Source: Magnetospirillum gryphiswaldense MSR-1 v2 (lineage in GTDB: Bacteria; Pseudomonadota; Alphaproteobacteria; Rhodospirillales; Magnetospirillaceae). From it: a stretch of DNA of 64,000 bases. Below the pieces are notes generated by a model. The model was not told the DNA's origin. It saw only the letters and a list, made by a program, of their open reading frames with translations, and searched no databases. Shown here piece by piece: positions 1 to 64,000 of this stretch; within the stretch, counting starts at the first letter, position 1; each line of letters opens with the position of its first letter. The position numbers and the translations under genes were made by a program. Location: contig NC_023065.1 in assembly GCF_000513295.1 (NCBI RefSeq), forward strand, positions 2,712,501 to 2,776,500. Reading direction: 5' to 3'.

Positions 1-2
1 AC

Positions 3-365
3 GAGGAACTAGCCGAGGGAATCCGTTTCCCCGCCGGAACGGTGCATCTGCCATCGTGGTCGGATTCGGAATGGTGCAAGCAGTTCGTCGCCGAGCAGCT
101 GGTGACGGTCAAGAACCGGCGCGGCTTCTCCAAGCTGGAATGGCAAAAGCTGCGCGAGCGCAACGAGGCGCTGGATTGCCGGGTCTATGCCCGCGCAGCC
201 GCCTGGATCGTCGGTGCCGATCGCTGGTCAGAGGCTAAATGGCGGGATCTCGAGAAGCAGGTGGCGGCCACGGACTTTGCCTCTGCCAGTGACCCGGAGG
301 CCGGGCAGATCCGCCGGATCGCTCGCCGACCCCGGCGGATCATCAAATTCAGTGGACTGAACTGA
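3..365 (+). CDS. Phage terminase large subunit (GpA family), C-terminal part
   Basis: This reading frame is open at the left edge of the window, so only about 120 C-terminal residues are seen. The tail is basic and rich in Trp and Arg, as at the end of lambda GpA-type terminases. The assignment rests mainly on position: it lies directly before gpW, portal, protease/scaffold, decoration and capsid genes in lambda head order. The family packages DNA into the prohead as ATPase and nuclease. The catalytic domains lie outside the window, so intactness cannot be judged. It ends 2 bp before the gpW start. Confidence 0.75.
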   Translation, partial: EELAEGIRFPAGTVHLPSWSDSEWCKQFVAEQLVTVKNRRGFSKLEWQKLRERNEALDCRVYARAAAWIVGADRWSEAKWRDLEKQVAATDFASASDPEAGQIRRIARRPRRIIKFSGLN

Positions 366-367
366 TC

Positions 368-577
368 ATGACTCTCGACGAGATGAAGGCTGAGCGCGAG
401 CGGGTGCTGGCGCGGCGTAACTCGCTGGTGGCTCGCGTCACGGTTGGCGACCGCACTGTCCAGTACGACCTGACCCAGGCCAATCACGTCCTGGCCGATC
501 TCGACCGCCGCATCGCCGTGTTGGAAGGCAAGAAACCCCGCCGCCGCATTCTCGCCGTCGCCACCAAGGGATTGTAA
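368..577 (+). CDS. gpW-like head-tail joining protein
   Basis: The product is 69 residues, matching the roughly 68 residues of lambda gpW. It has an N-terminal charged helix (MTLDEMKAERERVLARR), a short central strand pair containing VTVGDRTVQYD, and a second helix ending in a basic tail (KKPRRR). gpW proteins sit at the portal vertex after DNA packaging and are needed for tail attachment. Spacing is tight on both sides (2 bp from the terminase, 2 bp to the portal), consistent with one late operon. Confidence 0.75.
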   Translation: MTLDEMKAERERVLARRNSLVARVTVGDRTVQYDLTQANHVLADLDRRIAVLEGKKPRRRILAVATKGL

Positions 578-579
578 CC

Positions 580-2010
580 ATGTTGTTGGGACTGCGCAGG
601 AGGATCGGCGCCCTGATCGGCGGCTTCGAGGCCGCCCAGGGCAGCCGCCGGCTCAAGGGCTTCCAGCCCAGCCGCGCCCATGTCAATACCCTGATCGCGG
701 CTGCCGGTTCCGACATCACGGCGCGAGCCCGTTATCTGGTGCGCAACAACGGCTACGCCCTCAACGCCGCCGAAAGCTGGACCGGCAACGCGGTGGGCAC
801 CGGCATCAAGCCGTCGTCGCTGATCGCCGACAAGGATCTGAAGACTCGGGTGCAGCAGCTCTGGCTGGCCTGGACCGACGAGTCCGACGCCGAGAACCTG
901 ACCGATTTCTACGGCCAGCAGCGCCGGGCCGCCCGCGAGGTGTTCATCGCCGGGGAAGTGTTCTTCCGCCTGCGCCCGCGTCGCCCGGAAGACGGCCTGA
1001 CTGTGCCGTTGCAGCTTCAGATGCTGCCGTCCGAGATGCTGCCCCTGACCCGAACCGAGGTTCTTCCCAACGGCAACGTGATCCGCCAGGGCATCGAGTT
1101 CGACCGCATCGGTCGGCGGGCGGCATATTGGTTTCTGCGGCGTCATCCCGGTGATCTCACCGATCCCGGCATGGTCGGCGAAATGGTGCGGGTGCCGGCC
1201 GCCGAAATCATCCACGTCATCGACCCGGTGGAATCCGGCCAGCTTCGTGGCGTCTCCCGGCTGGCCCCGGCAGTGGTGAAGCTGTTCCTGCTCGACCAGT
1301 ACGATGACGCAGAACTTGAGCGCAAGAAGATCGCGGCCATGTACGCGATGTTCGTCATCTCGCCGGCACCAACCGATATTATCGATGTGACCCCAGCCGA
1401 CGATGGTTCCGGCGACCGCATCGTCGAGGTCCAGCCCGGCCAGGTGGTGCCCTTGGAGCCGGGCGAGCAGATCCAGACCTCGGCCCCCGCCGATGTGGGC
1501 GGATCGTATGAGCCATTCGAGTATCGGACGCTGCTGCAGATCTCGGCCGCCACCGGCATCCCTTACGCCTATTTGTCCAACGACATGCTGAAGGCCAACT
1601 ACTCCAACTCGCGCATGGCGCTGCTGGAATTCCGCCGCCGGGTCGAGGCATGGCAGCACTCGGTGATGGTCCACCAGATGTGCAGGAAAGTGTGGCAGCG
1701 CTGGCTGGATGTGGCGGTGCTGTCCGGGGCGCTCGACATTCCCGGCTACGAGCGCAAACGCGCCAGCTTCATCGCCTGCTCCTGGCTGCCGCCGAAATGG
1801 GACTGGGTCGATCCGCTGAAGGACGCCAAGGCCGAGATCGAGCAGATCGGGGCGGGTCTGAAAAGCAGGACGCAAGCACTGGCCGAGCGTGGCTACGACG
1901 CCGAACAGGTCGATGCCGAGACTGCCACCGACCGGGAACGGGAACAGCGGTTGGGGCTGACCTTCGGTTCCGATCCGCCACCGCTCTTGTTGCCCCCACC
2001 GACATCGTAA
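580..2010 (+). CDS. Phage portal protein (lambda gpB family)
   Basis: The 476-residue product has the lambda-portal pattern. The N-terminal part carries ARYLVRNNGYALNAAESW, a hallmark of the family; a central wing region follows, and the C-terminal part carries the stretch around SNSRMALLEFRRRVEAWQ that precedes the conserved Trp-rich end. Portal proteins form the dodecameric ring through which DNA is packaged and the tail attaches. The length is normal and no frameshift is seen, although the prophage itself is defective further on. The S49 protease gene starts 9 bp downstream. Confidence 0.93.
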   Translation: MLLGLRRRIGALIGGFEAAQGSRRLKGFQPSRAHVNTLIAAAGSDITARARYLVRNNGYALNAAESWTGNAVGTGIKPSSLIADKDLKTRVQQLWLAWTDESDAENLTDFYGQQRRAAREVFIAGEVFFRLRPRRPEDGLTVPLQLQMLPSEMLPLTRTEVLPNGNVIRQGIEFDRIGRRAAYWFLRRHPGDLTDPGMVGEMVRVPAAEIIHVIDPVESGQLRGVSRLAPAVVKLFLLDQYDDAELERKKIAAMYAMFVISPAPTDIIDVTPADDGSGDRIVEVQPGQVVPLEPGEQIQTSAPADVGGSYEPFEYRTLLQISAATGIPYAYLSNDMLKANYSNSRMALLEFRRRVEAWQHSVMVHQMCRKVWQRWLDVAVLSGALDIPGYERKRASFIACSWLPPKWDWVDPLKDAKAEIEQIGAGLKSRTQALAERGYDAEQVDAETATDREREQRLGLTFGSDPPPLLLPPPTS

Positions 2011-2018
2011 GGACGGAC

Positions 2019-3251
2019 ATGCACGATTTGCCCCATCTCGCGGCTCGTCTGTACGGGACGCCGCTGCTGGTCGCCCGCAGTAAGCTGGATGTGATCCTGG
2101 GTGCTCTCGGCCCCCGGCTGGCTGGGCAGTCCATCTCCTTCGACGGTGATACGGCTCCATCCGCCGATGTGGCGGTGACGCCCGACGGCATCGCCATCGT
2201 GCCGGTGGTGGGAACCCTGGTGGCCCGCTCCGGCTATCTCGGCGCCGCCAGCGGCTTGACCGGTTATGGCGACATCGCCGATGCCATCGAGGCGGCAGCC
2301 ACCGATCCCGGCGTTCGCGCCATTCTGCTGGACGTGGACTCCTCCGGTGGCGAGGTGGGCGGGTTGTTCGATCTGGTCGACCACATCCAGGCCATCCGCA
2401 GCCAGTGCGGCAAGCCCATCTGGGCGGTAGCCGATGAGGCGGCCCTATCGGCGGCCTATGCCATCGCCTGCACCGCCGACCGAATCTACGTCACCCAGAC
2501 CGGCGAGGTCGGGTCCATCGGCGTAGTGGCGGTTCACCGTGATGAATCCGGGGCCGACACCCAGGCTGGGCTGGCCTGGACCTTCATCCATGCCGGAGTC
2601 TGCAAGGTGGACGGCAATCCCCACCAGCCGCTGTCCGACTCTGCCCGCACAGCCCTCAAGGCCGATGTCGATGCCCTCTACGGGAAGTTCACCACCCTGG
2701 TGGCCGAGCGCCGCCGCCTATACCCCGACGCCGTGCGGGCCACCGAGGCTCAGGTCTATCGTGGCGATCAGGCGGTGGCCGTGGGACTTGCCGACAAGGT
2801 CGGCACGCTCCGCGTCGCCCTGGCCGATCTCGGAGCCGTGCTGGCTCGCCCCTCCATCCGCTCCCCCATCCTGTCCAGACCCAAGGAGACCACCATGTCC
2901 GAGCAAATAGGGGACATCCCCGTCATCGAACCCGAGCGCCCCGCTCCAGGAGCCATTGTTCCGGTGCCCGGCGAAGTAACCGCCCAGGTGGAACAGCGTC
3001 TGCGCGCCGAATATTCCGAGATCAGCGCCATCGCCGCCCAGGCCGCCCGACTGGGAGTCACCATCGATCCCGCCGAGGCCATGGCCAAGGGCATCCGTCC
3101 CGAGGCGTTACGGCGCACCGTGCTGGAGCAACTGGCCGAGCGCTCCGAGGCCACAGATGTGGTCGCCGCCGCTCCGGCGGGTGCGGTCCCGAAAACTGAA
3201 ACCGAAAGCCCCATCGTCCGGCGTGCCCGCGAAGCCGCCGCTCGCAAGTAA
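2019..3251 (+). CDS. S49 (SppA/ClpP-like) capsid protease with C-terminal scaffold
   Basis: This is a 410-residue counterpart of lambda gpC. Residues from about 60 to 270 form a signal-peptide-peptidase A fold: the VDSSGGEVGGLFDLVD strand-turn and the ADEAALSAAYAIACTADRIYV stretch hold the region where S49 enzymes place the nucleophilic Ser. It probably cleaves scaffold and portal during prohead maturation. The last 118 residues (from Met at 2895) are acidic and helical, like a scaffold. The start at 2019 was chosen because it follows the portal stop by 9 bp with a purine-rich ribosome site; the frame is open further upstream only as a shadow of the portal gene. Confidence 0.9.
   Translation: MHDLPHLAARLYGTPLLVARSKLDVILGALGPRLAGQSISFDGDTAPSADVAVTPDGIAIVPVVGTLVARSGYLGAASGLTGYGDIADAIEAAATDPGVRAILLDVDSSGGEVGGLFDLVDHIQAIRSQCGKPIWAVADEAALSAAYAIACTADRIYVTQTGEVGSIGVVAVHRDESGADTQAGLAWTFIHAGVCKVDGNPHQPLSDSARTALKADVDALYGKFTTLVAERRRLYPDAVRATEAQVYRGDQAVAVGLADKVGTLRVALADLGAVLARPSIRSPILSRPKETTMSEQIGDIPVIEPERPAPGAIVPVPGEVTAQVEQRLRAEYSEISAIAAQAARLGVTIDPAEAMAKGIRPEALRRTVLEQLAERSEATDVVAAAPAGAVPKTETESPIVRRAREAAARK
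2895..3251 (+). CDS. Nested in-frame scaffold protein (Nu3-like)
   Basis: Inside the protease gene and in the same frame, an ATG at 2895 is preceded by AAGGAGACCACC, an excellent Shine-Dalgarno with a 6-7 nt gap. Translation from it would give a 118-residue acidic helical protein, the C-terminal part of the protease. Lambda makes its scaffold Nu3 in exactly this way from within gene C. The nested start is seen directly in the sequence; expression is inferred from the lambda precedent. Confidence 0.6.
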   Translation: MSEQIGDIPVIEPERPAPGAIVPVPGEVTAQVEQRLRAEYSEISAIAAQAARLGVTIDPAEAMAKGIRPEALRRTVLEQLAERSEATDVVAAAPAGAVPKTETESPIVRRAREAAARK

Positions 3252-3262
3252 GGAACAGCCCC

Positions 3263-3652
3263 ATGCCCGTTCTGACCGCTTCGCCCACCCTGGGCGACCT
3301 GCTGAAGTTCGAACTGAACGCCAGCTACACCCGCGAGACCGTTACCCTGAAGGCGGGGACCAGTTATCCCCTGGGTTCCGTGCTGGGCCGCATCACCGCC
3401 AACGGCGAATACCGCCTGTCGCCCGCCGCCGAGGTGGTCGGTGACCAAGGGGCGGAAACCGCCATCGCCGTGCTGTTGGAAGCGGTGGACGCCACCGATG
3501 GCGTGGCCACCGGCCTGATCGCCGCCCGTGGCCCGGTCATCCTGGCCGATGGCGCTCTGATTTTCGAAGCCTCGGTCGACCAGCCCGCCGAACGGGCCGC
3601 CAAAATTGTCCAGCTTGCCACTGTGGGTCTGGTTGCCCGCGCCACCGTCTGA
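3263..3652 (+). CDS. Head decoration protein (lambda gpD family)
   Basis: The 129-residue product has the gpD family pattern: an N-terminal arm, then a beta barrel with G-rich turns (PLGSVLGRIT, and a long LLEAVDATDGVATGLIAARGPV stretch in which the new subunit covers the capsid). Such proteins bind as trimers on the expanded head and stabilise it against packaging pressure. It stands between protease/scaffold and major capsid genes, as in lambda. A GGAACAG ribosome site lies just before the ATG. Confidence 0.85.
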   Translation: MPVLTASPTLGDLLKFELNASYTRETVTLKAGTSYPLGSVLGRITANGEYRLSPAAEVVGDQGAETAIAVLLEAVDATDGVATGLIAARGPVILADGALIFEASVDQPAERAAKIVQLATVGLVARATV

Positions 3653-3666
3653 TCGGAGCCTTTCCC

Positions 3667-4689
3667 ATGAACGCCATCATCAACCCCTTCGACGCGGGCG
3701 GCTATTCGCTCGCCGAGATGACCCAGGCCATCAACATCCTGCCCAACCTCTACACCCGGCTCGGCCAGATGGGGCTGTTCCGCTTCGAGGGCGTCACCCA
3801 GCGCAGCGTCATCATCGAGCAGGCCGAGGGCGTCCTCAACCTGCTGCCCACCGTTCCCCTGGGCGGGCCGGCCACCGTCGCGAACCGCGACGCCCGGAGC
3901 ATGCGCTCCTTCACCGTGCCGTGGATTCCCCATGACGATTCGATCACGCCCCAGGACGTCCAGGGCGTGCGCGGTTTCGGTGTCGCCGATGCCGCCGATC
4001 CCCTGGCCACGGTGATGGAGCGAAAGCTGACCCGCATGCGCTCCAAGCATGCCCAGACGCGGGAGTTCATGGAGGTCAATGCGCTCCGCGGCATCATCCG
4101 CGACGGCTCCGGGGCCACCCTCTACGACTACTTCTCTGAGTTCGCCCTGAGCCGCCAGCAGGTGGATTTCACCCTCGGCACCGCCACCACCAATGTCCAG
4201 GCCAAGATCCGCGATGTCCTGCGCAAGGTGGAGGTCGAGTTGAAGGGGGAGACCATGACCAGCGTGCTGGCCCTGGTGTCCCCGGAGTTCTTCGACAAGC
4301 TGATCGGCCATGCCAAGGTCGAGCAGGCCTACCAGTATTTCTCCTCCACCGGCGCCCAGCCGCTGCGTGAAGACGTGCGTCGCCGTTTCCCCTTCGCCGG
4401 CATGGTGTTCGAGGAATACAGCGCCACCGTCACCCTTTCCACCGGCCAGACCGAAACCCTGATCCCGGCGGGCGAGGGTATCGCCTTCCCGCTCGGCACC
4501 ATGGACACCTTCGTCACCTATGGCGCTCCCGCCAATTTGATCGAAACCGTCAACACCCTGGGCGTGCCCATGTATGCCCGCCAGTTGGCCCGTCAGGACG
4601 GCAGCGCCATCGACGTCAAGACCGAGGCGTCCATCCTGCCGGTCAACAAGCGGCCCCGGCTGGCGGTGCGGTTGTTCTCGGGCAACTGA
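3667..4689 (+). CDS. Major capsid protein (lambda gpE family)
   Basis: The 340-residue product is essentially the same length as lambda gpE (341). It begins with the N-terminal arm MNAIINPFDAGGYSLAEMTQ and has family stretches such as RSFTVPWIPHDDSITP, QTREFMEVNALRGIIRDG and, near the end, LIETVNTLGVPMYAR. It forms the HK97-fold shell. The gene is complete and in normal order, 14 bp after the decoration gene and 2 bp before the joining protein. Confidence 0.92.
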   Translation: MNAIINPFDAGGYSLAEMTQAINILPNLYTRLGQMGLFRFEGVTQRSVIIEQAEGVLNLLPTVPLGGPATVANRDARSMRSFTVPWIPHDDSITPQDVQGVRGFGVADAADPLATVMERKLTRMRSKHAQTREFMEVNALRGIIRDGSGATLYDYFSEFALSRQQVDFTLGTATTNVQAKIRDVLRKVEVELKGETMTSVLALVSPEFFDKLIGHAKVEQAYQYFSSTGAQPLREDVRRRFPFAGMVFEEYSATVTLSTGQTETLIPAGEGIAFPLGTMDTFVTYGAPANLIETVNTLGVPMYARQLARQDGSAIDVKTEASILPVNKRPRLAVRLFSGN

Positions 4690-4691
4690 GC

Positions 4692-4988
4692 ATGACCGCC
4701 TTCACCGACGCCATCGACGACCTGTTCGCCGATCCGAACATGGCCGTTGCCGTGACCTACCAGGGTAGCCCCGTGCGTGCCCTGGTGCGGCGGCCCGACC
4801 GCGATGTCGAGTTCTCGGACATCACCGTGCACACCAGTTCGGCTTTGTTCGAGATTCGGCGGCGGGACATCCCGGCACCCCAGGCGGGGGACATCATCCA
4901 CCATGACGGCGACAGCTTCGTCGTCCAGGGCGAACCCCGCCTGGATGGTGAGCGGCTGATCTGGAATATCGACACGAGACCGGCATGA
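4692..4988 (+). CDS. Head-tail joining protein (gpFII-like)
   Basis: This 98-residue small beta protein follows the capsid gene directly. The layout (an N-terminal helix with DAIDDLFADPNMAV, then strands ending in GDIIHHDGDSFVVQGEPRLDGERLIWNID) resembles Phage_attach/gpFII proteins, which sit between connector and tail. Its stop overlaps the next start by 4 bp, indicating translational coupling. Identification relies on position plus this weak pattern. Confidence 0.65.
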   Translation: MTAFTDAIDDLFADPNMAVAVTYQGSPVRALVRRPDRDVEFSDITVHTSSALFEIRRRDIPAPQAGDIIHHDGDSFVVQGEPRLDGERLIWNIDTRPA

Positions 4989-5617
4989 AACTGGCGGCGG
5001 CTATTTCCGGCGATCTGCGCAAGATCATGGCCGAGGAGGTCAGGGCTGCCGAGGACGCCGTCACCGCCGCCATGCGCCAAGCCGCCGACGGATTAAAGGC
5101 CGATCTTCGCCGCCAGGTCACTGAAGCAGGCATGGGCCAACGCCTCGCCAATACCTGGCGGGCCGAACTGTATCCCAAGGGCAAAAAGAGCATCAAACCG
5201 GCGGGCTTCGTCTTCACCAGGGCTCCCACCATCATCCGGGCTTTTGACCAGGGCGCCGTGATCAAATCCAAGCACGGCTTCTGGTTGGCGATCCCCACAC
5301 CCGCCGCCGGGACCGGCGCCCGAGGCAAGCGCATAACGCCGGGCCTGTGGGAACAGATGCACGGGGGGCGGCTCCGCTTCATCTACCGCCGCGGCGCGCC
5401 GTCGCTGCTGGTGGCCGAGAACATGCGGGCCCGCACCGGCAAGCGGGGCGGCTTCGCCAAGGGCAGCGCCTCGGCGCTCCGCACCGGGCGCGGGATGACC
5501 AGTGTGGTGATGTTCATCCTGGTGCCGCAAGTGAGCTTGAAGAAGCGCCTCGACGTGGACGGCGTCGCCGAGCGGTGGGCTTCGGCGCTGCCGGAGCTGA
5601 TCGTTTGTAATTGGTAG
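4985..5617 (+). CDS. DUF6441-type phage protein (tail completion region)
   Basis: The 210-residue basic protein resembles the DUF6441 phage family found between head-joining and tail-terminator genes. Recognisable parts are the amphipathic N-terminal helix, RANTWRAELYPK-like segments, and GLWEQMHGGRLRFIYRRGAPSLLVAE. It probably plays the minor-tail or tail-completion role of gpZ-like proteins. It overlaps the previous gene by 4 bp. The frame ends just before the inserted regulatory-gene cassette, and its final residues (VCNW) may have been altered by that insertion; this could not be tested without relatives. Confidence 0.6.
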   Translation: MKLAAAISGDLRKIMAEEVRAAEDAVTAAMRQAADGLKADLRRQVTEAGMGQRLANTWRAELYPKGKKSIKPAGFVFTRAPTIIRAFDQGAVIKSKHGFWLAIPTPAAGTGARGKRITPGLWEQMHGGRLRFIYRRGAPSLLVAENMRARTGKRGGFAKGSASALRTGRGMTSVVMFILVPQVSLKKRLDVDGVAERWASALPELIVCNW

Positions 5618-5655
5618 CGTGTTCATCTGGCAGAACGTTCACTTGGAGTTTGATT

Positions 5656-5673
5656 GCGGCGCCCTTGCGCCGC
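5656..5673. repeat. GC-rich hairpin before the inserted GGDEF-EAL gene
   Basis: Two 7-base arms (GCGGCGC and GCGCCGC) are separated by CCTT. There is no T-tract, so it is not a classical terminator. It lies between the phage gene stop (5617) and the promoter of the inserted gene and might partly insulate them. Confidence 0.4.
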
Positions 5674-5692
5674 ACCGCAGCATACCTATCGT

Positions 5693-5721
5693 TTGACGTA
5701 CAGGAATCCTGAAATTATAAC
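5693..5721 (+). promoter_or_regulatory. Sigma70-like promoter of the GGDEF-EAL gene
   Basis: TTGACG (5693-5698) and TATAAC (5716-5721) are separated by exactly 17 bases, a near-consensus housekeeping promoter about 70 bp before the ATG at 5791. An AT-rich discriminator follows. Such a promoter inside a phage late operon is what allows a moron gene to be expressed from a silent prophage. Confidence 0.65.
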
Positions 5722-5790
5722 CAAATCATATATCCTTTCGGATAAGCTGCCTTTGGGGGAGACGGCTTATTCTCCGCATGTGGAGACACG

Positions 5791-8652
5791 ATGCTCTCGG
5801 CTACTCTCAACCCCCGTCGATCCATACGAGCTCATTTGGCAATTCTGATCGCAGCCTTTCTTTTGCCTGCAGTCATTGGAATTAGCTATTTTGTCGGGTC
5901 ACGATCTGTGTCGCAGATGCAGGCAGACAAGGGAATGCTGCTCTCGGAAGCAGCTATCCAGTTGGCGGCTCACATGGACACCGGCCTGTACGAGCGTTGG
6001 CGTGAAATCCAAGTTTTCGCTGGAATGGCAGAGATCGTCGATCCAAAAGCCCCCCTGGCTCGGAAAAAGCAGCTACTCGAAACATTGAAGAATAGCTACC
6101 CGAACTATGCATGGATTGGATTCACGGATACGGAAGGAAATATTCTGGCCGGAACCGGAGGGATGCTCGAGGGAAAGAGCGTTGCTCAGAGAAGCTGGTT
6201 CCAAGAAGGGAAGAAAGGTCCATTTCTCGGTGATGTGCATGACGCATTTTTACTCGCAAAGCTAATCCCTCGAGACCCAAAAGACCCTCTTCCGCTGCGA
6301 CTTCTAGACGTTTCTGCCCCTTTAATTTCTGCTGATGGCGTTTTTCTCGGAGTTCTCTGTGGGCATCTGAGCTGGGATTGGTCCAGAGAAATCAAAGCGC
6401 AAAGTCTAGCCCCTTTGCAGCAGCGGAACCTGACCGGCGTACATATCCTGAACCATGAGGGAAAGACCGTTCTTGGCACCGGTGATGTTGCATCCTGGCC
6501 TGATGTCTCAAATGTTCCCAGTGTGGCTTCAGCAAAGCAAGGTATGCACGGATGGACGATAGAGAATTGGCCTGACGGTAAGAGTTATTTGACAGGATAT
6601 GCCCGTGCCAAAGGGACCATGGGATCACCTGGCCTAGGCTGGATTATCCTCATCCATCAACCAGTAGACGAGGCATTTGCTGATGCGGTTTTGTTTCGCA
6701 ATCAAGTGATGATTGTTGGCTTTCTGGTTGCTGTTGGCGCTGCGGCGTGGCTATGGCTAGCGCTTGGGCGCACAATACGTCCGTTGACGCGAATTGCTGA
6801 AATTGCTGACCGAATTCAAAAGGGGGAGGCAGTTGCTCAAATTCCTATAATAGATGGGAGGAGCGAAGCCCATATTCTTTCCGTATCACTGAACAGGCTG
6901 GTATCTACCCTGGCTGACCGGAACGCTGATTTAGCGGCGGCCAACACGGCACTTGAGGACGATATTCGACGGCGGGAGGCCTTGGAACAGGAGCTTCGCC
7001 TCGCCGCAACCTATTATGAAGCCAGTGCCGAGGGCATTGTCGTCACCGTGGCAGATGGAACAATCGCATCAGTCAATGATGCCTTTTGCCGGATTACAGG
7101 GTACCAGCGCCATGAAGTCCTTGGGAAGACAACCTCATTGCTCAAATCCGGGGTTCAAGACGATGAATTCTATGCGGATATGTGGCAGCTTTTGCGGGAT
7201 ACAGGGCACTGGGAAGGTGAAATCTGGAACCGACGGAAGGATGGTAGGACATTTCCAGAATATCTGACCATAAATGCGGTTCGACGTGATGGAGAAATCA
7301 CCCACTATGTTGCTCAGTTTTCCGATCTAAGTGACAGGAAAGCAGCAGAAGAAAAAATAGTTCAGCTTTCAACGCATGACACTCTCACCGGCTTACCTAA
7401 GCGCATTGTCGCCATGGAGCGGCTTTCAGGCTTGATCAGCGAGGCTCGCCGCGATGGACGGCTTGTGGCCCTGATCTACGTTAATCTGGATGGGCTGAAC
7501 CGTGTCAATGATGCTCTCGGGCACCATGGCGGTGACAGGGTTCTCGTAGAAACTGCACAGCGTCTTCGCCAATTGCTGCAGCCAGCTGATGCGCTCGCCC
7601 GGCTTGGAGGGGATGAGTTTCTTATTATCAGCAGCCGATTTATGGTCATGGCTGAGGCCGAGGCCCTTGCTCGCCAGATTCTTGACGCATGCTCTCAAGC
7701 GTTTTTTGTCGATGAAAAAGACACATACCTTACAGCCCGAATTGGTATTGCATTTTATCCCCGCGATGGCGAAGATCCTCTGGAGTTGATCCGGAACTCT
7801 CACGCTGCATCGGTTCGTGCCAAGGAGCAGGGTGGCAATATCTACCGGATTTTTACGCGGGACATGGACGATGAGGCTGTTGCCCGTCATGCTCTCGACG
7901 CCGAACTACGTCAGGCAATGAACAGCGATGATCAGTTCAAGGTTTTCTACCAGCCTCTGGTTAACGCCCAGTCGGGCAGAATTATTGGGGCAGAGGCCCT
8001 GGTTCGGTGGTTTAACCCAACCAGAGGCTTAGTCCCTCCTGACAGGTTCATTCCGCTCGCAGAAAGTAACGGGCTGATTGTGCCCATGGGCCGAAAAATT
8101 CTCGCTACCGCTTGCGCCGATGGAGCTCGATTTAGAAAGCATATCGGCAGTAATTTCTTTATGGCTGTCAACGTGGCGGCCGCGCAATGTGCTGATCCAG
8201 GCTTCCTAGAAACAGTTAGTAAATGCCTGTCCGATGCGAAGCTTCCTCCTCATTGCCTTGAGGTCGAGATAACCGAGCGGACCGTTGTTGGCAACAACCC
8301 AACAATAACTGCGTTTATGACTGCCTTACGAGAGGCGGAATCAAAGCTATCGATTGATGACTTTGGAACAGGATATTCTGCGCTTAGTTATCTTAGGCAG
8401 TATCCTTTTACAACTTTGAAAATCGACAGGTCATTTGTGATGGGGATTGGGGATGTTGAGCAGGATGATGCTCTCGTTCTAGCCATAATTCACATGGCCC
8501 ATGCTCTTGGTCTTGAGGTTATCGCTGAAGGTGTTGAAACAACCGAGCAGCAGGAATTTCTGCGTGATGCGGGCTGTGAGACCCTTCAAGGCTACCTACT
8601 TGGGAAACCAATGCCTGCCGATGAGTTCATGGCCTTAGTTCAGAAGGCTTAA
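5791..8652 (+). CDS. Membrane sensor: Cache-HAMP-PAS-GGDEF-EAL
   Basis: The 953-residue bifunctional cyclic-di-GMP protein has a membrane helix at about 15-37, a periplasmic Cache-like sensor at about 40-295, a second helix at about 305-325, HAMP to about 378, PAS at about 400-515, GGDEF at about 525-685 and EAL at about 695-945. The cyclase motif RLGGDEF is intact (GGDEF at residues 606-610). The EAL motif (735-737) and the DDFGTGYS loop (from 856) are intact, so both synthesis and hydrolysis are possible. It sits between two prophage structural genes, uses visibly more A/T-rich codons than they do, and has its own promoter, so it looks like horizontally acquired cargo. Confidence 0.92.
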   Translation: MLSATLNPRRSIRAHLAILIAAFLLPAVIGISYFVGSRSVSQMQADKGMLLSEAAIQLAAHMDTGLYERWREIQVFAGMAEIVDPKAPLARKKQLLETLKNSYPNYAWIGFTDTEGNILAGTGGMLEGKSVAQRSWFQEGKKGPFLGDVHDAFLLAKLIPRDPKDPLPLRLLDVSAPLISADGVFLGVLCGHLSWDWSREIKAQSLAPLQQRNLTGVHILNHEGKTVLGTGDVASWPDVSNVPSVASAKQGMHGWTIENWPDGKSYLTGYARAKGTMGSPGLGWIILIHQPVDEAFADAVLFRNQVMIVGFLVAVGAAAWLWLALGRTIRPLTRIAEIADRIQKGEAVAQIPIIDGRSEAHILSVSLNRLVSTLADRNADLAAANTALEDDIRRREALEQELRLAATYYEASAEGIVVTVADGTIASVNDAFCRITGYQRHEVLGKTTSLLKSGVQDDEFYADMWQLLRDTGHWEGEIWNRRKDGRTFPEYLTINAVRRDGEITHYVAQFSDLSDRKAAEEKIVQLSTHDTLTGLPKRIVAMERLSGLISEARRDGRLVALIYVNLDGLNRVNDALGHHGGDRVLVETAQRLRQLLQPADALARLGGDEFLIISSRFMVMAEAEALARQILDACSQAFFVDEKDTYLTARIGIAFYPRDGEDPLELIRNSHAASVRAKEQGGNIYRIFTRDMDDEAVARHALDAELRQAMNSDDQFKVFYQPLVNAQSGRIIGAEALVRWFNPTRGLVPPDRFIPLAESNGLIVPMGRKILATACADGARFRKHIGSNFFMAVNVAAAQCADPGFLETVSKCLSDAKLPPHCLEVEITERTVVGNNPTITAFMTALREAESKLSIDDFGTGYSALSYLRQYPFTTLKIDRSFVMGIGDVEQDDALVLAIIHMAHALGLEVIAEGVETTEQQEFLRDAGCETLQGYLLGKPMPADEFMALVQKA

Positions 8653-8679
8653 GCCCAGAGTTTTTGGCAGGATTTTGTG

Positions 8680-9513
8680 ATGCCCTCCATCCGCGAACAG
8701 ATCCTTGCCGCCCTGCTGGTGCGGCTGGAGGCCGTGCCCGGCGCCACGGCCAAGCGGGAAGCACCGTTGCCCGAGGCGGTGCCTGTCGGTGGTCTGATCA
8801 TCTTGCGTGACGGCGATCCCGGAGACCCGGAGGTGGTGTTGTCGCCCGTCACCTACCTCTGGGAACACCAGGCCGAGATCGAGATCATCCTCCAGCGCGG
8901 CCAGGACGACGACAGTGCTGCGCTGGATACCTTGTTGATGGCGGTGGGAGGCGCCCTGACCGCCGACCGTTCCCTCGGTGGTCTGGCCGAATGGCTGGAC
9001 TGGGGGGCTCCCAAGACCTCCGGCCTCGCCATCGACGGGGCTGCCGCCCTGCGCGGCGCCACGGTGCCGGTCCCCATGACCAAGGACGCTGTCGTGCCGC
9101 GTGGCATTCGCCTCAACAATCCCGGCAACATCAAGGAATCCCCCGGCGACAAGACCCAATGGCAGGGCGAGCGCGCCACCGATGACGATCCAGTGTTCGA
9201 GGAGTTCGTCAGCCCTGAAGCGGGCATTCGGGCGCTGACCCGCATTCTGCTCGGCTATCAACGCCGCTATGGCCTGAACACCGTCGCCGGAATCATCAAT
9301 CGTTGGGCGCCGGGCTGCGAGAACGACACCGGCTCCTATATCGCCCATGTCGCTTCTCGCCTGGGCGTGACGTCCGATCAGGCCATTGACCTGACCAAGG
9401 CCGACACCATGGCCGGACTGGTCGAAGCCATCATCCGCCATGAAAACGGCCAGCAGCCCTATGCCCGTGAGGTGATCCTGGCCGGAATTGGCATGGGGCT
9501 GGGGAGCGCCTGA
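8680..9513 (+). CDS. Chimeric phage gene: tail-terminator N-half fused to lytic/structural C-half
   Basis: The 277 residues fall into two unrelated halves. Residues 1 to about 130 (MPSIREQILAALLVRLEAV through GAAALRGATVPV) read as a tail-terminator protein encoded just after the joining genes in this phage type. From about residue 133, MTKDAVVPRGIRLNNPGNIK begins what looks like a complete second protein with its own Met, resembling virion structural/lytic proteins encoded beside holins. The simplest reading is that a deletion removed the tail tube, tape measure and fibre genes and joined the two frames. The ATG at 8680 was preferred to the GTG three bases upstream. Confidence 0.7.
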   Translation: MPSIREQILAALLVRLEAVPGATAKREAPLPEAVPVGGLIILRDGDPGDPEVVLSPVTYLWEHQAEIEIILQRGQDDDSAALDTLLMAVGGALTADRSLGGLAEWLDWGAPKTSGLAIDGAAALRGATVPVPMTKDAVVPRGIRLNNPGNIKESPGDKTQWQGERATDDDPVFEEFVSPEAGIRALTRILLGYQRRYGLNTVAGIINRWAPGCENDTGSYIAHVASRLGVTSDQAIDLTKADTMAGLVEAIIRHENGQQPYAREVILAGIGMGLGSA

Positions 9514-9515
9514 CC

Positions 9516-10115
9516 ATGAACCTGCTCGATCTCCTCGGCGATGCCGCCGCCATCGCCGCCAATCCTGTTGCCGGTCTCGCCAAGGTGGCGCTGGACGTCG
9601 CCCCCGACATCGCCAGCCTGTTCGGCGACGATGCCGAGAAGGCGGTCGGCAAGCTGGCAGACAGCGTCCGCGCCATCACCGGCACCGACGATCCCGACAA
9701 GGCTCGCGAAGTGCTGGCCGATCCCAATCTGGTGTTCCAGCTTCGCTCCCAGGCGCAAGGGTTCGCCCATGCCGAACGCATGCAGCAGATGACCGGGGCC
9801 ATCACCACGCTGACCGCCACCCTGGCCGACCGCCAGAACGCCCGCGCCAGGGACAGCGAATTCATCAAGGCCGGACGCAGCAACACCCGCGCCAACGTCC
9901 TGCTGGTCACCGCCGGACTCGGCATCGTTGGCGGCATCGGCTTCATGGTGTTCGGCCATGTGGACGGCAACACCGCCGTCGGTGGCTGCATCATCTCGGT
10001 GGTGACGCTGCTGGCGGGCAAGTTCGCCACCGCCTTCGACTTTGAATTCGGCGGATCGGCGGATGCCGAGCAGACCCGCACCTTGTTGGCGCAGGCCCCA
10101 CCTATCGGCAAGTAG
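9516..10115 (+). CDS. Holin (3TM, gene-transfer-release type)
   Basis: The 199-residue product has an N-terminal soluble helical part rich in Ala and Asp and a C-terminal pair of clear membrane segments (LLVTAGLGIVGGIGFMVFG, and CIISVVTLLAGKFATAF) ending in a short cytosolic tail. The stretch NARARDSEFIKAGRSNTRAN before the first helix is typical of 3TM holins from prophages and gene-transfer agents. It would permeabilise the inner membrane at lysis. It follows the chimeric gene by 2 bp, and the cassette ends at the terminator behind it. Confidence 0.75.
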   Translation: MNLLDLLGDAAAIAANPVAGLAKVALDVAPDIASLFGDDAEKAVGKLADSVRAITGTDDPDKAREVLADPNLVFQLRSQAQGFAHAERMQQMTGAITTLTATLADRQNARARDSEFIKAGRSNTRANVLLVTAGLGIVGGIGFMVFGHVDGNTAVGGCIISVVTLLAGKFATAFDFEFGGSADAEQTRTLLAQAPPIGK

Positions 10116-10136
10116 CCCACACTCCCATCCAACTGA

Positions 10137-10179
10137 CGCGGCCGACCGGGGGAGTCCTCTTCCTGGTCGGCCGCGTTTT
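10137..10179 (+). terminator. Rho-independent terminator ending the prophage late operon
   Basis: An 11-bp perfect stem (CGCGGCCGACC with its complement at 10165-10175) and a 17-nt loop are followed by TTTT. It lies 22 bp after the holin stop. Confidence 0.85.
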
Positions 10180-10435
10180 GCGTTTGTGGCCTGCGATAAG
10201 GCAGGCCAGTGGTGGGCTCAGGTCAGGGTCGCTGCCGTCCCCACCGCCGATCTTGATCCGCACCTCGTACGGCGTCTCCATCGGTCCCCGCGATTCAAGG
10301 GTCCGGGTCCCCTGATCAACTTGCTTTATCGATCCAGCATTCGTGCGTCGCCGTCGACCGCGTCGATGATGCTTCGCATCTCGAACGCCAATTCGGGGGG
10401 GTGACGGAAGCGTCTCGAATAGTCGGTCGCGCTCT
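10180..10435. other. Non-coding gap between prophage end and AraC gene
   Basis: No supported gene is visible. Open frames on both strands show no family pattern. No tRNA or integrase is present, so the right phage attachment site is not identified here. Confidence 0.5.
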
Positions 10436-11512
10436 TCACGCACCAGAGATAAAATGGTGTAAAGCCAGAGTTCTGCGGTATTCCGAAGGCGGAACGCCGA
10501 ATTGCCTGACGAAGGAGGCGGTGAACGAGGAGACATGGGCGTAACCGGCGCGATGGGAGATCGCCTTGATGGGGAGTTCCCCTTCCGCCAACAGGCGCGA
10601 TGCCACCTCCAGGCGCCGCTGCACCACCCATTCCATCACCGTGAGCCCCGTGGAGGCGCGGAAGGCGCGGGCTAGCTGCCTTTGGGATAGGCCGACGGCG
10701 CTGGCCAGGGTCTCCAAGGGCGGCAATCGCCCGAGGTCCGAGTGGAGCAGGTCGCAGACCGCCCGCATCTTGGCATTAGCCTTGTCGGACGGCTGCCGAT
10801 CATGAATGCGCCCGCCTTCCAGGTCGCTCAGCACCACTGCCAACAGGTTGAACAGTTGTCCATGCTGGTGGAGCCGTGACAAATCGCCGACGTAGGGTGA
10901 GGTGCGGATCTGGCCGATGAGTTGACGCATCGCCGCCGACATTTTCGGAGCTGCCACGTAATTCTCGCCACAGCCATCAATGAACTTCTCGATGACCGTA
11001 GGGACCCGCATACCCGCCAATATTGTCCGCAAGCGGTCCGCAGTGAACACCGGCGCGACCAAATCGGCGCATTCGTTCGGGCTCTGCTCGATACTGCACT
11101 GATCGCCGACTCTGCCGTGCAGAAAGAGACCATACCCCTCGGGCGTCTCGCTCAATACGTCTCCACCATCGAGTCCGACCTGCGCCCGCCCGGCCATCGG
11201 CATCCGCAGAATCAGAAAAGGACGCGGTGAAATAACCGTTCCCGTGATCTTGACCTGCCGGTTGAGATGAAGGCCTGCGTGAAAAATCCCATATTCTTCA
11301 TCCACAGGCTGGAAAGAGACCTGATGCCTTCCAAATTCCCTGGGGAGATTCTGTGACGTGGCGATGTCAGCCGAGCCAAAGCCGCTGGGCAACGACCATG
11401 TGGAGGCAAAGGGGATAAAGGGCTCTGCTGCGGGCGCATACGGCAGTGATGATGTTGCGCCATCAGTCGCGCCCGCTTTTAGCGAGCCCCGAGCGGCATT
11501 CATTTCATGCAC
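10436..11512 (-). CDS. AraC-family transcriptional regulator
   Basis: The 358-residue product has an N-terminal sensing region (about 1-235) and a C-terminal double helix-turn-helix. The first HTH is around LETLASAVGLSQRQLARAF and the second around IKAISHRAGYAHVSSFTASF, followed by the family end FGVPPSEYRR. The N-terminal part resembles AraC_binding_2-type proteins only in general layout. It is transcribed away from the second AraC gene at 11837 and the export locus behind it, so it is a likely regulator of that locus. Confidence 0.88.
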   Translation of the reverse strand: MHEMNAARGSLKAGATDGATSSLPYAPAAEPFIPFASTWSLPSGFGSADIATSQNLPREFGRHQVSFQPVDEEYGIFHAGLHLNRQVKITGTVISPRPFLILRMPMAGRAQVGLDGGDVLSETPEGYGLFLHGRVGDQCSIEQSPNECADLVAPVFTADRLRTILAGMRVPTVIEKFIDGCGENYVAAPKMSAAMRQLIGQIRTSPYVGDLSRLHQHGQLFNLLAVVLSDLEGGRIHDRQPSDKANAKMRAVCDLLHSDLGRLPPLETLASAVGLSQRQLARAFRASTGLTVMEWVVQRRLEVASRLLAEGELPIKAISHRAGYAHVSSFTASFVRQFGVPPSEYRRTLALHHFISGA

Positions 11513-11836
11513 CTTTATAGAAAGTGATCGGACATCGCATCAAGTGCAACTAGATTAGAACCAATCTTTATTCCGCGAAGCAATCATATTAAATTTAGCC
11601 TTCTGTGATTATAGTGCATCCGTCAGATAATGAAAGCCGCCCCGTATCCGGCGTGGCCGAAGGTAATGGACAACGGCGCCGACGAGCAGTCCATCGACAA
11701 GCGACAGTCATGACTTACGTCATGCTGTGCAGTCCATCCTAAATCAGATGTCGCAGCGCCTAAAGCAAGGCTGTTTACCGCGCCGTGTCAGTAATGGTGA
11801 ACTCCCCGTGCCGCACGATGTCGGCGCGGAGGGGGA
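11513..11836. promoter_or_regulatory. Divergent intergenic region between two AraC genes
   Basis: This 324-bp region carries the promoters of both AraC genes. It is AT-rich near 11550-11610. A perfect inverted repeat with arms CATGAC and GTCATG around TTAC lies at 11709-11724, about 112 bp before the second AraC start, and is a candidate operator. No open frame with coding character was seen. Confidence 0.5.
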
Positions 11837-12568
11837 ATGGACGTTAGCTTTCAGCACCTGAATGTCGGGCGTGGCCTAGATATCCTGCTGGCGAAGTCTG
11901 ATGTCCTGACGGGTTCGCCCCAGGCGGTGATCCACATTCAGCCCGACGATACAGAGAATGCGGTCGATATCGGTGATATCGCCGTTGCGATCCGCCTTTC
12001 CGCCGCGCGCCTCAGGACATTGCTCGGCAATGCTCCCATGGCCGACAGCCTGCTGTCGGGGGGGGCGTCGGCGAGTGATGGGGTTCACCTTCGCATCAAC
12101 AATTCCACCCTGGTTCGCCGTATCGCCCAGGACATCCGACACTCGAGCTATAAGGACACCTGCCTCAAGCTGTTCCTCCAAGGAAAAGTGGTTGAGCTGC
12201 TGGTGGAAAGCCTGTCCCAGCCCGAGGCCGTGGGGGAGCGCTCCAATGCCGTTACAGTTCGTGATCTATTGCTGGTCGACCCGGTCTCCCCCCCTTCCAT
12301 GACGGAACTGTCGCGCCTGCTCGGCGTGTCGCAACGTCGGTTGAGCAACGAATTCAAGGAAGCCTTCGGCATGAGGGTGCCGGAGTGGCTGGCCGACTGG
12401 CGCCTGACCCGTGGCCGCGATCTGGTGATGGAAGGCTCCACTTCCATGGCTGAGATCGCCGCTTCGCTGGGCTACGCCCATCTGTCCACCTTCACTGCCG
12501 CTTTCACCAAACGCTTCGGCGCCCCTCCTACCCGCCTGCGCGCCGGGAGCGCGGAGTCATCGCCATGA
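11837..12568 (+). CDS. AraC-family regulator, short, first gene of the export locus
   Basis: This 243-residue protein has a reduced N-terminal part and a full C-terminal AraC DNA-binding domain: HTH1 around MTELSRLLGVSQRRLSNEF, HTH2 around MAEIAASLGYAHLSTFTAAF, ending FGAPPTRLR. It resembles the divergently encoded 10436-11512 regulator in the DNA-binding half. A GGAGGGGGA ribosome site precedes the ATG. Its stop overlaps the start of the 89-aa tagged protein by 4 bp (ATGA), coupling the regulator to the export genes. Control of the locus by this protein is inferred from position. Confidence 0.85.
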   Translation: MDVSFQHLNVGRGLDILLAKSDVLTGSPQAVIHIQPDDTENAVDIGDIAVAIRLSAARLRTLLGNAPMADSLLSGGASASDGVHLRINNSTLVRRIAQDIRHSSYKDTCLKLFLQGKVVELLVESLSQPEAVGERSNAVTVRDLLLVDPVSPPSMTELSRLLGVSQRRLSNEFKEAFGMRVPEWLADWRLTRGRDLVMEGSTSMAEIAASLGYAHLSTFTAAFTKRFGAPPTRLRAGSAESSP

Positions 12569-12834
12569 GCAATACCATTCGCAAGCACCCAAGGATGAAT
12601 CTGGGTTTGATGGCCCTGGAGTCGCGTTGGAAGACCGCGCGGGACAATGGCGGCCACGTGGTTTCGCATCCAAGTGGGCTGCGGGGCCGTCCGGGAGGGG
12701 GGCAAGAAGCGGGAAAGCCGGTGCCAACTCCCCCGAAGACTGGCCTGCTTCACCGCGACAAGCCGGTGGGAAAACTCGCCTTCTCCAAACAACCCAAGCT
12801 GGCGGCGCGTAACGCCGCCATCCGCTTTTCCTAA
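12565..12834 (+). CDS. 89-aa miniature protein with both end tags of the giant exported proteins
   Basis: The N-terminus contains RKHPRMNLGLMALESRWK, matching RKRRNxxLGLMALEPRWM of the two giant proteins at 15384 and 21221. The C-terminus (GKLAFSKQ.KLAARNAAIRFS) matches their ends. The roughly 1400-1800 residues that separate these tags in the giants are replaced by about 40 Gly/Pro-rich residues. The DNA around the stop (gcgcgtaacgccgccatc through the following ggggata) is nearly identical to that after the first giant gene. It is therefore either a deletion relic of a third giant gene or a functional minimal substrate. The N-tag has lost Pro and the FDGAA part. Confidence 0.75.
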   Translation: MSNTIRKHPRMNLGLMALESRWKTARDNGGHVVSHPSGLRGRPGGGQEAGKPVPTPPKTGLLHRDKPVGKLAFSKQPKLAARNAAIRFS

Positions 12835-12851
12835 GACCAGGGGATATTCAT

Positions 12852-14600
12852 ATGACCTCCACCATGTCTCGCATGGCCCGCCTACTGGCCGCCGTCTCCA
12901 CCGCTGCCCTGCTGTCTGCCTGCGCGGTGACCCCGACGCCGTTCACCCAAGACGAGTTCTCGGCCAAAGCCAAGGCGGACCGCACTGCAATGTTCGAGGG
13001 CCAGGAGGTGATGACCAAGCCACTGACGCTCGCCGACGCGGTGGCCCGGGTGCTGAAATACAACCTGGATAAGCGGGCCAAAATGATGGATGAGGCGCTG
13101 GCTCTGGGGCAGACAAGCCTTGACCGCTTCGACCTGCTGCCCAAGCTGACAGCCAATGCGGGCTATACCGAGCGCTCGGCACCCAACGCCACACGCTCAC
13201 GCGATCTCTACACCCAGACAACCAGCACCTCGAACCCCAGCTATTCGGCGGATCGGTTTTCCATCACCAATGATCTGGGGCTGACCTGGAACATCCTGGA
13301 TTTCGGCGTCAGCTACTTTACCGCCCATCAGAACGCCGACCGGGCTTTGATTGCTCAAGAGAAGCGGCGCAAGACCGTCAATAATCTGGTCCAGGAGGTT
13401 CGCTTCACCTTCTGGCGAGCTGCCGCCGCGCAAACCCTGAAAGCCAAGGTGACCGAGACCATCGCCTCGGCCGAGACGGCGCTGAAGGATTCCGAGCGTG
13501 TTGAGGCGGAGAGGTTGAAGAACCCCACCGAATCCTTGCGCATCCAGAAGACCCTGCTGGAAAGCATCCGTCAGCTTGAAGCCATCGACCAGGAGCTAAC
13601 CACCGCCAAGGCCGAGCTGGCCGCCCTGATCAATGTGGCGCCGGGCAGCGACTTCAAGCTGGACGTACCCGATACTGGCGGCATGACCATCCCCGCTTGG
13701 TCCATGCCCATCGAGCAGATGGAAGAAGCGGCGCTGATCAACAACCCAGATCTACGCGAGCAGGACTACCAGAGCCGCATCGCCATCGACGACACCCATA
13801 AGGAAATCCTGAAGCTGCTGCCGGGCGTGACTCTCAGCTTCTCGCGCCAGTACGATTCCAACTCGTTCCTGATGGATAACCGCTGGAACGACGTGGGCAC
13901 CAAGGTTACCTGGAATTTGATCAACCTGCTATCGGCGCCCGACCGCCTTGCGCATACCGACAGCGCCGAAAAGGTAGCCGATGCCAAGCGCATCGCGCTC
14001 AGAATGGCGGTGCTGGCCCAGGTGCATGTGATCTCGCATCAGTTTGCCAGCGCGGCCAAGCAGTTCGAGCGCGCCGACAAGCTGTGGGGGATTGAGAAGC
14101 GCCTAGCCGATGCGTCCGGCAACCAGCAGCGTGGCGGCACGGCCAACGATATCGAGCGTATCAGCTCCGAGACCTCGGCCATCGCCGCCGAGCTTCGCCG
14201 CTTCCAGACCTATGCCCAGATGCAGTCGGCCTATGGCAAGCTGCAATCGACCATCGGCGCCGATCCGGTGCCTGACCGGGTAGCCTCCCATTCTCTGGAC
14301 GGCTTGTCCGGCGCCATCGTGCTGGCCATGCCGCCAGTGGTGAAGGCCGAACCGGTGCCGCAAGTTACTCCTGCTGTCATCGAGTCGGTGCCCCCCGATA
14401 GCCCAGCTCCCAAGCCGGAGCATCAGAGCACAATGACCTGGCTAGGCACGTTCATCTCCAACGGCCTCGCCAAGCCGGCCGAGGCGGCTCTGGTCGAGCC
14501 GGTGGCCGCACCCGAGCCCGAGCGTAAGGACCCTCTGGGTGACGGACTGGCTTGGTTGGGTGGCAAGATCAGCCGTATCGCGGATCGGATCGGGGAATGA
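12852..14600 (+). CDS. TolC-family outer-membrane lipoprotein (export channel)
   Basis: The 582-residue product has a lipoprotein signal with lipobox LLSAC (Cys24), then two long alpha-helical repeats with intervening beta segments, the OEP/TolC pattern (first repeat around LADAVARVLKYNLDKRAKMMDEALALG, second around EEAALINNPDLREQDYQSRI). After about residue 490 there is an extra Pro/Ala/Glu-rich tail of about 90 residues that ordinary TolC lacks. It is probably the trimeric outer-membrane exit duct for the tagged proteins. It starts 17 bp after the mini protein and overlaps the next gene by 4 bp. Confidence 0.85.
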   Translation: MTSTMSRMARLLAAVSTAALLSACAVTPTPFTQDEFSAKAKADRTAMFEGQEVMTKPLTLADAVARVLKYNLDKRAKMMDEALALGQTSLDRFDLLPKLTANAGYTERSAPNATRSRDLYTQTTSTSNPSYSADRFSITNDLGLTWNILDFGVSYFTAHQNADRALIAQEKRRKTVNNLVQEVRFTFWRAAAAQTLKAKVTETIASAETALKDSERVEAERLKNPTESLRIQKTLLESIRQLEAIDQELTTAKAELAALINVAPGSDFKLDVPDTGGMTIPAWSMPIEQMEEAALINNPDLREQDYQSRIAIDDTHKEILKLLPGVTLSFSRQYDSNSFLMDNRWNDVGTKVTWNLINLLSAPDRLAHTDSAEKVADAKRIALRMAVLAQVHVISHQFASAAKQFERADKLWGIEKRLADASGNQQRGGTANDIERISSETSAIAAELRRFQTYAQMQSAYGKLQSTIGADPVPDRVASHSLDGLSGAIVLAMPPVVKAEPVPQVTPAVIESVPPDSPAPKPEHQSTMTWLGTFISNGLAKPAEAALVEPVAAPEPERKDPLGDGLAWLGGKISRIADRIGE

Positions 14601-15358
14601 CACGTATTCGTCCAATCTCGGGACAGTGCGGGTTTGTCGCCCGCAGGAGATGGGCGGTCCCAGCTCTGTGCCTGCTGTCCTTCGGGGCGCAGGCGCAGGA
14701 GGCGGTGATTCCGGTGCAGTTGGTGGCGGTCAACTACACCAGCCTATCGGCAGAATTACCCGCCAAGATCGACCGCATCACCGTCAAGGAGGGCGAGCGC
14801 TTCAAGGAGGGCCAGCAACTGGTCGCCTTTGATTGCGTCATCCAGCGTGCCTTGGTGGACGAGGCCAGCGCGGTGCTGGCGGCAGCCGAGAAGTCCAAGG
14901 CGGTGCATAAGCGGCTGCTGGAACTGAATTCAACCGGCACGTTGGAGGCTGAGAAGTCGGGCTGGGACGCAGCTGTGGCTCAGGCCAAGCTCAACTCGGC
15001 CCGTGCCGTGGCCTCCAAATGCGCCATCCATGCGCCATTCACAGGCAGAGTGGTGGAGCAAAAGGCTCGCGCCTTCCAATACGTCCAGGTGGGCCAAGCC
15101 ATTCTGGACGTATTGGACGATTCCATCCTGAACGCCGAATTCATCGTGCCCTCGGCGGCGGTGACGACGCTGAAGCCCGGCACCGCCCTTCAGATCGCGG
15201 TTGACGAGACCAGGAAGACCTATCCGGCCAAGATCGCCCGCATCGGCGCCAAGGTCGATGCGGTCAGTCACTCGGTCAAAGTCACCGCTGAGATCAGGGG
15301 TGATTTCCCCGAACTGATGGCCGGGATGACCGGACGCGCCCAGATGACGGCACCATGA
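14597..15358 (+). CDS. Periplasmic adaptor (short HlyD/MFP-like)
   Basis: The 253-residue adaptor has a signal peptide (from MTRIRPISGQ, hydrophobic WAVPALCLLSFGAQA ending at about residue 36), a split lipoyl domain (IDRITVKEGERFKEGQQLVAFD and CAIHAPFTGRVVEQKARAFQYVQVGQ) flanking a short coiled hairpin, then a beta-barrel domain. The C-terminal membrane-proximal domain is short. The ATG at 14597 was chosen because it overlaps the tolC-like stop (ATGA) and gives a proper signal peptide. It would bridge inner-membrane components to the channel. Its 3' end is duplicated in the scar at 21064-21178. Confidence 0.85.
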   Translation: MTRIRPISGQCGFVARRRWAVPALCLLSFGAQAQEAVIPVQLVAVNYTSLSAELPAKIDRITVKEGERFKEGQQLVAFDCVIQRALVDEASAVLAAAEKSKAVHKRLLELNSTGTLEAEKSGWDAAVAQAKLNSARAVASKCAIHAPFTGRVVEQKARAFQYVQVGQAILDVLDDSILNAEFIVPSAAVTTLKPGTALQIAVDETRKTYPAKIARIGAKVDAVSHSVKVTAEIRGDFPELMAGMTGRAQMTAP

Positions 15359-15383
15359 GCGCCGATAACGTTGGAGAGCTATG

Positions 15384-18300
15384 ATGGGTAACATCAACCG
15401 CAAGCGCCGCAACTCCTCCCTGGGCCTGATGGCCCTGGAGCCGCGCTGGATGTTCGATGGCGCAGCTGCCTTCGACGCTGCCCATGCCGCGCCCGACGCG
15501 GCAGCCAAGGCGCTGATCCCTGATGCGCCCGCCCCAGTGCAGGTGCGCGCCGCCGATCCCTCCAAAGATGGCGGCAAAAAGGAGGTGGTGTTCGTCGATA
15601 CCTCCGTAGCCGGATACCAGGCGCTGGAAGCAGCGGTGAAGGCCGGTATTGAGATCGAGGAGATCGACGGGGCCAAAAGCGGCCTGGCCCAGATTGCCAA
15701 ATGGGCCGAAACCCATACGGGCTATGACAGCATCTCCATCCTGTCCCACGGTGCCGAGGCGACGCTGCAGATCGGCACCGACACCCTGCGTAGTGCCAGC
15801 TTGTCCGACGCCGTCACACAGGCGGAACTGGCCGAGATCGGCCATTCTCTGAACGTCGGGGGCGATCTGTTGCTCTATGGCTGCAACGTGGCCAAGGGGG
15901 CGGACGGCCAGCAGTTCATCGAGAATCTGGCCGTCGCCACTGGGGCCGACGTGGCGGCCTCTGCCGACACCACCGGATCGGCCGCCACCGGCGGCAACTG
16001 GATTCTAGAATACAGTTCCCATGATATTACAGCTTCGATGGTCGATGGCGAAAGCTGGGGCGGAGATCTGGGGTGGACCGCCCTCGGCAGCACAGGGTTC
16101 TCGGCGGGCGGCACCAACTACGAGTCTCTCGCCATCGCATCCGATGGCACGCCTTACGTCGCTTATACAGATTATGGAAACAGCCAAAAGCTGACGGTCA
16201 TGAAGTATTCCAGCGGTGCCTGGACGGCAGTCGGCGCGGCCGGAATTTCGAGCGGCGCGGCCTACTACCAGTCCCTCGCGATCGCGTCCGACGGCACGCC
16301 GTATGTGGCATTTCAGGACGCTGCGAATGCCAACAAGCTGACGGTGATGAAGTATACGGTGGCCGATGGGTGGAGCACCGTCGGAACGGTCGGAATCTCG
16401 GCGGGTAATGCTCAGAGGGAATCCCTCGCGATAGCCACCGACGGTACACTTTATGTTTCCTATCGAGACGCTGCTACCACTCCTGTCAACAAGCTGACGG
16501 TGAAGAAGTATACGGTGGCCGATGGGTGGAGCACCGTCGGAACGGCAGGTTTTTCGCCCGGTGAGGCCTCTTTCCAATCCCTCGCCATCACTTCCGATGG
16601 CACACCTTACATCGCGTTTACCGATTTTGGAAACAACCAAAAGCTGTCGGTCATGAAGTATGCCAGCGGTTCCTGGAGTCTCGTAGGAACGGCAGGATTT
16701 TCAGGATATCAAGCCTATTATATGACACTTCGCTTCTCCTCCGACAACACACCTTATGTCGGCTTTCAGGACGGTATGGGTTCAGCCAATAAAGAGACGG
16801 TGATGAAGTATGACGGCACCGCCTGGGTGCTGGTTGGCGCTCGGGGCTTTTCGTCTGGTAGCGTCGGCAACGGTGGCCAATCCCTTGCCATCGCAAGTGA
16901 TGACACACTTTACGTCGCCTATTGCGATAGCGATGTTAGCAGCAAGGTGACGGTGAAGCAGTACGACAGTGGCTCTTCGACTTGGACGACGGTCGGCACG
17001 GAGGGAATATCGGCAGGCCAAGCCTTAGCAGTTTCTCTTGCCATCGCCCCCAGCGGCACCTCGAATGCCGGGAAGCCTTATGTCGCCTACTACGACGGGG
17101 CCAATAGTGGTAAGGCAACGGTGATGTGGATGGCGCCTCCCGGCCCTGCGGCACCCACCGCGCCAACCTTGGACAGCAGCACCGACAGCGGCACCACCGG
17201 CGACGGCAAGACTAACTTTACCACTCCGGTCATCAAGGGTACCGGCGTCACCGCCGCGGCCACCATCACCCTGTACAAGGATGGCGTGGCCTGGGGGAGC
17301 ACGGTCACTGCCGACGGTTCGGGCAATTGGACCTTTACCGCGCCATCCGCCCTGGCCGACAACACCTATGCTGTCACCGCCACCCAGACCACCGGCGGGC
17401 TAACCTCCTCGGCTTCGTCGGCGCTGTCGCTGGTGATCGACGCCACCGCGCCTGTAATCTCTTCGGTAGCGTTGAATGCCAGCGCCTACAAGCTGGGCGA
17501 TACTGTTACGGTTACGTTGAACTCGGCCTATGACGCCCATGGCGCCTACACCTTGGCGGCCAGCACGTTGGATGGGGCCAGCCTGGGAAGCTGGAGCTAC
17601 ACCACCGGCTCGGGATCGGGCACGGCCAGCTTCACCGTGGTTGGCGGAACCACCGAGGTGATCAACGGGAATGTGGCGGTGAATATCGTGCTGACGGATG
17701 CAGTGGGCAATTCCAGCACCGCCTATACCACCGCCATCGCCAGCAAGACCATCGACACCCATGCCCCCACCGATATCGCGGTTGCTGGGTCAGATACCAC
17801 AACCCACGCTTATTCCGGTCTGACGGCGGGAACGACCGTGGGAACCCTGAGTGCCACCGACGCCAGCCCGGGAGAGACCTTCACCTATAGCCTCTCCGGC
17901 GCCGACGCTGCCAAGTTCCAGGTGGTGGGCGGCGTGCTCAAGGTGGCCGTTGGCCAGACCTTGGTAACCAACACTGTTTACAACGTCACCATCCAAGCAC
18001 AGGATTTGGGTGGAAACACTTTTACCAAGGCGTTTACCATCACGGGCGGCCCTGCGGCCCCCGCCGTGCCGACCTTGGACAGCAGCACCGACAGCGGCAC
18101 CACCGGCGACGGCAAGTCCAACTTCACCAGCCCGGTCATCAACGGCACCGGCGCTACCGCCGGGGCCACCATCACCTTGTACAAGGATGGCGTGGCCTGG
18201 GGGAGCACGGTCACTGCCGATGGTTCGGGCAATTGGACCTTCACCGCGCCTTCCGCCCTGGCCGACAACACCTATGCTGTCACCGCCACCCAGACCACCA

Positions 18301-21002
18301 GCGGGCTGACCTCTGCGGCGTCTTCGTCGCTGTCACTGGTGATCGACACCGTCGCACCGGTGATCTCGAACGTCACCCTGAACGCCGCCGCCTACAAGCT
18401 GGGCGACGCGGTCACCGCGACGGTAAACTCGGCCTATGACGCCCATGGCTCCTACACCTTGGCGGCCAGCACGTTGGATGGGGCCAGCCTGGGAAGCTGG
18501 AGCTACACCACCGGCTCGGGATCGGGCACGGCCAGCTTCACCGTGGTTGGCGGAACCACCGAGGTGATCAATGGCAATGTGGCGGTGAATATCGTGCTAA
18601 CGGATGCAGTGGGCAATTCCAGCACCGCCTATACCACCGCCATCGCCAGCAAGACCATCGACACCCATGCCCCCACCGATATCGCGGTTGCCGGGTCGGA
18701 TACCACAACCCACGCTTATTCCGGTCTGACGGCGGGAACGACCGTGGGAACCCTGAGTGCCACCGATGCCAGCCCTGGCGAGTCCTTCACCTATACCCTC
18801 TCAGGTGCCGACGCCGCCAAGTTCCAGGTGGTGAGCGGGGTTCTCAAGGTCGCGGGCGGCCAGACCCTGGTGGCCAGCACCGTCTACAATGTCACCGTCC
18901 AGGCGCAGGATCTGGGCGGCAACACCTATTCCAAGGCGTTCACCATTACAGGGGCCGCAGGGCCGGCGGTGACGGTGGGCGGTACGGCCGCCTATACCGA
19001 GCGAGCCGCCGCCGTAGCCCTGGACGGCGGTCTCAGCCTAGCCGACGGTGACACCACCGCCATGACCGGCGCGACGGTGACCATTTCCGCCGGTCTGGCC
19101 TCGGGCGACACCCTGGCCTGCACCACCACCGGCACCAGCATCACCTCCAGCTATTCCGCAGGCACCCTGACGCTGTCGGGCAACGACACCCTGGCGAACT
19201 ATCAGCAAGTCCTGAAGAGCGTCACCTTCGCCAACCTTGCCAACCACGATCCGACGGCAGGCAGCGCCACCCGCACCATCAGCTGGCAGGTTCACGACCA
19301 ATATGCCAACGGAAGTGCTGCCACAACCACGCTGACCATCACGCCGGTCAATGATTCGCCTTCTCTCACTGCATCAACGACGAATCCGACTGTAAGCCAG
19401 GCATCGACCTTCACAGCCAATCTGTTCAGCGGTACCACCGCCGACCCGATCGAGGGCAGCCAAGCGGTTGCCGCTCTGACTCTGACCGTTTCGGGCATCG
19501 CCGACGGGAACTCGGAAATCCTCAAGGTTGATGGCACCAATATTGTGCTGGGCACCAACGGCACAACCGCAACCGCCAATTATTCGGTGGACGTATCCTA
19601 CAGCAGCGGCACGGCGACGCTTACCATCACCAAGATCGGGAATTTCACCGCATCGGCGGCCAACACCCTGATCAACGCCCTGCAATACGAGAACACCAAC
19701 GCCAATGCCACGACCGGCGCCCGCCAGATCAAACTGACGTCAATCAAGGATAGCAGCGGTGACGCCGCCACTGACACCACCACCGTCAACATTACGACGA
19801 CGGCGACGGTGGCCGCCAACGACACGCCGGTCATCAACGTCCCCGGTGGTGTCAGTGTCATTGAAACGGTGGTGACGCAGAAGACCATCTCGGGCGTATC
19901 CGTCGCGGATACAAGCGGAGGAACCTACACGGTCACCGTTTCCGCCAGCGCCACGGGGGGCAAGGTGCTTATGAATGGCATCACTCCCACGGCTGGAGCC
20001 AACGACAGCAATAGCGTCACTTTCCAAGGGACCCGAACACAAATCAATTCGGCGCTTGCCACGCTCAAATACACGCCCAGCAGTTTTGGGACGGAGACCA
20101 TCACTGTTTCGGTGGACAGCGATGGCGGAGGTGCCTTGATCGGCGGAGCCAAGAGCGCCACGGCCACAATTGCGGTGACCGAATCCAAGCCGACGCCTCC
20201 GCCGCCTGCCCCGCCGCCGCCAGCGCCCGCCGCCGCGCCTACAGCTCAAACGCTTCCTCCGGCTCCACCTCCGCCTCCGGTCGAAGCGCCCGTGCCGCGA
20301 GCTCCGCAGGTATTCGTACCCTTGCCGCCGATTACGCCTGTCGCCGCACCGCCAGTCGCCGACGCCCCCAAGGGACCGGCGGCCGGACCGGCCAGCGACG
20401 CTCCGAAGGCCCCCGCGGGCGATGTGCCCAAGGCCGCAGTCCCCATCGCCCCGGTGGTCGTCGCGCCTCCGGTCGTCCCGGTGGTGATGACCGCGCAATT
20501 CACACCATCAACGGCGGATGGCTCCTTCCGCGTGCCGGTCGTCACGGCCACCCAAGGAGGCCCGGCGGTGGAGGGGCTGGTGGCGTTGCGCCCCGAGATG
20601 CAGACGCCGACCATCACCGATGGCCCGGTTCGGATCACTCTTCCACTGGATGCCTTCGCCCATACCCGTTCCGACGCGGTGGTGACCCTGAACGCCATCC
20701 GCATCAACGGCCAGCCCCTACCGCAATGGCTGAACTTCGATTCCCGCTCGGGAACCCTGGCCGGCCAGCCGCCCGGTGATTTCAAGGGCACCATGGTGGT
20801 GAAGATCATCGCCCGTGACGACAAAGGCCAGGAGGCCACCATCACCGTGCGCATCAACGGCCAGCCAGAGAAGACAGGCGTTATCGAAACCGGAAACCCC
20901 GTCAAGCTTGGCCAGCACCAGCGTGACAAAGCGGTGGGCAAGGTCGCTTTTACGCAGCAGCTGAAAATGGCCGCGCGTAACGCCGCCATCCGCTTTTCCT
21001 AA
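15384..21002 (+). CDS. Giant DUF4347/LEPR-tag protein 1 (1872 aa)
   Basis: The N-terminal tag MGNINRKRRNSSLGLMALEP continues as RWMFDGAA (LEPR-type motif), followed by a DUF4347 domain (about residues 65-225) with conserved ISILSHGA (His122) and LLLYGCNVA (Cys167). Next come about six repeats containing LAIASDGTPYVAY (propeller-like, about 230-575), two near-identical 302-residue blocks of bacterial Ig-like plus cadherin-like sequence (about 590-1190), further Ig-like repeats, a Pro/Ala-rich linker (about 1590-1700), a cadherin-like dystroglycan-type domain (QPLPQWLNFD) and the C-terminal tag AFTQQLKMAARNAAIRFS. There is no conventional signal peptide and no RTX repeats. The start at 15384 gives the same 7-nt ribosome-site spacing as protein 2. 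It is likely exported to the cell surface as an adhesin-like protein; the function is inferred. Confidence 0.88.
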   Translation: MGNINRKRRNSSLGLMALEPRWMFDGAAAFDAAHAAPDAAAKALIPDAPAPVQVRAADPSKDGGKKEVVFVDTSVAGYQALEAAVKAGIEIEEIDGAKSGLAQIAKWAETHTGYDSISILSHGAEATLQIGTDTLRSASLSDAVTQAELAEIGHSLNVGGDLLLYGCNVAKGADGQQFIENLAVATGADVAASADTTGSAATGGNWILEYSSHDITASMVDGESWGGDLGWTALGSTGFSAGGTNYESLAIASDGTPYVAYTDYGNSQKLTVMKYSSGAWTAVGAAGISSGAAYYQSLAIASDGTPYVAFQDAANANKLTVMKYTVADGWSTVGTVGISAGNAQRESLAIATDGTLYVSYRDAATTPVNKLTVKKYTVADGWSTVGTAGFSPGEASFQSLAITSDGTPYIAFTDFGNNQKLSVMKYASGSWSLVGTAGFSGYQAYYMTLRFSSDNTPYVGFQDGMGSANKETVMKYDGTAWVLVGARGFSSGSVGNGGQSLAIASDDTLYVAYCDSDVSSKVTVKQYDSGSSTWTTVGTEGISAGQALAVSLAIAPSGTSNAGKPYVAYYDGANSGKATVMWMAPPGPAAPTAPTLDSSTDSGTTGDGKTNFTTPVIKGTGVTAAATITLYKDGVAWGSTVTADGSGNWTFTAPSALADNTYAVTATQTTGGLTSSASSALSLVIDATAPVISSVALNASAYKLGDTVTVTLNSAYDAHGAYTLAASTLDGASLGSWSYTTGSGSGTASFTVVGGTTEVINGNVAVNIVLTDAVGNSSTAYTTAIASKTIDTHAPTDIAVAGSDTTTHAYSGLTAGTTVGTLSATDASPGETFTYSLSGADAAKFQVVGGVLKVAVGQTLVTNTVYNVTIQAQDLGGNTFTKAFTITGGPAAPAVPTLDSSTDSGTTGDGKSNFTSPVINGTGATAGATITLYKDGVAWGSTVTADGSGNWTFTAPSALADNTYAVTATQTTSGLTSAASSSLSLVIDTVAPVISNVTLNAAAYKLGDAVTATVNSAYDAHGSYTLAASTLDGASLGSWSYTTGSGSGTASFTVVGGTTEVINGNVAVNIVLTDAVGNSSTAYTTAIASKTIDTHAPTDIAVAGSDTTTHAYSGLTAGTTVGTLSATDASPGESFTYTLSGADAAKFQVVSGVLKVAGGQTLVASTVYNVTVQAQDLGGNTYSKAFTITGAAGPAVTVGGTAAYTERAAAVALDGGLSLADGDTTAMTGATVTISAGLASGDTLACTTTGTSITSSYSAGTLTLSGNDTLANYQQVLKSVTFANLANHDPTAGSATRTISWQVHDQYANGSAATTTLTITPVNDSPSLTASTTNPTVSQASTFTANLFSGTTADPIEGSQAVAALTLTVSGIADGNSEILKVDGTNIVLGTNGTTATANYSVDVSYSSGTATLTITKIGNFTASAANTLINALQYENTNANATTGARQIKLTSIKDSSGDAATDTTTVNITTTATVAANDTPVINVPGGVSVIETVVTQKTISGVSVADTSGGTYTVTVSASATGGKVLMNGITPTAGANDSNSVTFQGTRTQINSALATLKYTPSSFGTETITVSVDSDGGGALIGGAKSATATIAVTESKPTPPPPAPPPPAPAAAPTAQTLPPAPPPPPVEAPVPRAPQVFVPLPPITPVAAPPVADAPKGPAAGPASDAPKAPAGDVPKAAVPIAPVVVAPPVVPVVMTAQFTPSTADGSFRVPVVTATQGGPAVEGLVALRPEMQTPTITDGPVRITLPLDAFAHTRSDAVVTLNAIRINGQPLPQWLNFDSRSGTLAGQPPGDFKGTMVVKIIARDDKGQEATITVRINGQPEKTGVIETGNPVKLGQHQRDKAVGKVAFTQQLKMAARNAAIRFS
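17166..18956 (+). repeat. Two tandem 906-bp repeats inside giant protein 1
   Basis: Copy 1 starts near 17166 and copy 2 near 18072. The offset of 906 bases equals 302 codons, so the frame is kept. Long stretches, for example around 17541-17760 and 18447-18666, differ by only a few bases, which points to recent duplication or gene conversion. Each unit holds one bacterial Ig-like domain (DSSTDSGTTGDGK) and one cadherin-like domain (IDTHAPTDIAVAGSDTTTHA). Confidence 0.85.
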
Positions 21003-21178
21003 GACCAGGGGATAATCACCATGACCGCCACCATGGCTCGCATGGCCCGTCTACGGCCCGTGTCGGCGCCAAGGTCGATGCCGTCAGTTATTCGGTCAAG
21101 GTGGCGGCCAAGGTCAGGGATGACTATCCCGAACTAATCGCCGGGATGACCGGACGGGTCCAGATGCCCGCGCCATGA
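21003..21178 (+). pseudogene. Scar: tolC-like start joined to adaptor end
   Basis: The first part (21003-21054) matches the sequence after the mini protein through the first 11 codons of the tolC-like gene (12835-12885; MTATMARMARL compared with MTSTMSRMARL). From 21064 to 21178 it matches base-for-base spacing with the last 115 bp of the adaptor gene (15244-15358), including the stop codon. About 2.4 kb is missing between them. This is a deletion relic of a second tolC-adaptor pair, proving tandem duplication of the giant-tolC-adaptor unit. The joined frame is not a functional gene. Confidence 0.85.
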
Positions 21179-21220
21179 TTGATATTGTGCCATGAGCGCC
21201 TTAAACTATGGAGTGCAATA

Positions 21221-24200
21221 ATGGGGCACGTCAACCGCAAGCGCCGCAACACCCCCCTCGGCCTGATGGCGCTGGAACCGCGCTGGATGTTCGACGGCGC
21301 GGCGTTCGTCGATGCCGCCCACGCCGCACCGGACGCGGCGGCCAAGGGGCTGATCCCCGATGCGCCTGCTTCCGTTCAAGTGCGCGCCGCCGATCCCTCC
21401 AAGGACGGCGGCAAGAAGGAAGTGGTGTTCATCGACACATCGGTGGCCGATTACAAGACCCTGGAAGCGGCGGTGAAGCCCGGCATCGAGATCGAGGAGG
21501 TCGATGGAACCCAAAGCGGCCTCGCCCAGATCGCCAAATGGGCGGAGAGTCATACGGGCTATGACAGTATCTCGATCCTGTCGCACGGAGCCGAGGCGTC
21601 GGTAAGAATCGGTACGGATACTCTGACCGACGCCAAATTATCGGACGCGACGGTTCAGGCCGAACTGGCCGAGATCGGCCATTCCCTAAACGACGGCGCT
21701 GACTTGCTGCTCTACGGCTGTGACGTAGCGAAGGGCGATGATGGCCAGCAATTCATCACTGACCTAGCCGCCGCCATCGGCGCCGACGTGGCGGCATCCG
21801 GCAATGTCACCGGTATGGATGGCGACTGGACTCTGGAAAAGGCGACTGGATCCGTTGCGGCTGGGCAAATGGATGCCGTCATTCTGGCGACCTTCGCACA
21901 CGACCTAGCCTTTCCCCTCAGCATCACAAATATGCCGACGTCGGGCTCCTGCACCTTCTTTGCGGTGACGGTGGATTCGGCGGGATGCGTCTACGCCACG
22001 GGCCAGTTCACCGGCGTCATCAATTTCAACTCCGGCGCCGGGACGGCGACCTTGGATCAGGCCGTGGGCAGCGCGATCGTCGAGAAACTGAACGCCGACG
22101 GCACCTTGGCCTGGGTGAAACAATTCGGTACGAGCAATTCCATCGGGAATGCCATCTCGGTGGATTCCTCCGGAAACGTCTTTGTCGCTGGCACGTCCGG
22201 CGGCACTTCCAGCTTCGGTGGCGTCACCCTGACCAATGCGGGGGGTAACGATGCCTTCGCCATGAAGCTGAATTCGGACGGCACCACCGCCTGGGCCGTG
22301 GACCTGGGCGGGACCGGCGCCGACGTGGGAACGGGCATCGCCGTGGATCCGGTCGGTAAGGTCACCGTCACCGGAAGTTTTAGCGGCACGGCCGGTTTCG
22401 GCGGAACCAATCTGATATCGGCCGGTGGTACGGATATCTTTGTGACCCAGTTGAACGCCGACGGCACCACCGCCTGGGCCGAAAGCATCGGCGGCAGTTC
22501 GAACGACGCGGCAACGGCCCTGGCCTTGAACAGCACCGGCGCCAATGTTTTCGTCACTGGTTCGTTCAGTGGCGCCAATGTGGATTTCGATCCTGGTGCA
22601 GGAACCTATAATATCAGCACCAACGGCAACACCGATATCTTCGTTCTCAAGCTGGCCGCCGACGGCAGTTTCGTCTGGGCCGACCGGATGGGCGGCTCTA
22701 ACGGCGAAACGGGCTATGGGATTGCCGTCGATTCCAACGGCGGCGTCTATACCACCGGCGCTTTCAATGGCACCACGGCGGTTGATTTCAATCCCGGCGC
22801 AGGAACCTTCAACCTCAGCGGCGGCAGTAATACGAGCTTCGTTCAGAAGCTGAACTCGGACGGTACCTTGGCCTGGGCCAATGCTTTAGGCGGATCGGCG
22901 GCCTTTGGCAAGGCGATCGCCGTGGATGGTTCGGGGAAGGTCCATGTGGCGGGATATTTCCAGAATTCAGGTGATTTCGACCCCGGTGCCGGCGTCAACA
23001 CCCTGACCAGCGCCGGCAGTGCCGACATATTCGTCGAGACGTTCAACGCCGACGGCACCTTTGGCTGGGTGAATCAAACTGGCGGTATCTATGCCGGCGA
23101 TTACGGCTATGGAATCGCGGTGGATGCGGCGGGGAAGATTTACGTGTCCGGCGTCTTTCAGGGTGCCATCGACCTCAACCCCGGGGCGGGTGTCAGCACT
23201 GGTTATAGCACCAACCTCAGCAACGGCTTCGTTCAAAAGCTTAACGCGGATGGCAGCTTCGTCTGGGCCTATGCGCCAAAGTCCGGTGGCACCGCCGACG
23301 CCAGCTCGGTCAGCATCGATCCCTCCAACAACATCTTTGTCGGGGGCAACTTTACGGGGCTGGTGGATTTCGATCTCACCAATCCCGGCACAGACATCTT
23401 CAGTTCCTATGGTGGCTACAGCGTCTATCTGGAGAAGCTGAACTCCGATGCTACGGTTGCCTGGACCAAGCTGCTGGGCGCCGGGGCGAGCTCAGTCGCT
23501 CTATCAGGCATTATCACCGATTCGGCGGGCAATTTCTATGCCATGGGATCATTCACCGGGACCGGCGATTTCGATCCCGGTGTCGGAACGATCAACCTGA
23601 CAGGGAACAATAATGCCTATGTCGCCAAGCTGGATCCCAACGGCAACGCGATCTGGGCCAAGACCTACGGCGCCTACTCCGCCATCGACGTCGCCGTTGA
23701 TGCCTCCAGCAACGTCTTCATCAGCGGCCAGTACATCGGGACGAAGGATTTAGATCCCGGCGCCGGCACCCAGAACCTGACCAGCACCGGATCGGGATCC
23801 TATGTCTTGAAGCTGAACCCGGATGGCAGTTTCGCCTGGGTCACTGGCACAAAGACAACCAACAGCAGCAGCCCGACCAAGTTGGCGTTAGGACCGGGGG
23901 GGACCCTTTACAGCTCGGGTTTTCTTCAGGGAACGGTGAACTTCAATTATTCAGGAACCTACAATCTGACTAGCGCCGGCAGTGTGGACGGCTATGTCTG
24001 GAAGCTGAATTCCGACGGCACCACCGCCTGGGCGGAAGTGATCGGAGGGACCGGCGGCGACTATGCCAAGACCCTGGCGGTGGATGGGGCTGGCAACGCC
24101 TATGTGGGAGGCCAGTACGCGGCGACTGCGACGTTCGGACCCAGCGGCGGCACCGTCACCAAGACCAGCGCCGGTGGTACCGACGCGTTCCTGTTCAAAC

Positions 24201-25492
24201 TGACATCAACCGGCAGTGTTGTTTGGGTTAATTCCATGGGCGGGACGGGCACTGACATACTCGGCTACATGTCCCTGGACGCCTCGGGAAATCCCATCGT
24301 CGCCGGAAGTTTCGCCGCCACCGCCACCTTCGGCACAGTCACCAAGACCGCCGTGGGCACCACCGACTCGTTTCTGGCCGGACTCAGCGCCTCCGATGGG
24401 TCGGTGACCTGGCTTAACCAAATCGGAGGGGCGGGAGCCACGGTTTCGATCAGTAACGAGGCGTTCGGTGCGGCCGGCAAGATCGTCCTGGTCGGCAGTT
24501 ACAAAGGCACTATCGATTTCGATCCCGGACCTGGGACGGCGGCTCTGACCGACGCTCCCAGCATGGGCTATGTCGTCCTGTTGAGCGCCACGGACGGCAG
24601 CGTCGCCACTACCACCGGAGCCCCGGTGACCGCCGTAGCCACCAGTCCGTCCACCACCACCACCCCTCCACCGCCGCCGCCGCCGCCACCGCCGAAGGCC
24701 GCGCCACCACCTCCGCCTCCTCCTCCACTTGCCCCGGCGGAGCCGCCACCACCACCACCGGCTCCGCCGGTCATTGCCCCCTTGCCACCGATTACGCCCA
24801 GCGCCCCGCCGCCCGGTACCGATGCTCCCAAGGGACCTGCTGTCGTTATCGGCGGGCCGGGGGGAGCCGGGGTCGGCGCCGGAACTGGGGGGGGCTTAAC
24901 CACCAGCGGCTCCGGCACCATTCAAGCCCCGGCGGTGCTCACCTTCGCCGCATCTGGCCAGTTGACCTCTGGCGCCGCTGACGGCTCTTTCCGGGTGCCG
25001 GTGATCGCGTCGGGCCAACGGAGCGGCGGAGACGACGCCCTTGTGGCCGTTCGACCGATAGCGCAGGTTCAGGAAACAGCGGCGGGAAACGTCAAATTCG
25101 CCTTGCCGGCGGACACTTTCGCCCACACCCGTCCTGACGCGGTGGTCAATCTGAAGGCGGCCCAGATCGACGGTCAGCCATTGCCCCCCTGGCTGGCCTT
25201 CAATCCCAAGACCGGAGCCTTCGAGGGAACGCCGCCAGCCGGTCAAGACGGCGTAGTGGTGGTCCGCGTGGTGGCCCGTGACCAGGATGGCCGCGAGGCA
25301 ATCGCCACGGTTCGCATCGTCCTGGGTAAGGGAGAGGCGGGTGCACAACCCCCCGTTCCGGCGGAGGGACAGCGCAGCGGCTCCATCCGTGACGGTAAGC
25401 CGCTGAAGCTGGCCGAGGTCCGTCTGGGCAAGGTCGCCTTTACGCAGCAATTGAAAATGGCCGCCCGCAACGCCGCCATTCGCTTTGGATAG
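21221..25492 (+). CDS. Giant DUF4347/LEPR-tag protein 2 (1423 aa)
   Basis: It shares with protein 1 the N-terminal tag (RKRRNTPLGLMALEPRWM, FDGAA), the DUF4347 domain with His122 (ISILSHGA) and Cys167 (LLLYGCDVA), the Pro-rich linker, the cadherin-like domain (QPLPPWLAFNPKTGAFEGTP) and the end AFTQQLKMAARNAAIRFG. The middle (about 235-1140) is unrelated to protein 1: some 17-20 SBBP-like beta-propeller repeats such as IAVDSSGNVFVAG...LNSDGTTAWA, several with DFDPGAGT inserts. The start at 21221 has GGAG seven bases upstream and matches protein 1; the open frame upstream is scar DNA. It is likely a surface or secreted protein using the same export route. Confidence 0.88.
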   Translation: MGHVNRKRRNTPLGLMALEPRWMFDGAAFVDAAHAAPDAAAKGLIPDAPASVQVRAADPSKDGGKKEVVFIDTSVADYKTLEAAVKPGIEIEEVDGTQSGLAQIAKWAESHTGYDSISILSHGAEASVRIGTDTLTDAKLSDATVQAELAEIGHSLNDGADLLLYGCDVAKGDDGQQFITDLAAAIGADVAASGNVTGMDGDWTLEKATGSVAAGQMDAVILATFAHDLAFPLSITNMPTSGSCTFFAVTVDSAGCVYATGQFTGVINFNSGAGTATLDQAVGSAIVEKLNADGTLAWVKQFGTSNSIGNAISVDSSGNVFVAGTSGGTSSFGGVTLTNAGGNDAFAMKLNSDGTTAWAVDLGGTGADVGTGIAVDPVGKVTVTGSFSGTAGFGGTNLISAGGTDIFVTQLNADGTTAWAESIGGSSNDAATALALNSTGANVFVTGSFSGANVDFDPGAGTYNISTNGNTDIFVLKLAADGSFVWADRMGGSNGETGYGIAVDSNGGVYTTGAFNGTTAVDFNPGAGTFNLSGGSNTSFVQKLNSDGTLAWANALGGSAAFGKAIAVDGSGKVHVAGYFQNSGDFDPGAGVNTLTSAGSADIFVETFNADGTFGWVNQTGGIYAGDYGYGIAVDAAGKIYVSGVFQGAIDLNPGAGVSTGYSTNLSNGFVQKLNADGSFVWAYAPKSGGTADASSVSIDPSNNIFVGGNFTGLVDFDLTNPGTDIFSSYGGYSVYLEKLNSDATVAWTKLLGAGASSVALSGIITDSAGNFYAMGSFTGTGDFDPGVGTINLTGNNNAYVAKLDPNGNAIWAKTYGAYSAIDVAVDASSNVFISGQYIGTKDLDPGAGTQNLTSTGSGSYVLKLNPDGSFAWVTGTKTTNSSSPTKLALGPGGTLYSSGFLQGTVNFNYSGTYNLTSAGSVDGYVWKLNSDGTTAWAEVIGGTGGDYAKTLAVDGAGNAYVGGQYAATATFGPSGGTVTKTSAGGTDAFLFKLTSTGSVVWVNSMGGTGTDILGYMSLDASGNPIVAGSFAATATFGTVTKTAVGTTDSFLAGLSASDGSVTWLNQIGGAGATVSISNEAFGAAGKIVLVGSYKGTIDFDPGPGTAALTDAPSMGYVVLLSATDGSVATTTGAPVTAVATSPSTTTTPPPPPPPPPPKAAPPPPPPPPLAPAEPPPPPPAPPVIAPLPPITPSAPPPGTDAPKGPAVVIGGPGGAGVGAGTGGGLTTSGSGTIQAPAVLTFAASGQLTSGAADGSFRVPVIASGQRSGGDDALVAVRPIAQVQETAAGNVKFALPADTFAHTRPDAVVNLKAAQIDGQPLPPWLAFNPKTGAFEGTPPAGQDGVVVVRVVARDQDGREAIATVRIVLGKGEAGAQPPVPAEGQRSGSIRDGKPLKLAEVRLGKVAFTQQLKMAARNAAIRFG

Positions 25493-25501
25493 GAAGCCAT
25501 C

Positions 25502-25717
25502 GTGCTGAGAAGGGACAAATCCCCCGTGGCGACCATTGGCAGCCGGTTCGAGAAGACGGGCACGAAGGGATCGTCGTGGATGATTGAAGCGTTTCTTAGT
25601 CCAGCAGGACTTCCCAGGCATGTCTGCCTCGTTGAGACGACGACGAGACGGCTCATGACGGTCGCCGTGTCGGTTCTGGCCGATTCCAGCCTTTTCACAC
25701 CGCTGGACAAAGCATGA
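25502..25717 (+). CDS. Small hypothetical protein between giant 2 and the MFP gene
   Basis: A 71-residue frame begins at GTG with AGGAAG six bases upstream and ends overlapping the next gene by ATGA. No domain is recognised, and no signal peptide or membrane segment is visible. The spacing favours a real coupled gene, but amino-acid composition gives no support, and it could be only an untranslated spacer. Confidence 0.35.
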   Translation: MLRRDKSPVATIGSRFEKTGTKGSSWMIEAFLSPAGLPRHVCLVETTTRRLMTVAVSVLADSSLFTPLDKA

Positions 25718-27024
25718 GTGATAACCCGCTGCTGGCGCTGCTCGGTTTGGAGGAGCACGCCCGCAAGTCCGCCAATTCCACCGATTTGGGCTTTGTCATG
25801 GTCAATGACAGCCGGGCCTTGGCATTCTATCGCCAAGCGGCGCTGTTCATTGATGGCGAGGGGTTGAAAGCAGTATCCGGTGTCGCCGGGATCGAGTCCG
25901 GGGCACCGTTCACCTTGTGGCTGGAACGAGTGTTCAAACGGCTGGCATCCGACGAGGTTCGCCAAGCCTGTCCCGCCGACTTGGACGGGGCCGATGGGTC
26001 GGAATGGTCGGAGTGGCTGCCGTCTTGCGCCTTGATGCTGCCCTTGAGGGACCGCGATAGCAAGCGGCTCGGCACTCTGTTGCTGGCCCGTGACGAGACG
26101 TGGGGCGACCAGGACGTGGCACTGCTGACCCGTGCATCGGATTTCTACGGCCATGCCTGGACAGTGCTGCACCGACCCTCCCCTGTGACCGAATGGAAGC
26201 AGAAGATCCAGTCCATCCCCCGCTATCGCCTGAAACTGGCGGCGGGAATCGTGCTGGCCTTGCTGTTTCCGGTGCGCCTGTCGGTATTGGCCCCGGCCGA
26301 GGTGGTGGCCCATGATCCGGCGGTGATCCGCTCGCCCATGGAGGGGGTGATTGAAAAGGTGCATGTGCGGCCTAATCAGAAGGTGGCTGAGGGCGACATC
26401 TTGTTCGAGCTGGACCGCACCACGCTGACCGGCAAGCTGGAGGTGGCGAAGAAGGCGCTCTCCACCGCCCAAGCTGAACTGGATCAGGCCTCCCAGCAGG
26501 CGTTTTTCGATTCCAAGGCCAAGGGTATGTTGACGGTGATCCGCGCCCGCATTGAGGAGCGGGGAGCCGAGGCGGCGCAGCTTGATGACCTGATGGCTCG
26601 ATCCCAGGTCAAGGCTCCGCGTGCCGGCGTCGCGGTGCTGGATGACCCCGCCGAGTGGCAGGGACGGCCGGTGGCAGTGGGCGAGAAGGTGCTGGCGGTG
26701 GCGTCTCCCAATGACGTGGAGGTGGAAGCCTGGTTGGCCCCGGCCGATGTCATCTCATTGGAGAAGGGCGGCCCGGTCAGCCTGTTCCTCAATTCCGATC
26801 CGCTATCGCCGGTGTCGGCCAAGCTTCTTTACGTCACCTACGAAGCGATCGCCCAGCCCGACGGCACCTTGGGCCATCGCGTCCGCGCCGAACTGCCCAA
26901 GGGCGAGGCCGGCCCCCGGCTGGGGCTGAAAGGAACCGCCCGGCTCGATGGTCACCGGGTGGCGTTGATTTACTGGCTGGCGCGACGCCCGCTGGCAGTC
27001 GTGCGCAACTTCGTGGGCCTGTAG
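25714..27024 (+). CDS. Inner-membrane fusion protein (HlyD family) with GAF-like N-terminus
   Basis: Of 436 residues, about 1-165 are cytosolic and GAF-like (LPLRDRDSKRLGTLLLARDETW). A membrane helix spans about 178-195 (LAAGIVLALLFPV). Then comes a periplasmic MFP part with lipoyl halves (AVIRSPMEGVIEKVHVRPNQKVAEGDILFELD and SQVKAPRAGVAVL) around a short coiled coil, and a barrel domain. It ends 2 bp before the M50 gene. A cytosolic sensory-like domain on an MFP is unusual for type I systems and suggests this pair replaces the usual ABC-MFP module. Confidence 0.85.
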   Translation: MSDNPLLALLGLEEHARKSANSTDLGFVMVNDSRALAFYRQAALFIDGEGLKAVSGVAGIESGAPFTLWLERVFKRLASDEVRQACPADLDGADGSEWSEWLPSCALMLPLRDRDSKRLGTLLLARDETWGDQDVALLTRASDFYGHAWTVLHRPSPVTEWKQKIQSIPRYRLKLAAGIVLALLFPVRLSVLAPAEVVAHDPAVIRSPMEGVIEKVHVRPNQKVAEGDILFELDRTTLTGKLEVAKKALSTAQAELDQASQQAFFDSKAKGMLTVIRARIEERGAEAAQLDDLMARSQVKAPRAGVAVLDDPAEWQGRPVAVGEKVLAVASPNDVEVEAWLAPADVISLEKGGPVSLFLNSDPLSPVSAKLLYVTYEAIAQPDGTLGHRVRAELPKGEAGPRLGLKGTARLDGHRVALIYWLARRPLAVVRNFVGL

Positions 27025-27026
27025 CC

Positions 27027-29132
27027 ATGGATGCCGCCGCCATGCTCCTGCCGAGTTTGCGCGACGAGCTGTCGCTGCATCCCGGCCCGGCCTCCCTCGA
27101 CGGTTCACCGACCTGGACCATCCGCGATCCGGTGAGGAACCGCTATTTCCGCATAGGCTGGGCGGCCTTCGAGGCGTTGAGCCGTTGGGGCGGCACCGCA
27201 GGTGAAGTGGCCGAGGCGGTACGGGCCGAGACCACCATCGACATGAGCGATGAGGAGGTGATGGACGTCGCCAAGTTCGTCCGCGGCAACCAACTGACCC
27301 AAGCCAACAGCCACGCCGACACCCTGCGCTTGAGTGAGCAGGCGGCGGCGGAAAAGCATTCGCTGTTCAACTGGCTGCTGCACCATTACCTGTTCTTCCG
27401 CATTCCCCTGGTACGGCCGGATCGCTTCCTCGGTGGCCTACTGCCGCTGGTGTCCTGGCTTGGCAGTGTCTGGTTCCGTTGGGCCACCCTGGGTGCACTG
27501 GCGCTGGGTCTGATCCTGGTGGCTCGCCAGTGGGACGTCTTCAGCACCACCCTGGTCGATACGCTTTCGGTCAGCGGCATGGTCAGCTACGGCATTGCCC
27601 TATCTCTAGTGAAGGTGATCCATGAACTGGCCCATGGCCTGTCCGCCAAGCGGTTCGGCTGTCGCGTGCCGACCATGGGGCTCGCCTTCTTGGTGATGTG
27701 GCCGGTGCTCTATACCGATGTCAACGAGACCTGGACCTTGGCGTCTCGGCGGCAACGCCTGCTTGTCGGCTCTGCTGGAATTCTGGCCGAACTGTCGGTG
27801 GCGGCCTGGGCCACGCTACTCTGGGCCTTCCTGCCCGAGGGGGCATTGCGCCAGGGCGTCTTCGTGCTGGCCGCCTTCACCTGGGTATCTTCATTGGTGA
27901 TCAATCTCAGCCCCTTCATGCGCTTCGACGGCTACTTTCTGGCCATGGATGCGCTGGAGTTGCCCAACCTGCACCCTCGGGCCTTCGCCATGGCTCGCTG
28001 GTGGCTGCGGGAGGCTTTGTTCGATCTGGGCAAACCGGCACCGGAAGCCATGGACAAGTGGCGCACTCACGCCATGGTCGCTTTCGCCTTCGCCGTCTGG
28101 ATCTACCGGCTGGCCCTGTTTCTCGGCATCGCTGTCCTGGTCTACCACTTCTTCATCAAGGCGGTGGGCGCGCTATTATTTGCTGTTGAGATTGGCTGGT
28201 TTGTGTTCTTGCCCATCTGGAATGAGGTTAAGCAATGGGCTAAGCGCCGGGGTGACATCCTCAAAGGCACCAGGTGGAGGCGTCCGCTGATTGGCCTCGG
28301 CCTTGCCCTGCTGGTGGCGATCATCCCCTGGCGCACCCGAATAGAGGCCCCAGCCAGTATTGCTGCCGAGATTGTGGCGCCATTGTTTCTGCCCGCTCCG
28401 GCCCGGTCGGAAGCCGTGCTGGTCGAGCGTGGTCAGCATGTTACTACCGGCATGCCGCTTCTTACCTTTATCGCCCCCGACATCGACGCAAGACGTGCCA
28501 TCACCTCCGCTAGGCTGGCAGGCAAGGCCGCCGAGTTGGAGGCAGTCAAGCTCGACCCCTTCGGCCGCGAACGCCTATCGGCCCTGACCGAGGAACTGTC
28601 GCGCCTCCGCTCCGAGAAGGCGGCGCTGGACGCCGAAGCCGAACGCCTGACCGTCACCGCACCTCATGCCGGTCTGTTCCTCGATCCGTTGCCGGACCTG
28701 AAACCCGGCGCCTGGCTGTCGCCGAAGCAGCAATTGGGCCTGATCCGGGCCGATGGCGTCCCCATTGCGACCGCCTATCTGGCCGAGGACGATCTGGAGC
28801 GAATCAAGGAAGGCGACGAGGCTCGCTTCATTCCCCACAGCCTCGACCATGCCGGTATGGCGGGCAAGGTGCTATCCATCGACCGCAATCCGGTCAAGGT
28901 GCTGGCCGATCCGGCCCTGGCCTCGCTCCATGGCGGGGACATCCCAGTTCGGGCCGCAGGCCAAGCTCTAGTGCCCCAGGGCGGCTTCTTCCGCGTCACC
29001 ATCCGTCTCGACGGCCCGGCGCCCGATATAAAGCTGATTGGACATGCTATCATCAGTGGGCAGGGCCAAAGCCTGATTGGACGCGCGGCGCGGTCGGCGC
29101 TGGTGGTGCTGGTCCGCGAATGGGGAGCTTGA
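27027..29132 (+). CDS. M50 site-2-type metalloprotease with PqqD-like and HlyD-like parts
   Basis: This 701-residue membrane protein starts with a PqqD-like winged helix (about 10-95; DPVRNRYFRIGWAAFEALSRW). A polytopic region (about 120-440) carries the zinc motif HELAH (residues 199-203) in a helix and the second motif NLSPFMRFDG (from residue 293), both intact. The C-terminal 230 residues form an MFP-like periplasmic arm with lipoyl and barrel segments (ASIAAEIVAPLFLPAPARSE; TAPHAGLFLD). PqqD-M50-MFP proteins occur near peptide-export and modification loci. Here it is probably the inner-membrane engine or processing protease for the tagged giants. Confidence 0.85.
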   Translation: MDAAAMLLPSLRDELSLHPGPASLDGSPTWTIRDPVRNRYFRIGWAAFEALSRWGGTAGEVAEAVRAETTIDMSDEEVMDVAKFVRGNQLTQANSHADTLRLSEQAAAEKHSLFNWLLHHYLFFRIPLVRPDRFLGGLLPLVSWLGSVWFRWATLGALALGLILVARQWDVFSTTLVDTLSVSGMVSYGIALSLVKVIHELAHGLSAKRFGCRVPTMGLAFLVMWPVLYTDVNETWTLASRRQRLLVGSAGILAELSVAAWATLLWAFLPEGALRQGVFVLAAFTWVSSLVINLSPFMRFDGYFLAMDALELPNLHPRAFAMARWWLREALFDLGKPAPEAMDKWRTHAMVAFAFAVWIYRLALFLGIAVLVYHFFIKAVGALLFAVEIGWFVFLPIWNEVKQWAKRRGDILKGTRWRRPLIGLGLALLVAIIPWRTRIEAPASIAAEIVAPLFLPAPARSEAVLVERGQHVTTGMPLLTFIAPDIDARRAITSARLAGKAAELEAVKLDPFGRERLSALTEELSRLRSEKAALDAEAERLTVTAPHAGLFLDPLPDLKPGAWLSPKQQLGLIRADGVPIATAYLAEDDLERIKEGDEARFIPHSLDHAGMAGKVLSIDRNPVKVLADPALASLHGGDIPVRAAGQALVPQGGFFRVTIRLDGPAPDIKLIGHAIISGQGQSLIGRAARSALVVLVREWGA

Positions 29133-29167
29133 TCTGCTATGATAAACCACACCATCTTGGGAGGTGC

Positions 29168-29482
29168 ATGATGCGCATTGCATTCCGTCTGGCCGCGCTG
29201 GCGGCATTTTTGGCCCTGGCACCTGCGGCCATGGCGCAAGGGAATGGCCCCATCGACAATGCCTACGAATCCTCCAAGGCTGCCGAACTGGAATCGGTGA
29301 AGCTGCAACTGGCGACCCAGCCTGGTTCCACTGCAGTGCAGGAACTCAACGAGGCTGAAATCACCCTGCGGCGTTTAAAGGAAACAAAAGCGACTGACCA
29401 ACGCCGCAAGATCGCAGCCGAGTTGGAAATGGCCATCACCCGCCTGAAGATCGCCGCCGGTGCCGGATCGATGCAACGGTGA
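29168..29482 (+). CDS. Small exported helical protein at the end of the export locus
   Basis: The 104-residue product has a clear signal peptide (MMRIAFRLAALAAFLALAPA, cleavage probably after AMAQ) and a mature part that is a single charged coiled coil of about 75 residues. GGGAGG lies just upstream; the second ATG (29171) has the better spacing. It starts 36 bp after the M50 gene, so it probably belongs to the operon. No family is recognised; a periplasmic chaperone or channel accessory is conceivable. Confidence 0.7.
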   Translation: MMRIAFRLAALAAFLALAPAAMAQGNGPIDNAYESSKAAELESVKLQLATQPGSTAVQELNEAEITLRRLKETKATDQRRKIAAELEMAITRLKIAAGAGSMQR

Positions 29483-29554
29483 CGCGAACATAGCGTCACG
29501 CACAGATCCGGGGTGCCCATGGCGCCAGCAAGTCCTTGATATTCTAGGGGAGAA

Positions 29555-29584
29555 GGTTCGATTCCCGCGACCTCCACTCCGCCA
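29555..29584 (+). other. tRNA/tmRNA-like 3' end fragment (possible attachment site)
   Basis: The stretch contains the T-loop core GGTTCGATTCCCGC and an acceptor-like CTCC...CGCCA end, but the 5' half of the T-stem does not pair and no tRNA body precedes it. Integrating elements leave such 3' fragments when they use a tRNA or tmRNA gene as target. The specific RNA gene is not identified. Confidence 0.4.
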
Positions 29585-29615
29585 TTACTTCCAAAGAATA
29601 GATTCTCTGACGCAT

Positions 29616-29653
29616 AGAGCCTTGGGCGAAAGCCCAAGGCTCTGCGCCGTTTT
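29616..29653 (+). terminator. Strong intrinsic terminator
   Basis: A 12-bp perfect stem (AGAGCCTTGGGC) with a GAAA tetraloop and its complement (29632-29643) is followed by GCGCCGTTTT. It stands 31 bp after the tRNA-like fragment, as a terminator of the parent RNA gene would. Confidence 0.8.
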
Positions 29654-30043
29654 AGGCCAGTAGCTGTTGACATTCTGGTCTTGTGGCTGCGAATTTTTAA
29701 CCAATTTTCTCTTCTCTCCCGCCCTGTTTCTCCGGAAGCTGTTGACTGCCGCCAAACGGTACGGGTTTTAAAGTTGCAAGTTATTCAAAGAGTTGCGGCG
29801 CCAAAAGCTGTTGACCTTTTCGCAGTTTTTGCTGGCGCGGGAAAGAGTCTGGGAGTGGAATGGGCGATCAACAGCCGTCTTGCCGCACCGCAGAGTCGAG
29901 CGGCGCCAAGGGCCCCGACAACCGCCATTCGGCGGGAACGTCCCCTATGCCGGCTGTGTGTGCCAGGAAGAGCCGTTTTCTCCTACCCACCATGTCTTAC
30001 AGTGGGGAGATCTGCCCGATATCGAACGGGAGGGGGATACCAC
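29654..30043. repeat. Gene-free region with three AGCTGTTGAC repeats
   Basis: AGCTGTTGAC occurs at 29662-29671, 29737-29746 and 29806-29815, spaced 75 and 69 bases. The surroundings are T-rich between 29690 and 29830 and then GC-rich. No convincing coding frame is seen. The copies contain TTGAC and could be -35-like elements or remains of a repeated unit. Confidence 0.45.
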
Positions 30044-30481
30044 CTATTCTTTCGGACAAACCCACTCACGCATGTTGCTGTCGAATTTCATCACATGGTT
30101 TACAAGCCAGAAATTCATGAACTCCCTCAGTTCTTCAAGCGCCTTTCTATTCAGCGGCTTTGATTTCCTGACGAAGTAAGTCCGGGCGATTTCTTCTAGC
30201 TGAACCACCAGTGCATGATGCTCTTGGACATGCATCGCGTGGTACTGATACATGCACTCCCGCTGAATTTTTTCCTCTTTCGCGAAGTGCTCCTTCGTGT
30301 ACGCGATCAGTGACTTGAGGGTCTGGTGCATTACCGTGGCGCAGTCGCTGGGCGCCGCCCCCTCAAAAAGGGTATGTACGGTGGACGCCTCGGCAAACTG
30401 ATTGATAATCTCAATCAGACGCTGATGGTCGGCATCGATAACAAGGTGGCCGATGCGCATGTCTTCGGTAAATCGAAGCAT
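30044..30481 (-). CDS. Bacteriohemerythrin
   Basis: This single-domain hemerythrin has 145 residues from the Met at 30481 (an upstream Met at 30586 would add 35 residues unlike the family). Iron ligands are visible in order: IGHLVIDADHQRL, HFAKEEKIQRE, the MHVQEHHALV helix, and VNHVMKFDSNM, supplying His, His, Glu, His, His, His and Asp. Such proteins bind O2 at a di-iron centre and serve in oxygen sensing or storage. GAGGAAG lies 11 nt before the chosen ATG. It neighbours a GGDEF protein with its own hemerythrin domain. Confidence 0.85.
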   Translation of the reverse strand: MLRFTEDMRIGHLVIDADHQRLIEIINQFAEASTVHTLFEGAAPSDCATVMHQTLKSLIAYTKEHFAKEEKIQRECMYQYHAMHVQEHHALVVQLEEIARTYFVRKSKPLNRKALEELREFMNFWLVNHVMKFDSNMREWVCPKE

Positions 30482-30592
30482 ATCTGATCCCGCTTCCTCA
30501 TCTGATGGATCGCACTTCCAGAAGATTTCAGGAAAGATTATCGCAGACGCTGAGGGTTGAGAAGCCAGGACGCCGCGAACGCCCAAGTTAGG

Positions 30593-30855
30593 TCATAGGC
30601 TGCCTTGGGTGATCAGGTCAACGTGTCGTTTATCCCGACATCGACCGATGGCCCACCGCATCAGCTGGAGCCGATTGGGCTCGGCGCTGCGTTTGACCGC
30701 TCTAAGAGGTGGCCGGGTTTGTTCGGACAGATTTGGTCGTCGGCTAAGTGGATCTCCCGCCGGTTTCGGACTCCAATCCAGCAGCAATAACCGTGTCCGA
30801 AATGGCCTCCTTGATCTCCTCGGGCAGAATGTTCACCTGATCACCCGACCTGCGT
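30593..30855 (-). other. Remnant coding DNA between the two hemerythrin genes
   Basis: Two short minus-strand frames (one with LLDWSPKPAGDPLSRRP, another with QVNILPEEIKEAISDTVIAA) look like protein fragments but neither forms a full gene; the second runs into the end of the 30856-32349 gene. They may derive from a recombinase, but this is weak. Confidence 0.25.
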
Positions 30856-32349
30856 TCATCCCGCTGTATCGTGAACTTCCAGAATTTGTCCAAAGAACTT
30901 TCGATCCTCAGATAGCATGTGCTTGGCGATGAAGTCATAAGCGAGATAGTTGAAAAGTTCGCCAACCGACAATTCACCTTGCTTGAAACTTTCCACTAGA
31001 TTGTTGGCATGATCGAGCAAGGATTTGTGGGTTTCGGCATGTTCATCGGCAGCCGCGTAGCCTACTGACCTAAAAATCATCTCTTCATCATGAAAGTGCT
31101 TGGTGAGGTCGGCCACAAGCGATTCGACCTGGGGGACAACCTCATCATCTGGTCGATCTCCGAGCACCGAAGTCAGAAGATTGTTGGCGAGATCAAACAG
31201 ATCGCGGTGCTGGCTATCGATCAAAGAATGACCGGACTCGTATGCCTTTCGCCATCCCAGCCGCATATACGACAGATCAAGAAGTTCAGCCTCTCCAGTC
31301 TCACCTGGATGGGCGGCATCTTTGATCACTTGGTTCCGACCACCTGCCTTTGCGGCATATAGGGCTGCATCAGACCGGGCAAGCCAGGATTCCCATATTT
31401 CTTCTTCCCGACATTCCGCGACACCAAGACTGGTGGTTACACGCCCGACAACGGGGAATTCATGGGCCATTGTGGCCTTGCGAATTCGTTCGGCGAGAAG
31501 GCTGGCTATCATCACTCCGCTGTTTGGCATAAGGATCACGAACTCCTCACCACCCCAGCGACCAAGGAGATCGGTAGACCGCATGCACTTTCGGGCGATT
31601 TTGCAGAAGGCTTTCAGAACATCATCACCAACCGCATGGCCGTGGGTGTCGTTGACCCGTTTAAAATGGTCGAGGTCGATGAAGAGTAGCGATACGGGAT
31701 GGCCGTACCTCGCCTTTCGGAGCATTTCCTGCTGGGCAGTTTCCTCAATTCTTCGACGGGTCCAAGCCCCAGTAAGTCCATCACGCTGTGCCAGATGTTC
31801 AAGCTCTTCCCGTGCAGCGTGGAGTTCGGCATTTGATGCGGCGAGAGCCGCAACAGTGTCGGTGAGTTCCAGGTTCAGGGCTTCAAGATCGCGGCTGCGT
31901 TCGACCAAAGCCCTTCGTTCGGTGATGTCCATGTACAGGGTGACGAATCCGCCATTGGGCAACGGACGTTCGTCGATTTCCAAGATGGTTCCATCGGGCC
32001 GGACTCGTTCAAACTGATGCGGTTCCATTGCCTTGGCCCGCAGTACGACCTGTTCGGCAAGTTCCTCTGGATTGCCTAAGCCATATTCACCGCGTCCAGC
32101 GTCAAACGTGGCGAGCTTTTTCAATGATGGTAGTCCTGCTGCGAACAGTTCATCAGGGATGTCCAGCAGACGCCGAAACACCCCATTGCAGGCAACCATG
32201 TTCAGGGACTGATCAAACAGCGTCACCCCACACGGGAGGTGGTCAATGATCGGCTGGATCAGGCTCTGGCATTCTGGGATTTCGACGAGATTCAGCAGGC
32301 GGCCAATATCCTGGTCACCTCCATGCTGATTTCGCCCATCATCCATCAT
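30856..32349 (-). CDS. PAS-GGDEF-hemerythrin diguanylate cyclase
   Basis: Of 497 residues, PAS (PAS_7-like) occupies about 30-145, a coiled-coil linker 147-190, GGDEF about 190-345 with an intact GGEEF active site (266-270) and DLDHFKRVND, and a C-terminal hemerythrin domain about 360-490 with ligands around HSLIDSQHRDLF (His374, His381), HFHDEE (from 418), EHAETH (437-442) and KHMLSED (His477, Asp482). It probably makes cyclic-di-GMP in response to oxygen or redox state. It is transcribed with or next to the single-domain hemerythrin. Low-oxygen-seeking alphaproteobacteria commonly carry such proteins. Confidence 0.92.
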   Translation of the reverse strand: MMDDGRNQHGGDQDIGRLLNLVEIPECQSLIQPIIDHLPCGVTLFDQSLNMVACNGVFRRLLDIPDELFAAGLPSLKKLATFDAGRGEYGLGNPEELAEQVVLRAKAMEPHQFERVRPDGTILEIDERPLPNGGFVTLYMDITERRALVERSRDLEALNLELTDTVAALAASNAELHAAREELEHLAQRDGLTGAWTRRRIEETAQQEMLRKARYGHPVSLLFIDLDHFKRVNDTHGHAVGDDVLKAFCKIARKCMRSTDLLGRWGGEEFVILMPNSGVMIASLLAERIRKATMAHEFPVVGRVTTSLGVAECREEEIWESWLARSDAALYAAKAGGRNQVIKDAAHPGETGEAELLDLSYMRLGWRKAYESGHSLIDSQHRDLFDLANNLLTSVLGDRPDDEVVPQVESLVADLTKHFHDEEMIFRSVGYAAADEHAETHKSLLDHANNLVESFKQGELSVGELFNYLAYDFIAKHMLSEDRKFFGQILEVHDTAG

Positions 32350-32673
32350 TGCAGGTTCCTGCGTATCAAATCACAGATGCCAACTCCGCGTGTTTCCTGC
32401 GGGGCACAGATATCTAGTATCCAGAATTTCCACCATGAGTTTTACATCCGCACGAACTGGGAGGTCAATCCGTAGCGACCCCCGATAGCCCGCTCGATAC
32501 AAATCGTTGGCTCACGCAACGAATATGTAAATGGCCGCCAGCCCATGGCACTGCACGACCACCGGGTCACGTCAATGCGGCGGGTGGAAATTCCTGTCTC
32601 GGTCATCCGGTGTTCTTGCTGGCGGCGACCGTTTCCTGAATGATCAGCCTGAACATCGATGGGGGAGATGAAC

Positions 32674-33135
32674 ATGCGTTGTCCTTTTTGCGGACATGAC
32701 GACACCCAGGTGAAAGATTCCCGCCCTACCGATGACAATGCATCCATCCGCCGCCGCCGGGCGTGTCCAGCCTGTGCATCCCGATTCACCACCTTCGAGC
32801 GGGTGCAAATCCGCGATCTGGTGGTGATCAAGAAGGACGGCAGCCGGTCCACCTTTGACCGCGATAAGGTGGTCAAGTCGCTTCAGATCGCCCTGCGGAA
32901 GCGTCCCGTGGACGAAGAGCAGATCGAACGCATCGTCAATGGAATCCATCGCCGCCTGGAAAGCTTGGGGGAGAACGAGGTTCCGTCCAAGCTCATCGGC
33001 GAACTGGTCATGGATGTGCTGATGGGGATGGATCAGGTCGCCTATCTTCGCTATGCGTCGGTCTATCGGAACTTCCGCGAAGCCAAGGATTTTGGCGATT
33101 TCCTGGGGAAGATGGGACGCGACAGCGGTGACTGA
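32674..33135 (+). CDS. nrdR: Transcriptional repressor NrdR
   Basis: The 153-residue product has the classic NrdR layout: an N-terminal zinc ribbon ([19 protein letters not shown] with [12 protein letters not shown]) and an ATP-cone domain ([20 protein letters not shown]). NrdR senses dATP/ATP and represses ribonucleotide reductase genes. Of three in-frame Mets (32659, 32668, 32674) the last gives the family N-terminus and has GGGGGAG at a good distance. It stands without its usual glyA or rib neighbours, and foreign DNA begins shortly after it. Confidence 0.93.
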
Positions 33136-33175
33136 ATCCGTCTGAAGGTCAGCCAAACAGGATGTGCATCGCGAA

Positions 33176-33382
33176 CTAAGCCACCAACGAGAGACCGAGC
33201 CGAGTGCCGACCTCTGCCAACAGGCTCAGAAGGTCGCTGTCCACAAGGTCCTTGGCTAGGGCAATGCCGACGCAAAGGCGCAGGATGTCGTCCGTCGAGG
33301 CTGTAGCACTTATATTGGCAACTACCTGAGCCGCCAGTCGCTTGATCTCTGCCCGTGTCACGAAGCCTGTTTCCCAGGTCAT
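33176..33382 (-). CDS. Small hypothetical protein
   Basis: The 68-residue product starts at an ATG preceded by GGGAGGT at 7-8 nt, a strong ribosome site that fixes the start. The sequence is helical with EIKRLAAQVVANISATAS and DLVDSDLLSLLAEVGTRLG. No family is recognised. It stands alone between nrdR (convergent) and the mosaic region. Confidence 0.55.
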   Translation of the reverse strand: MTWETGFVTRAEIKRLAAQVVANISATASTDDILRLCVGIALAKDLVDSDLLSLLAEVGTRLGLSLVA

Positions 33383-33431
33383 TTCGTTACCTCCCAATCT
33401 CGGGGTTGATTAGCGCAAGATAGGCGAGGAT

Positions 33432-33833
33432 TCAAGTTACAATCCCGTACCTTTCCCGCTGCCGGTGCCATTCCACCGGCATGTCGTCCATCAGATCGGC
33501 CAGTTGAAGGGTGCGCGGCTGGCGGCCGTCGAGGATGGTTTCGACGATGTCGGGGGCCAGCAAGGTGAGGCGGTAGATTCGGGTCATGTAGGATGGGCTG
33601 ATCTTCTCGGCTTCGGACAACTCGTTCAGGGATGCCACCTGCCCAGATTCCAGCATGCGCTTCCAGCGATGGGCGCGGGCCAGCGCCTTCAGCAGGGTGT
33701 CGTCGGGAGTGGATTTGGTGCGCACCGGCACGCCGTCGCCCTCGGGCACGATCACCAGCTTGCGCCCACCATATCGCCGCAGGGTCAGCGGCACGCGGAT
33801 GGTGAGGGTGTCGATCCGAATGTCGGCGGTCAT
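33432..33833 (-). CDS. Small helix-turn-helix protein from a mobile element
   Basis: The 133-residue product starts at an ATG with AGGAG six nt upstream. The N-terminal part (IRVPLTLRRYGGRKLVIVPE) is followed by a helix-turn-helix (VASLNELSEAEKISPSYMTRI) and the stretch LTLLAPDIVETILDGRQP. This arrangement is common in small proteins encoded beside site-specific recombinases on phages and plasmids. Its upstream region overlaps the truncated Toprim gene on the other strand, indicating rearranged DNA. Confidence 0.7.
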   Translation of the reverse strand: MTADIRIDTLTIRVPLTLRRYGGRKLVIVPEGDGVPVRTKSTPDDTLLKALARAHRWKRMLESGQVASLNELSEAEKISPSYMTRIYRLTLLAPDIVETILDGRQPRTLQLADLMDDMPVEWHRQRERYGIVT

Positions 33834-33835
33834 GC

Positions 33836-34516
33836 CGCACTCCTGTCGCCGGTCTGGGCGGTGCCCGTTTTGACCTGCCCGAAATTCGTGGTCGCCTGGC
33901 CGCCACGGCACCGGACTGGCTGCCCGGCCTGTTTCCCCAAGGTCGGCTGTCCCCGGATCGCCGGACGCTGCGCTGTGCCGATTTGTCGGGGCGTTCGCCG
34001 CGCAAGGACGGCTCGTGCATCATCCATCTTGGCGGTCACCATGCCGGTTGGGGCTTCGACCATGCCACCGGCGAGAGCGCTGGGCCCATCGACCTGATCC
34101 ACCACGCCACCGGTCTCGCCGACCGCGATCTGTTCGAGGAAGCCGCCCGGCTGGCGCGGATGGATCTGCCCGCCCCGCAGCGAGCCATGACGCCCAAGCC
34201 GACGCATGACCTGGAAATCGCCCGCATCCTCGGCGGTGTCCAACCGCTGGTCGGCACTATCGGCGAGACCTATCTCCGTCACCGTGGTGTCGGCGATCCG
34301 CGGTCGCCCGATCTGCTGTACCACGACGACCTTCCCGACTTCGATGGACGGCGCGGCTGGCCGGGGCTGGTGGGGATCGTCCGTGACGGTGCCGGCAACC
34401 CCGTCGGCGGCATCCACCGCACCTTCCTGCTCGACGACGGCAGCGGCAAGGCGCCACCGGGCAAGAAGATGTTGGGGGCAATCGACAGCGGCAGCGTGCG
34501 CCTCGCCCCCATACAC
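33836..34516 (+). pseudogene. Toprim/primase-like protein, truncated at both ends
   Basis: The in-frame sequence from GARFDLPEIRGRLAATAPDW through YLRHRGVGDPRSPDLLYHDD and GGIHRTFLLDDGSGKAPPGK resembles the N-terminal half of DUF7146/Toprim_3 phage primases. No start codon fits the upstream end, and the frame leaves the family pattern after GSVRLAPI near 34513, where tail-tube sequence begins. The catalytic Toprim motifs expected downstream are missing. Confidence 0.75.
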
Positions 34517-34523
34517 CCGGCTT

Positions 34524-34717
34524 TCATTCAAGGAATGCGCCTTGGGCGCCGAACGCCCGCTGGGTTACGACCCGTTGCTGGGCCAGGGGCGTGACGCCCA
34601 GGATCCCTATTACGAGGCGGTCAAGGACGAGGGCGATGTCGGCGTGCCGCTCGATGTGCGGGCGCTGGGGTTCTGGCTGAAGGGCCTGTTCGGCGCGCCC
34701 GCCACCGCCGACATCCC
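34524..34717 (+). pseudogene. Fragment of a phage tail-tube protein
   Basis: About 65 residues (KECALGAERPLGYDPLLGQG, RDAQDPYYEAVKDEGDV, VPLDVRALGFWLKGLFGAP) match the start of Phage_tube_2-type tail tubes. It begins at a breakpoint with the Toprim fragment and ends at the IS91 fragment. It may derive from the same kind of tail module that is missing from the prophage at 8680, though direct origin is not shown. Confidence 0.6.
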
Positions 34718-34818
34718 CACGTGCACATGATCGTCCCCGGCGGCGGCATTGCGCCCGACGGGCGATGGGTGTCGTCCCGTCCGGCATTCCTTCTTCCCGT
34801 CAGGGTGCTGGGCGCGCT
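34718..34818 (+). pseudogene. IS91-family transposase fragment
   Basis: About 34 residues (HVHMIVPGGGIAPDG followed by RWVSSRPAFLLPVRVL) correspond to the conserved HxH-GGG core of IS91-type Y1 transposases. Both ends are broken: tail-tube sequence before, IS66 transposase sequence after 34819. Confidence 0.7.
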
Positions 34819-35836
34819 GTGCCGCTCAGCCTGTCCACGCTGGCCGACCAGGTGGGCGCCGGCTGCGCCGCCCTGGAGCCGTTGATCCGGCGCATCGAGG
34901 CCCATGTGTTTGCCGCCGCGCGTCTGCATGGCGACGACACCACGGTGCCCGTCCTGGCGAAGGGCAAGACCGACACCGGCCGATGTTGGGTCTATGTCCG
35001 CGACGACCGCCCCTTCGGCGGACCGGCACCACCGGCGGCCATGTTCTACTATTCGCGCGACCGGAGAGGTGAACACCCCCAGGCCCATCTCGCTGGGTAT
35101 GCCGGGCTGCTCCAGGCGGACGCCTATGGGGGCTATGGCGCACTCTACCTGCCCGACCGAAAACCCGGGCCAATCCTGGAGGCCGCCTGCTGGGCGCATG
35201 CGAGGCGTCCGTTCTTCGCCCTAGCCGACCTGGCGGCCAATGCCCGCCGCAAGGCCGAGGGCCGGGCTGCCTCGGTGATCTCGCCCCTGGCGCTGGAGGC
35301 GGTCCGGCGCATCGACGCCCTGTTCGAGATCGAGCGCGCCATCAGCGGCCAGGACGCCGACCGGCGGCGGGCGATCCGCCAGGAGCTCAGCGCCCCCCTG
35401 GTCGCCGACCTGGAACGATGGCTGACGGAGAAGCGCGCCGGTCTGTCGCGAGGCAACGATCTTGCCAAGGCCATGGACTACATGCTGAAACGCTGGCCCG
35501 CCTTCACCCGCTTCCTCGACGACGGCCGCGTCTGCATGACCAACAATTCCGCCGAACGCGCCCTTCGTGGCATCGCGCTCGGCCGGAAGTCCTGGCTCTT
35601 CGCCGGGTCCGACCGCGGTGGACAGCGTGCCGCCTCCATGTACAGCCTCATCGTCACAGCCAAGATGAACGACATCGATCCGCAAGCCTGGCTGGCCGAT
35701 GTCCTTGCACGGATCGCGGGTCACCCCGCCAGCCGCATCGACGAACTCCTGCCCTGGAACTGGCGGAACGCCAACCCGGCCTCCGCCGTCGCCGCCTGAC
35801 GCCGCCCCCCCCCTGCGTCCTTCACCGGATGGATAC
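34819..35836 (+). pseudogene. 3' part of IS66 transposase (TnpC), copy 1
   Basis: This segment reads as identical to 43542-44559 of the intact element, covering TnpC residues 210-535, the stop and the IS right end (up to ggatggatac). The first 209 residues are absent, so it cannot encode a working transposase. After 35836 the flanks differ, which marks the element end. Confidence 0.9.
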
Positions 35837-36008
35837 GGTTCACCGACAAGCAATGAGACAAGTCCCATAAACCATCCCGCATATTCTGCCGTCAGTAGGG
35901 GGCGAACGTGTGCCTCAAATGGGAAATGTAGACTTAAAAAATTGACGCAACACCCTACTTTCGATTAGGCTCCCTGTCGGTTCTTATGACCTGTGATTTA
36001 GGGGGGGA

Positions 36009-36506
36009 ATGGCGGCGCCGGTGCATTTGACGGGGGTCGAAAGGACGTTCGCCGACGATGAGATCATCGTCAGCAAGACCGATCCCAAGGGGCGGATGAC
36101 CTATTGCAATGATATTTTCCTTCGTTTGGCCGGATACTCTGAATCCGAACTGATCGGCCAACCGCACAGCATGATCCGGCATCCCCATATGCCGCGCTGT
36201 GTCTTCAAGTTGATGTGGTCGCGCATCCAATCCGGCACCGAGGTTTTCGCCTGCGTCATCAATCGCAGTGGCAATGGCGACCATTACTGGGTTCTGGCCC
36301 ATGTCACCCCGGATCTTGTCCAAGATGGCGCCATCATCGGCTTCCACTCCAACCGCCGACCGCAAGGCCGGACTAGAGGCCAGTTCGGCGCAGTTGCAGG
36401 ACATTTTGGCGCAAAAGGGGATTGGGTGAAGAACCATTGGTTCGCACCGCAGGAGGTCAAGGCCCCGAAATCGGCGAATTTAAACTTTTACGCGCCACCT
36501 CCGTAA
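36009..36506 (+). CDS. PAS-domain protein (Aer-like), probable frameshift
   Basis: Residues 15-120 form an Aer-type PAS domain (TDPKGRMTYCNDIFLRLAGY; QPHSMIRHPHMP; DHYWVLAHVTPD). After GFHSNRR the family usually continues into an acidic helix; here the reading frame gives unlikely sequence, while another frame from about 36359 reads DRKAGLEASSAQLQDILAQK and stops at 36428. A one-base frameshift near 36357 is likely, so the annotated C-terminus is not original. It would sense redox or ligand state. The pseudo-receiver gene follows. Confidence 0.7.
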   Translation: MAAPVHLTGVERTFADDEIIVSKTDPKGRMTYCNDIFLRLAGYSESELIGQPHSMIRHPHMPRCVFKLMWSRIQSGTEVFACVINRSGNGDHYWVLAHVTPDLVQDGAIIGFHSNRRPQGRTRGQFGAVAGHFGAKGDWVKNHWFAPQEVKAPKSANLNFYAPPP

Positions 36507-36534
36507 AAATTAATCCAACTGGTACACAAGCAGC

Positions 36535-37803
36535 ATGCTGACACTTCCCTCATTCAAGAGTATCGCGTGCCTTCTGATTGCATCGGAAAAGAAAAAACGT
36601 CGCCTGCTGGCTGATGTCCTGAGACAGATTGGCATCGGTACGGTTCACGAGACCGACACGGTAGATTACGCCAGTCTGCAGTTGCGCTATACCACGATCG
36701 GCATCGTTATCTGGGCCGAGGACGGCCTTGGCTACCTGGAACTTCTGAAATATATCCGGCACGAATTGCCCGGCAGGGCTCGCGAGGTTCCGTTCCTTTG
36801 CATTACCGAAGGCTGGAATAACGAGCAGCTGACCCAGGCCCGGAATGCGGGCGCATCCGGGTTCGCCACCTTTCCTCTCACCTTACGGGGGATGCTGAAG
36901 GCGGTCTCCGGCCTTCTTGGCGATACTCGGGAATTCATAAAATCAGAAGCCTATATCGGCCCCGATCGCCGCCGCCATGACCTTCCGAACTACTGCGGGC
37001 CGCACCGACGTTCGACAGATGTAGCAGGCGTCAGGGCCGCCACCCAGGCCGACACAGCCCTCAGTCAGCCGCCACCCCGCGCGCGGCCTGAACCGCCACC
37101 GCCGGGTGGCATGACCGGAGAAGCGCCTTCTCGTGCCAATGGCACCCCAGCCCCCCCCAAAGAAGGCAGTGCCGACAAGGGCCTGCCGCCATCCAGCCGC
37201 CGCATTCAGGTGGTTCAGGAAGCTCTGCGCATCTCCCAGGAGCTTCAGGCTCTTCTCCGCGCTCCGTCGGCAGGAGACGCCAAGGCAAAGGTAGACGAAC
37301 ACTTCAACCGCCTGATGAACCTCATGGGGCTGATTTACGGCTATTGCCAGGATACCGGAGAGACGTCCGCCTACTTCAAAAGCAAGTATAGCGAGATTAT
37401 GGGAACGGTCAGCCAGATGTCGTTCGGCATTCTGGTCGGCGGCCTGGAGCGGACGGTCAGTGAATCATCGAGAATCGTTGACGGAACCGTCTCGGCAGCA
37501 TTGGGGGTGTCATCGAAAATCTTCTATAGGATGTCGGAGTTCGACAACCTCATCATCATGCTCGGCGGATATTCCGCATTATCCGTCGATCTGCTCGAAC
37601 TGCTCAAGACCGGATGGCAGAATGTGCTGTCCTTGGCGGCCATGGATGACACGCTGGATGAGCTGTCCGGGGCAGCGAGTTCACCCATGACGACTGTGGC
37701 GACCAAAAGGCTGGAGGTCACCAGTGAAGCCTTGGAAGAGCGCCGCTCGGCCGACTCTCAGGACGCGGCATTCAAGCGACTCACCCAACCATCGACCTCA
37801 TAG
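36535..37803 (+). CDS. Receiver-like signalling protein lacking the phospho-Asp
   Basis: In this 422-residue protein about 1-125 fold like a CheY receiver (CLLIASEKKKRRLLADVLRQ; YLELLKYIRHELPGR; GASGFATFPL), but the position after strand 3 reads IGIVIWAEDGLG, where the phospho-acceptor Asp should stand, and the early acidic pair is also replaced. A Pro-rich linker with two GPDRRR/GPHRR motifs follows (about 140-230), then a helical C-terminal domain of about 190 residues of unknown family. It follows the PAS protein by 28 bp and may act with it. Confidence 0.7.
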   Translation: MLTLPSFKSIACLLIASEKKKRRLLADVLRQIGIGTVHETDTVDYASLQLRYTTIGIVIWAEDGLGYLELLKYIRHELPGRAREVPFLCITEGWNNEQLTQARNAGASGFATFPLTLRGMLKAVSGLLGDTREFIKSEAYIGPDRRRHDLPNYCGPHRRSTDVAGVRAATQADTALSQPPPRARPEPPPPGGMTGEAPSRANGTPAPPKEGSADKGLPPSSRRIQVVQEALRISQELQALLRAPSAGDAKAKVDEHFNRLMNLMGLIYGYCQDTGETSAYFKSKYSEIMGTVSQMSFGILVGGLERTVSESSRIVDGTVSAALGVSSKIFYRMSEFDNLIIMLGGYSALSVDLLELLKTGWQNVLSLAAMDDTLDELSGAASSPMTTVATKRLEVTSEALEERRSADSQDAAFKRLTQPSTS

Positions 37804-37854
37804 GCATTAGCCGCCATTATGCACCGGACTAACGCCCGGCCTTATGGTCAGCCC

Positions 37855-38094
37855 GAGGTCAATGCCAATCAGGTTTTCGCCTAGCGGAAGCTATTTGGTG
37901 CGCCCGGGATCGAGACGATGACGCCGAGCCTGGTGCCGGTCGTGCTGACGGGGGAAAGCTTGCCGCTCACGGTCCCCATTTCTGCGGATGAGCGGGTCAA
38001 GATCGAACTGGCCGGCGGCTATCGTGTCCGTGTCGGCGGTGGCGTTGATACCTCGATCCTGCGGCGGGTTCTCGACGTGCTGGAGCGGCGATGA
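37855..38094 (+). pseudogene. IS66 TnpA remnant with internal stop
   Basis: The frame reads VNANQVFA, stop, RKLFGAP, then a region ending IELAGGYRVRVGGGVDTSIL and RRVLDVLERR. In the intact copy the stop position is Trp (VFTWRKRF), so a TGG-to-TAG change at 37882-37884 explains it. The N-terminal helix-turn-helix is absent. It overlaps tnpB by 4 bp as in intact elements. Confidence 0.8.
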
Positions 38095-38388
38095 TCCCGG
38101 TCCCGCGCAATGTCCTGGTGTGGCTGGCGGTCGGCCGCACCGACATGCGCCGCGGCATGAACGGGCTGGCGTTGCAGGTTCAGGAATCCTTGAAGCGCGA
38201 TCCCCATGTCGGCGATCTGTTCGTCTTCCGGGGCCGCAGTGGCGACATGATCAAGATCATCTGGCATGACGGGTTGGGGATGTCGCTCTACGCCAAGCGC
38301 CTGGAGAAAGGGCGGTTCATCTGGCCGTCGCCGGCCGACGGCGTGGTGGCGATTTCGCCAGCCCAACTCGCCTATATGCTGGACGGGA
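38091..38388 (+). pseudogene. IS66 TnpB, 3' truncated
   Basis: About 99 residues match IS66 Orf2 (VWLAVGRTDMRRGMNGLALQ; LWHDGLGMSLYAKRLEKGRF in the intact copy), but the last 16 residues (DWRNPRHTF in the intact copy) are replaced after LAYMLDGI. This copy differs from 42510-42857 at many positions, so it belongs to another IS66-type element. The following 80 bp resemble the tnpB-tnpC spacer and tnpC start. Confidence 0.8.
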
Positions 38389-38464
38389 TAGGCTGCCTGG
38401 TAATCCCCCCGTTTTTAGCGGGGTCCGAACATAGAATTTATGATTCCATCGGTGCATGGAGACC

Positions 38465-39545
38465 AGCCGTCAAGCCGCACCGCGTTGGCCTTCATCGTCC
38501 GGCACGACAGCCGGGTCCACTTCACCGCGTTCTTGCCCTCCTTGATGTACTGCTCCGCCGTGCCCCGCTGATTGTAGAAGGCGACCACGCGGGCGGCGGG
38601 CCGGGTCAGATTGGTGACGATGAAGCCGACGCGGGGATACAGTTCGCCGGGATGCCATTCGACCTTGGCGACCACGCGGCGCTTCCGGCTCCATGATCCG
38701 GCCTGATACCTGAAGCTGGCGTAGAACCGTTGGACATGCTTGGGCGGATGACCGACCGGGCGTTTCAGCAAGTGGGCGATGTGGCCCTGGAGGACCACGT
38801 TGGCCTTGAGGCGGATGGTGTACTTGTAGCCCTCAGCTTCCAGATAGCCGTAGAGGTCGGGCAGGGCGAAGGCAGCATCACCCCGGAAGAACCGCCGCTT
38901 GGTCTTGTCCCGATACCGCGTCACCACCGGTTCCAGCACGAGCGCCAGTCGTCGGCGCTGTGGACGTTGCCCGAGCGCAGGCTGGTGCGTTCCAGGTCGC
39001 CGAATTGGTTGAAGACGAACAGCGGGTGATAGCAGGTGCAGCCGAAGTGGCCGTTGTAGGCGGTACCTTCCTGTTCGCCATGGGTCGGGCTGACGCTGCT
39101 GTCCATGTCCAGCACCACCACATTGGTGGGGCGGCGGGCATGAAACGCGTCGATCCATTGCTCCGAAAGGTCGGCCAGGGCGGTGAGGTTGGCCTTGCTG
39201 GTCAGCTCCTCGGTCTCGAACCGCCCCATTTGGCTGGTGGACGCGGCTTCCTTGGTCACTGCCCGACCGCCGACGATCCAGCGCATCGCCGGATCATGGC
39301 CAAGGCGGTCGGCGTCGTTGACATCCTCGTACCCAGCAAGGCGTCCGAACACCGATTGCCGGAATTGCGCCGTCAGGGTGTGGCGGTTGTTCTTGCCGGT
39401 CCTGATGTCGGCCAGCACCTGCCCGGCCATCTCGGTCAAACCGAGGGCATCGTCCAATTCCCTGAAGGCGAGCAGCCCGGCGTCGGAGGTCACCTTCGAA
39501 CCGTGGAATTCCAGCTTCAGGCGGCGGTCGATTCCGTTTCACCCG
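38465..39545 (-). pseudogene. IS1380-family transposase, frameshifted and truncated
   Basis: The N-terminal half (LKLEFHGSKVTSDAGLLAFR; VVVLDMDSSVSPTHGEQEG; YHPLFVFNQFGDLE) and the C-terminal half (RFFRGDAAFALPDLYGYLE; VGFIVTNLTRPAARVVAFYN; QYIKEGKNAVKWTRLSC) lie in different frames, shifting near 38940. The protein breaks off at NAVRL, about 90 residues early, at the junction with IS66 DNA near 38467. No intact start codon is obvious at the 5' end. It truncates the receiver gene beyond 39545. Confidence 0.85.
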
Positions 39546-39853
39546 CCGCCATCTCCATGATGGCCCTCTCCAGGCGCCGTCATCGCCTTGATTTTTATAC
39601 CAGATTCGCGGTCATGCGTCACGAAACCGGGGGGGGCATCTGGGAAATACGAGCTTAGACATTCAGGCCAAGGCCCACCGGACATTGTCAGATCGAGCAG
39701 AGCCAAGTCGATGCCAGATTCACGTTCTCCCGGCTCAATGACTTCTGCGAAACTGCTCGCTTCCACAATTTGCGAAGCTTCCACGTACAGGGTGAGGATG
39801 TGACGTAGACCCTCGCGAAACAACGGGTCATCATCGACAATAATGATCTTCAT
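39539..39853 (-). pseudogene. Response-regulator receiver domain cut by IS1380
   Basis: The product starts MKIIIVDDDPLFREGLRHIL and reaches IDLALLDLTMSGG, the phospho-Asp strand, as in NarL/LuxR-type regulators. From about HDRESGIKIKAMT it runs into the IS sequence, so the end of the receiver and any DNA-binding domain are lost. Confidence 0.75.
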
Positions 39854-40003
39854 CGGAAATGCCAAGCCCACTTTTCACGCCATTGGCCATATGAGAGCCA
39901 CGCCCAAAGTATGCTTCGATTCCGTCTGGAATGCACCCGATAATGCAGATCCACTTGAAATTCGGGCACACACTATAAACACGCAGTTCCATCATTTGGC
40001 GTG

Positions 40004-40216
40004 TCAACGGGTCTGGATGAGAACCTCATCGATCTTGGTGAAGCCGCTGCCGACTCCCAGTTGAGACAGATGGACGGTTACCGAGCCATAACCATCGATC
40101 TTCGCCAGCCGCACCATGGTTCCCGACTTCGGGACGTCGATGATGCTGTCCACCGACCAAACCGTCCGGCTCCGACCGTCACTCTGATAAAGATCGCCAA
40201 GGGTAACAGCTTTCAT
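40004..40216 (-). CDS. Small hypothetical protein
   Basis: The 70-residue product starts at MKAVTLGDLYQSDG, preceded by AAGGGGAG at about 6 nt. It looks like a compact beta protein (RTVWSVDSIIDVPKSGTMVR; GYGSVTVHLSQLG). No family is recognised. It is isolated among transposon remnants. Confidence 0.5.
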   Translation of the reverse strand: MKAVTLGDLYQSDGRSRTVWSVDSIIDVPKSGTMVRLAKIDGYGSVTVHLSQLGVGSGFTKIDEVLIQTR

Positions 40217-40589
40217 GATCCACTCCCCTTGGGAGCGTTTCATTGCACACTGACGACGGTCTGATCAAGTGACAGATTGAAACCAAGATTATGGGATCAG
40301 CCCAACCTGGGGACATCGCGGTCACTTGCTGCGTGGCAGCCACCGGGCTCACCGCGCGTCTTGTCTGCCGGTATCAATTGCTTGACTGCTCTTGGAGATA
40401 GAGCACAATTCCGTCAGGGGAGCAGTTTCACCAATTCGGCCCCCCGCGAGGCCGACCGAGCCGCCTTCGACAGCCACCCGGTCGGCCATCTGCATTTTGG
40501 AACACTCATGCGTCACTTTGGTCTATCTGCGCCTCCGCCAATTCGCCGCCGCTCCAAGCCATGGTTTGCGTGGCTGGCTGTGATGGCAG

Positions 40590-40838
40590 CTATTGCGGGG
40601 GTGGTAGCAGTCTGGGTCCGATAGCGGCCATCAGCGACATACAACTGCCATTGCGCAGATTGGCAATTGCCAAAGAGTCGGCGCGGCATTGATCAAATGC
40701 GGCGGCCTGGCCGTGCCGTTCCATGAATTCCGCCATCCGGGCTTTGTCATCGGCCAGAACCAGCTTTTCATTCTGGACGGCGGCCAGGAAGGCCCGCAGA
40801 TCCTGTTCAATCAGGCTGGCGCGGGTTAATTCTACTGC
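40590..40838 (-). pseudogene. 5'-truncated fragment of an unknown gene
   Basis: On the minus strand a frame without a start codon reads VELTRASLIEQDLRAFLAAV, LVLADDKARMAEFMERHG and FDQCRADSLAIANLRNG before a stop at 40590. Its composition looks coding and helical. The upstream break near 40840 coincides with the start of the IS701/IS3 debris. No family is recognised. Confidence 0.4.
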
Positions 40839-40958
40839 GTCATAAATAAACGATATTCAATAATTGGCCTTTGGCAACAAGGACATCTTGGTAATCGTCG
40901 GGCGAGTGCCCGTGTCAATCGAATCCGTATGGTGGTGATCGACGTCATCACGTGGCGC
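40839..40958. other. Short gene-free stretch before IS701 debris
   Basis: AT-rich near 40840-40870. Nothing recognisable is seen; it probably includes the end of the IS701-type element. Confidence 0.3.
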
Positions 40959-41365
40959 TCAGGCCGGACGGGCGGATCCTCGGGGTCGGTAACCGTCGGG
41001 TAAGGCAGGCGCTTGGCGGATCGGGGCGGAGCAAAGTCCTGAGGAGGGAATCAGACTCCTCTCGGTGATGAGGAATCCGTAGGCGGCGATGCACAGCGCT
41101 GCGTGGTGGTGGAATCCGCGCCACCCTCGACCTTCGTAGTGACCGAGGCCGAGTTCCTGCTTGAGGTTCTGGAAATCGCGCTCGATACGCCAGCGCAACT
41201 TGGTGATTTCGACGAGGTCGGCCAGCTTCATGTCATCGGGCAAGGTGGAGAACCAGTATTTGGTCGGTTCGGCTTCATCCTCGGGCCACTCGACCATGAA
41301 CCATTCTTCCGGTCTGGGTTCGGAGTGCAAGGTGTCGCGGTGGGCGGGACGCACCCGGATGGCAG
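40959..41365 (-). pseudogene. IS701-family transposase C-terminal fragment
   Basis: The sequence IRVRPAHRD, SEPRPEEWFMVEWPEDEAEP, TKYWFSTLPDD, LRWRIERDFQNLKQELGLGH, YEGRGWRGFHHHAALCIAAY and LPDGYRPRGS is the C-terminal catalytic part of IS701-type DDE transposases. Everything N-terminal to it is missing; IS3 DNA on the other strand takes over at about 41366. Confidence 0.85.
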
Positions 41366-41366
41366 C

Positions 41367-41914
41367 CCGCGCATGCATGTGGAATTGCGGGAAGATGGGC
41401 TTGCCATTGGACGTCATCGTGTTGCCCGTCTGATGCGGGAAAATGGCCTGAAAGCTTTGCAAAAGCGCAGGTTCAAGAAGACCTCGGACAGCGAGCACGG
41501 CGGGCCGATTGCCCCCAATGTCCTGGACCAGGATTTCATTGCCGAGCAACCCAACGAGAAATGGGGTGCCGACATTTCCTATATCTGGACGGCGGAGGGC
41601 TGGCTGTATCTGGCCATCGTCGTCGATCTATTTTCACGGCGCATCGTCGGCTGGGCGACCAGCGACCGGATGAAGAAGGATCTGGCGTTGACCGCCCTGA
41701 AGCGGGCCTTGGTGCTGCGTCAGCCGCCGCAGGGCGCCATCCATCATTCGGATCGCGGCAGCCAATATTGCTCGGACGACTACCAAAAAGACCGCGGCGT
41801 CGTACCCTCCATGAGCGGCAAAGGGAACTGCGACGACAACGCTATGGTCGAGACCGTCTTCAAAACCATCAAATCCGAGATGATCTGGCGAACGGCTTGG
41901 CAATCACGCAACCA
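41367..41914 (+). pseudogene. IS3-family OrfB transposase, truncated both ends
   Basis: The frame reads RMHVELREDGLAIGRHRVAR, KWGADISYIWTAEGWLYLAI, DLFSRRIVGWATSD, IHHSDRGSQYCSDDY and MSGKGNCDDNAMVETVFKTI, the DDE integrase core of IS3 elements. A few residues are missing after DDYQK, the family Tyr in GNCYDNA is Asp, and sequence homology ends at AWQSRNQ (about 41914). The start of OrfB and OrfA are absent. Confidence 0.85.
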
Positions 41915-42147
41915 AGGCCGTGTCGGCCCAGGCGCCGCTCGCCGTATTGGTCTTGTCGAGTGTAGATCGGGCATGCCTTTCCGCCGGCATTCCATGCCCG
42001 GCGAGACTTGCCCCATGAATGGAAGCACCAGTTTCGGGGGCAAAGCGTATCCCTCCGGCGTGGACCGCCTTCCCGGCCGGGTGAGCTTCGGCGAAGCTGA
42101 TCGCCTGATTGGCGTTGAAGTTGGCGGAAGTGTCCACGGATTCATTT
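41915..42147. other. Spacer between IS3 debris and intact IS66 element
   Basis: It contains the left part of the IS66-family element upstream of tnpA. A minus-strand frame (41904-42137, MDTSANFNANQAISFAEAHP) is open but unrecognised. The exact left inverted repeat could not be fixed. Confidence 0.35.
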
Positions 42148-42513
42148 ATGGACAGAAACTCGACCGGGCGGCGGCGGAACCGTTCTTGGCCTGAGGATCT
42201 GAAGCGGGAGATCGTCGCGGCGACCTACGAGCCCGGGGCCTCTGTGGCCGGGGTGGCGCGGCGGTACGGGGTCAACGACAATCAGGTTTTCACTTGGCGC
42301 AAGCGTTTCGGGGGACAACAGGGCGAGACGGTGCCGGCCCATATGGTGCCGGTGGTGGTGGCCGAGGACATGGCGGCCTCCGGGCGGAAGGAAGCCTCTT
42401 CTTCTGCCGGCGTGGTGGAGATCGATCTGGCTGGTGGCTACCGTGTCCGTGTCGGCGATGGTGTCGGTGCCCAGCTGCTGTGCCGGGTCTTGGACGTGCT
42501 GGAGCGGCGATGA
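42148..42513 (+). CDS. tnpA: IS66 accessory protein TnpA
   Basis: The 121-residue product has an N-terminal helix-turn-helix (SWPEDLKREIVAATYEPGAS, VAGVARRYGVNDNQVFTWRK) and a C-terminal end VEIDLAGGYRVRVGDGVGAQ. IS66 elements need TnpA and TnpB along with the transposase. The ATG at 42148 gives the usual N-terminus; the frame is open upstream. Overlap of 4 bp with tnpB is the normal coupling. Confidence 0.88.
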   Translation: MDRNSTGRRRNRSWPEDLKREIVAATYEPGASVAGVARRYGVNDNQVFTWRKRFGGQQGETVPAHMVPVVVAEDMAASGRKEASSSAGVVEIDLAGGYRVRVGDGVGAQLLCRVLDVLERR

Positions 42514-42857
42514 TCCCGGTTCCGACGGGCGTCCGGGTCTGGCTGGCGGTCGGGCGGACGGACATGCGGCGCGGCATGAACGGCTTGGCGCTGCAGGTGC
42601 AGGAGGCGCTCGGCCGCGATCCCCACGCCGGTGACCTGTTCGTTTTCCGGGGTGCTCGGGGGGATCTGATCAAGGTCCTTTGGCACGACGGCCTGGGCAT
42701 GTCGCTGTACGCCAAGCGCCTGGAGAAGGGGCGGTTCATCTGGCCCTCTCCGGCTGACGGCGTGGTGGCGATCTCGTCGGCCCAACTGGCCTACATGCTC
42801 GACGGGATCGACTGGCGCAACCCGCGCCACACCTTCCGCCCGCGAAGTGCCGGATAG
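42510..42857 (+). CDS. tnpB: IS66 accessory protein TnpB
   Basis: The 115-residue Orf2 of IS66 has intact family signatures TDMRRGMNGLALQVQ, DLFVFRGARGDLIKVLWHDG, GMSLYAKRLEKGRFIWPS and the end LDGIDWRNPRHTFRP. The ATG at 42510 overlaps the tnpA stop. The gene is complete, unlike the copy at 38091. Confidence 0.9.
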   Translation: MIPVPTGVRVWLAVGRTDMRRGMNGLALQVQEALGRDPHAGDLFVFRGARGDLIKVLWHDGLGMSLYAKRLEKGRFIWPSPADGVVAISSAQLAYMLDGIDWRNPRHTFRPRSAG

Positions 42858-42914
42858 GGCGGAAACCCACATTTTTAGCGAGTCAGCGGCCGGGTTTTAT
42901 GATTCCATTGGGGC

Positions 42915-44522
42915 ATGGAAATCGGCCGCGAGACCCCGACAGACGACATCGACGCCCTGAGGGCGGAGCTGGCGGTCGCGCGCGCCAGGGCCGCCGAGGA
43001 CCAGGCGCTGATCGCGCACCAGAAGCTGCAGATCGAGAAACTGAAGCGCGAACTCTACGGCCCCCAGGCGGAACGCTCGGCCCGCCTGATCGACCAGATG
43101 GAGCTGGCGTTCGAGGAACTGGCGGCGGCGGCCACCGAGGACGAGATCACCGCCGAGAAGGCCGCGGCGCGCACCACCAACGTGGCGGCCTTCACCCGCA
43201 ACCGGCCTGCCCGCAAGCCGTTTCCCGAGCATTTGCCGCGCGAGCGGGTGGTCGAGCCGGCTCCGTCGGCCTGCTCCTGCTGCGGCGGTGACCGTCTGCG
43301 CAAGATCGGCGAGGACGTCACCGAGACCCTGGAGGTGATCCCGCGCCAGTGGAAGGTCATCCAGCGGGTCCGCGAGAAGTTCAGCTGCCGGGACTGCGAG
43401 AAGATCAGCCAGGCGCCGGCGCCCTTCCATGTGACCCCGCGCGGCTGGGCCGGCCCCAGCCTGCTGGCCATGATCCTGTTCGAGAAGTTCGGGCAGCACC
43501 AGCCGCTGAACCGCCAGGCCGAGCGCTATGCCAAGGAGGGTGTGCCGCTCAGCCTGTCCACGCTGGCCGACCAGGTGGGCGCCGGCTGCGCCGCCCTGGA
43601 GCCGTTGATCCGGCGCATCGAGGCCCATGTGTTTGCCGCCGCGCGTCTGCATGGCGACGACACCACGGTGCCCGTCCTGGCGAAGGGCAAGACCGACACC
43701 GGCCGATGTTGGGTCTATGTCCGCGACGACCGCCCCTTCGGCGGACCGGCACCACCGGCGGCCATGTTCTACTATTCGCGCGACCGGAGAGGTGAACACC
43801 CCCAGGCCCATCTCGCTGGGTATGCCGGGCTGCTCCAGGCGGACGCCTATGGGGGCTATGGCGCACTCTACCTGCCCGACCGAAAACCCGGGCCAATCCT
43901 GGAGGCCGCCTGCTGGGCGCATGCGAGGCGTCCGTTCTTCGCCCTAGCCGACCTGGCGGCCAATGCCCGCCGCAAGGCCGAGGGCCGGGCTGCCTCGGTG
44001 ATCTCGCCCCTGGCGCTGGAGGCGGTCCGGCGCATCGACGCCCTGTTCGAGATCGAGCGCGCCATCAGCGGCCAGGACGCCGACCGGCGGCGGGCGATCC
44101 GCCAGGAGCTCAGCGCCCCCCTGGTCGCCGACCTGGAACGATGGCTGACGGAGAAGCGCGCCGGTCTGTCGCGAGGCAACGATCTTGCCAAGGCCATGGA
44201 CTACATGCTGAAACGCTGGCCCGCCTTCACCCGCTTCCTCGACGACGGCCGCGTCTGCATGACCAACAATTCCGCCGAACGCGCCCTTCGTGGCATCGCG
44301 CTCGGCCGGAAGTCCTGGCTCTTCGCCGGGTCCGACCGCGGTGGACAGCGTGCCGCCTCCATGTACAGCCTCATCGTCACAGCCAAGATGAACGACATCG
44401 ATCCGCAAGCCTGGCTGGCCGATGTCCTTGCACGGATCGCGGGTCACCCCGCCAGCCGCATCGACGAACTCCTGCCCTGGAACTGGCGGAACGCCAACCC
44501 GGCCTCCGCCGTCGCCGCCTGA
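42915..44522 (+). CDS. tnpC: IS66 transposase TnpC
   Basis: The full-length product has 535 residues: an N-terminal leucine-zipper-like coil (about 14-50), a zinc-ribbon region (CSCCGGDRLRKIGED and FSCRDCEKISQ, about 120-162), then the DDE catalytic domain (LHGDDTTVPVL; LQADAYGGYGALY; MTNNSAERALRGIALGRKSW) and the C-terminal domain ending IDELLPWNWRNANP. The element appears competent. Its last 981 bp of coding sequence are repeated exactly at 34819-35799. Confidence 0.93.
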   Translation: MEIGRETPTDDIDALRAELAVARARAAEDQALIAHQKLQIEKLKRELYGPQAERSARLIDQMELAFEELAAAATEDEITAEKAAARTTNVAAFTRNRPARKPFPEHLPRERVVEPAPSACSCCGGDRLRKIGEDVTETLEVIPRQWKVIQRVREKFSCRDCEKISQAPAPFHVTPRGWAGPSLLAMILFEKFGQHQPLNRQAERYAKEGVPLSLSTLADQVGAGCAALEPLIRRIEAHVFAAARLHGDDTTVPVLAKGKTDTGRCWVYVRDDRPFGGPAPPAAMFYYSRDRRGEHPQAHLAGYAGLLQADAYGGYGALYLPDRKPGPILEAACWAHARRPFFALADLAANARRKAEGRAASVISPLALEAVRRIDALFEIERAISGQDADRRRAIRQELSAPLVADLERWLTEKRAGLSRGNDLAKAMDYMLKRWPAFTRFLDDGRVCMTNNSAERALRGIALGRKSWLFAGSDRGGQRAASMYSLIVTAKMNDIDPQAWLADVLARIAGHPASRIDELLPWNWRNANPASAVAA

Positions 44523-44559
44523 CGCCGCCCCCCCCCTGCGTCCTTCACCGGATGGATAC

Positions 44560-44755
44560 TCTGCGCCAAGGCGGCGGTGGCGACCTCCATGCGGATGTCG
44601 GTGGACCAGGGTTCAGCGGCCAGTTGGGCGAAGTCGTCATCGGCGACGTGGGCGCTGAGGGTGCCGACGACGGGGCCGGGGGTCCAGGTGATCAGATAGG
44701 GGATATCGTCGTGCCATTGCAGGAAGGTTTGGGTGGTTTCGGCGGTGCGGGTCAT
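44560..44755 (-). pseudogene. Hypothetical gene truncated by IS66
   Basis: It starts MTRTAETTQTFLQWHDDIPY and continues ITWTPGPVVGTLSAHVADDD and FAQLAAEPWSTDIRMEVATA before the IS right end removes the rest. About 65 residues remain. No family is recognised. Its 5' leader holds the large nested palindrome at 44796-44898. Confidence 0.55.
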
Positions 44756-44795
44756 TGAGGGCCTCCATCGGCGCGGTTTCGATGGCGGTCCGTCA

Positions 44796-44898
44796 ACAGG
44801 GGAGGGTGAGCGGGGGCATAGCTTTTTGGGGGGACCGCGCCGGCGTGCCGGCGTGGGGGAGCCAAAAAGCGTCATTGCCGCCGGCCACCCTCCCCTGT
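44796..44898. repeat. 103-bp three-tier nested palindrome
   Basis: The outer arms ACAGGGGAGGGTG and CACCCTCCCCTGT (44796-44808, 44886-44898) are perfect over 13 bp. Middle arms GCTTTTTGG and CCAAAAAGC (44821-44829, 44862-44870) are 9 bp, and the inner arms CGCCGGC and GCCGGCG (44838-44844, 44847-44853) are 7 bp with a GT loop. The structure lies about 40 bp upstream of the truncated minus-strand gene and could be an RNA leader, a replication or transfer origin element, or a protein site. Confidence 0.7.
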
Positions 44899-45055
44899 AG
44901 GACCAAAGCCACGAAGCCGTGTCGGTGGAGGCCGTCCCGCACCGACTGTGGCCGCCCGTTCCCGCATTGGCTACCCAGTGATAGGCCCTGGCGCCGCTGT
45001 CACCCTTGCCGGGCTTGTTAGCCGATCCATGTACATGGCTCCGCAAACAAGGCCG
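44899..45055. other. Gene-free stretch after the palindrome
   Basis: No gene is recognised. Some short GC-rich inverted motifs occur. It probably forms the flank of the same mobile-element segment. Confidence 0.3.
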
Positions 45056-45307
45056 TCAGGCGTGCTTGTCCGAATAACCGTCCTCATGCTGCCGGGTCGT
45101 ATCTTGCACACCCAGAAGGTGCCGAAAATCTATCTGGGTGGCGGCGCTATCCTCGGCGGTCAAGACTCCTTCGCCACAAGCGCAATACCAGCCCGGTTGC
45201 TGGACGGTCAGAGTGTGGCCTTTGTAGGTAATCGCCATGGGGCGAATGTCGCGGTCCATCCCCGCACCACATTCATGACACGTCACCCTGTTGGGCTGGT
45301 CGCTCAC
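45056..45307 (-). CDS. YgiT/MqsA-type zinc-finger protein, third gene of TA operon
   Basis: The 83-residue product has the N-terminal zinc-finger pattern of YgiT/MqsA antitoxins: VTCHECGAGM, the Y-K-G-H segment (ITYKGHTLTVQQPGWYCACG) and GEGVLTAEDS. The C-terminal helix-turn-helix of full MqsA is absent, so it corresponds to the toxin-binding half only. Its start overlaps the stop of the TumA-like gene by ATGA, so it is translated with the TA pair. It may be a second antitoxin or a modulator. Confidence 0.75.
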   Translation of the reverse strand: MSDQPNRVTCHECGAGMDRDIRPMAITYKGHTLTVQQPGWYCACGEGVLTAEDSAATQIDFRHLLGVQDTTRQHEDGYSDKHA

Positions 45308-45648
45308 AGTCGCAGACTCGCCTGGATTTCATCGACGGTGACGCGAACCATCGTTTTATTCCGTTCGATCAGCCCCAGTTGGGCAAGCGCGTCCACGTCC
45401 TCGTGAACGCGCTTGTAATCCCGGCCCAGGCCGCGAGCCAGGGCCGCAACGCTCCGGGCCGGCTGCTGGTGCAGGTGTCGCAACAATTCCATGCGTTTGT
45501 TGGTCAAGGCCGCCAGCAAAGAATCGAGGTCCAGAAAGGTCAGATGGCTTTCCTGCACATCCTGTCCCTGCTCGGCCTTGTGCCATGCCTCGGCAAATCG
45601 CTTGGCCATGTCTTCAGCCGTGCCGACATGAAGTTTAACGTCGCTCAT
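45304..45648 (-). CDS. tumA: TumA-like winged-helix antitoxin
   Basis: Of 114 residues, the N-terminal part (KLHVGTAEDMAKRFAEAWHK) and DVQESHLTFLDLDSLLAAL typify antitoxins paired with DUF6516 toxins. The winged helix follows (RMELLRHLHQQPARSVAALA; GLGRDYKRVHEDVDALAQLG). The start was placed at MSDVKLHVG, which overlaps the toxin stop by 4 bp. It probably neutralises TumE and represses the operon through the palindrome at 45957-45983. Confidence 0.8.
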   Translation of the reverse strand: MSDVKLHVGTAEDMAKRFAEAWHKAEQGQDVQESHLTFLDLDSLLAALTNKRMELLRHLHQQPARSVAALARGLGRDYKRVHEDVDALAQLGLIERNKTMVRVTVDEIQASLRL

Positions 45649-45935
45649 TTTCCACCTCTGCACCGTTCTACATCCGCCAGGAAATCAGCCAGCAGAACCT
45701 CGACGGAAACAAACTGGTAAACTTCCTCGCGTTCGCCGTAATGGCGATGATCGCCCTTGCCGGGCTCGTTGTCATAGGCAACCAGCCGACGGCCAGCATA
45801 GCCATAGAAAAGGCTGTATTTCAGCCCGTGGTCGCTTCCGCGAACCGGCTGCGGCACTTTCCAGATGGTCATTTCGAGAATGGCCCCATCAGGATAAGCG
45901 AGCTTGTCGCGGAAGATTTGTTCAGCCTTTTTCAT
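45645..45935 (-). CDS. tumE: TumE-family toxin (DUF6516)
   Basis: The 96-residue product carries the family hallmarks MTIWKVPQPV, GLKYSLFYGY, RRLVAYDNEPGKGDHRHYGE. The start at MKKAEQIFRDKL is the family start; the frame upstream runs through the operator. It is the first gene of a tumE-tumA-ygiT-type operon with 4-bp overlaps throughout. TumE proteins are reported toxins of plasmid stabilisation modules; the molecular target is not evident from the sequence. Confidence 0.82.
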   Translation of the reverse strand: MKKAEQIFRDKLAYPDGAILEMTIWKVPQPVRGSDHGLKYSLFYGYAGRRLVAYDNEPGKGDHRHYGEREEVYQFVSVEVLLADFLADVERCRGGK

Positions 45936-45942
45936 AGGGCAT

Positions 45943-45983
45943 ATAATGCCATAAACCATATATGGCGTCAAACGCCATATATG
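45943..45983 (-). promoter_or_regulatory. TA operon promoter with embedded palindromic operator
   Basis: A perfect 11-bp inverted repeat (CATATATGGCG, spacer TCAAA, CGCCATATATG; 45957-45983) contains on the minus strand a TTGACG -35 hexamer across its centre (45971-45966). With 17-nt spacing a CATTAT -10 lies at 45948-45943. The predicted transcription start falls at about the tumE ATG (45935), so the transcript may be leaderless. A repressor bound here would block RNA polymerase directly. Confidence 0.65.
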
Positions 45984-46130
45984 CTGAGCGAGAAGCAGCC
46001 CGCAACCCAAGTGCTAACATCCAGAATCAATTTTTCGCGAAATTTGTATTGATGCTTAATCATCATAATCGTAGCCTTATCTACCAAAAATAGATAAAGC
46101 CCAATTGCATCCGCATCAGGAGAGGCCAAA

Positions 46131-46964
46131 GTGAGTGATCATCACAATTTTGGAGGAGCCTGGACACTTGTTAAACTGGCTGCGTTAAAGAGCTATCTCC
46201 CCGCATTCACCACTGCGCTGAGCCGACAGAGCTTTCAACTCCTTTATATTGACGCCTTCGCAGGAACCGGTCGTTGCGACATTAAAATTGATGGTGCCGC
46301 CACAAGCGTTGATGGGTCAGCCAGGATTGCACTGGAGGCGCAACCAGCGTTTGATAAGCTCTATTTCATAGAAATGGATGAAAAGAAGCATCGAGCATTA
46401 GAATCACTGGCCACAGAACACCAAGGCCGCTCCGTAAAATTAATTAAAGACGATGCAAATATTGCACTACGCAGTATTTGCATGACAAATAATTGGAAAA
46501 ATACAAGAGCCGTATTATTCTTAGACCCATACGGAATGAATGTTGAGTGGGATACGCTCAGAGCAATCGCAAACACACAGGCGATTGACATATGGTATCT
46601 GTTCCCATATTCAGCACTTTACCGACAGGCTGCGAAAAATGCGGATCGTCTCGCTCCTGAAAAAGAAGCCGCAATTACACGGTTATTAGGAACGGAGGCA
46701 TGGAAGGAAAAGTTCTACGCACCGCCGAGGCAGCCATCATTGTTTGGAAATGATTCTGATGTAAGGACAGCAAGCCACAGCGAAATGCTTGATTTTGTTT
46801 CAAATCGCCTTAAAAATCTCTTTCCAGCCACAACAACACCTAAAATACTGAGACAGTCAACAGGCGCACCGTTATTTGCTTTATATTTTGCAGTATCCAA
46901 CCCGAATCAAAGGGCATGCGGCATCGCAACCAAAATTGCTGACCACATCATCAAAAATTTATAA
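46131..46964 (+). CDS. tcmP: Three-Cys-motif partner protein TcmP
   Basis: The 277-residue product has TcmP features: LVKLAALKSYLPAFTTAL, the Rossmann-type glycine loop LYIDAFAGTGRCD, the acidic strand end YFIEMDEKKH and the methyltransferase-like LFLDPYGMNVEW. The family is always found beside Gp37/Gp68-type three-Cys proteins, as here (the convergent gene 46959-47699 overlaps by 6 bp). The gene is much more A/T-rich than its surroundings, indicating recent transfer. Its role is unknown; a nucleic-acid or peptide methyltransferase is an inference from the fold pattern. Confidence 0.85.
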   Translation: MSDHHNFGGAWTLVKLAALKSYLPAFTTALSRQSFQLLYIDAFAGTGRCDIKIDGAATSVDGSARIALEAQPAFDKLYFIEMDEKKHRALESLATEHQGRSVKLIKDDANIALRSICMTNNWKNTRAVLFLDPYGMNVEWDTLRAIANTQAIDIWYLFPYSALYRQAAKNADRLAPEKEAAITRLLGTEAWKEKFYAPPRQPSLFGNDSDVRTASHSEMLDFVSNRLKNLFPATTTPKILRQSTGAPLFALYFAVSNPNQRACGIATKIADHIIKNL

Positions 46965-47699
46965 TTGAATTCCAGGGTAGGCATCCCATGTACGCCCATT
47001 GAATTCCCTGCCATTCGCCTTTTTGTGGCGCTTGACGCCATCAGCGCCCCAACCTCCCCATTGCTTGAAAAAGAAGGCGACGCCGGCTTGTTCGGAGAGG
47101 CGCTGAATACTCTCGACCCAGGCGGGCTCCATCGGACGGGCCTTGTGACCAGATTCCCCGCCAACAATTGCCCAATGAATTCCGGACAGGTCGAACTCGC
47201 CCAGGTCTTCGAGTAGTGGCTCTATCGACAAAAACCGCACCCGAGCTTCAACTTGTCGCAGATAGTCAATGCGCGGCAGTCCATAAGCACGATCCTCGAC
47301 AGACACACCCAACCATACATTCGGTGGACAGCGGCGCGATGAGAAGTAAGCCGGCAATCGGTCAGCTCGCTTGGTCAGGATTTGATAGGTGTGTCGAGGG
47401 GTGTCGGCGATAACCGTGAAGACTTGGTCAAGAAAGCTATCTGGAATGTCGTAGTGGAAAAGATCGCTCATCGAATTGACGAAATAGATGGTCGGCTTTC
47501 TACGAGCCTGTGGCTGGAAAATACGATGCGGATGAAGCGCGAGCTTGAATTCCTGGTCATAGCCGGGTGCACGCATGGCATGGAGGCGTCGCGCCATGAC
47601 TTCGGCATAGCAATGCTTACAACCGGGCGAAATCTTGGTACAGCCGGTGGTCGGGTTCCAGGTCTGCTCTGTCCATTCAATCGTCGTATTAGTGCTCAC
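46959..47699 (-). CDS. Phage Gp37/Gp68-like three-Cys-motif protein (DUF5131)
   Basis: The 246-residue product starts MSTNTTIEWTEQTWNPTTGC and carries the three-cysteine motif Cys20-x6-Cys27-x2-Cys30 (SPGCKHCYA). Radical-SAM-barrel-like segments follow: KPTIYFVNSMSDLFH, YQILTKRADRLP, NVWLGVSVED, VRFLSIEPLLED, WAIVGGESGHKARPM, VAFFFKQWGG. The pattern suggests an iron-sulfur, SAM-dependent enzyme. It forms a convergent overlapping pair with TcmP. Its natural substrate is unknown. Confidence 0.88.
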   Translation of the reverse strand: MSTNTTIEWTEQTWNPTTGCTKISPGCKHCYAEVMARRLHAMRAPGYDQEFKLALHPHRIFQPQARRKPTIYFVNSMSDLFHYDIPDSFLDQVFTVIADTPRHTYQILTKRADRLPAYFSSRRCPPNVWLGVSVEDRAYGLPRIDYLRQVEARVRFLSIEPLLEDLGEFDLSGIHWAIVGGESGHKARPMEPAWVESIQRLSEQAGVAFFFKQWGGWGADGVKRHKKANGREFNGRTWDAYPGIQL

Positions 47700-47888
47700 G
47701 ACTTCCTCCTGTGACCATATCCACTACGAAACGGCCAGAATCATTTCATAAAAGTAGAATAGAACGCCTGCGAATTGGTTAATCAGACCGCGAAAACCAC
47801 AGATTGAGCGGAGCGGAGTGCAGTACCAATATGTCGCCTGGAGGGAAAGCGGGCTCAACACGGCACTGTCGCATAAGCTGGAACATTT
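47700..47888. other. Gene-free gap upstream of the three-Cys gene
   Basis: It carries the presumed promoter and an AGGAAG ribosome site for the minus-strand gene. No other feature is recognised. Confidence 0.4.
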
Positions 47889-48413
47889 TCACTTCCTCCC
47901 CGTCGTAGTCCGTTTGGCCTTGGCCTGCTTGTCCTGAAGTTCCTCCCTGGCGGCGGAAAACTCCCGGCACACCTTGGTCAATCCTCCCGGCTCCTTACCG
48001 ACGCGCCAGGCGTGCAGGGCCTTGGCCAACGCCGGCCCCTTGCCCTTCCAGAAGTTGTTGAAAGCCTGCTGGTGTTCCGGGCAGCAAAATTCCTGCGCCT
48101 TGCGCACCTGGTCGAAGTCGCCACCGCACCACAGGCATTTGCACTTCGGTTTTTCAACCGCATTCTGTCGAGACTGCTGGCGCTTTTGCCGTTCATAGGC
48201 TTCCCGACATACGGCACTGCAACATTTCTGATTACGACGCGGATTGAGCATCACCGCGCCGCACCAGCGGCAGCACTTGGGCGCTGTTTCCTCCTTCCGG
48301 CTGCTCTGGGTCACCGGGGGCGCCTCAGGTGCCTCAGGCGGGCTTGATTTGGGAACCGTGTACATGGATGGCGAAACAAGCTTCGCGACCGACCCAGGGG
48401 CGTCGTCGATCAT
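47889..48413 (-). CDS. Zinc-finger protein, last gene of small operon
   Basis: Of 174 residues, two cysteine clusters CCRWCGAVMLNPRRNQKCCS and CKCLWCGGDFDQVRKAQEFC look like tandem zinc fingers, the second resembling CGNR/HNH-free DNA-binding knuckles; a basic tail (KAKRTTTGRK) ends it. The start MIDDAPGS overlaps the preceding gene's stop by 4 bp. The function is unknown; nucleic-acid binding is likely. Confidence 0.65.
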   Translation of the reverse strand: MIDDAPGSVAKLVSPSMYTVPKSSPPEAPEAPPVTQSSRKEETAPKCCRWCGAVMLNPRRNQKCCSAVCREAYERQKRQQSRQNAVEKPKCKCLWCGGDFDQVRKAQEFCCPEHQQAFNNFWKGKGPALAKALHAWRVGKEPGGLTKVCREFSAAREELQDKQAKAKRTTTGRK

Positions 48414-48718
48414 GCCTTCCTCCTGTCGTTCTCGATCTCGGCGGCCATGCCGGCGGCGATGGCGGCGGAATTGCGATGCTGATAGCCCTGCTGCAACAGC
48501 GCCTGCACGTTCTTCCAGGCGGTATCGGCCCAAGCTTCGGCCAGTTCAGCGGCGTCGCCATCGCCTTGGGCCAAGGCGGCTTGCAACTGCCGCATGGCCC
48601 GGTTGTAGGTGTCGAGAGCCTGCACGGCCTGCTTATGGGCGGAATCGGCTTCCTGGTTGTGATAGGTGATGGCCTGGGCGGCGCCGGGGGTCATCGTGTC
48701 GATCTGGCTCATGCTCAT
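48410..48718 (-). CDS. Small helical hypothetical protein
   Basis: This 102-residue Ala/Gln-rich helical protein (AITYHNQEADSAHKQAVQAL; AWADTAWKNVQALLQQGYQH) has 4-bp overlaps with the genes on both sides. No family is recognised. Coupled translation in this tight array supports it being real. Confidence 0.6.
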   Translation of the reverse strand: MSMSQIDTMTPGAAQAITYHNQEADSAHKQAVQALDTYNRAMRQLQAALAQGDGDAAELAEAWADTAWKNVQALLQQGYQHRNSAAIAAGMAAEIENDRRKA

Positions 48719-48813
48719 GACCAGCGCTCCTGCCCCTGGAGGGCGGTCAACACACTGTCGGTCAGGACGATTTCAACATGGTCGGGATGGGAAGTGGTGA
48801 TAGGGCTGGTCAT
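48715..48813 (-). CDS. 32-aa coupled small ORF
   Basis: The frame reads MTSPITTSHPDHVEIVLTDS and ends LQGQERWS; its TGA overlaps the ATG of the next gene. It fills the gap between two coupled genes exactly. Too short for a domain call; it may be a leader or coupling peptide. Confidence 0.4.
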   Translation of the reverse strand: MTSPITTSHPDHVEIVLTDSVLTALQGQERWS

Positions 48814-48817
48814 GGTT

Positions 48818-49114
48818 TCAACCCTCCCCATTCGGCATCAAGGCGGTATTGTCCGGGAAATCGGAAAGGCGCGCCTTGGCGGCCAGAATGCATCGCGCTT
48901 GGCGGCGGCGGTCATCGGCTTTGGCCCTGAGGCATTCCAATTGTTCGACCTCAGCCAGAACCTTGCGGGCAATACCGGCCCAAGTGGTTCGCTCCCGAAG
49001 GCCGACGCAGGCGCAATAATCGACGGTGATCAGGTGGAAAAGGTGGTCAATGGCTTCACGGTATTGCCCAACACGAATAGGTTCGCTGAAGCCGGTCGGC
49101 CAAGGCCAAGGCAT
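48818..49114 (-). CDS. Small hypothetical protein
   Basis: The 98-residue product contains REAIDHLFHLITVDYCACVG and a helical second half (VLAEVEQLECLRAKADDRRR). It overlaps the upstream winged-helix gene by 59 bp, so the true start may be later than 49114. No family is recognised. Confidence 0.5.
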   Translation of the reverse strand: MPWPWPTGFSEPIRVGQYREAIDHLFHLITVDYCACVGLRERTTWAGIARKVLAEVEQLECLRAKADDRRRQARCILAAKARLSDFPDNTALMPNGEG

Positions 49115-50018
49115 CGTCCACGTTATCGGGCGGTGCCTCTGCCGGGGCCACCTCGGGCAGAAATGAACGGATCAGGTCCAGCGCCACGGTTTCAGCGACA
49201 CCATCGCCAGCCGCGTTTGCCGCTGCCGGCTTCGCCTGCTCGTTCCTGCCGAGCAACTTACATACCTCCCCTGATTGGGGGGAGGTCGGCACACCCGTGG
49301 CGAGGTGGTCGAAGCGTTCAGCCCTGGCCTTGGGTTCGGGGGTGACGGGAGGGCGCCGTCCAGGCGTCCGTTTTAGCAACGTCGGCGGCGCCAATGTAGG
49401 AGATGTATGGGGTTCTTGATTCTCAAGACCCCCGAAGGGTGCGCAAAGTTTTGTACCCTCCCCCCTTCGCACCCACAAGATACGGGCGGCTTCTTTCAAG
49501 ACCCCTTTGAGTTGGTAGCTGTTGGCATCGTTGCGGTCGTATTCACGGCGGTTCTCGATCACGTCCAGCAGGCCGAGATCGCGCAACCTGGCCTCTGCCG
49601 CCCGCTGGGTGGATGGACGGACACCGGCCCGGTTCTCAAGCTCGGACCGGTACACGTCGAATTCGCCGCTGGCGCCACCCAGGAATAACAGCGCGTCGAT
49701 CAGACAAACCTCGGCATCGGTCCATGGCCATTGCGTTTGGAGTTTCCACGGCCACCGTGCCCGCGCATGCGCGGCACGGCGCTGCTGGACCATGCGGCGC
49801 GATGGCCCACGCTGGCGCCTGGTGCAAACGACCGCGACCGGCCTGTCCTCCTGCTGGGAAGGCCGGTAACGTTCCAGGCTGGCGCCGATCAGAGCCGGCG
49901 CATGCTTCTTGCGCGCCTCGACAATAGCCGCTTCCAGCGTCCGGCTCTGCGAGCCCAACGCATGGGATGCGTGAAAGCTGGCCTCATACAGAGACCGCAT
50001 GTACTCGGATTTATGCAT
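49056..50018 (-). CDS. Winged-helix protein, possibly replication-related
   Basis: The 320-residue product has a basic N-terminal part with WPWTDAEVCLIDALLFLGG, a winged-helix-like core (SELENRAGVRPSTQRAAEAR; LRDLGLLDVIENRREYDRND) and a long Pro/Ala-rich C-terminal half. Such layouts are seen in plasmid and phage replication or regulatory proteins, but no precise family is claimed. GGAGG precedes the ATG. It heads a five-gene minus-strand operon down to 47889, and its upstream region contains two inverted repeats. Confidence 0.6.
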   Translation of the reverse strand: MHKSEYMRSLYEASFHASHALGSQSRTLEAAIVEARKKHAPALIGASLERYRPSQQEDRPVAVVCTRRQRGPSRRMVQQRRAAHARARWPWKLQTQWPWTDAEVCLIDALLFLGGASGEFDVYRSELENRAGVRPSTQRAAEARLRDLGLLDVIENRREYDRNDANSYQLKGVLKEAARILWVRRGEGTKLCAPFGGLENQEPHTSPTLAPPTLLKRTPGRRPPVTPEPKARAERFDHLATGVPTSPQSGEVCKLLGRNEQAKPAAANAAGDGVAETVALDLIRSFLPEVAPAEAPPDNVDDALALADRLQRTYSCWAIP

Positions 50019-50127
50019 CGCCCCTCCAAGGAGGAACGTGGATCAACATCACGACGGTAGAAAAAAGGGACGAGTTAACCCGTTCGGAAACCTCACGGTT
50101 TTCCGTTGACAGTGCGGCCTGCGTCGG

Positions 50128-50197
50128 GCTAAGAAAGATGTCGCCAAACAAGTTTTCTTAGCGCTTCGGCGCAGGTCGCTAATCCTCTGGGTTAGCG
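50128..50197. repeat. Two neighbouring inverted repeats upstream of winged-helix gene
   Basis: GCTAAGAAA and TTTCTTAGC (50128-50136, 50154-50162) are perfect 9-bp arms, and CGCTAA and TTAGCG (50177-50182, 50192-50197) are 6-bp arms. Both share the GCTAA core. They lie 110-180 bp before the minus-strand gene start and may be operators. Confidence 0.45.
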
Positions 50198-50308
50198 GCC
50201 TTTTTGCTTATGTCTTCTGGATATCCACGCCACTCCATTGCAAGCGTTACCTTGCGCTCCACAGTCGACTGTGCTAGGCTAGTCGATGGATTCGGCGTGT
50301 GAAGGGGC

Positions 50309-50384
50309 TGGTGGAGCCGAGGGGAATCGAACCCCTGACCTCCGCAGTGCGATTGCGGCGCTCTCCCATCTGAGCTACGGCCCC
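50309..50384 (-). tRNA. tRNA-Ala (anticodon CGC)
   Basis: The 76-nt cloverleaf on the minus strand has a GGGGCCG acceptor paired with CGGCTCC, a GCTC D-stem, an anticodon stem CCGCA/TGCGG with loop ATCGCAC giving anticodon CGC, the T-arm AGGGGTTCGAATCCCCT and an encoded CCA. It separates the accessory block from the core genes and is a typical island integration target. Confidence 0.95.
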
Positions 50385-50516
50385 AGCGAGGTGGGGAAAT
50401 TAGGGGATGGACGAAGGGCTGTCAAGGGTAGCGTCACCATCCTTTATCGGTGGTGGCGCGATCACTCCAGCCAAGTTAATATCCCTTATCGTATCGGGGC
50501 CGATTGGAATTTCCAG

Positions 50517-50864
50517 ATGATCAAGAAGACCAGTAATGACCGCCGTTTTGATGATCGTCACCCCGGAACTGGACTGGTTATCCGCGTCGAGGATGCCGAT
50601 ATCGAGGTGCTGGATATTTCCATCGGCGGCATGAAGTTCCCCCTGCCAGCCGGACGCCGGACCTGGAAGGGTGAGGTGCTGGAATTCGAGATGGTGTCAT
50701 CTCATTTTCCCGACATGCGCAAGGCCAAGGGCAAGGCGGATATTCGCGCCATTACCCCCAATTGGGTGGCCGTACAATTCGTTCGTCCGTCTTATGACCT
50801 GATGAAAATGGTCAGCCGCCACGTCGCCACGCTGCTGTGGGGCGATCGTCCCTACGGCTATTGA
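50517..50864 (+). CDS. PilZ-domain protein
   Basis: The 115-residue product has the PilZ c-di-GMP binding pattern: RRFDDRHPG near the start and DISIGGMKFPLPAG for the DxSxxG box. It probably acts as a small cyclic-di-GMP receptor, fitting the several GGDEF genes in the window. The start at 50517 was chosen because earlier in-frame starts run back toward the tRNA gene. Confidence 0.8.
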   Translation: MIKKTSNDRRFDDRHPGTGLVIRVEDADIEVLDISIGGMKFPLPAGRRTWKGEVLEFEMVSSHFPDMRKAKGKADIRAITPNWVAVQFVRPSYDLMKMVSRHVATLLWGDRPYGY

Positions 50865-50921
50865 TAAACCAAAGCGCCAAGGCCGGCGCGACCGGACACC
50901 ACCGGAAAAATAGCAGGATCG

Positions 50922-51545
50922 TTAGGATCCGGCCTTAAGCTGATCGGCCTTTTGCCGCATCACCGCCAGCAGACTGTCCAGCTTGCCGCCTTGGCTCGAC
51001 AACACACCGCTGTAATCCGAGCGGTAGGTGACAATCATCGAGGCACCTTCGACAATGATGTCGACAACGCGGAATGTCTCGCCATCCTTGCGCACCCGCC
51101 AGGAGACATTGATCGGCGCCAGATTATGGCGGCGAATCTGCGAAACCACCAACGAATCACCGCTGGCATCGGGTTCGACGCCAAAAATATCCAGGGTTTC
51201 GCCGGAATATTCCTTGAATCGGCGTGTCCAGGTATAGACCTGGATGTCCTCGAACAGCTTCTGGAATTCACCGCGCTGCTCAGCCGTGGTCGGAGGACGC
51301 CAATAGCGCCCCAGCACCAACTTGCTGATTTCCGGCAAGTCGAAGGTATTGACGAACAGATTGCGGAAGCGCAAAGCCCGCTCGGCGTCCGACAGATCCT
51401 TCACCGCCACCGTGTTCATGGCGGTATCGGCCAAATCTTGGATGAAGGAACGCGCTTTGACCTCAACGGCGAAAGCGATGGAGGGCACATGCAGGCAGGT
51501 CGCCGCAGCGACAGCACTCAGCAATAAAATCCGCCGGCTCAACAT
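50922..51545 (-). CDS. mlaC: MlaC-family periplasmic phospholipid carrier
   Basis: The 207-residue product has a signal peptide (LLLSAVAAATCLHVPSIAFA) and the MlaC/Ttg2D pattern: FRNLFVNTFDLPEISKLVLG, YWRPPTTAEQRGEFQKLF, NVSWRVRKDGETFRVVDIIV and EGASMIVTYRSDYSGVL. It ferries phospholipids between the outer-membrane MlaA and the inner-membrane MlaFEDB transporter. It follows mlaA by 2 bp on the same strand. Confidence 0.92.
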   Translation of the reverse strand: MLSRRILLLSAVAAATCLHVPSIAFAVEVKARSFIQDLADTAMNTVAVKDLSDAERALRFRNLFVNTFDLPEISKLVLGRYWRPPTTAEQRGEFQKLFEDIQVYTWTRRFKEYSGETLDIFGVEPDASGDSLVVSQIRRHNLAPINVSWRVRKDGETFRVVDIIVEGASMIVTYRSDYSGVLSSQGGKLDSLLAVMRQKADQLKAGS

Positions 51546-51547
51546 AA

Positions 51548-52309
51548 TTAGCGCAGCCCCGTCGGATTGAGGGCATTCTTGACCTCGGCATTACGATTCT
51601 GCCGATAGGTCGAGCGCAAGGCCGAGTAATAATCCAGCGACGAACGCTCGATCTCGTCCAGCGGCGCCAGCAGACGTTCACGCTTTTCCAGGCCAGAGAT
51701 TCCGGCGCGGGTCCACACCGGCCAGGAGCGGTCGATGTGATCCATGTACAGATTGAACGGATCGACCAGCCATTCGGTGGCGATGCCGACACCGTCACGG
51801 GGGTTGGACGGGCCCAGAATGGGCAGAACCAGATACGGACCCTCGCCAATGCCCCAAACAGCAAAGGTCTGGCCAAAATCTTCGTCGTGATAAGGGATGC
51901 CGCCGGGCTCGGCCACGTCAATCAGGCCAGCGATACCGAAGCCGGTGTTGAAGGCGAAACGCATCAGCGTCTGCATGGCGCGGTCGGGCTGACCTTGCAA
52001 GACGTCGTTAAAGAAGACCACCGGGGCCCGCAGATTACGGATGAAGTCACGCACCCGGTCCTTGCCGTATTGCGGCATGATGGCGCCATAGCCCTGGGCA
52101 ATCGGCTTCAACAGCGCCTTATCGACAGCCTGGTTGAAGTCGAAGATGGCCCGGTTCATGGGCTCGAGCGGATCGTTGTTCTGATCCCACTCCATCATCG
52201 CCTCCTTGTCGTCGGCTGGCGGCGGGGTGGCACAGCCGGCAAGCAGGGCGATGGCGAAAAGGGGCGCGGCGAAGCGAGCGACGACGGAGCGGGGCATGAA
52301 GGCTGGCAT
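51548..52309 (-). CDS. mlaA: MlaA (VacJ) outer-membrane lipoprotein
   Basis: The 253-residue product has lipobox LLAGC and the VacJ pattern NDPLEPMNRAIFDFN, PVVFFNDVLQG, RFAFNTGFGIAGLIDVA, DFGQTFAVWGIGEGPYLVLP. It extracts mislocalised phospholipids from the outer leaflet. An alternative Met at 52297 is possible. It forms an operon with mlaC; the divergent neighbour is the ArsR-methyltransferase gene. Confidence 0.93.
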   Translation of the reverse strand: MPAFMPRSVVARFAAPLFAIALLAGCATPPPADDKEAMMEWDQNNDPLEPMNRAIFDFNQAVDKALLKPIAQGYGAIMPQYGKDRVRDFIRNLRAPVVFFNDVLQGQPDRAMQTLMRFAFNTGFGIAGLIDVAEPGGIPYHDEDFGQTFAVWGIGEGPYLVLPILGPSNPRDGVGIATEWLVDPFNLYMDHIDRSWPVWTRAGISGLEKRERLLAPLDEIERSSLDYYSALRSTYRQNRNAEVKNALNPTGLR

Positions 52310-52564
52310 CCTGCTTTCTAGACCTCAAGACTAATCCGAAACGCCCGGATCACCAGACGACAAGACTCCGCAGGTGCGGCTTCCTTGCACCATTGGAGGT
52401 AACACAGTCGGAAGGGAAACACCAGTAGGCACAAAACCGATGCTTTTTTCGTCATGGCGAAATGTTGCACGAATGACACACCGGGTCACCGGCAGCGCCG
52501 GATTCTGCTTTCCATAACGCATAAAGATATGTTTATATGTTTCTTGAATTTGGCGGAGGGCGTC
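52310..52564. promoter_or_regulatory. Divergent mlaA / ArsR-methyltransferase intergenic region
   Basis: Next to the plus-strand gene, CATAAAGATATGTTTATATG (52520-52539) is an AT-rich imperfect palindrome (ATAAA...TTTAT) 26 bp before the GTG, a candidate operator for the ArsR-type regulator. The rest shows no gene. Confidence 0.5.
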
Positions 52565-53509
52565 GTGGACGACATTCTGGCGGCATTGCGGGCAGCGGCG
52601 GAGCCGACGCGTTTGCGTCTGCTGCGGTTGCTGGGCCATGGCGACCTGACGGTGTCGGAATTGACCCATATTCTGGGGCAAAGCCAGCCCCGGGTATCGC
52701 GTCATCTCAAGCTGATGTGTGAATCCGGCCTACTTGACCGTTTCCCCGAGGGGGCTTGGGTGTTTTACCGGGTCGCCGCCAAGGGGGCGGGGGCTGATCT
52801 GGCGCAGCGCCTGTTGTCCATGCTGCCCGCCGACGATGCCATGCTTGGCCTGGATCAGTCGCGCCTGGATGCCATCCGTGCCGCCCGCGCCACCCGCGCC
52901 CAGGATTACTTCACCGAGAATGCCGGGCGTTGGGACCAATTGCGCTCGCTGCACGTGGACGACAGCGAGGTCGAGCGCGCCCTGGTCGCCGCCCTCCGGG
53001 GCCGTCGTGTCGGCGACCTGGTGGATTTGGGTACGGGGACCGGGCGGGTGCTGGAAGTGCTGGCCCCGCACGTGGAGCGCGGCATCGGCATCGATCTGTC
53101 GCGTGAGATGCTGGCGGTGGCGCGGGCCAATCTGGAGCGCGCCGATCTGCGCCATTGCATGGTCCGTCAGGGCGACATCACCCAGGTGCCGTTGACGGCG
53201 GCATCGGCGGATGTGGTCACCATCCATCAGGTGCTGCATTATGCCGCCGACCCCGCCGCCGTGGTGGCCGAGGCTGCTCGTATCCTGCGCCCCGGCGGCG
53301 TGCTGCTGGTGGTGGACTTCGCCCCGCATGACCAGGAAATTTTGCGCGACCAGCACGCCCACCGCCGCCTGGGCTTCAGCGATGCCGAGGTCGGACAGTG
53401 GTTCAGCATCGCCGGGTTGCAGACCCGCCCGCCCGTGCGTCTGCCGGGCAAGCCCTTGACTGTGGTGCTGTGGAGCGCCGAAAAGAAAACGACAGGAGAC
53501 CATCCGTGA
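52565..53509 (+). CDS. ArsR-family regulator fused to SAM-dependent methyltransferase
   Basis: Of 314 residues, about 1-90 are an ArsR winged helix (AEPTRLRLLRLLGHGDLTVS; ILGQSQPRVSRHLKLMCESG), and about 130-300 are a class I methyltransferase with the SAM loop VDLGTGTGRVLEVLAPHV and ILRPGGVLLVVDFAPHD. The GTG at 52565 is chosen because GGAGGG stands 5 nt upstream; an ATG at 52529 lies inside the presumed operator. It overlaps metF, so it is probably the methionine-cycle regulator (SahR-like) sensing SAH or SAM; the ligand is inferred. Confidence 0.85.
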   Translation: MDDILAALRAAAEPTRLRLLRLLGHGDLTVSELTHILGQSQPRVSRHLKLMCESGLLDRFPEGAWVFYRVAAKGAGADLAQRLLSMLPADDAMLGLDQSRLDAIRAARATRAQDYFTENAGRWDQLRSLHVDDSEVERALVAALRGRRVGDLVDLGTGTGRVLEVLAPHVERGIGIDLSREMLAVARANLERADLRHCMVRQGDITQVPLTAASADVVTIHQVLHYAADPAAVVAEAARILRPGGVLLVVDFAPHDQEILRDQHAHRRLGFSDAEVGQWFSIAGLQTRPPVRLPGKPLTVVLWSAEKKTTGDHP

Positions 53510-54387
53510 ACCTTCCCATCGCCGCCGCTTCGGCCAAGCCGGTCAGCGTTTCCTTTGAGTTCTTTCCGCCCAAGACGGAAAAGATGCAGGAAACCCTGTG
53601 GGAATGCGTCAAACGCCTGGAGCCTTTGGCCCCCAGCTTCGTCTCGGTGACCTATGGTGCCGGCGGCACCACGCGCGAACGCACCCACGACACCGTGGTC
53701 CGCATCGCCCGCGAAAGTTCGTTGAAGCCCGCCGCCCACCTGACCTGCGTCGGCCATTCCCAGGGCGAGGTCGACGACATCGCCCGGCGTTATTGGGACG
53801 AAGGCATCCGCCACATCGTCGCCCTGCGTGGCGACGCGCCGGAAGGATCGGGCGCCTATCAACCCACTCCCGGCGGTTATGCCTATGCCGTCGATCTGGT
53901 CAAGGGCTTGAAGCGCATCAACGATTTCGAGATCTCGGTTGCCGCCTACCCAGAAATGCACCCGGATGCCCCCAACGCGGACTTCGATTTGGACAATTTG
54001 AAGCGCAAGGTGGATGCCGGGGCGACGCGGGCGATCACCCAGTATTTCTTTGACGTCGACGTCTATCGCCGTTTCATCGACCGGGTGCGTGCCGCCGGCA
54101 TCACCGTCCCGGTGCTGCCCGGCATCCTGCCGGTGACCAATTTCGCCCAGGTGCAGAAGTTCTCCGCCGCCTGCGGCGCCTCGGTGCCGGCATGGATGGC
54201 CAAGCTTTTCGAAGGCCTGGACAACGACCCGGAAACCCGCCGTCTGGTCGCCGCCACCGTTGCCGCCGAGCAATGTCGAGCCCTGGCCGCCGACGGCGTC
54301 ACCGACTTCCATTTCTATACGCTGAACCGCGCCGATCTGGCTTATGCGATCTCGCATATCCTGGGGGTACGGCCCAAGGCCCAATAG
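53506..54387 (+). CDS. metF: Methylenetetrahydrofolate reductase
   Basis: The 293-residue product is of standard bacterial length. It begins VSFEFFPPKTEKMQETLWEC, has SFVSVTYGAGGTTRERTHD, HIVALRGDAPEG and the end VTDFHFYTLNRADLA. It reduces methylene-THF to methyl-THF with FAD, feeding MetH downstream. The GTG start overlaps the regulator's stop and has AGGAG upstream, confirming the operon. Confidence 0.95.
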   Translation: MNLPIAAASAKPVSVSFEFFPPKTEKMQETLWECVKRLEPLAPSFVSVTYGAGGTTRERTHDTVVRIARESSLKPAAHLTCVGHSQGEVDDIARRYWDEGIRHIVALRGDAPEGSGAYQPTPGGYAYAVDLVKGLKRINDFEISVAAYPEMHPDAPNADFDLDNLKRKVDAGATRAITQYFFDVDVYRRFIDRVRAAGITVPVLPGILPVTNFAQVQKFSAACGASVPAWMAKLFEGLDNDPETRRLVAATVAAEQCRALAADGVTDFHFYTLNRADLAYAISHILGVRPKAQ

Positions 54388-54394
54388 AGGTTAA

Positions 54395-54467
54395 GACACG
54401 GATGGACACGGATAAACACGGATGGTTTATCCTGTTTCATCCGCGTCCATCCGTGTTCATCCGTGTC
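54395..54467. repeat. Long imperfect hairpin made of ACACGGAT repeats
   Basis: Left arm 54395-54423 and right arm 54439-54467 each hold three ACACGGAT-like units and pair over about 29 bp with few mismatches around a 15-nt loop. It lies between metF and metH. It may attenuate, process or stabilise the transcript, or be a dispersed repetitive element. Confidence 0.75.
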
Positions 54468-54501
54468 ATTTATTTCCGGCGCAGCCGGGCTTGAGGATCG
54501 C

Positions 54502-57978
<3,477 letters not shown>

Positions 57979-57980
57979 TA

Positions 57981-58015
57981 AAAAACCCCCTGCCGCCAAG
58001 CGACAGGGGGTTTTT
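57981..58015. terminator. Bidirectional terminator between metH and ecm
   Basis: AAAAACCCCCTG and CAGGGGGTTTTT form a 12-bp stem around an 11-nt loop, usable on both strands by the convergent genes. Confidence 0.9.
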
Positions 58016-58032
58016 CTTGGTCCGGGTTAAGG

Positions 58033-60006
58033 TTACGCCGCGCGGGCGCCGACCAGATCGACGATATCGCCCATGATGGTGGTGATGTCGTAATCCTTGG
58101 GCGTGTAGATGCGGGCACAGCCCGCCGCCAGCAGCAGCTTTTCGTCTTCCGGCGGGATGATGCCGCCGGCCACCACCGGGATATCACCGATACCGGCGGC
58201 CTTCATGCGTTCCAGCACTTCGGTCACCAGCGGGATATGGCTGCCCGACAGGATGGAGAGGCCGACCACGTGCACGCCTTCTTCCAGGGCGGCATTGACG
58301 ATCTGGGCCGGGGTCAGGCGAATGCCTTCATAGACCACTTCCATGCCGGCGTCGCGGGCACGGACAGCGATCTGTTCAGCGCCGTTGGAATGACCGTCCA
58401 GACCGGGCTTGCCCACCAGCATCTTGACCCGACGGCCCAATTTGGCCGACACGGTCTCGACCTTGGCGCGCACATCGACGATCTTCTCGCCCTTGGTGTT
58501 GGCGGAAGCGCGGGAAACACCGGTCGGTGCCCGATATTCGCCGAACACCTCGCGCAGGGTCTGTGCCCATTCGCCGGTGGTCACCCCGGCATGGGCGGCG
58601 GTGATGCTCGGCTCCATGACGTTGCGGCCTTCGCTCGCGGCGGCGCGCAGGCCGGCCAGGGCGGCTTCCACCGCGCCTTGATCGCGGGTGGCCTTGAACG
58701 CCTTCAGCCGTTCGATCTGCTCGGCCTCGACCTTATGGTCGACGGTCAGGATCGAGCCGTCACCGCCGGTCAGCGGGCTGGGCTCGGTTTCCGTCCACTT
58801 GTTGACGCCGACGACGATCTGTTCACCCGATTCGATGGCCCCGATGCGCCGGGCGTTGGCTTCCACCAGCTTCTGCTTCATGTAGCTGGATTCCACCGCC
58901 GAAACGGCGCCGCCCATATCGTCGATGCGCTTCAGCTCGTCGCGGGCATCGGCCATCAATTCATCCACCTTGCGCTGGATTTCGGTCGAGCCGTTGAAGA
59001 TGTCGCCGAATTCCAACAGATCGGTTTCATAGGCGACGATCTGTTGCAGACGCAGCGACCATTGCTGGTCCCATTCACGCGGCAGGCCAAGGGCCTCGTT
59101 CCAGGCCGGCAACTGGACGGCACGGGCGCGGGCGTCTTTCGACAGCACCACCGCCAGCATTTCCAGCAAGATGCGATAGACGTTGTTTTCCGGCTGCGGC
59201 TCGGTCAGGCCCAGGGAATTGACCTGGACGCCATAGCGGAAGCGCCGGGCCTTCTCGTCGGTGATGCCATAACGGGTGCGGCAGATTTCGTCCCACAGAT
59301 AGGTGAAGGACCGCATCTTGCACAATTCGGTGACGAAACGGATGCCGGCATTGACGAAGAACGAGATACGGCTGACCACCACCGAGAAATCCTCGGGCGG
59401 CACGACGGGGCGCACGGTATCGAGCACGGCGATGGCGGTGGCCAGGGCGAAGGCCAGTTCCTGTTCCGGCGTCGCCCCGGCCTCTTGCAGGTGGTACGAG
59501 CAGACGTTCATGGGGTTCCACTTGGGAACCTCGCGGTAGGTGAAGGCGATGACGTCGCTGGTCAGGCGCAAGGAATGCTGCGGCCCGAAGATATAGGTGC
59601 CGCGCGACAGGTATTCCTTGATGATGTCGTTCTGGGTGGTGCCGTTCAGGCTGGAGCGCGCCGCGCCCTGCTTCTCGGCGGTGGCGATGTACAAGGACAG
59701 CAGCCAGGCGGCGGGGGCGTTGATGGTCATGGACGTGTTCATCTTTTCCAGCGGGATATCCTGGAAAAGCGTCATCATGTCGCCAATATGGCAGATGGGC
59801 ACGCCCACCTTGCCCACTTCGCCGCGCGCCAGCACATGATCGGAATCGTAGCCGGTCTGGGTGGGAAGGTCGAAGGCCACCGACAGGCCGGTCTGGCCCT
59901 TGCCCAGATTGGCACGGAACAGCTTGTTGGATTCCGCCGCCGAGCTGTGGCCCGAATAGGTGCGGAACAGCCAGGGCTTCTCGCGGGCGGGGGTCTTGTC
60001 CGTCAT
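58033..60006 (-). CDS. ecm: Ethylmalonyl-CoA mutase
   Basis: The 657-residue mutase has an N-terminal TIM barrel (WLFRTYSGHSSAAESNKLF; AFDLPTQTGYDSDH; TMTINAPAAW-like TSMTINAPAAWLLSLYIATA) and a C-terminal B12 domain with the DGHSNG cobalt-ligand motif and LSILSGSHI. Length and clustering with ccr and mcd favour ethylmalonyl-CoA mutase over methylmalonyl-CoA mutase. It converts (2R)-ethylmalonyl-CoA to methylsuccinyl-CoA in acetyl-CoA assimilation. It is divergent from ccr. Confidence 0.92.
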   Translation of the reverse strand: MTDKTPAREKPWLFRTYSGHSSAAESNKLFRANLGKGQTGLSVAFDLPTQTGYDSDHVLARGEVGKVGVPICHIGDMMTLFQDIPLEKMNTSMTINAPAAWLLSLYIATAEKQGAARSSLNGTTQNDIIKEYLSRGTYIFGPQHSLRLTSDVIAFTYREVPKWNPMNVCSYHLQEAGATPEQELAFALATAIAVLDTVRPVVPPEDFSVVVSRISFFVNAGIRFVTELCKMRSFTYLWDEICRTRYGITDEKARRFRYGVQVNSLGLTEPQPENNVYRILLEMLAVVLSKDARARAVQLPAWNEALGLPREWDQQWSLRLQQIVAYETDLLEFGDIFNGSTEIQRKVDELMADARDELKRIDDMGGAVSAVESSYMKQKLVEANARRIGAIESGEQIVVGVNKWTETEPSPLTGGDGSILTVDHKVEAEQIERLKAFKATRDQGAVEAALAGLRAAASEGRNVMEPSITAAHAGVTTGEWAQTLREVFGEYRAPTGVSRASANTKGEKIVDVRAKVETVSAKLGRRVKMLVGKPGLDGHSNGAEQIAVRARDAGMEVVYEGIRLTPAQIVNAALEEGVHVVGLSILSGSHIPLVTEVLERMKAAGIGDIPVVAGGIIPPEDEKLLLAAGCARIYTPKDYDITTIMGDIVDLVGARAA

Positions 60007-60227
60007 GGGTCGCTACCTTCCTGCATTGGCGCGTTAATCAAAGATATAAAGCCTCACGAGGGCCGCATGCGAGCGACCTAAAATTTCTCGATATCGGCCC
60101 TTCGCGAAACAAACTATCATTTTGTGCATTGCGAAGAAAGCCGCAAAACGCTAAAACGAAGCTCCGCCGCGCCCATGGGCCAGCGGGACCATCAGATTAC
60201 CAGCTTGCCATGCAGGGAGTGAGTGGG
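60007..60227. promoter_or_regulatory. Divergent ecm-ccr promoter region
   Basis: This 221-bp region contains TTGCG and CGCAA arms with an 8-nt spacer at about 60128-60145 and AT-rich stretches at 60040-60055 and 60080-60125. It must hold both promoters. A regulator site is plausible but not identified. Confidence 0.45.
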
Positions 60228-61496
60228 ATGAGCGAAGTTCAGGCCCAAGTGCAGAAGGACCTTTACGAAATCGGTGAGATCCCGCCGCTGGGTCACGTGC
60301 CGAAGCAGATGTACGCCTGGGCCATCCGCAAGGAACGGCACGGCAACCCCGATACCGCCATGCTGGTGGAAGTGGTCGACACCCCCGACATCGATCCGCA
60401 TGAAGTGCTGATCATGGTGATGGCCGCCGGCGTCAACTACAACGGCGTCTGGGCCGCCCTGGGCAAGCCCATCTCGCCCTTCGACTACCACAAGGCCGCC
60501 TATCACATCGCCGGCTCCGACGCCTCGGGCATCATTTGGGCGGTGGGCTCCAAGGTCAAGCGCTGGAAAGTGGGCGACGAAGTGGTCGTGCACTGCAACC
60601 AGACCGATGGCGACGACGAGGAATGCAACGGCGGCGACCCGATGAATTCGCCGACCCAGCGCATCTGGGGCTATGAAACCCCTGACGGCTCGTTCGCCCA
60701 GTTCACCCGTGTGCAGGCCCAGCAGGTCATGCATCGGCCCAAGCACCTGACCTGGGAAGAAAGCGCCTGCTACACCCTGACCCTGGCCACCGCCTATCGC
60801 ATGCTGTTCGGCCATCGTCCGCACGTGCTGCGTCCGGGCCACAACGTGTTGGTCTGGGGCGCCGCCGGCGGCCTGGGCTCCATGGCCATCCAGCTGATCG
60901 CGGTGTCGGGCGCCAACGCCATCGGCGTCATCTCGGAAGAAGACAAGCGTGACTTCGTCTTGGGCCTCGGCGCCAAGGGCGTGATCAACCGCAAGGATTT
61001 CGATTGCTGGGGCCAATTGCCCGACGTCGACGGCGACCAGGCCGAGTTCGCCGCCTATATGAAGAAGGTGCGCGAGTTCGGTAAGGCCATCTGGGACGTC
61101 ACCGGCAAGGGCAACGACGTGGATTTCGTCTTCGAACATCCCGGCGAAGCTACCTTCCCGGTGTCGTGCAACGTGGTCAAGCGCGGCGGCATGGTGGTGT
61201 TCTGTGCCGGCACCACCGGCTTCAACCTGACCTTCGACGCCCGCTTCGTCTGGATGCGCCAGAAGCGTATCCAGGGCAGCCACTTCGCCAACCTGCTGCA
61301 GGCCAGCCAGGCCAACCAGCTGGTGATCGAACGCCGCATCGATCCGTGCATGTCGGAATGCTATGTCTGGGAGGATATCCCGGCCGCCCACATGAAGATG
61401 CTGAAGAACCAGCACAAGCCCGGCAACATGGCGGTGATGGTCCAGGCCAAGAAGCCCGGTCGTTACACCATCGAAGACTGCATCGAGGGCGAATAA
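60228..61496 (+). CDS. ccr: Crotonyl-CoA carboxylase/reductase
   Basis: The 422-residue product is a medium-chain dehydrogenase/reductase with the Ccr pattern: MLVEVVDTPDIDPHEVLIMV, GVNYNGVWAALGKPIS, YHIAGSDASGIIWAVG, HCNQTDGDDEEC, the NADPH loop VWGAAGGLGSMAIQLI and VFEHPGEATFPVS. It carboxylates and reduces crotonyl-CoA to (2S)-ethylmalonyl-CoA, the key step of the ethylmalonyl-CoA pathway. The start is at MSEVQAQVQKD; upstream in-frame Mets are possible but unlike the family. Confidence 0.95.
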   Translation: MSEVQAQVQKDLYEIGEIPPLGHVPKQMYAWAIRKERHGNPDTAMLVEVVDTPDIDPHEVLIMVMAAGVNYNGVWAALGKPISPFDYHKAAYHIAGSDASGIIWAVGSKVKRWKVGDEVVVHCNQTDGDDEECNGGDPMNSPTQRIWGYETPDGSFAQFTRVQAQQVMHRPKHLTWEESACYTLTLATAYRMLFGHRPHVLRPGHNVLVWGAAGGLGSMAIQLIAVSGANAIGVISEEDKRDFVLGLGAKGVINRKDFDCWGQLPDVDGDQAEFAAYMKKVREFGKAIWDVTGKGNDVDFVFEHPGEATFPVSCNVVKRGGMVVFCAGTTGFNLTFDARFVWMRQKRIQGSHFANLLQASQANQLVIERRIDPCMSECYVWEDIPAAHMKMLKNQHKPGNMAVMVQAKKPGRYTIEDCIEGE

Positions 61497-61508
61497 AGCC
61501 CCGAAACC

Positions 61509-61542
61509 GCCCCCGCCGCTTTATGGGCGGCGGGGGCTTTTC
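61509..61542 (+). terminator. Terminator after ccr
   Basis: GCCCCCGCCGC and GCGGCGGGGGC form an 11-bp stem around TTTATGG, followed by TTTTCC. mcd starts about 33 bp later, so some read-through or a separate promoter is needed. Confidence 0.85.
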
Positions 61543-61574
61543 CTATTCAGCCTCCCCCCTTTAGGACAAGCGCC

Positions 61575-63239
61575 ATGACCGCCTCGCTGCTGATCGACGA
61601 TCTGATCCCCACCTGTGAAAGCGCGCTCGAAACCGTGCGTGGTCTGCACGCCGCCGCCAAGGAATCGGTGACGGCCATGGTGAGCAAGGATGGCAAGATC
61701 GATTCCGCCCTGTTTGAAGCCAACCAGCAGGCCGCCCACGGCTATGCCTGGCTGTCCACCTACGTGGCGGCGCTGGAACAGATGCTGGATTGGGCCAAGC
61801 GCGTCGGCGCCGCCGGCAAGCTGGGCGAGCTGGAACAGCTGATGCTGCAATCGGCCTACGGCGAATATTGCGCCCAGATTTACGGCGGCATCCCCATGAG
61901 CCAGGGCGAGATCATCCGCCCCATCGATCTGGGCCTGGATTCGGGTGCCTGTCACAAGCACCATTCGGAAGCGGTCAGCATTTTGCGCAAGTCCGGCAAC
62001 GCGGCGGCCGTGCGCGTGCGCATCGCCCAGTTGATCGAGGACGGCCACCATTACGGTGAACTGGCGCTTGATGACGAAACCCTGGAATTGATCCGTGACC
62101 AGTTCCGCCGCTTCGTCGAGGATAACGTCGCCCCTTATGCCCATGAATGGCATTTGAAGGACGAGTTGATCCCGCTCGAGGTCTTGAACGCAGTGGCGGA
62201 AATGGGCGTGTTCGGCCTGACCCTGCCGGAGGAATTCGGTGGTCTGGGCATGAGCAAAACCTCCATGTGCGTGGTCACCGAGGAATTGTCGCGCGGCTAT
62301 ATCGGCGTCGGCTCCTTGGGCACCCGCGCCGAAATCGCCGGCGAGTTGATCCGCCTGGGCGGTACCCAAGAGCAAAAAGAAGAATGGCTGCCGAAAATCG
62401 CCTCGGGCGAGATTCTGCCCACCGCCGTGTTCACCGAACCCAATACCGGCTCGGATCTGGGAAGCCTGCGCACCCGCGCGGTCAAGGAAGGCGACGATTA
62501 CGTCGTCACCGGCAACAAGACCTGGATCACCCATGCGTCGCGCACCGACGTCATGGCGCTTTTGGTGCGCACCGATCCCAACACCAAGGATTGGCGCGGC
62601 CTGTCCATGTTCCTGGCGCCGAAAGTGCGCGGCACCGAGGAAAACCCCTTCCCCACCCCCGGCATGACCGGCGGCGAGATCAAGGTGTTGGGCTATCGCG
62701 GCATGAAGGAATACGAATTGGGCTTCGACGGCTTCAAGGTGCCGGCGGCCAATCTGCTGGGTCAAGTCGAAGGCCAGGGCTTCAAGCAGCTGATGGAAAC
62801 CTTTGAATCGGCCCGTATCCAGACCGCCGCCCGCGCCATCGGCGTCGCCCAGAACGCCATGGAAATCGGCCAGCAATACGCCAAGGATCGGGTGCAGTTC
62901 GGCAAGCCCATCTACAAGTTCCCGCGCGTGGCTTGCAAGATCGCCTGGATGGCGGTGGAAACCATGATCGCCCGCCAGCTCACGTATTTCTCGGCGCGCG
63001 AAAAGGATGGCGGCCACCGCTGCGACATCGAGGCCGGCATGGCCAAGCTGTTGGGCGCCCGCGTCGCCTGGTCCAACGCCGACAACGCGTTGCAGGTCCA
63101 TGGCGGCAACGGCTATGCCGAGGAATACCAGATCAGCCGCATCCTGTGTGACGCCCGCATCCTCAACATCTTCGAGGGCGCGGCGGAAATCCAGGCCCAA
63201 GTCATCGCCCGCGGCTTGTTGTCCGGGGCCCGGGGCTGA
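61575..63239 (+). CDS. mcd: Methylsuccinyl-CoA dehydrogenase
   Basis: This 554-residue acyl-CoA dehydrogenase carries the roughly 160-residue N-terminal extension that marks Mcd. The core has VFTEPNTGSDLGSLRTRAV (FAD loop), TGNKTWITHASRTD, RVQFGKPIYKFPRVA and the C-terminal QVHGGNGYAEEYQISRILCD with IFEGAAEIQ. It oxidises methylsuccinyl-CoA to mesaconyl-CoA. It lies downstream of ccr with ecm nearby, so three successive pathway enzymes are clustered. Confidence 0.94.
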   Translation: MTASLLIDDLIPTCESALETVRGLHAAAKESVTAMVSKDGKIDSALFEANQQAAHGYAWLSTYVAALEQMLDWAKRVGAAGKLGELEQLMLQSAYGEYCAQIYGGIPMSQGEIIRPIDLGLDSGACHKHHSEAVSILRKSGNAAAVRVRIAQLIEDGHHYGELALDDETLELIRDQFRRFVEDNVAPYAHEWHLKDELIPLEVLNAVAEMGVFGLTLPEEFGGLGMSKTSMCVVTEELSRGYIGVGSLGTRAEIAGELIRLGGTQEQKEEWLPKIASGEILPTAVFTEPNTGSDLGSLRTRAVKEGDDYVVTGNKTWITHASRTDVMALLVRTDPNTKDWRGLSMFLAPKVRGTEENPFPTPGMTGGEIKVLGYRGMKEYELGFDGFKVPAANLLGQVEGQGFKQLMETFESARIQTAARAIGVAQNAMEIGQQYAKDRVQFGKPIYKFPRVACKIAWMAVETMIARQLTYFSAREKDGGHRCDIEAGMAKLLGARVAWSNADNALQVHGGNGYAEEYQISRILCDARILNIFEGAAEIQAQVIARGLLSGARG

Positions 63240-63243
63240 GCTG

Positions 63244-63280
63244 TTAGCGCATTTTCACGCAAAGCGTGTATATGCGCTAA
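63244..63280. repeat. Cruciform-forming palindrome after mcd
   Basis: TTAGCGCAT and ATGCGCTAA enclose an inner CACGC-AAA-GCGTG hairpin, giving two coaxial stems. It lies 5 bp after the mcd stop. Confidence 0.7.
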
Positions 63281-63315
63281 GCCTGAGCGGCCCGTCACGG
63301 GCCATTTGTAAGAGT

Positions 63316-63349
63316 TAGACCAGTTTCCGCTTTAGCTGAAACTGGTCTA
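63316..63349. repeat. 12-bp perfect palindrome (TAGACCAGTTTC)
   Basis: Left arm 63316-63327 and right arm 63338-63349 are perfectly complementary around a 10-nt loop. No T-tract follows. It may be a dispersed palindromic element. Confidence 0.65.
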
Positions 63350-63353
63350 GAGT

Positions 63354-63387
63354 AAAAGCCGGCAGGGACCACCCTGCCGGCTTTTTT
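63354..63387 (+). terminator. Terminator before the lectin-like gene
   Basis: AAAAGCCGGCAGGG and CCCTGCCGGCTTTT form a 14-bp stem with loop ACCA and a following TT run. Confidence 0.9.
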
Positions 63388-63401
63388 CATGGGGGGTGGC
63401 G

Positions 63402-64000
63402 ATGCTGCGTTTTGCCGTGGTGATGGGCGTGCTCGTGGTGTCGGTGGCGGTGCCGGCCTTGGCCCAACCCATGGGTGGTCCGCCGCCCGAAGCCTTCGCC
63501 GCCTGTGATGGCAAGGACAGCGGAGCGGAATGCAGCCATCCGACACCCAATGGCACCATGAATGGTGCGTGCCAGCGTCGTGGCGACAAGTTGCAATGTG
63601 TCCCGTCGCGCCCGCCCGGCGGCGGCGGGCGCCCGGCTTTGGACGAACGAGGGAACGAAACCGGCTTTCCCGCCAGTCCGCGCCTGACCTTCGATACCAT
63701 TCCGGTCCCCTTCGATCGCCTGGCTCCGGCTTCCTTCATTTTGCCCAGCGGCGAGACTCATTGGTACGAAGTGGTCTATCTGCCGCAAGGCGGCGTCAAC
63801 TGGACACAGGCCAAAGCCCTGGCCGAGCAGGCCGGCGGCTATCTGGCCACCCTGCACTCGACTGCGGAAAACGATTTCGTCTTTGCCCTGATCAGTGATC
63901 GCAAATTTTGGTTTGAATGGGATCACACCCATAACTTCGTCATGAACGGCCCGTTCCTGGGCGGGTTCCAGCCAGCGGGCGCCAGCGAACCCAAGGGCGG
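63402..64000 (+). CDS. Secreted C-type-lectin-like protein, partial at window end
   Basis: About 200 residues are visible and the frame is open at the right edge. A signal peptide (MLRFAVVMGVLVVSVAVPAL, then AQ) leads to a Cys-containing Gly/Pro-rich region (CDGKDSGAECSHP; NGACQRRGDKLQC), then from about residue 120 a C-type lectin-like fold begins: GETHWYEVVYLPQGGVNWTQ, AKALAEQAGGYLATLHSTAE, FVFALISDRKFWFEW. GGGGGG stands 5-6 nt before the ATG. It probably acts outside the cell; the ligand is unknown. Confidence 0.7.
   Translation, partial: MLRFAVVMGVLVVSVAVPALAQPMGGPPPEAFAACDGKDSGAECSHPTPNGTMNGACQRRGDKLQCVPSRPPGGGGRPALDERGNETGFPASPRLTFDTIPVPFDRLAPASFILPSGETHWYEVVYLPQGGVNWTQAKALAEQAGGYLATLHSTAENDFVFALISDRKFWFEWDHTHNFVMNGPFLGGFQPAGASEPKG

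Follow-up and report, generated by a model that had tools for sequence, protein, structure and literature searches.

The locus analysed here raises the question of how giant surface proteins could reach a TolC-like exit channel from a gene set that encodes no ABC ATPase. To our knowledge, every known TolC-dependent export route has an energised inner-membrane transporter. The set lies in a window of 64,000 nucleotides of Magnetospirillum gryphiswaldense MSR-1, which is the whole stretch of DNA that was analysed, and all its parts are encoded on the plus strand between positions 12565 and 29482. It is a copy of a widespread five-gene cassette consisting of a giant, a TolC-like lipoprotein, a short adaptor (sMFP), a GAF-MFP and an M50-protease-MFP (M50-MFP). 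The cassette appears to encode a hitherto undescribed export machine for huge surface proteins, with a membrane protease where other systems have an ATP-driven pump.

Composition of the locus

Table 1. Features of the locus (positions in the window)
Feature	Position	Strand	Remarks
Remnant ORF, 89 aa	12565..12834	+	both tags with hardly any sequence between; giant with internal deletion
TolC-family outer-membrane lipoprotein, predicted exit channel	12852..14600	+	Pfam OEP 2.3e-25; lipobox LLSAC
Short periplasmic adaptor sMFP, 253 aa	14597..15358	+	signal peptide; start codon inferred; TIGR01730 RND_mfp
Giant 1, 1873 aa, presumed cargo	15381..21002	+	N-tag, DUF4347, Ig-like and other repeats, C-tail
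Giant 1 N-terminal tag LEPRWMFDGA	15435..15464	+	
Giant 1 DUF4347 domain, residues 69-220	15585..16040	+	motifs SHG and YGC present
Giant 1 C-terminal tail GKVAFTQQLKMAARNAAIRFS	20937..20999	+	
Giant 2, 1423 aa, presumed cargo	21221..25492	+	N-tag, DUF4347, SBBP beta-propeller repeats, C-tail
Giant 2 N-terminal tag LEPRWMFDGA	21272..21301	+	
Giant 2 C-terminal tail	25427..25489	+	
GAF-MFP	25714..27024	+	GAF domain (predicted cytosolic), single TM helix, HlyD/MacA-type periplasmic adaptor
M50-MFP	27027..29132	+	N-terminal domain, intramembrane zinc protease core, periplasmic adaptor domain
Small protein, 104 aa	29168..29482	+	start resembles signal peptide; start codon inferred

The preliminary description had counted three proteins with tags at both ends. 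Two of them are giants, whereas the third is a deletion remnant, the DNA of which matches giant 1 at both ends (12601-12631 with 15420-15450 at 87%, and 12731-12891 with 20897-21060 at 79%) and the N-tag of which is LESRW, without FDGA. Pfam analysis revealed DUF4347 (2.2e-46), Big_13 and He_PIG in giant 1, and DUF4347 (1.9e-45) and SBBP (5.8e-19) in giant 2, the start of which was inferred at the ATG of MGHVNRKRRN. The DUF4347 domains (PF14252) scored 158.1 and 155 bits with a gathering score of 24.6. In this they resemble the DUF4347/LEPR surface proteins; unlike those, the giants share the tag LExRx(M/L/I/V)FDGA, and the DUF4347 motifs SHG and GC occur together in only 29 of the 57 tagged N-termini. 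The N-tag region is weakly hydrophobic, and no clear signal peptide was seen in the N-termini inspected. The giants also have in common a C-terminal (F/L)xxQL tail.

The sMFP scored 110.3 bits with TIGR01730 RND_mfp (cut-off 94.9), and the GAF-MFP and M50-MFP each contain a full, MacA-like adaptor domain. The small protein follows the M50-MFP in some relatives as well.

The protease motifs of the M50-MFP, HELAH (residues 199-203) and NLSPFMRFDG (residues 293-302), are intact as first described, and the catalytic residues H, E, H, N, P, D and G are invariant in all 58 aligned members. The window protein exceeded the cut-off of PF02163, which 58/58 members matched at E values up to 0.1. The best-scoring curated protease families, judged by name, were peptide-maturation proteases: all 58 members matched both the daptide protease family daptide_HExxH (NF041824, best 5.1e-52) and the YydH/LiaK epipeptide protease family (NF058609). 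Unlike these proteases, the window protein is fused to an MFP, is partnered by giants rather than short peptides, and scored under both cut-offs (158.1 bits over residues 36-389 with NF041824, cut-off 300; 43.5 bits with NF058609, cut-off 225). Site-2 proteases such as MJ0392 and RseP share HExxH and NxxPxxxxDG with the M50-MFP, which differs from them by the added MFP domain and the export-cassette gene context; the sequence matches to the site-2 proteases 3b4r and 7w6x were short and weak (E 0.03 and 0.02). The result lists of the structure searches were filled by the adaptor domain and hardly probed the M50 core and the N-terminal domain. For the latter, sequence searches returned no convincing known fold, and the PqqD domain assigned to it earlier is unsupported, with a match in 1/34 members at E 0.07; the predicted strands and helices are compatible with a PqqD fold.

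Gene order and tags across genomes

The cassette was found in alpha-, beta- and gammaproteobacteria. Among 80 related loci, some cut by contig ends, GAF-MFP adjoins M50-MFP in 69 of the 71 that were testable, and the block of 43 testable loci contains a giant-like ORF in 40, a TolC homologue in 31 and an sMFP in 30. The absence of an ABC ATPase, noted at first for this locus, extends to the related blocks, since no ORF with Walker A and the ABC signature was found inside the block in any of the 80 loci (some cut by contig ends). The five genes are contiguous on plasmids of Kosakonia, Citrobacter and E. coli, and the plasmid stretches read around the cassette likewise contained no ABC ORF. The M50-MFP gene was matched at 99% or more in 24 of 5,426 E. 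coli genomes, in 22 over at least 80% of the gene.

The recurring neighbours of the cassette were giant fragments or antisense frames, response regulators, the small protein, PAS/GGDEF-type proteins (20 loci) and ABC ATPases at scattered positions (13 loci). No motor gene (ExbBD-like, RND or MFS) was recognised by eye among them, judged from the beginning of a single example of each group, nor was a biosynthetic enzyme recognised.

Tagged proteins that are common without M50-MFP genes, which the preliminary description had named as contrary to its proposal, were not what the genome comparison revealed. M50-MFP proteins, scored from the best three candidates per genome, were present in 60 of 299 genomes, including G237 with a copy in broken pieces and G004 with a copy cut at a contig end. 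The strict tag occurred in 23 genomes, all of them among these 60 (Fisher p 1.7e-18, uncorrected for ancestry). The relaxed tag occurred in 44 genomes, 39 inside the M50-MFP set and five outside (G095, G046, G050, G114 and G116); a reversed-pattern control also gave matches in five genomes. With M, L, I or V before FDGA, a filter chosen once the matches were known, the counts were 38 inside and one outside (p 2.6e-31, uncorrected for ancestry), and this hydrophobic form was absent from 22 of the 60 M50-MFP genomes.

The distance between tag and protease was counted for 56 of the 64 tag sites outside the window genome, of which 26 are uninformative because no M50-MFP was scored on their contig. 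All 30 tags sharing a contig with a scored M50-MFP were located within 25 kb of it, including 8/8 in single-contig genomes. The eight sites left out were five non-hydrophobic ones, that of G116 (outside the M50 genomes), G034:C67 (F start) and, in error, G093:C42:217; the last lies 6.7 kb from an M50-MFP, and a left-out match in G016 is separated from its M50-MFP by more than 1 Mb. Tagged giants of the window genome, nine in all, were tallied separately: two (304957 and 618274) have no M50-MFP close by, and 4115577 has only a broken one.

The C-terminal tail was likewise recovered. A profile trained on 19 giants, and composed independently of the tails under test, was applied to 34 held-out giants, which beyond beta- and gammaproteobacterial ones included four from Azospirillum and one from Xanthobacteraceae. 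Its best match fell within the final 80 residues in 32 of them; any match was obtained in 33, and the two failures were L050 and L086. The tail motif expression, composed with the tails already in view, matched 34 of 53 tails, or 34 of 59 when six frameshifted or cut tails removed by hand before the count are restored.

ABC exporters in the carrier genomes

An ABC exporter encoded elsewhere, of type I or MsbA-like, could carry the giants across the inner membrane in trans, with the M50-MFP, GAF-MFP, sMFP and TolC protein serving as conduit and for processing. An MFP and TolC are the customary outer part of type I systems, and among the ABC candidates scored (15 for LssB, 19 for PrtD and up to 55 in a third search; all candidates for G064, G088 and G182), LssB matches at E 1e-100 were present in 54 of the 60 carrier genomes, above the cut-off in 34, and the PrtD cut-off was exceeded in 19. 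The window genome itself encodes, away from the locus, LssB-like ABC proteins under the cut-off and an NHLM exporter pair (7/13 HlyB-search matches compared with NCBIfam).

Against this reading stand the ABC-free blocks and plasmid stretches, and six of the 60 carriers had no type I exporter ABC among the candidates scored. Three of the six (G182, G023 and G244) have tagged giants, and the complete block is present in these three and in G064. In favour of an exporter in trans, all four genomes encode MsbA-type exporters; several of the best MsbA- or PglK-like scores were under curated cut-offs. The comparison with NCBIfam covered 4/4 HlyB-search matches in G182, 4/5 in G023, 4/5 in G244 and 2/2 in G064, and none in G004 and G088; L144, L145 and L147 matched no NCBIfam family at the 1e-105 limit. 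In G023, the cassette TolC gene is directly followed, in the reverse orientation, by an ORF for a MacB-like ABC ATPase and by a further MFP. On balance, an exporter acting in trans appears unlikely.

There is good support for a dedicated constellation without an ABC gene, because the tag and the M50-MFP co-occur, lie within 25 kb of each other in all 30 counted cases on a shared contig and form an uninterrupted run with their partners on plasmids, and because six carriers were without a type I ABC among the candidates scored.

A proposed export route and its relation to known systems

The locus is probably a dedicated machine for the export and processing of giant surface proteins, and ABC-independent, protease-coupled export or release is the most likely mode of action; no described match was found, and a literature search that reached few subscription papers returned no paper on this constellation. 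More tentatively, the cassette may represent a new TolC-dependent secretion class, in which the M50-MFP and GAF-MFP replace the ABC ATPase and move doubly tagged giants, driven by a source other than ATP hydrolysis in the complex.

We infer that the M50 domain cuts the tag and that the complex carries the giants to TolC. Together with the short adaptor and TolC, the two membrane-anchored adaptors, GAF-MFP and M50-MFP, would form one continuous conduit. The (F/L)xxQL tail may act as the entry signal and probably exits first, while the positively charged N-terminus with LExRxxFDGA would be kept in the cytosol beside the M50 domain. Cleavage at the N-tag by M50 would then stop translocation and release or mature the giant, as leader peptidases do in peptide export, and the GAF domain could be a ligand sensor or gate of the complex. 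The simplest energy sources would be the proton-motive force, acting via the M50 membrane core, or repeat folding on the outside that pulls the chain. For proteins of 1,400 to 4,500 residues, we know of no precedent for a drive without an ATPase. The usual M50 substrates are membrane helices, which counts against cleavage in the weakly hydrophobic N-tag region.

The conserved N-tag, the intact protease motifs, the GAF domain and the resemblance of the repeat-rich giants to adhesins are also consistent with a release switch, in which giants exported by another route are held by the N-terminus until, upon a signal sensed by the GAF domain, an M50 cut frees them; the action of LapG on LapA provides the model. 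Such a switch seems improbable, since no other translocase recurs nearby, the giants have no clear signal peptide, and the full adaptor domains in both proteins exceed what it needs. A role of the cassette in exporting a small molecule or a peptide derived from the tag, with the giants as mere neighbours or structural surface partners, is highly improbable in view of the giant-like ORFs in nearly all testable loci and in the plasmid cassettes, the two end tags widely common to giants and the lack of a recognised biosynthetic enzyme among the recurring neighbours, despite the likeness of the M50-MFP to RiPP-pathway proteases and of the adaptors to drug-efflux MFPs.

The proposed protease-coupled export by the cassette shares features with several known systems. 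As in type I secretion, including that of LapA-type giant adhesins, an HlyD-type adaptor and a TolC-family channel are combined with giant repetitive cargo that has a conserved C-tail and no Sec signal; unlike type I systems, the cassette has no ABC exporter, its MFPs are fused to GAF and M50 domains, and its cargo bears the N-tag. The tripartite pumps MacAB-TolC, MexAB-OprM and EmrAB-TolC also have a TolC-family channel, and the MFP domains match MacA, MexA and EmrA, but the cassette has no RND, MFS or ABC transporter (ABC in none of the 80 blocks, RND and MFS judged by eye). The peptidase-containing ABC exporters, in which the export machine carries a fused protease that cuts an N-terminal leader of the cargo, come closest to the proposed logic. 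There, the C39 cysteine protease sits on the ABC exporter (PMC8277102), whereas in the cassette the protease is a zinc enzyme of the M50 family attached to an adaptor, and there is no ATPase; the passages of that source that were consulted contain no description of an M50-MFP.

If the proposal is true, the cassette would provide a new way out of Gram-negative cells for proteins, in a unit with an intact protease and its own giant cargo and without an energised transporter. Complete units occur on plasmids, including those of E. coli, and the question is therefore open to direct testing. The proposal would also give a candidate function to the DUF4347/LEPR giants and to hundreds of M50-MFP relatives, of which 563 were counted; in annotated plasmid records, such relatives are mostly named just 'HlyD family' or 'site-2 protease family'.

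The cassette and its proteins

The preliminary description proposed an export cassette made up of giants (presumed cargo), a TolC-like lipoprotein, a short adaptor (sMFP), a GAF-MFP and an M50-MFP, which combines an M50 protease with an adaptor. The M50-MFP of the window contained both HELAH and NLSPFMRFDG, the motifs said to be intact. Of the three tagged proteins claimed, two were giants, with DUF4347 and repeats, and the third was a small remnant ORF. No clear standard signal peptide was seen in the window giants, as had been stated. Among 53 distinct tagged N-termini, the tag, LExRx(M/L/I/V)FDGA, was preceded by a median of 23 residues with a net charge of +4, and the best 12-residue hydropathy had a median of 1.41 and a maximum of 2.03. 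Three signal-peptide proteins of the window scored 1.96 to 2.27, a range into which a few tagged N-termini therefore fall. The window's genome is a single contig of 4.37 Mb, and Magnetospirillum and other Rhodospirillaceae were the closest named M50-MFP relatives among the matches listed, by M50-MFP comparison alone.

Positions and gene orders of the cassettes and neighbouring features (within the window unless a locus or contig is named; L, stretch read; G, genome; G000, the window's own)
Feature	Location	Strand	Genes or remarks
GGDEF/EAL-type protein	5791-8652		flanks cassette; named by eye
AraC-type regulator	10436-11512	-	directly upstream of cassette; named by eye
AraC-type regulator	11837-12568	+	directly upstream of cassette; shares a few bases with remnant ORF
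Window cassette	12.5-29.5 kb	+	remnant ORF, TolC-family lipoprotein, sMFP, two giants, GAF-MFP, M50-MFP, 104-residue protein with signal-peptide-like start
GGDEF-hemerythrin-like protein	30856-32349		flanks cassette; named by eye
L001	G000:C1:2010001-2030000
L002	G000:C1:2535001-2555000
L005, broken M50-MFP	G000:C1:4095001-4115000, 9505-10227		fused to short-MFP start; adjoins TolC and very long giant
L117 giant	G000:C1:304957
L118 giant	G000:C1:618274
G182			tagged giant, TolC, sMFP, GAF-MFP, M50-MFP
G244			TolC, sMFP, tagged giant, GAF-MFP, M50-MFP
G023			sMFP, GAF-MFP, M50-MFP, tagged giant, TolC
G064			giant (cut by stretch edge), TolC, OmpA-like ORF, sMFP, GAF-MFP, M50-MFP
Kosakonia plasmid			giant (2,347 residues; tag LEPRMLFDGA; SHG and YGC motifs), TolC, sMFP, GAF-MFP, M50-MFP
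Tail fiber protein genes (three, annotated)	L151:18128-20235		Kosakonia plasmid, directly 3' of M50-MFP

Conservation of the unit and the end tags of its giants

A scan of species genomes yielded at least 563 M50-MFP relatives, from which 80 loci were retained. Of the 71 testable loci, 69 had the GAF-MFP beside the M50-MFP, and in one of the two misses (L015) it was present slightly beyond the distance rule. Among the 43 loci with at least 8 kb upstream, a giant-like ORF was found in 40, TolC in 31 and sMFP in 30, while the tag could be recognised in 20; a long giant can push TolC or the tag beyond the fetched stretch. PAS/GGDEF-type proteins stood near 20 of the 80 loci (raw count).

A close M50-MFP (best E below 1e-100) occurred in 60 of 299 Pseudomonadota genomes, and a distant form (under about 250 bits) without a close one in 11. 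Tagged proteins lacking an M50-MFP were sought, and all 23 genomes with the strict (narrow) tag pattern were among the 60 carriers (Fisher p 1.7e-18). The relaxed pattern matched 44 genomes, 39 of them carriers (p 4.4e-28); when FDGA had to follow M, L, I or V, a restriction chosen after the matches had been seen, it matched 39, of which 38 were carriers (p 2.6e-31; kinship ignored in all three tests). The sole outside match, LEWRRLFDGA in G116, is possibly due to chance. No tag of this form was found in 22 of the 60 carriers. Outside the window's genome, 30 of 56 tag sites had a scored M50-MFP on their contig, in every case within 25 kb (including 8/8 in single-contig genomes); one further site lay 6.7 kb from an M50-MFP. 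Six giants (L057, L061, L067, L073, L079 and L140) seem to have in common another N-terminal domain (FNGG...LN) that replaces DUF4347 after LEQRxxFDGA.

A profile of the C-terminal tail, (F/L)xxQL, was built on 19 examples, which came from Rhodospirillaceae-type genomes and Magnetococcales. Applied to 34 other giants, the profile matched 33, with the best match in the last 80 residues for 32 of these; single scores were low (-5 to 17.5 bits). Of 53 giants, 34 had the motif [FL][STA][EQDN][QEK][LIFVM][RKH] in their last 80 residues, compared with 0/2,650 internal windows and 6/2,650 shuffled tails.

Putative export route and ABC proteins

From its parts, the unit is predicted to combine two membrane-anchored adaptors, one soluble adaptor and the TolC-like channel into a conduit for giants that carry two end signals. 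The giant would enter by its C-terminal tail with its charged N-terminus kept inside, and the M50 protease would cut near LExRxxFDGA, finishing export or releasing the giant; the GAF domain may gate the conduit. In outline this would resemble type I secretion and tripartite pumps; however, an ABC exporter defines the former and an energised transporter the latter, and neither was recognised in the five-gene unit. As regards having the protease as part of the exporter, the nearest parallel is the peptidase-carrying (C39) ABC exporters (part of PMC8277102). No description of the five-gene constellation was found in the literature searched.

The strongest rival explanation is that an ABC protein helps giant export in trans. 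The reported absence of an ABC ATPase from the locus held, with no ABC ORF inside the block in any of the 80 related loci; 12 had one anywhere in the fetched stretch. Type I ABC exporters are present in most carriers, since LssB matched at E 1e-100 in 54 of 60 (34 above cut-off) and the PrtD cut-off was exceeded in 19. G004, G023, G064, G088, G182 and G244 gave no LssB or PrtD match at 1e-100 and none above the HlyB cut-off. The classified exporters of G182 and G023 scored best as MsbA- or PglK-like, and those of G244 and G064 that yielded a family were MsbA-like. In G023, a MacB-like ABC ATPase ORF and another MFP lie past TolC on the opposite strand; a pattern search of the G064 genome found no tag. 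The window's genome encodes LssB-like ABC proteins under the cut-off and an NHLM pair.

Further copies and plasmid-borne cassettes

The window's genome holds four more intact M50-MFP genes, each in a block with a tagged giant, TolC, sMFP and GAF-MFP, and one broken M50-MFP beside TolC and a tagged giant. The giant frames are seemingly interrupted in L001, L002 and L004. By coordinates, six of the nine strict tags have an intact M50-MFP no more than 12 kb away, and the tag at 4115577 is some 10 kb from the broken M50-MFP. The tagged giants of L117 and L118 have TolC and MFP genes downstream; no M50-MFP was found in the 20 kb read or close by in the genome-wide M50-MFP search. Their N-termini differ, their last 36 residues are identical and their TolC genes score equally. 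Because L004 ends in the same tail, the sequences suggest that segments have been exchanged between cassettes. L001 and L002 are near-identical, apparently interrupted in the same region of the giant, and both adjoin ORFs that were judged by eye to be UmuD/DinB-like and recombinase-like; the neighbourhood on M. gryphiswaldense pMSR-1 is similar.

Among 72,556 plasmid records, 52 matched the M50-MFP, and in 51 of them the match covered at least 80%. On pMSR-1, its partner is a short repeat protein (492 residues) with the tail and without the tag. E. coli pABWA45_1 (tag LESRQLFDGA) and Citrobacter p6_A share the gene order of the Kosakonia plasmid; their giants are about 4,460 residues long, and insertion sequences adjoin the cassettes. 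When 5,426 E. coli genomes were searched, 24 matched the M50-MFP gene at 99% or more, and in 22 the match covered at least 80% of the gene; the places were mostly on plasmids (21 plasmid and 4 chromosomal), which points to a recent spread.
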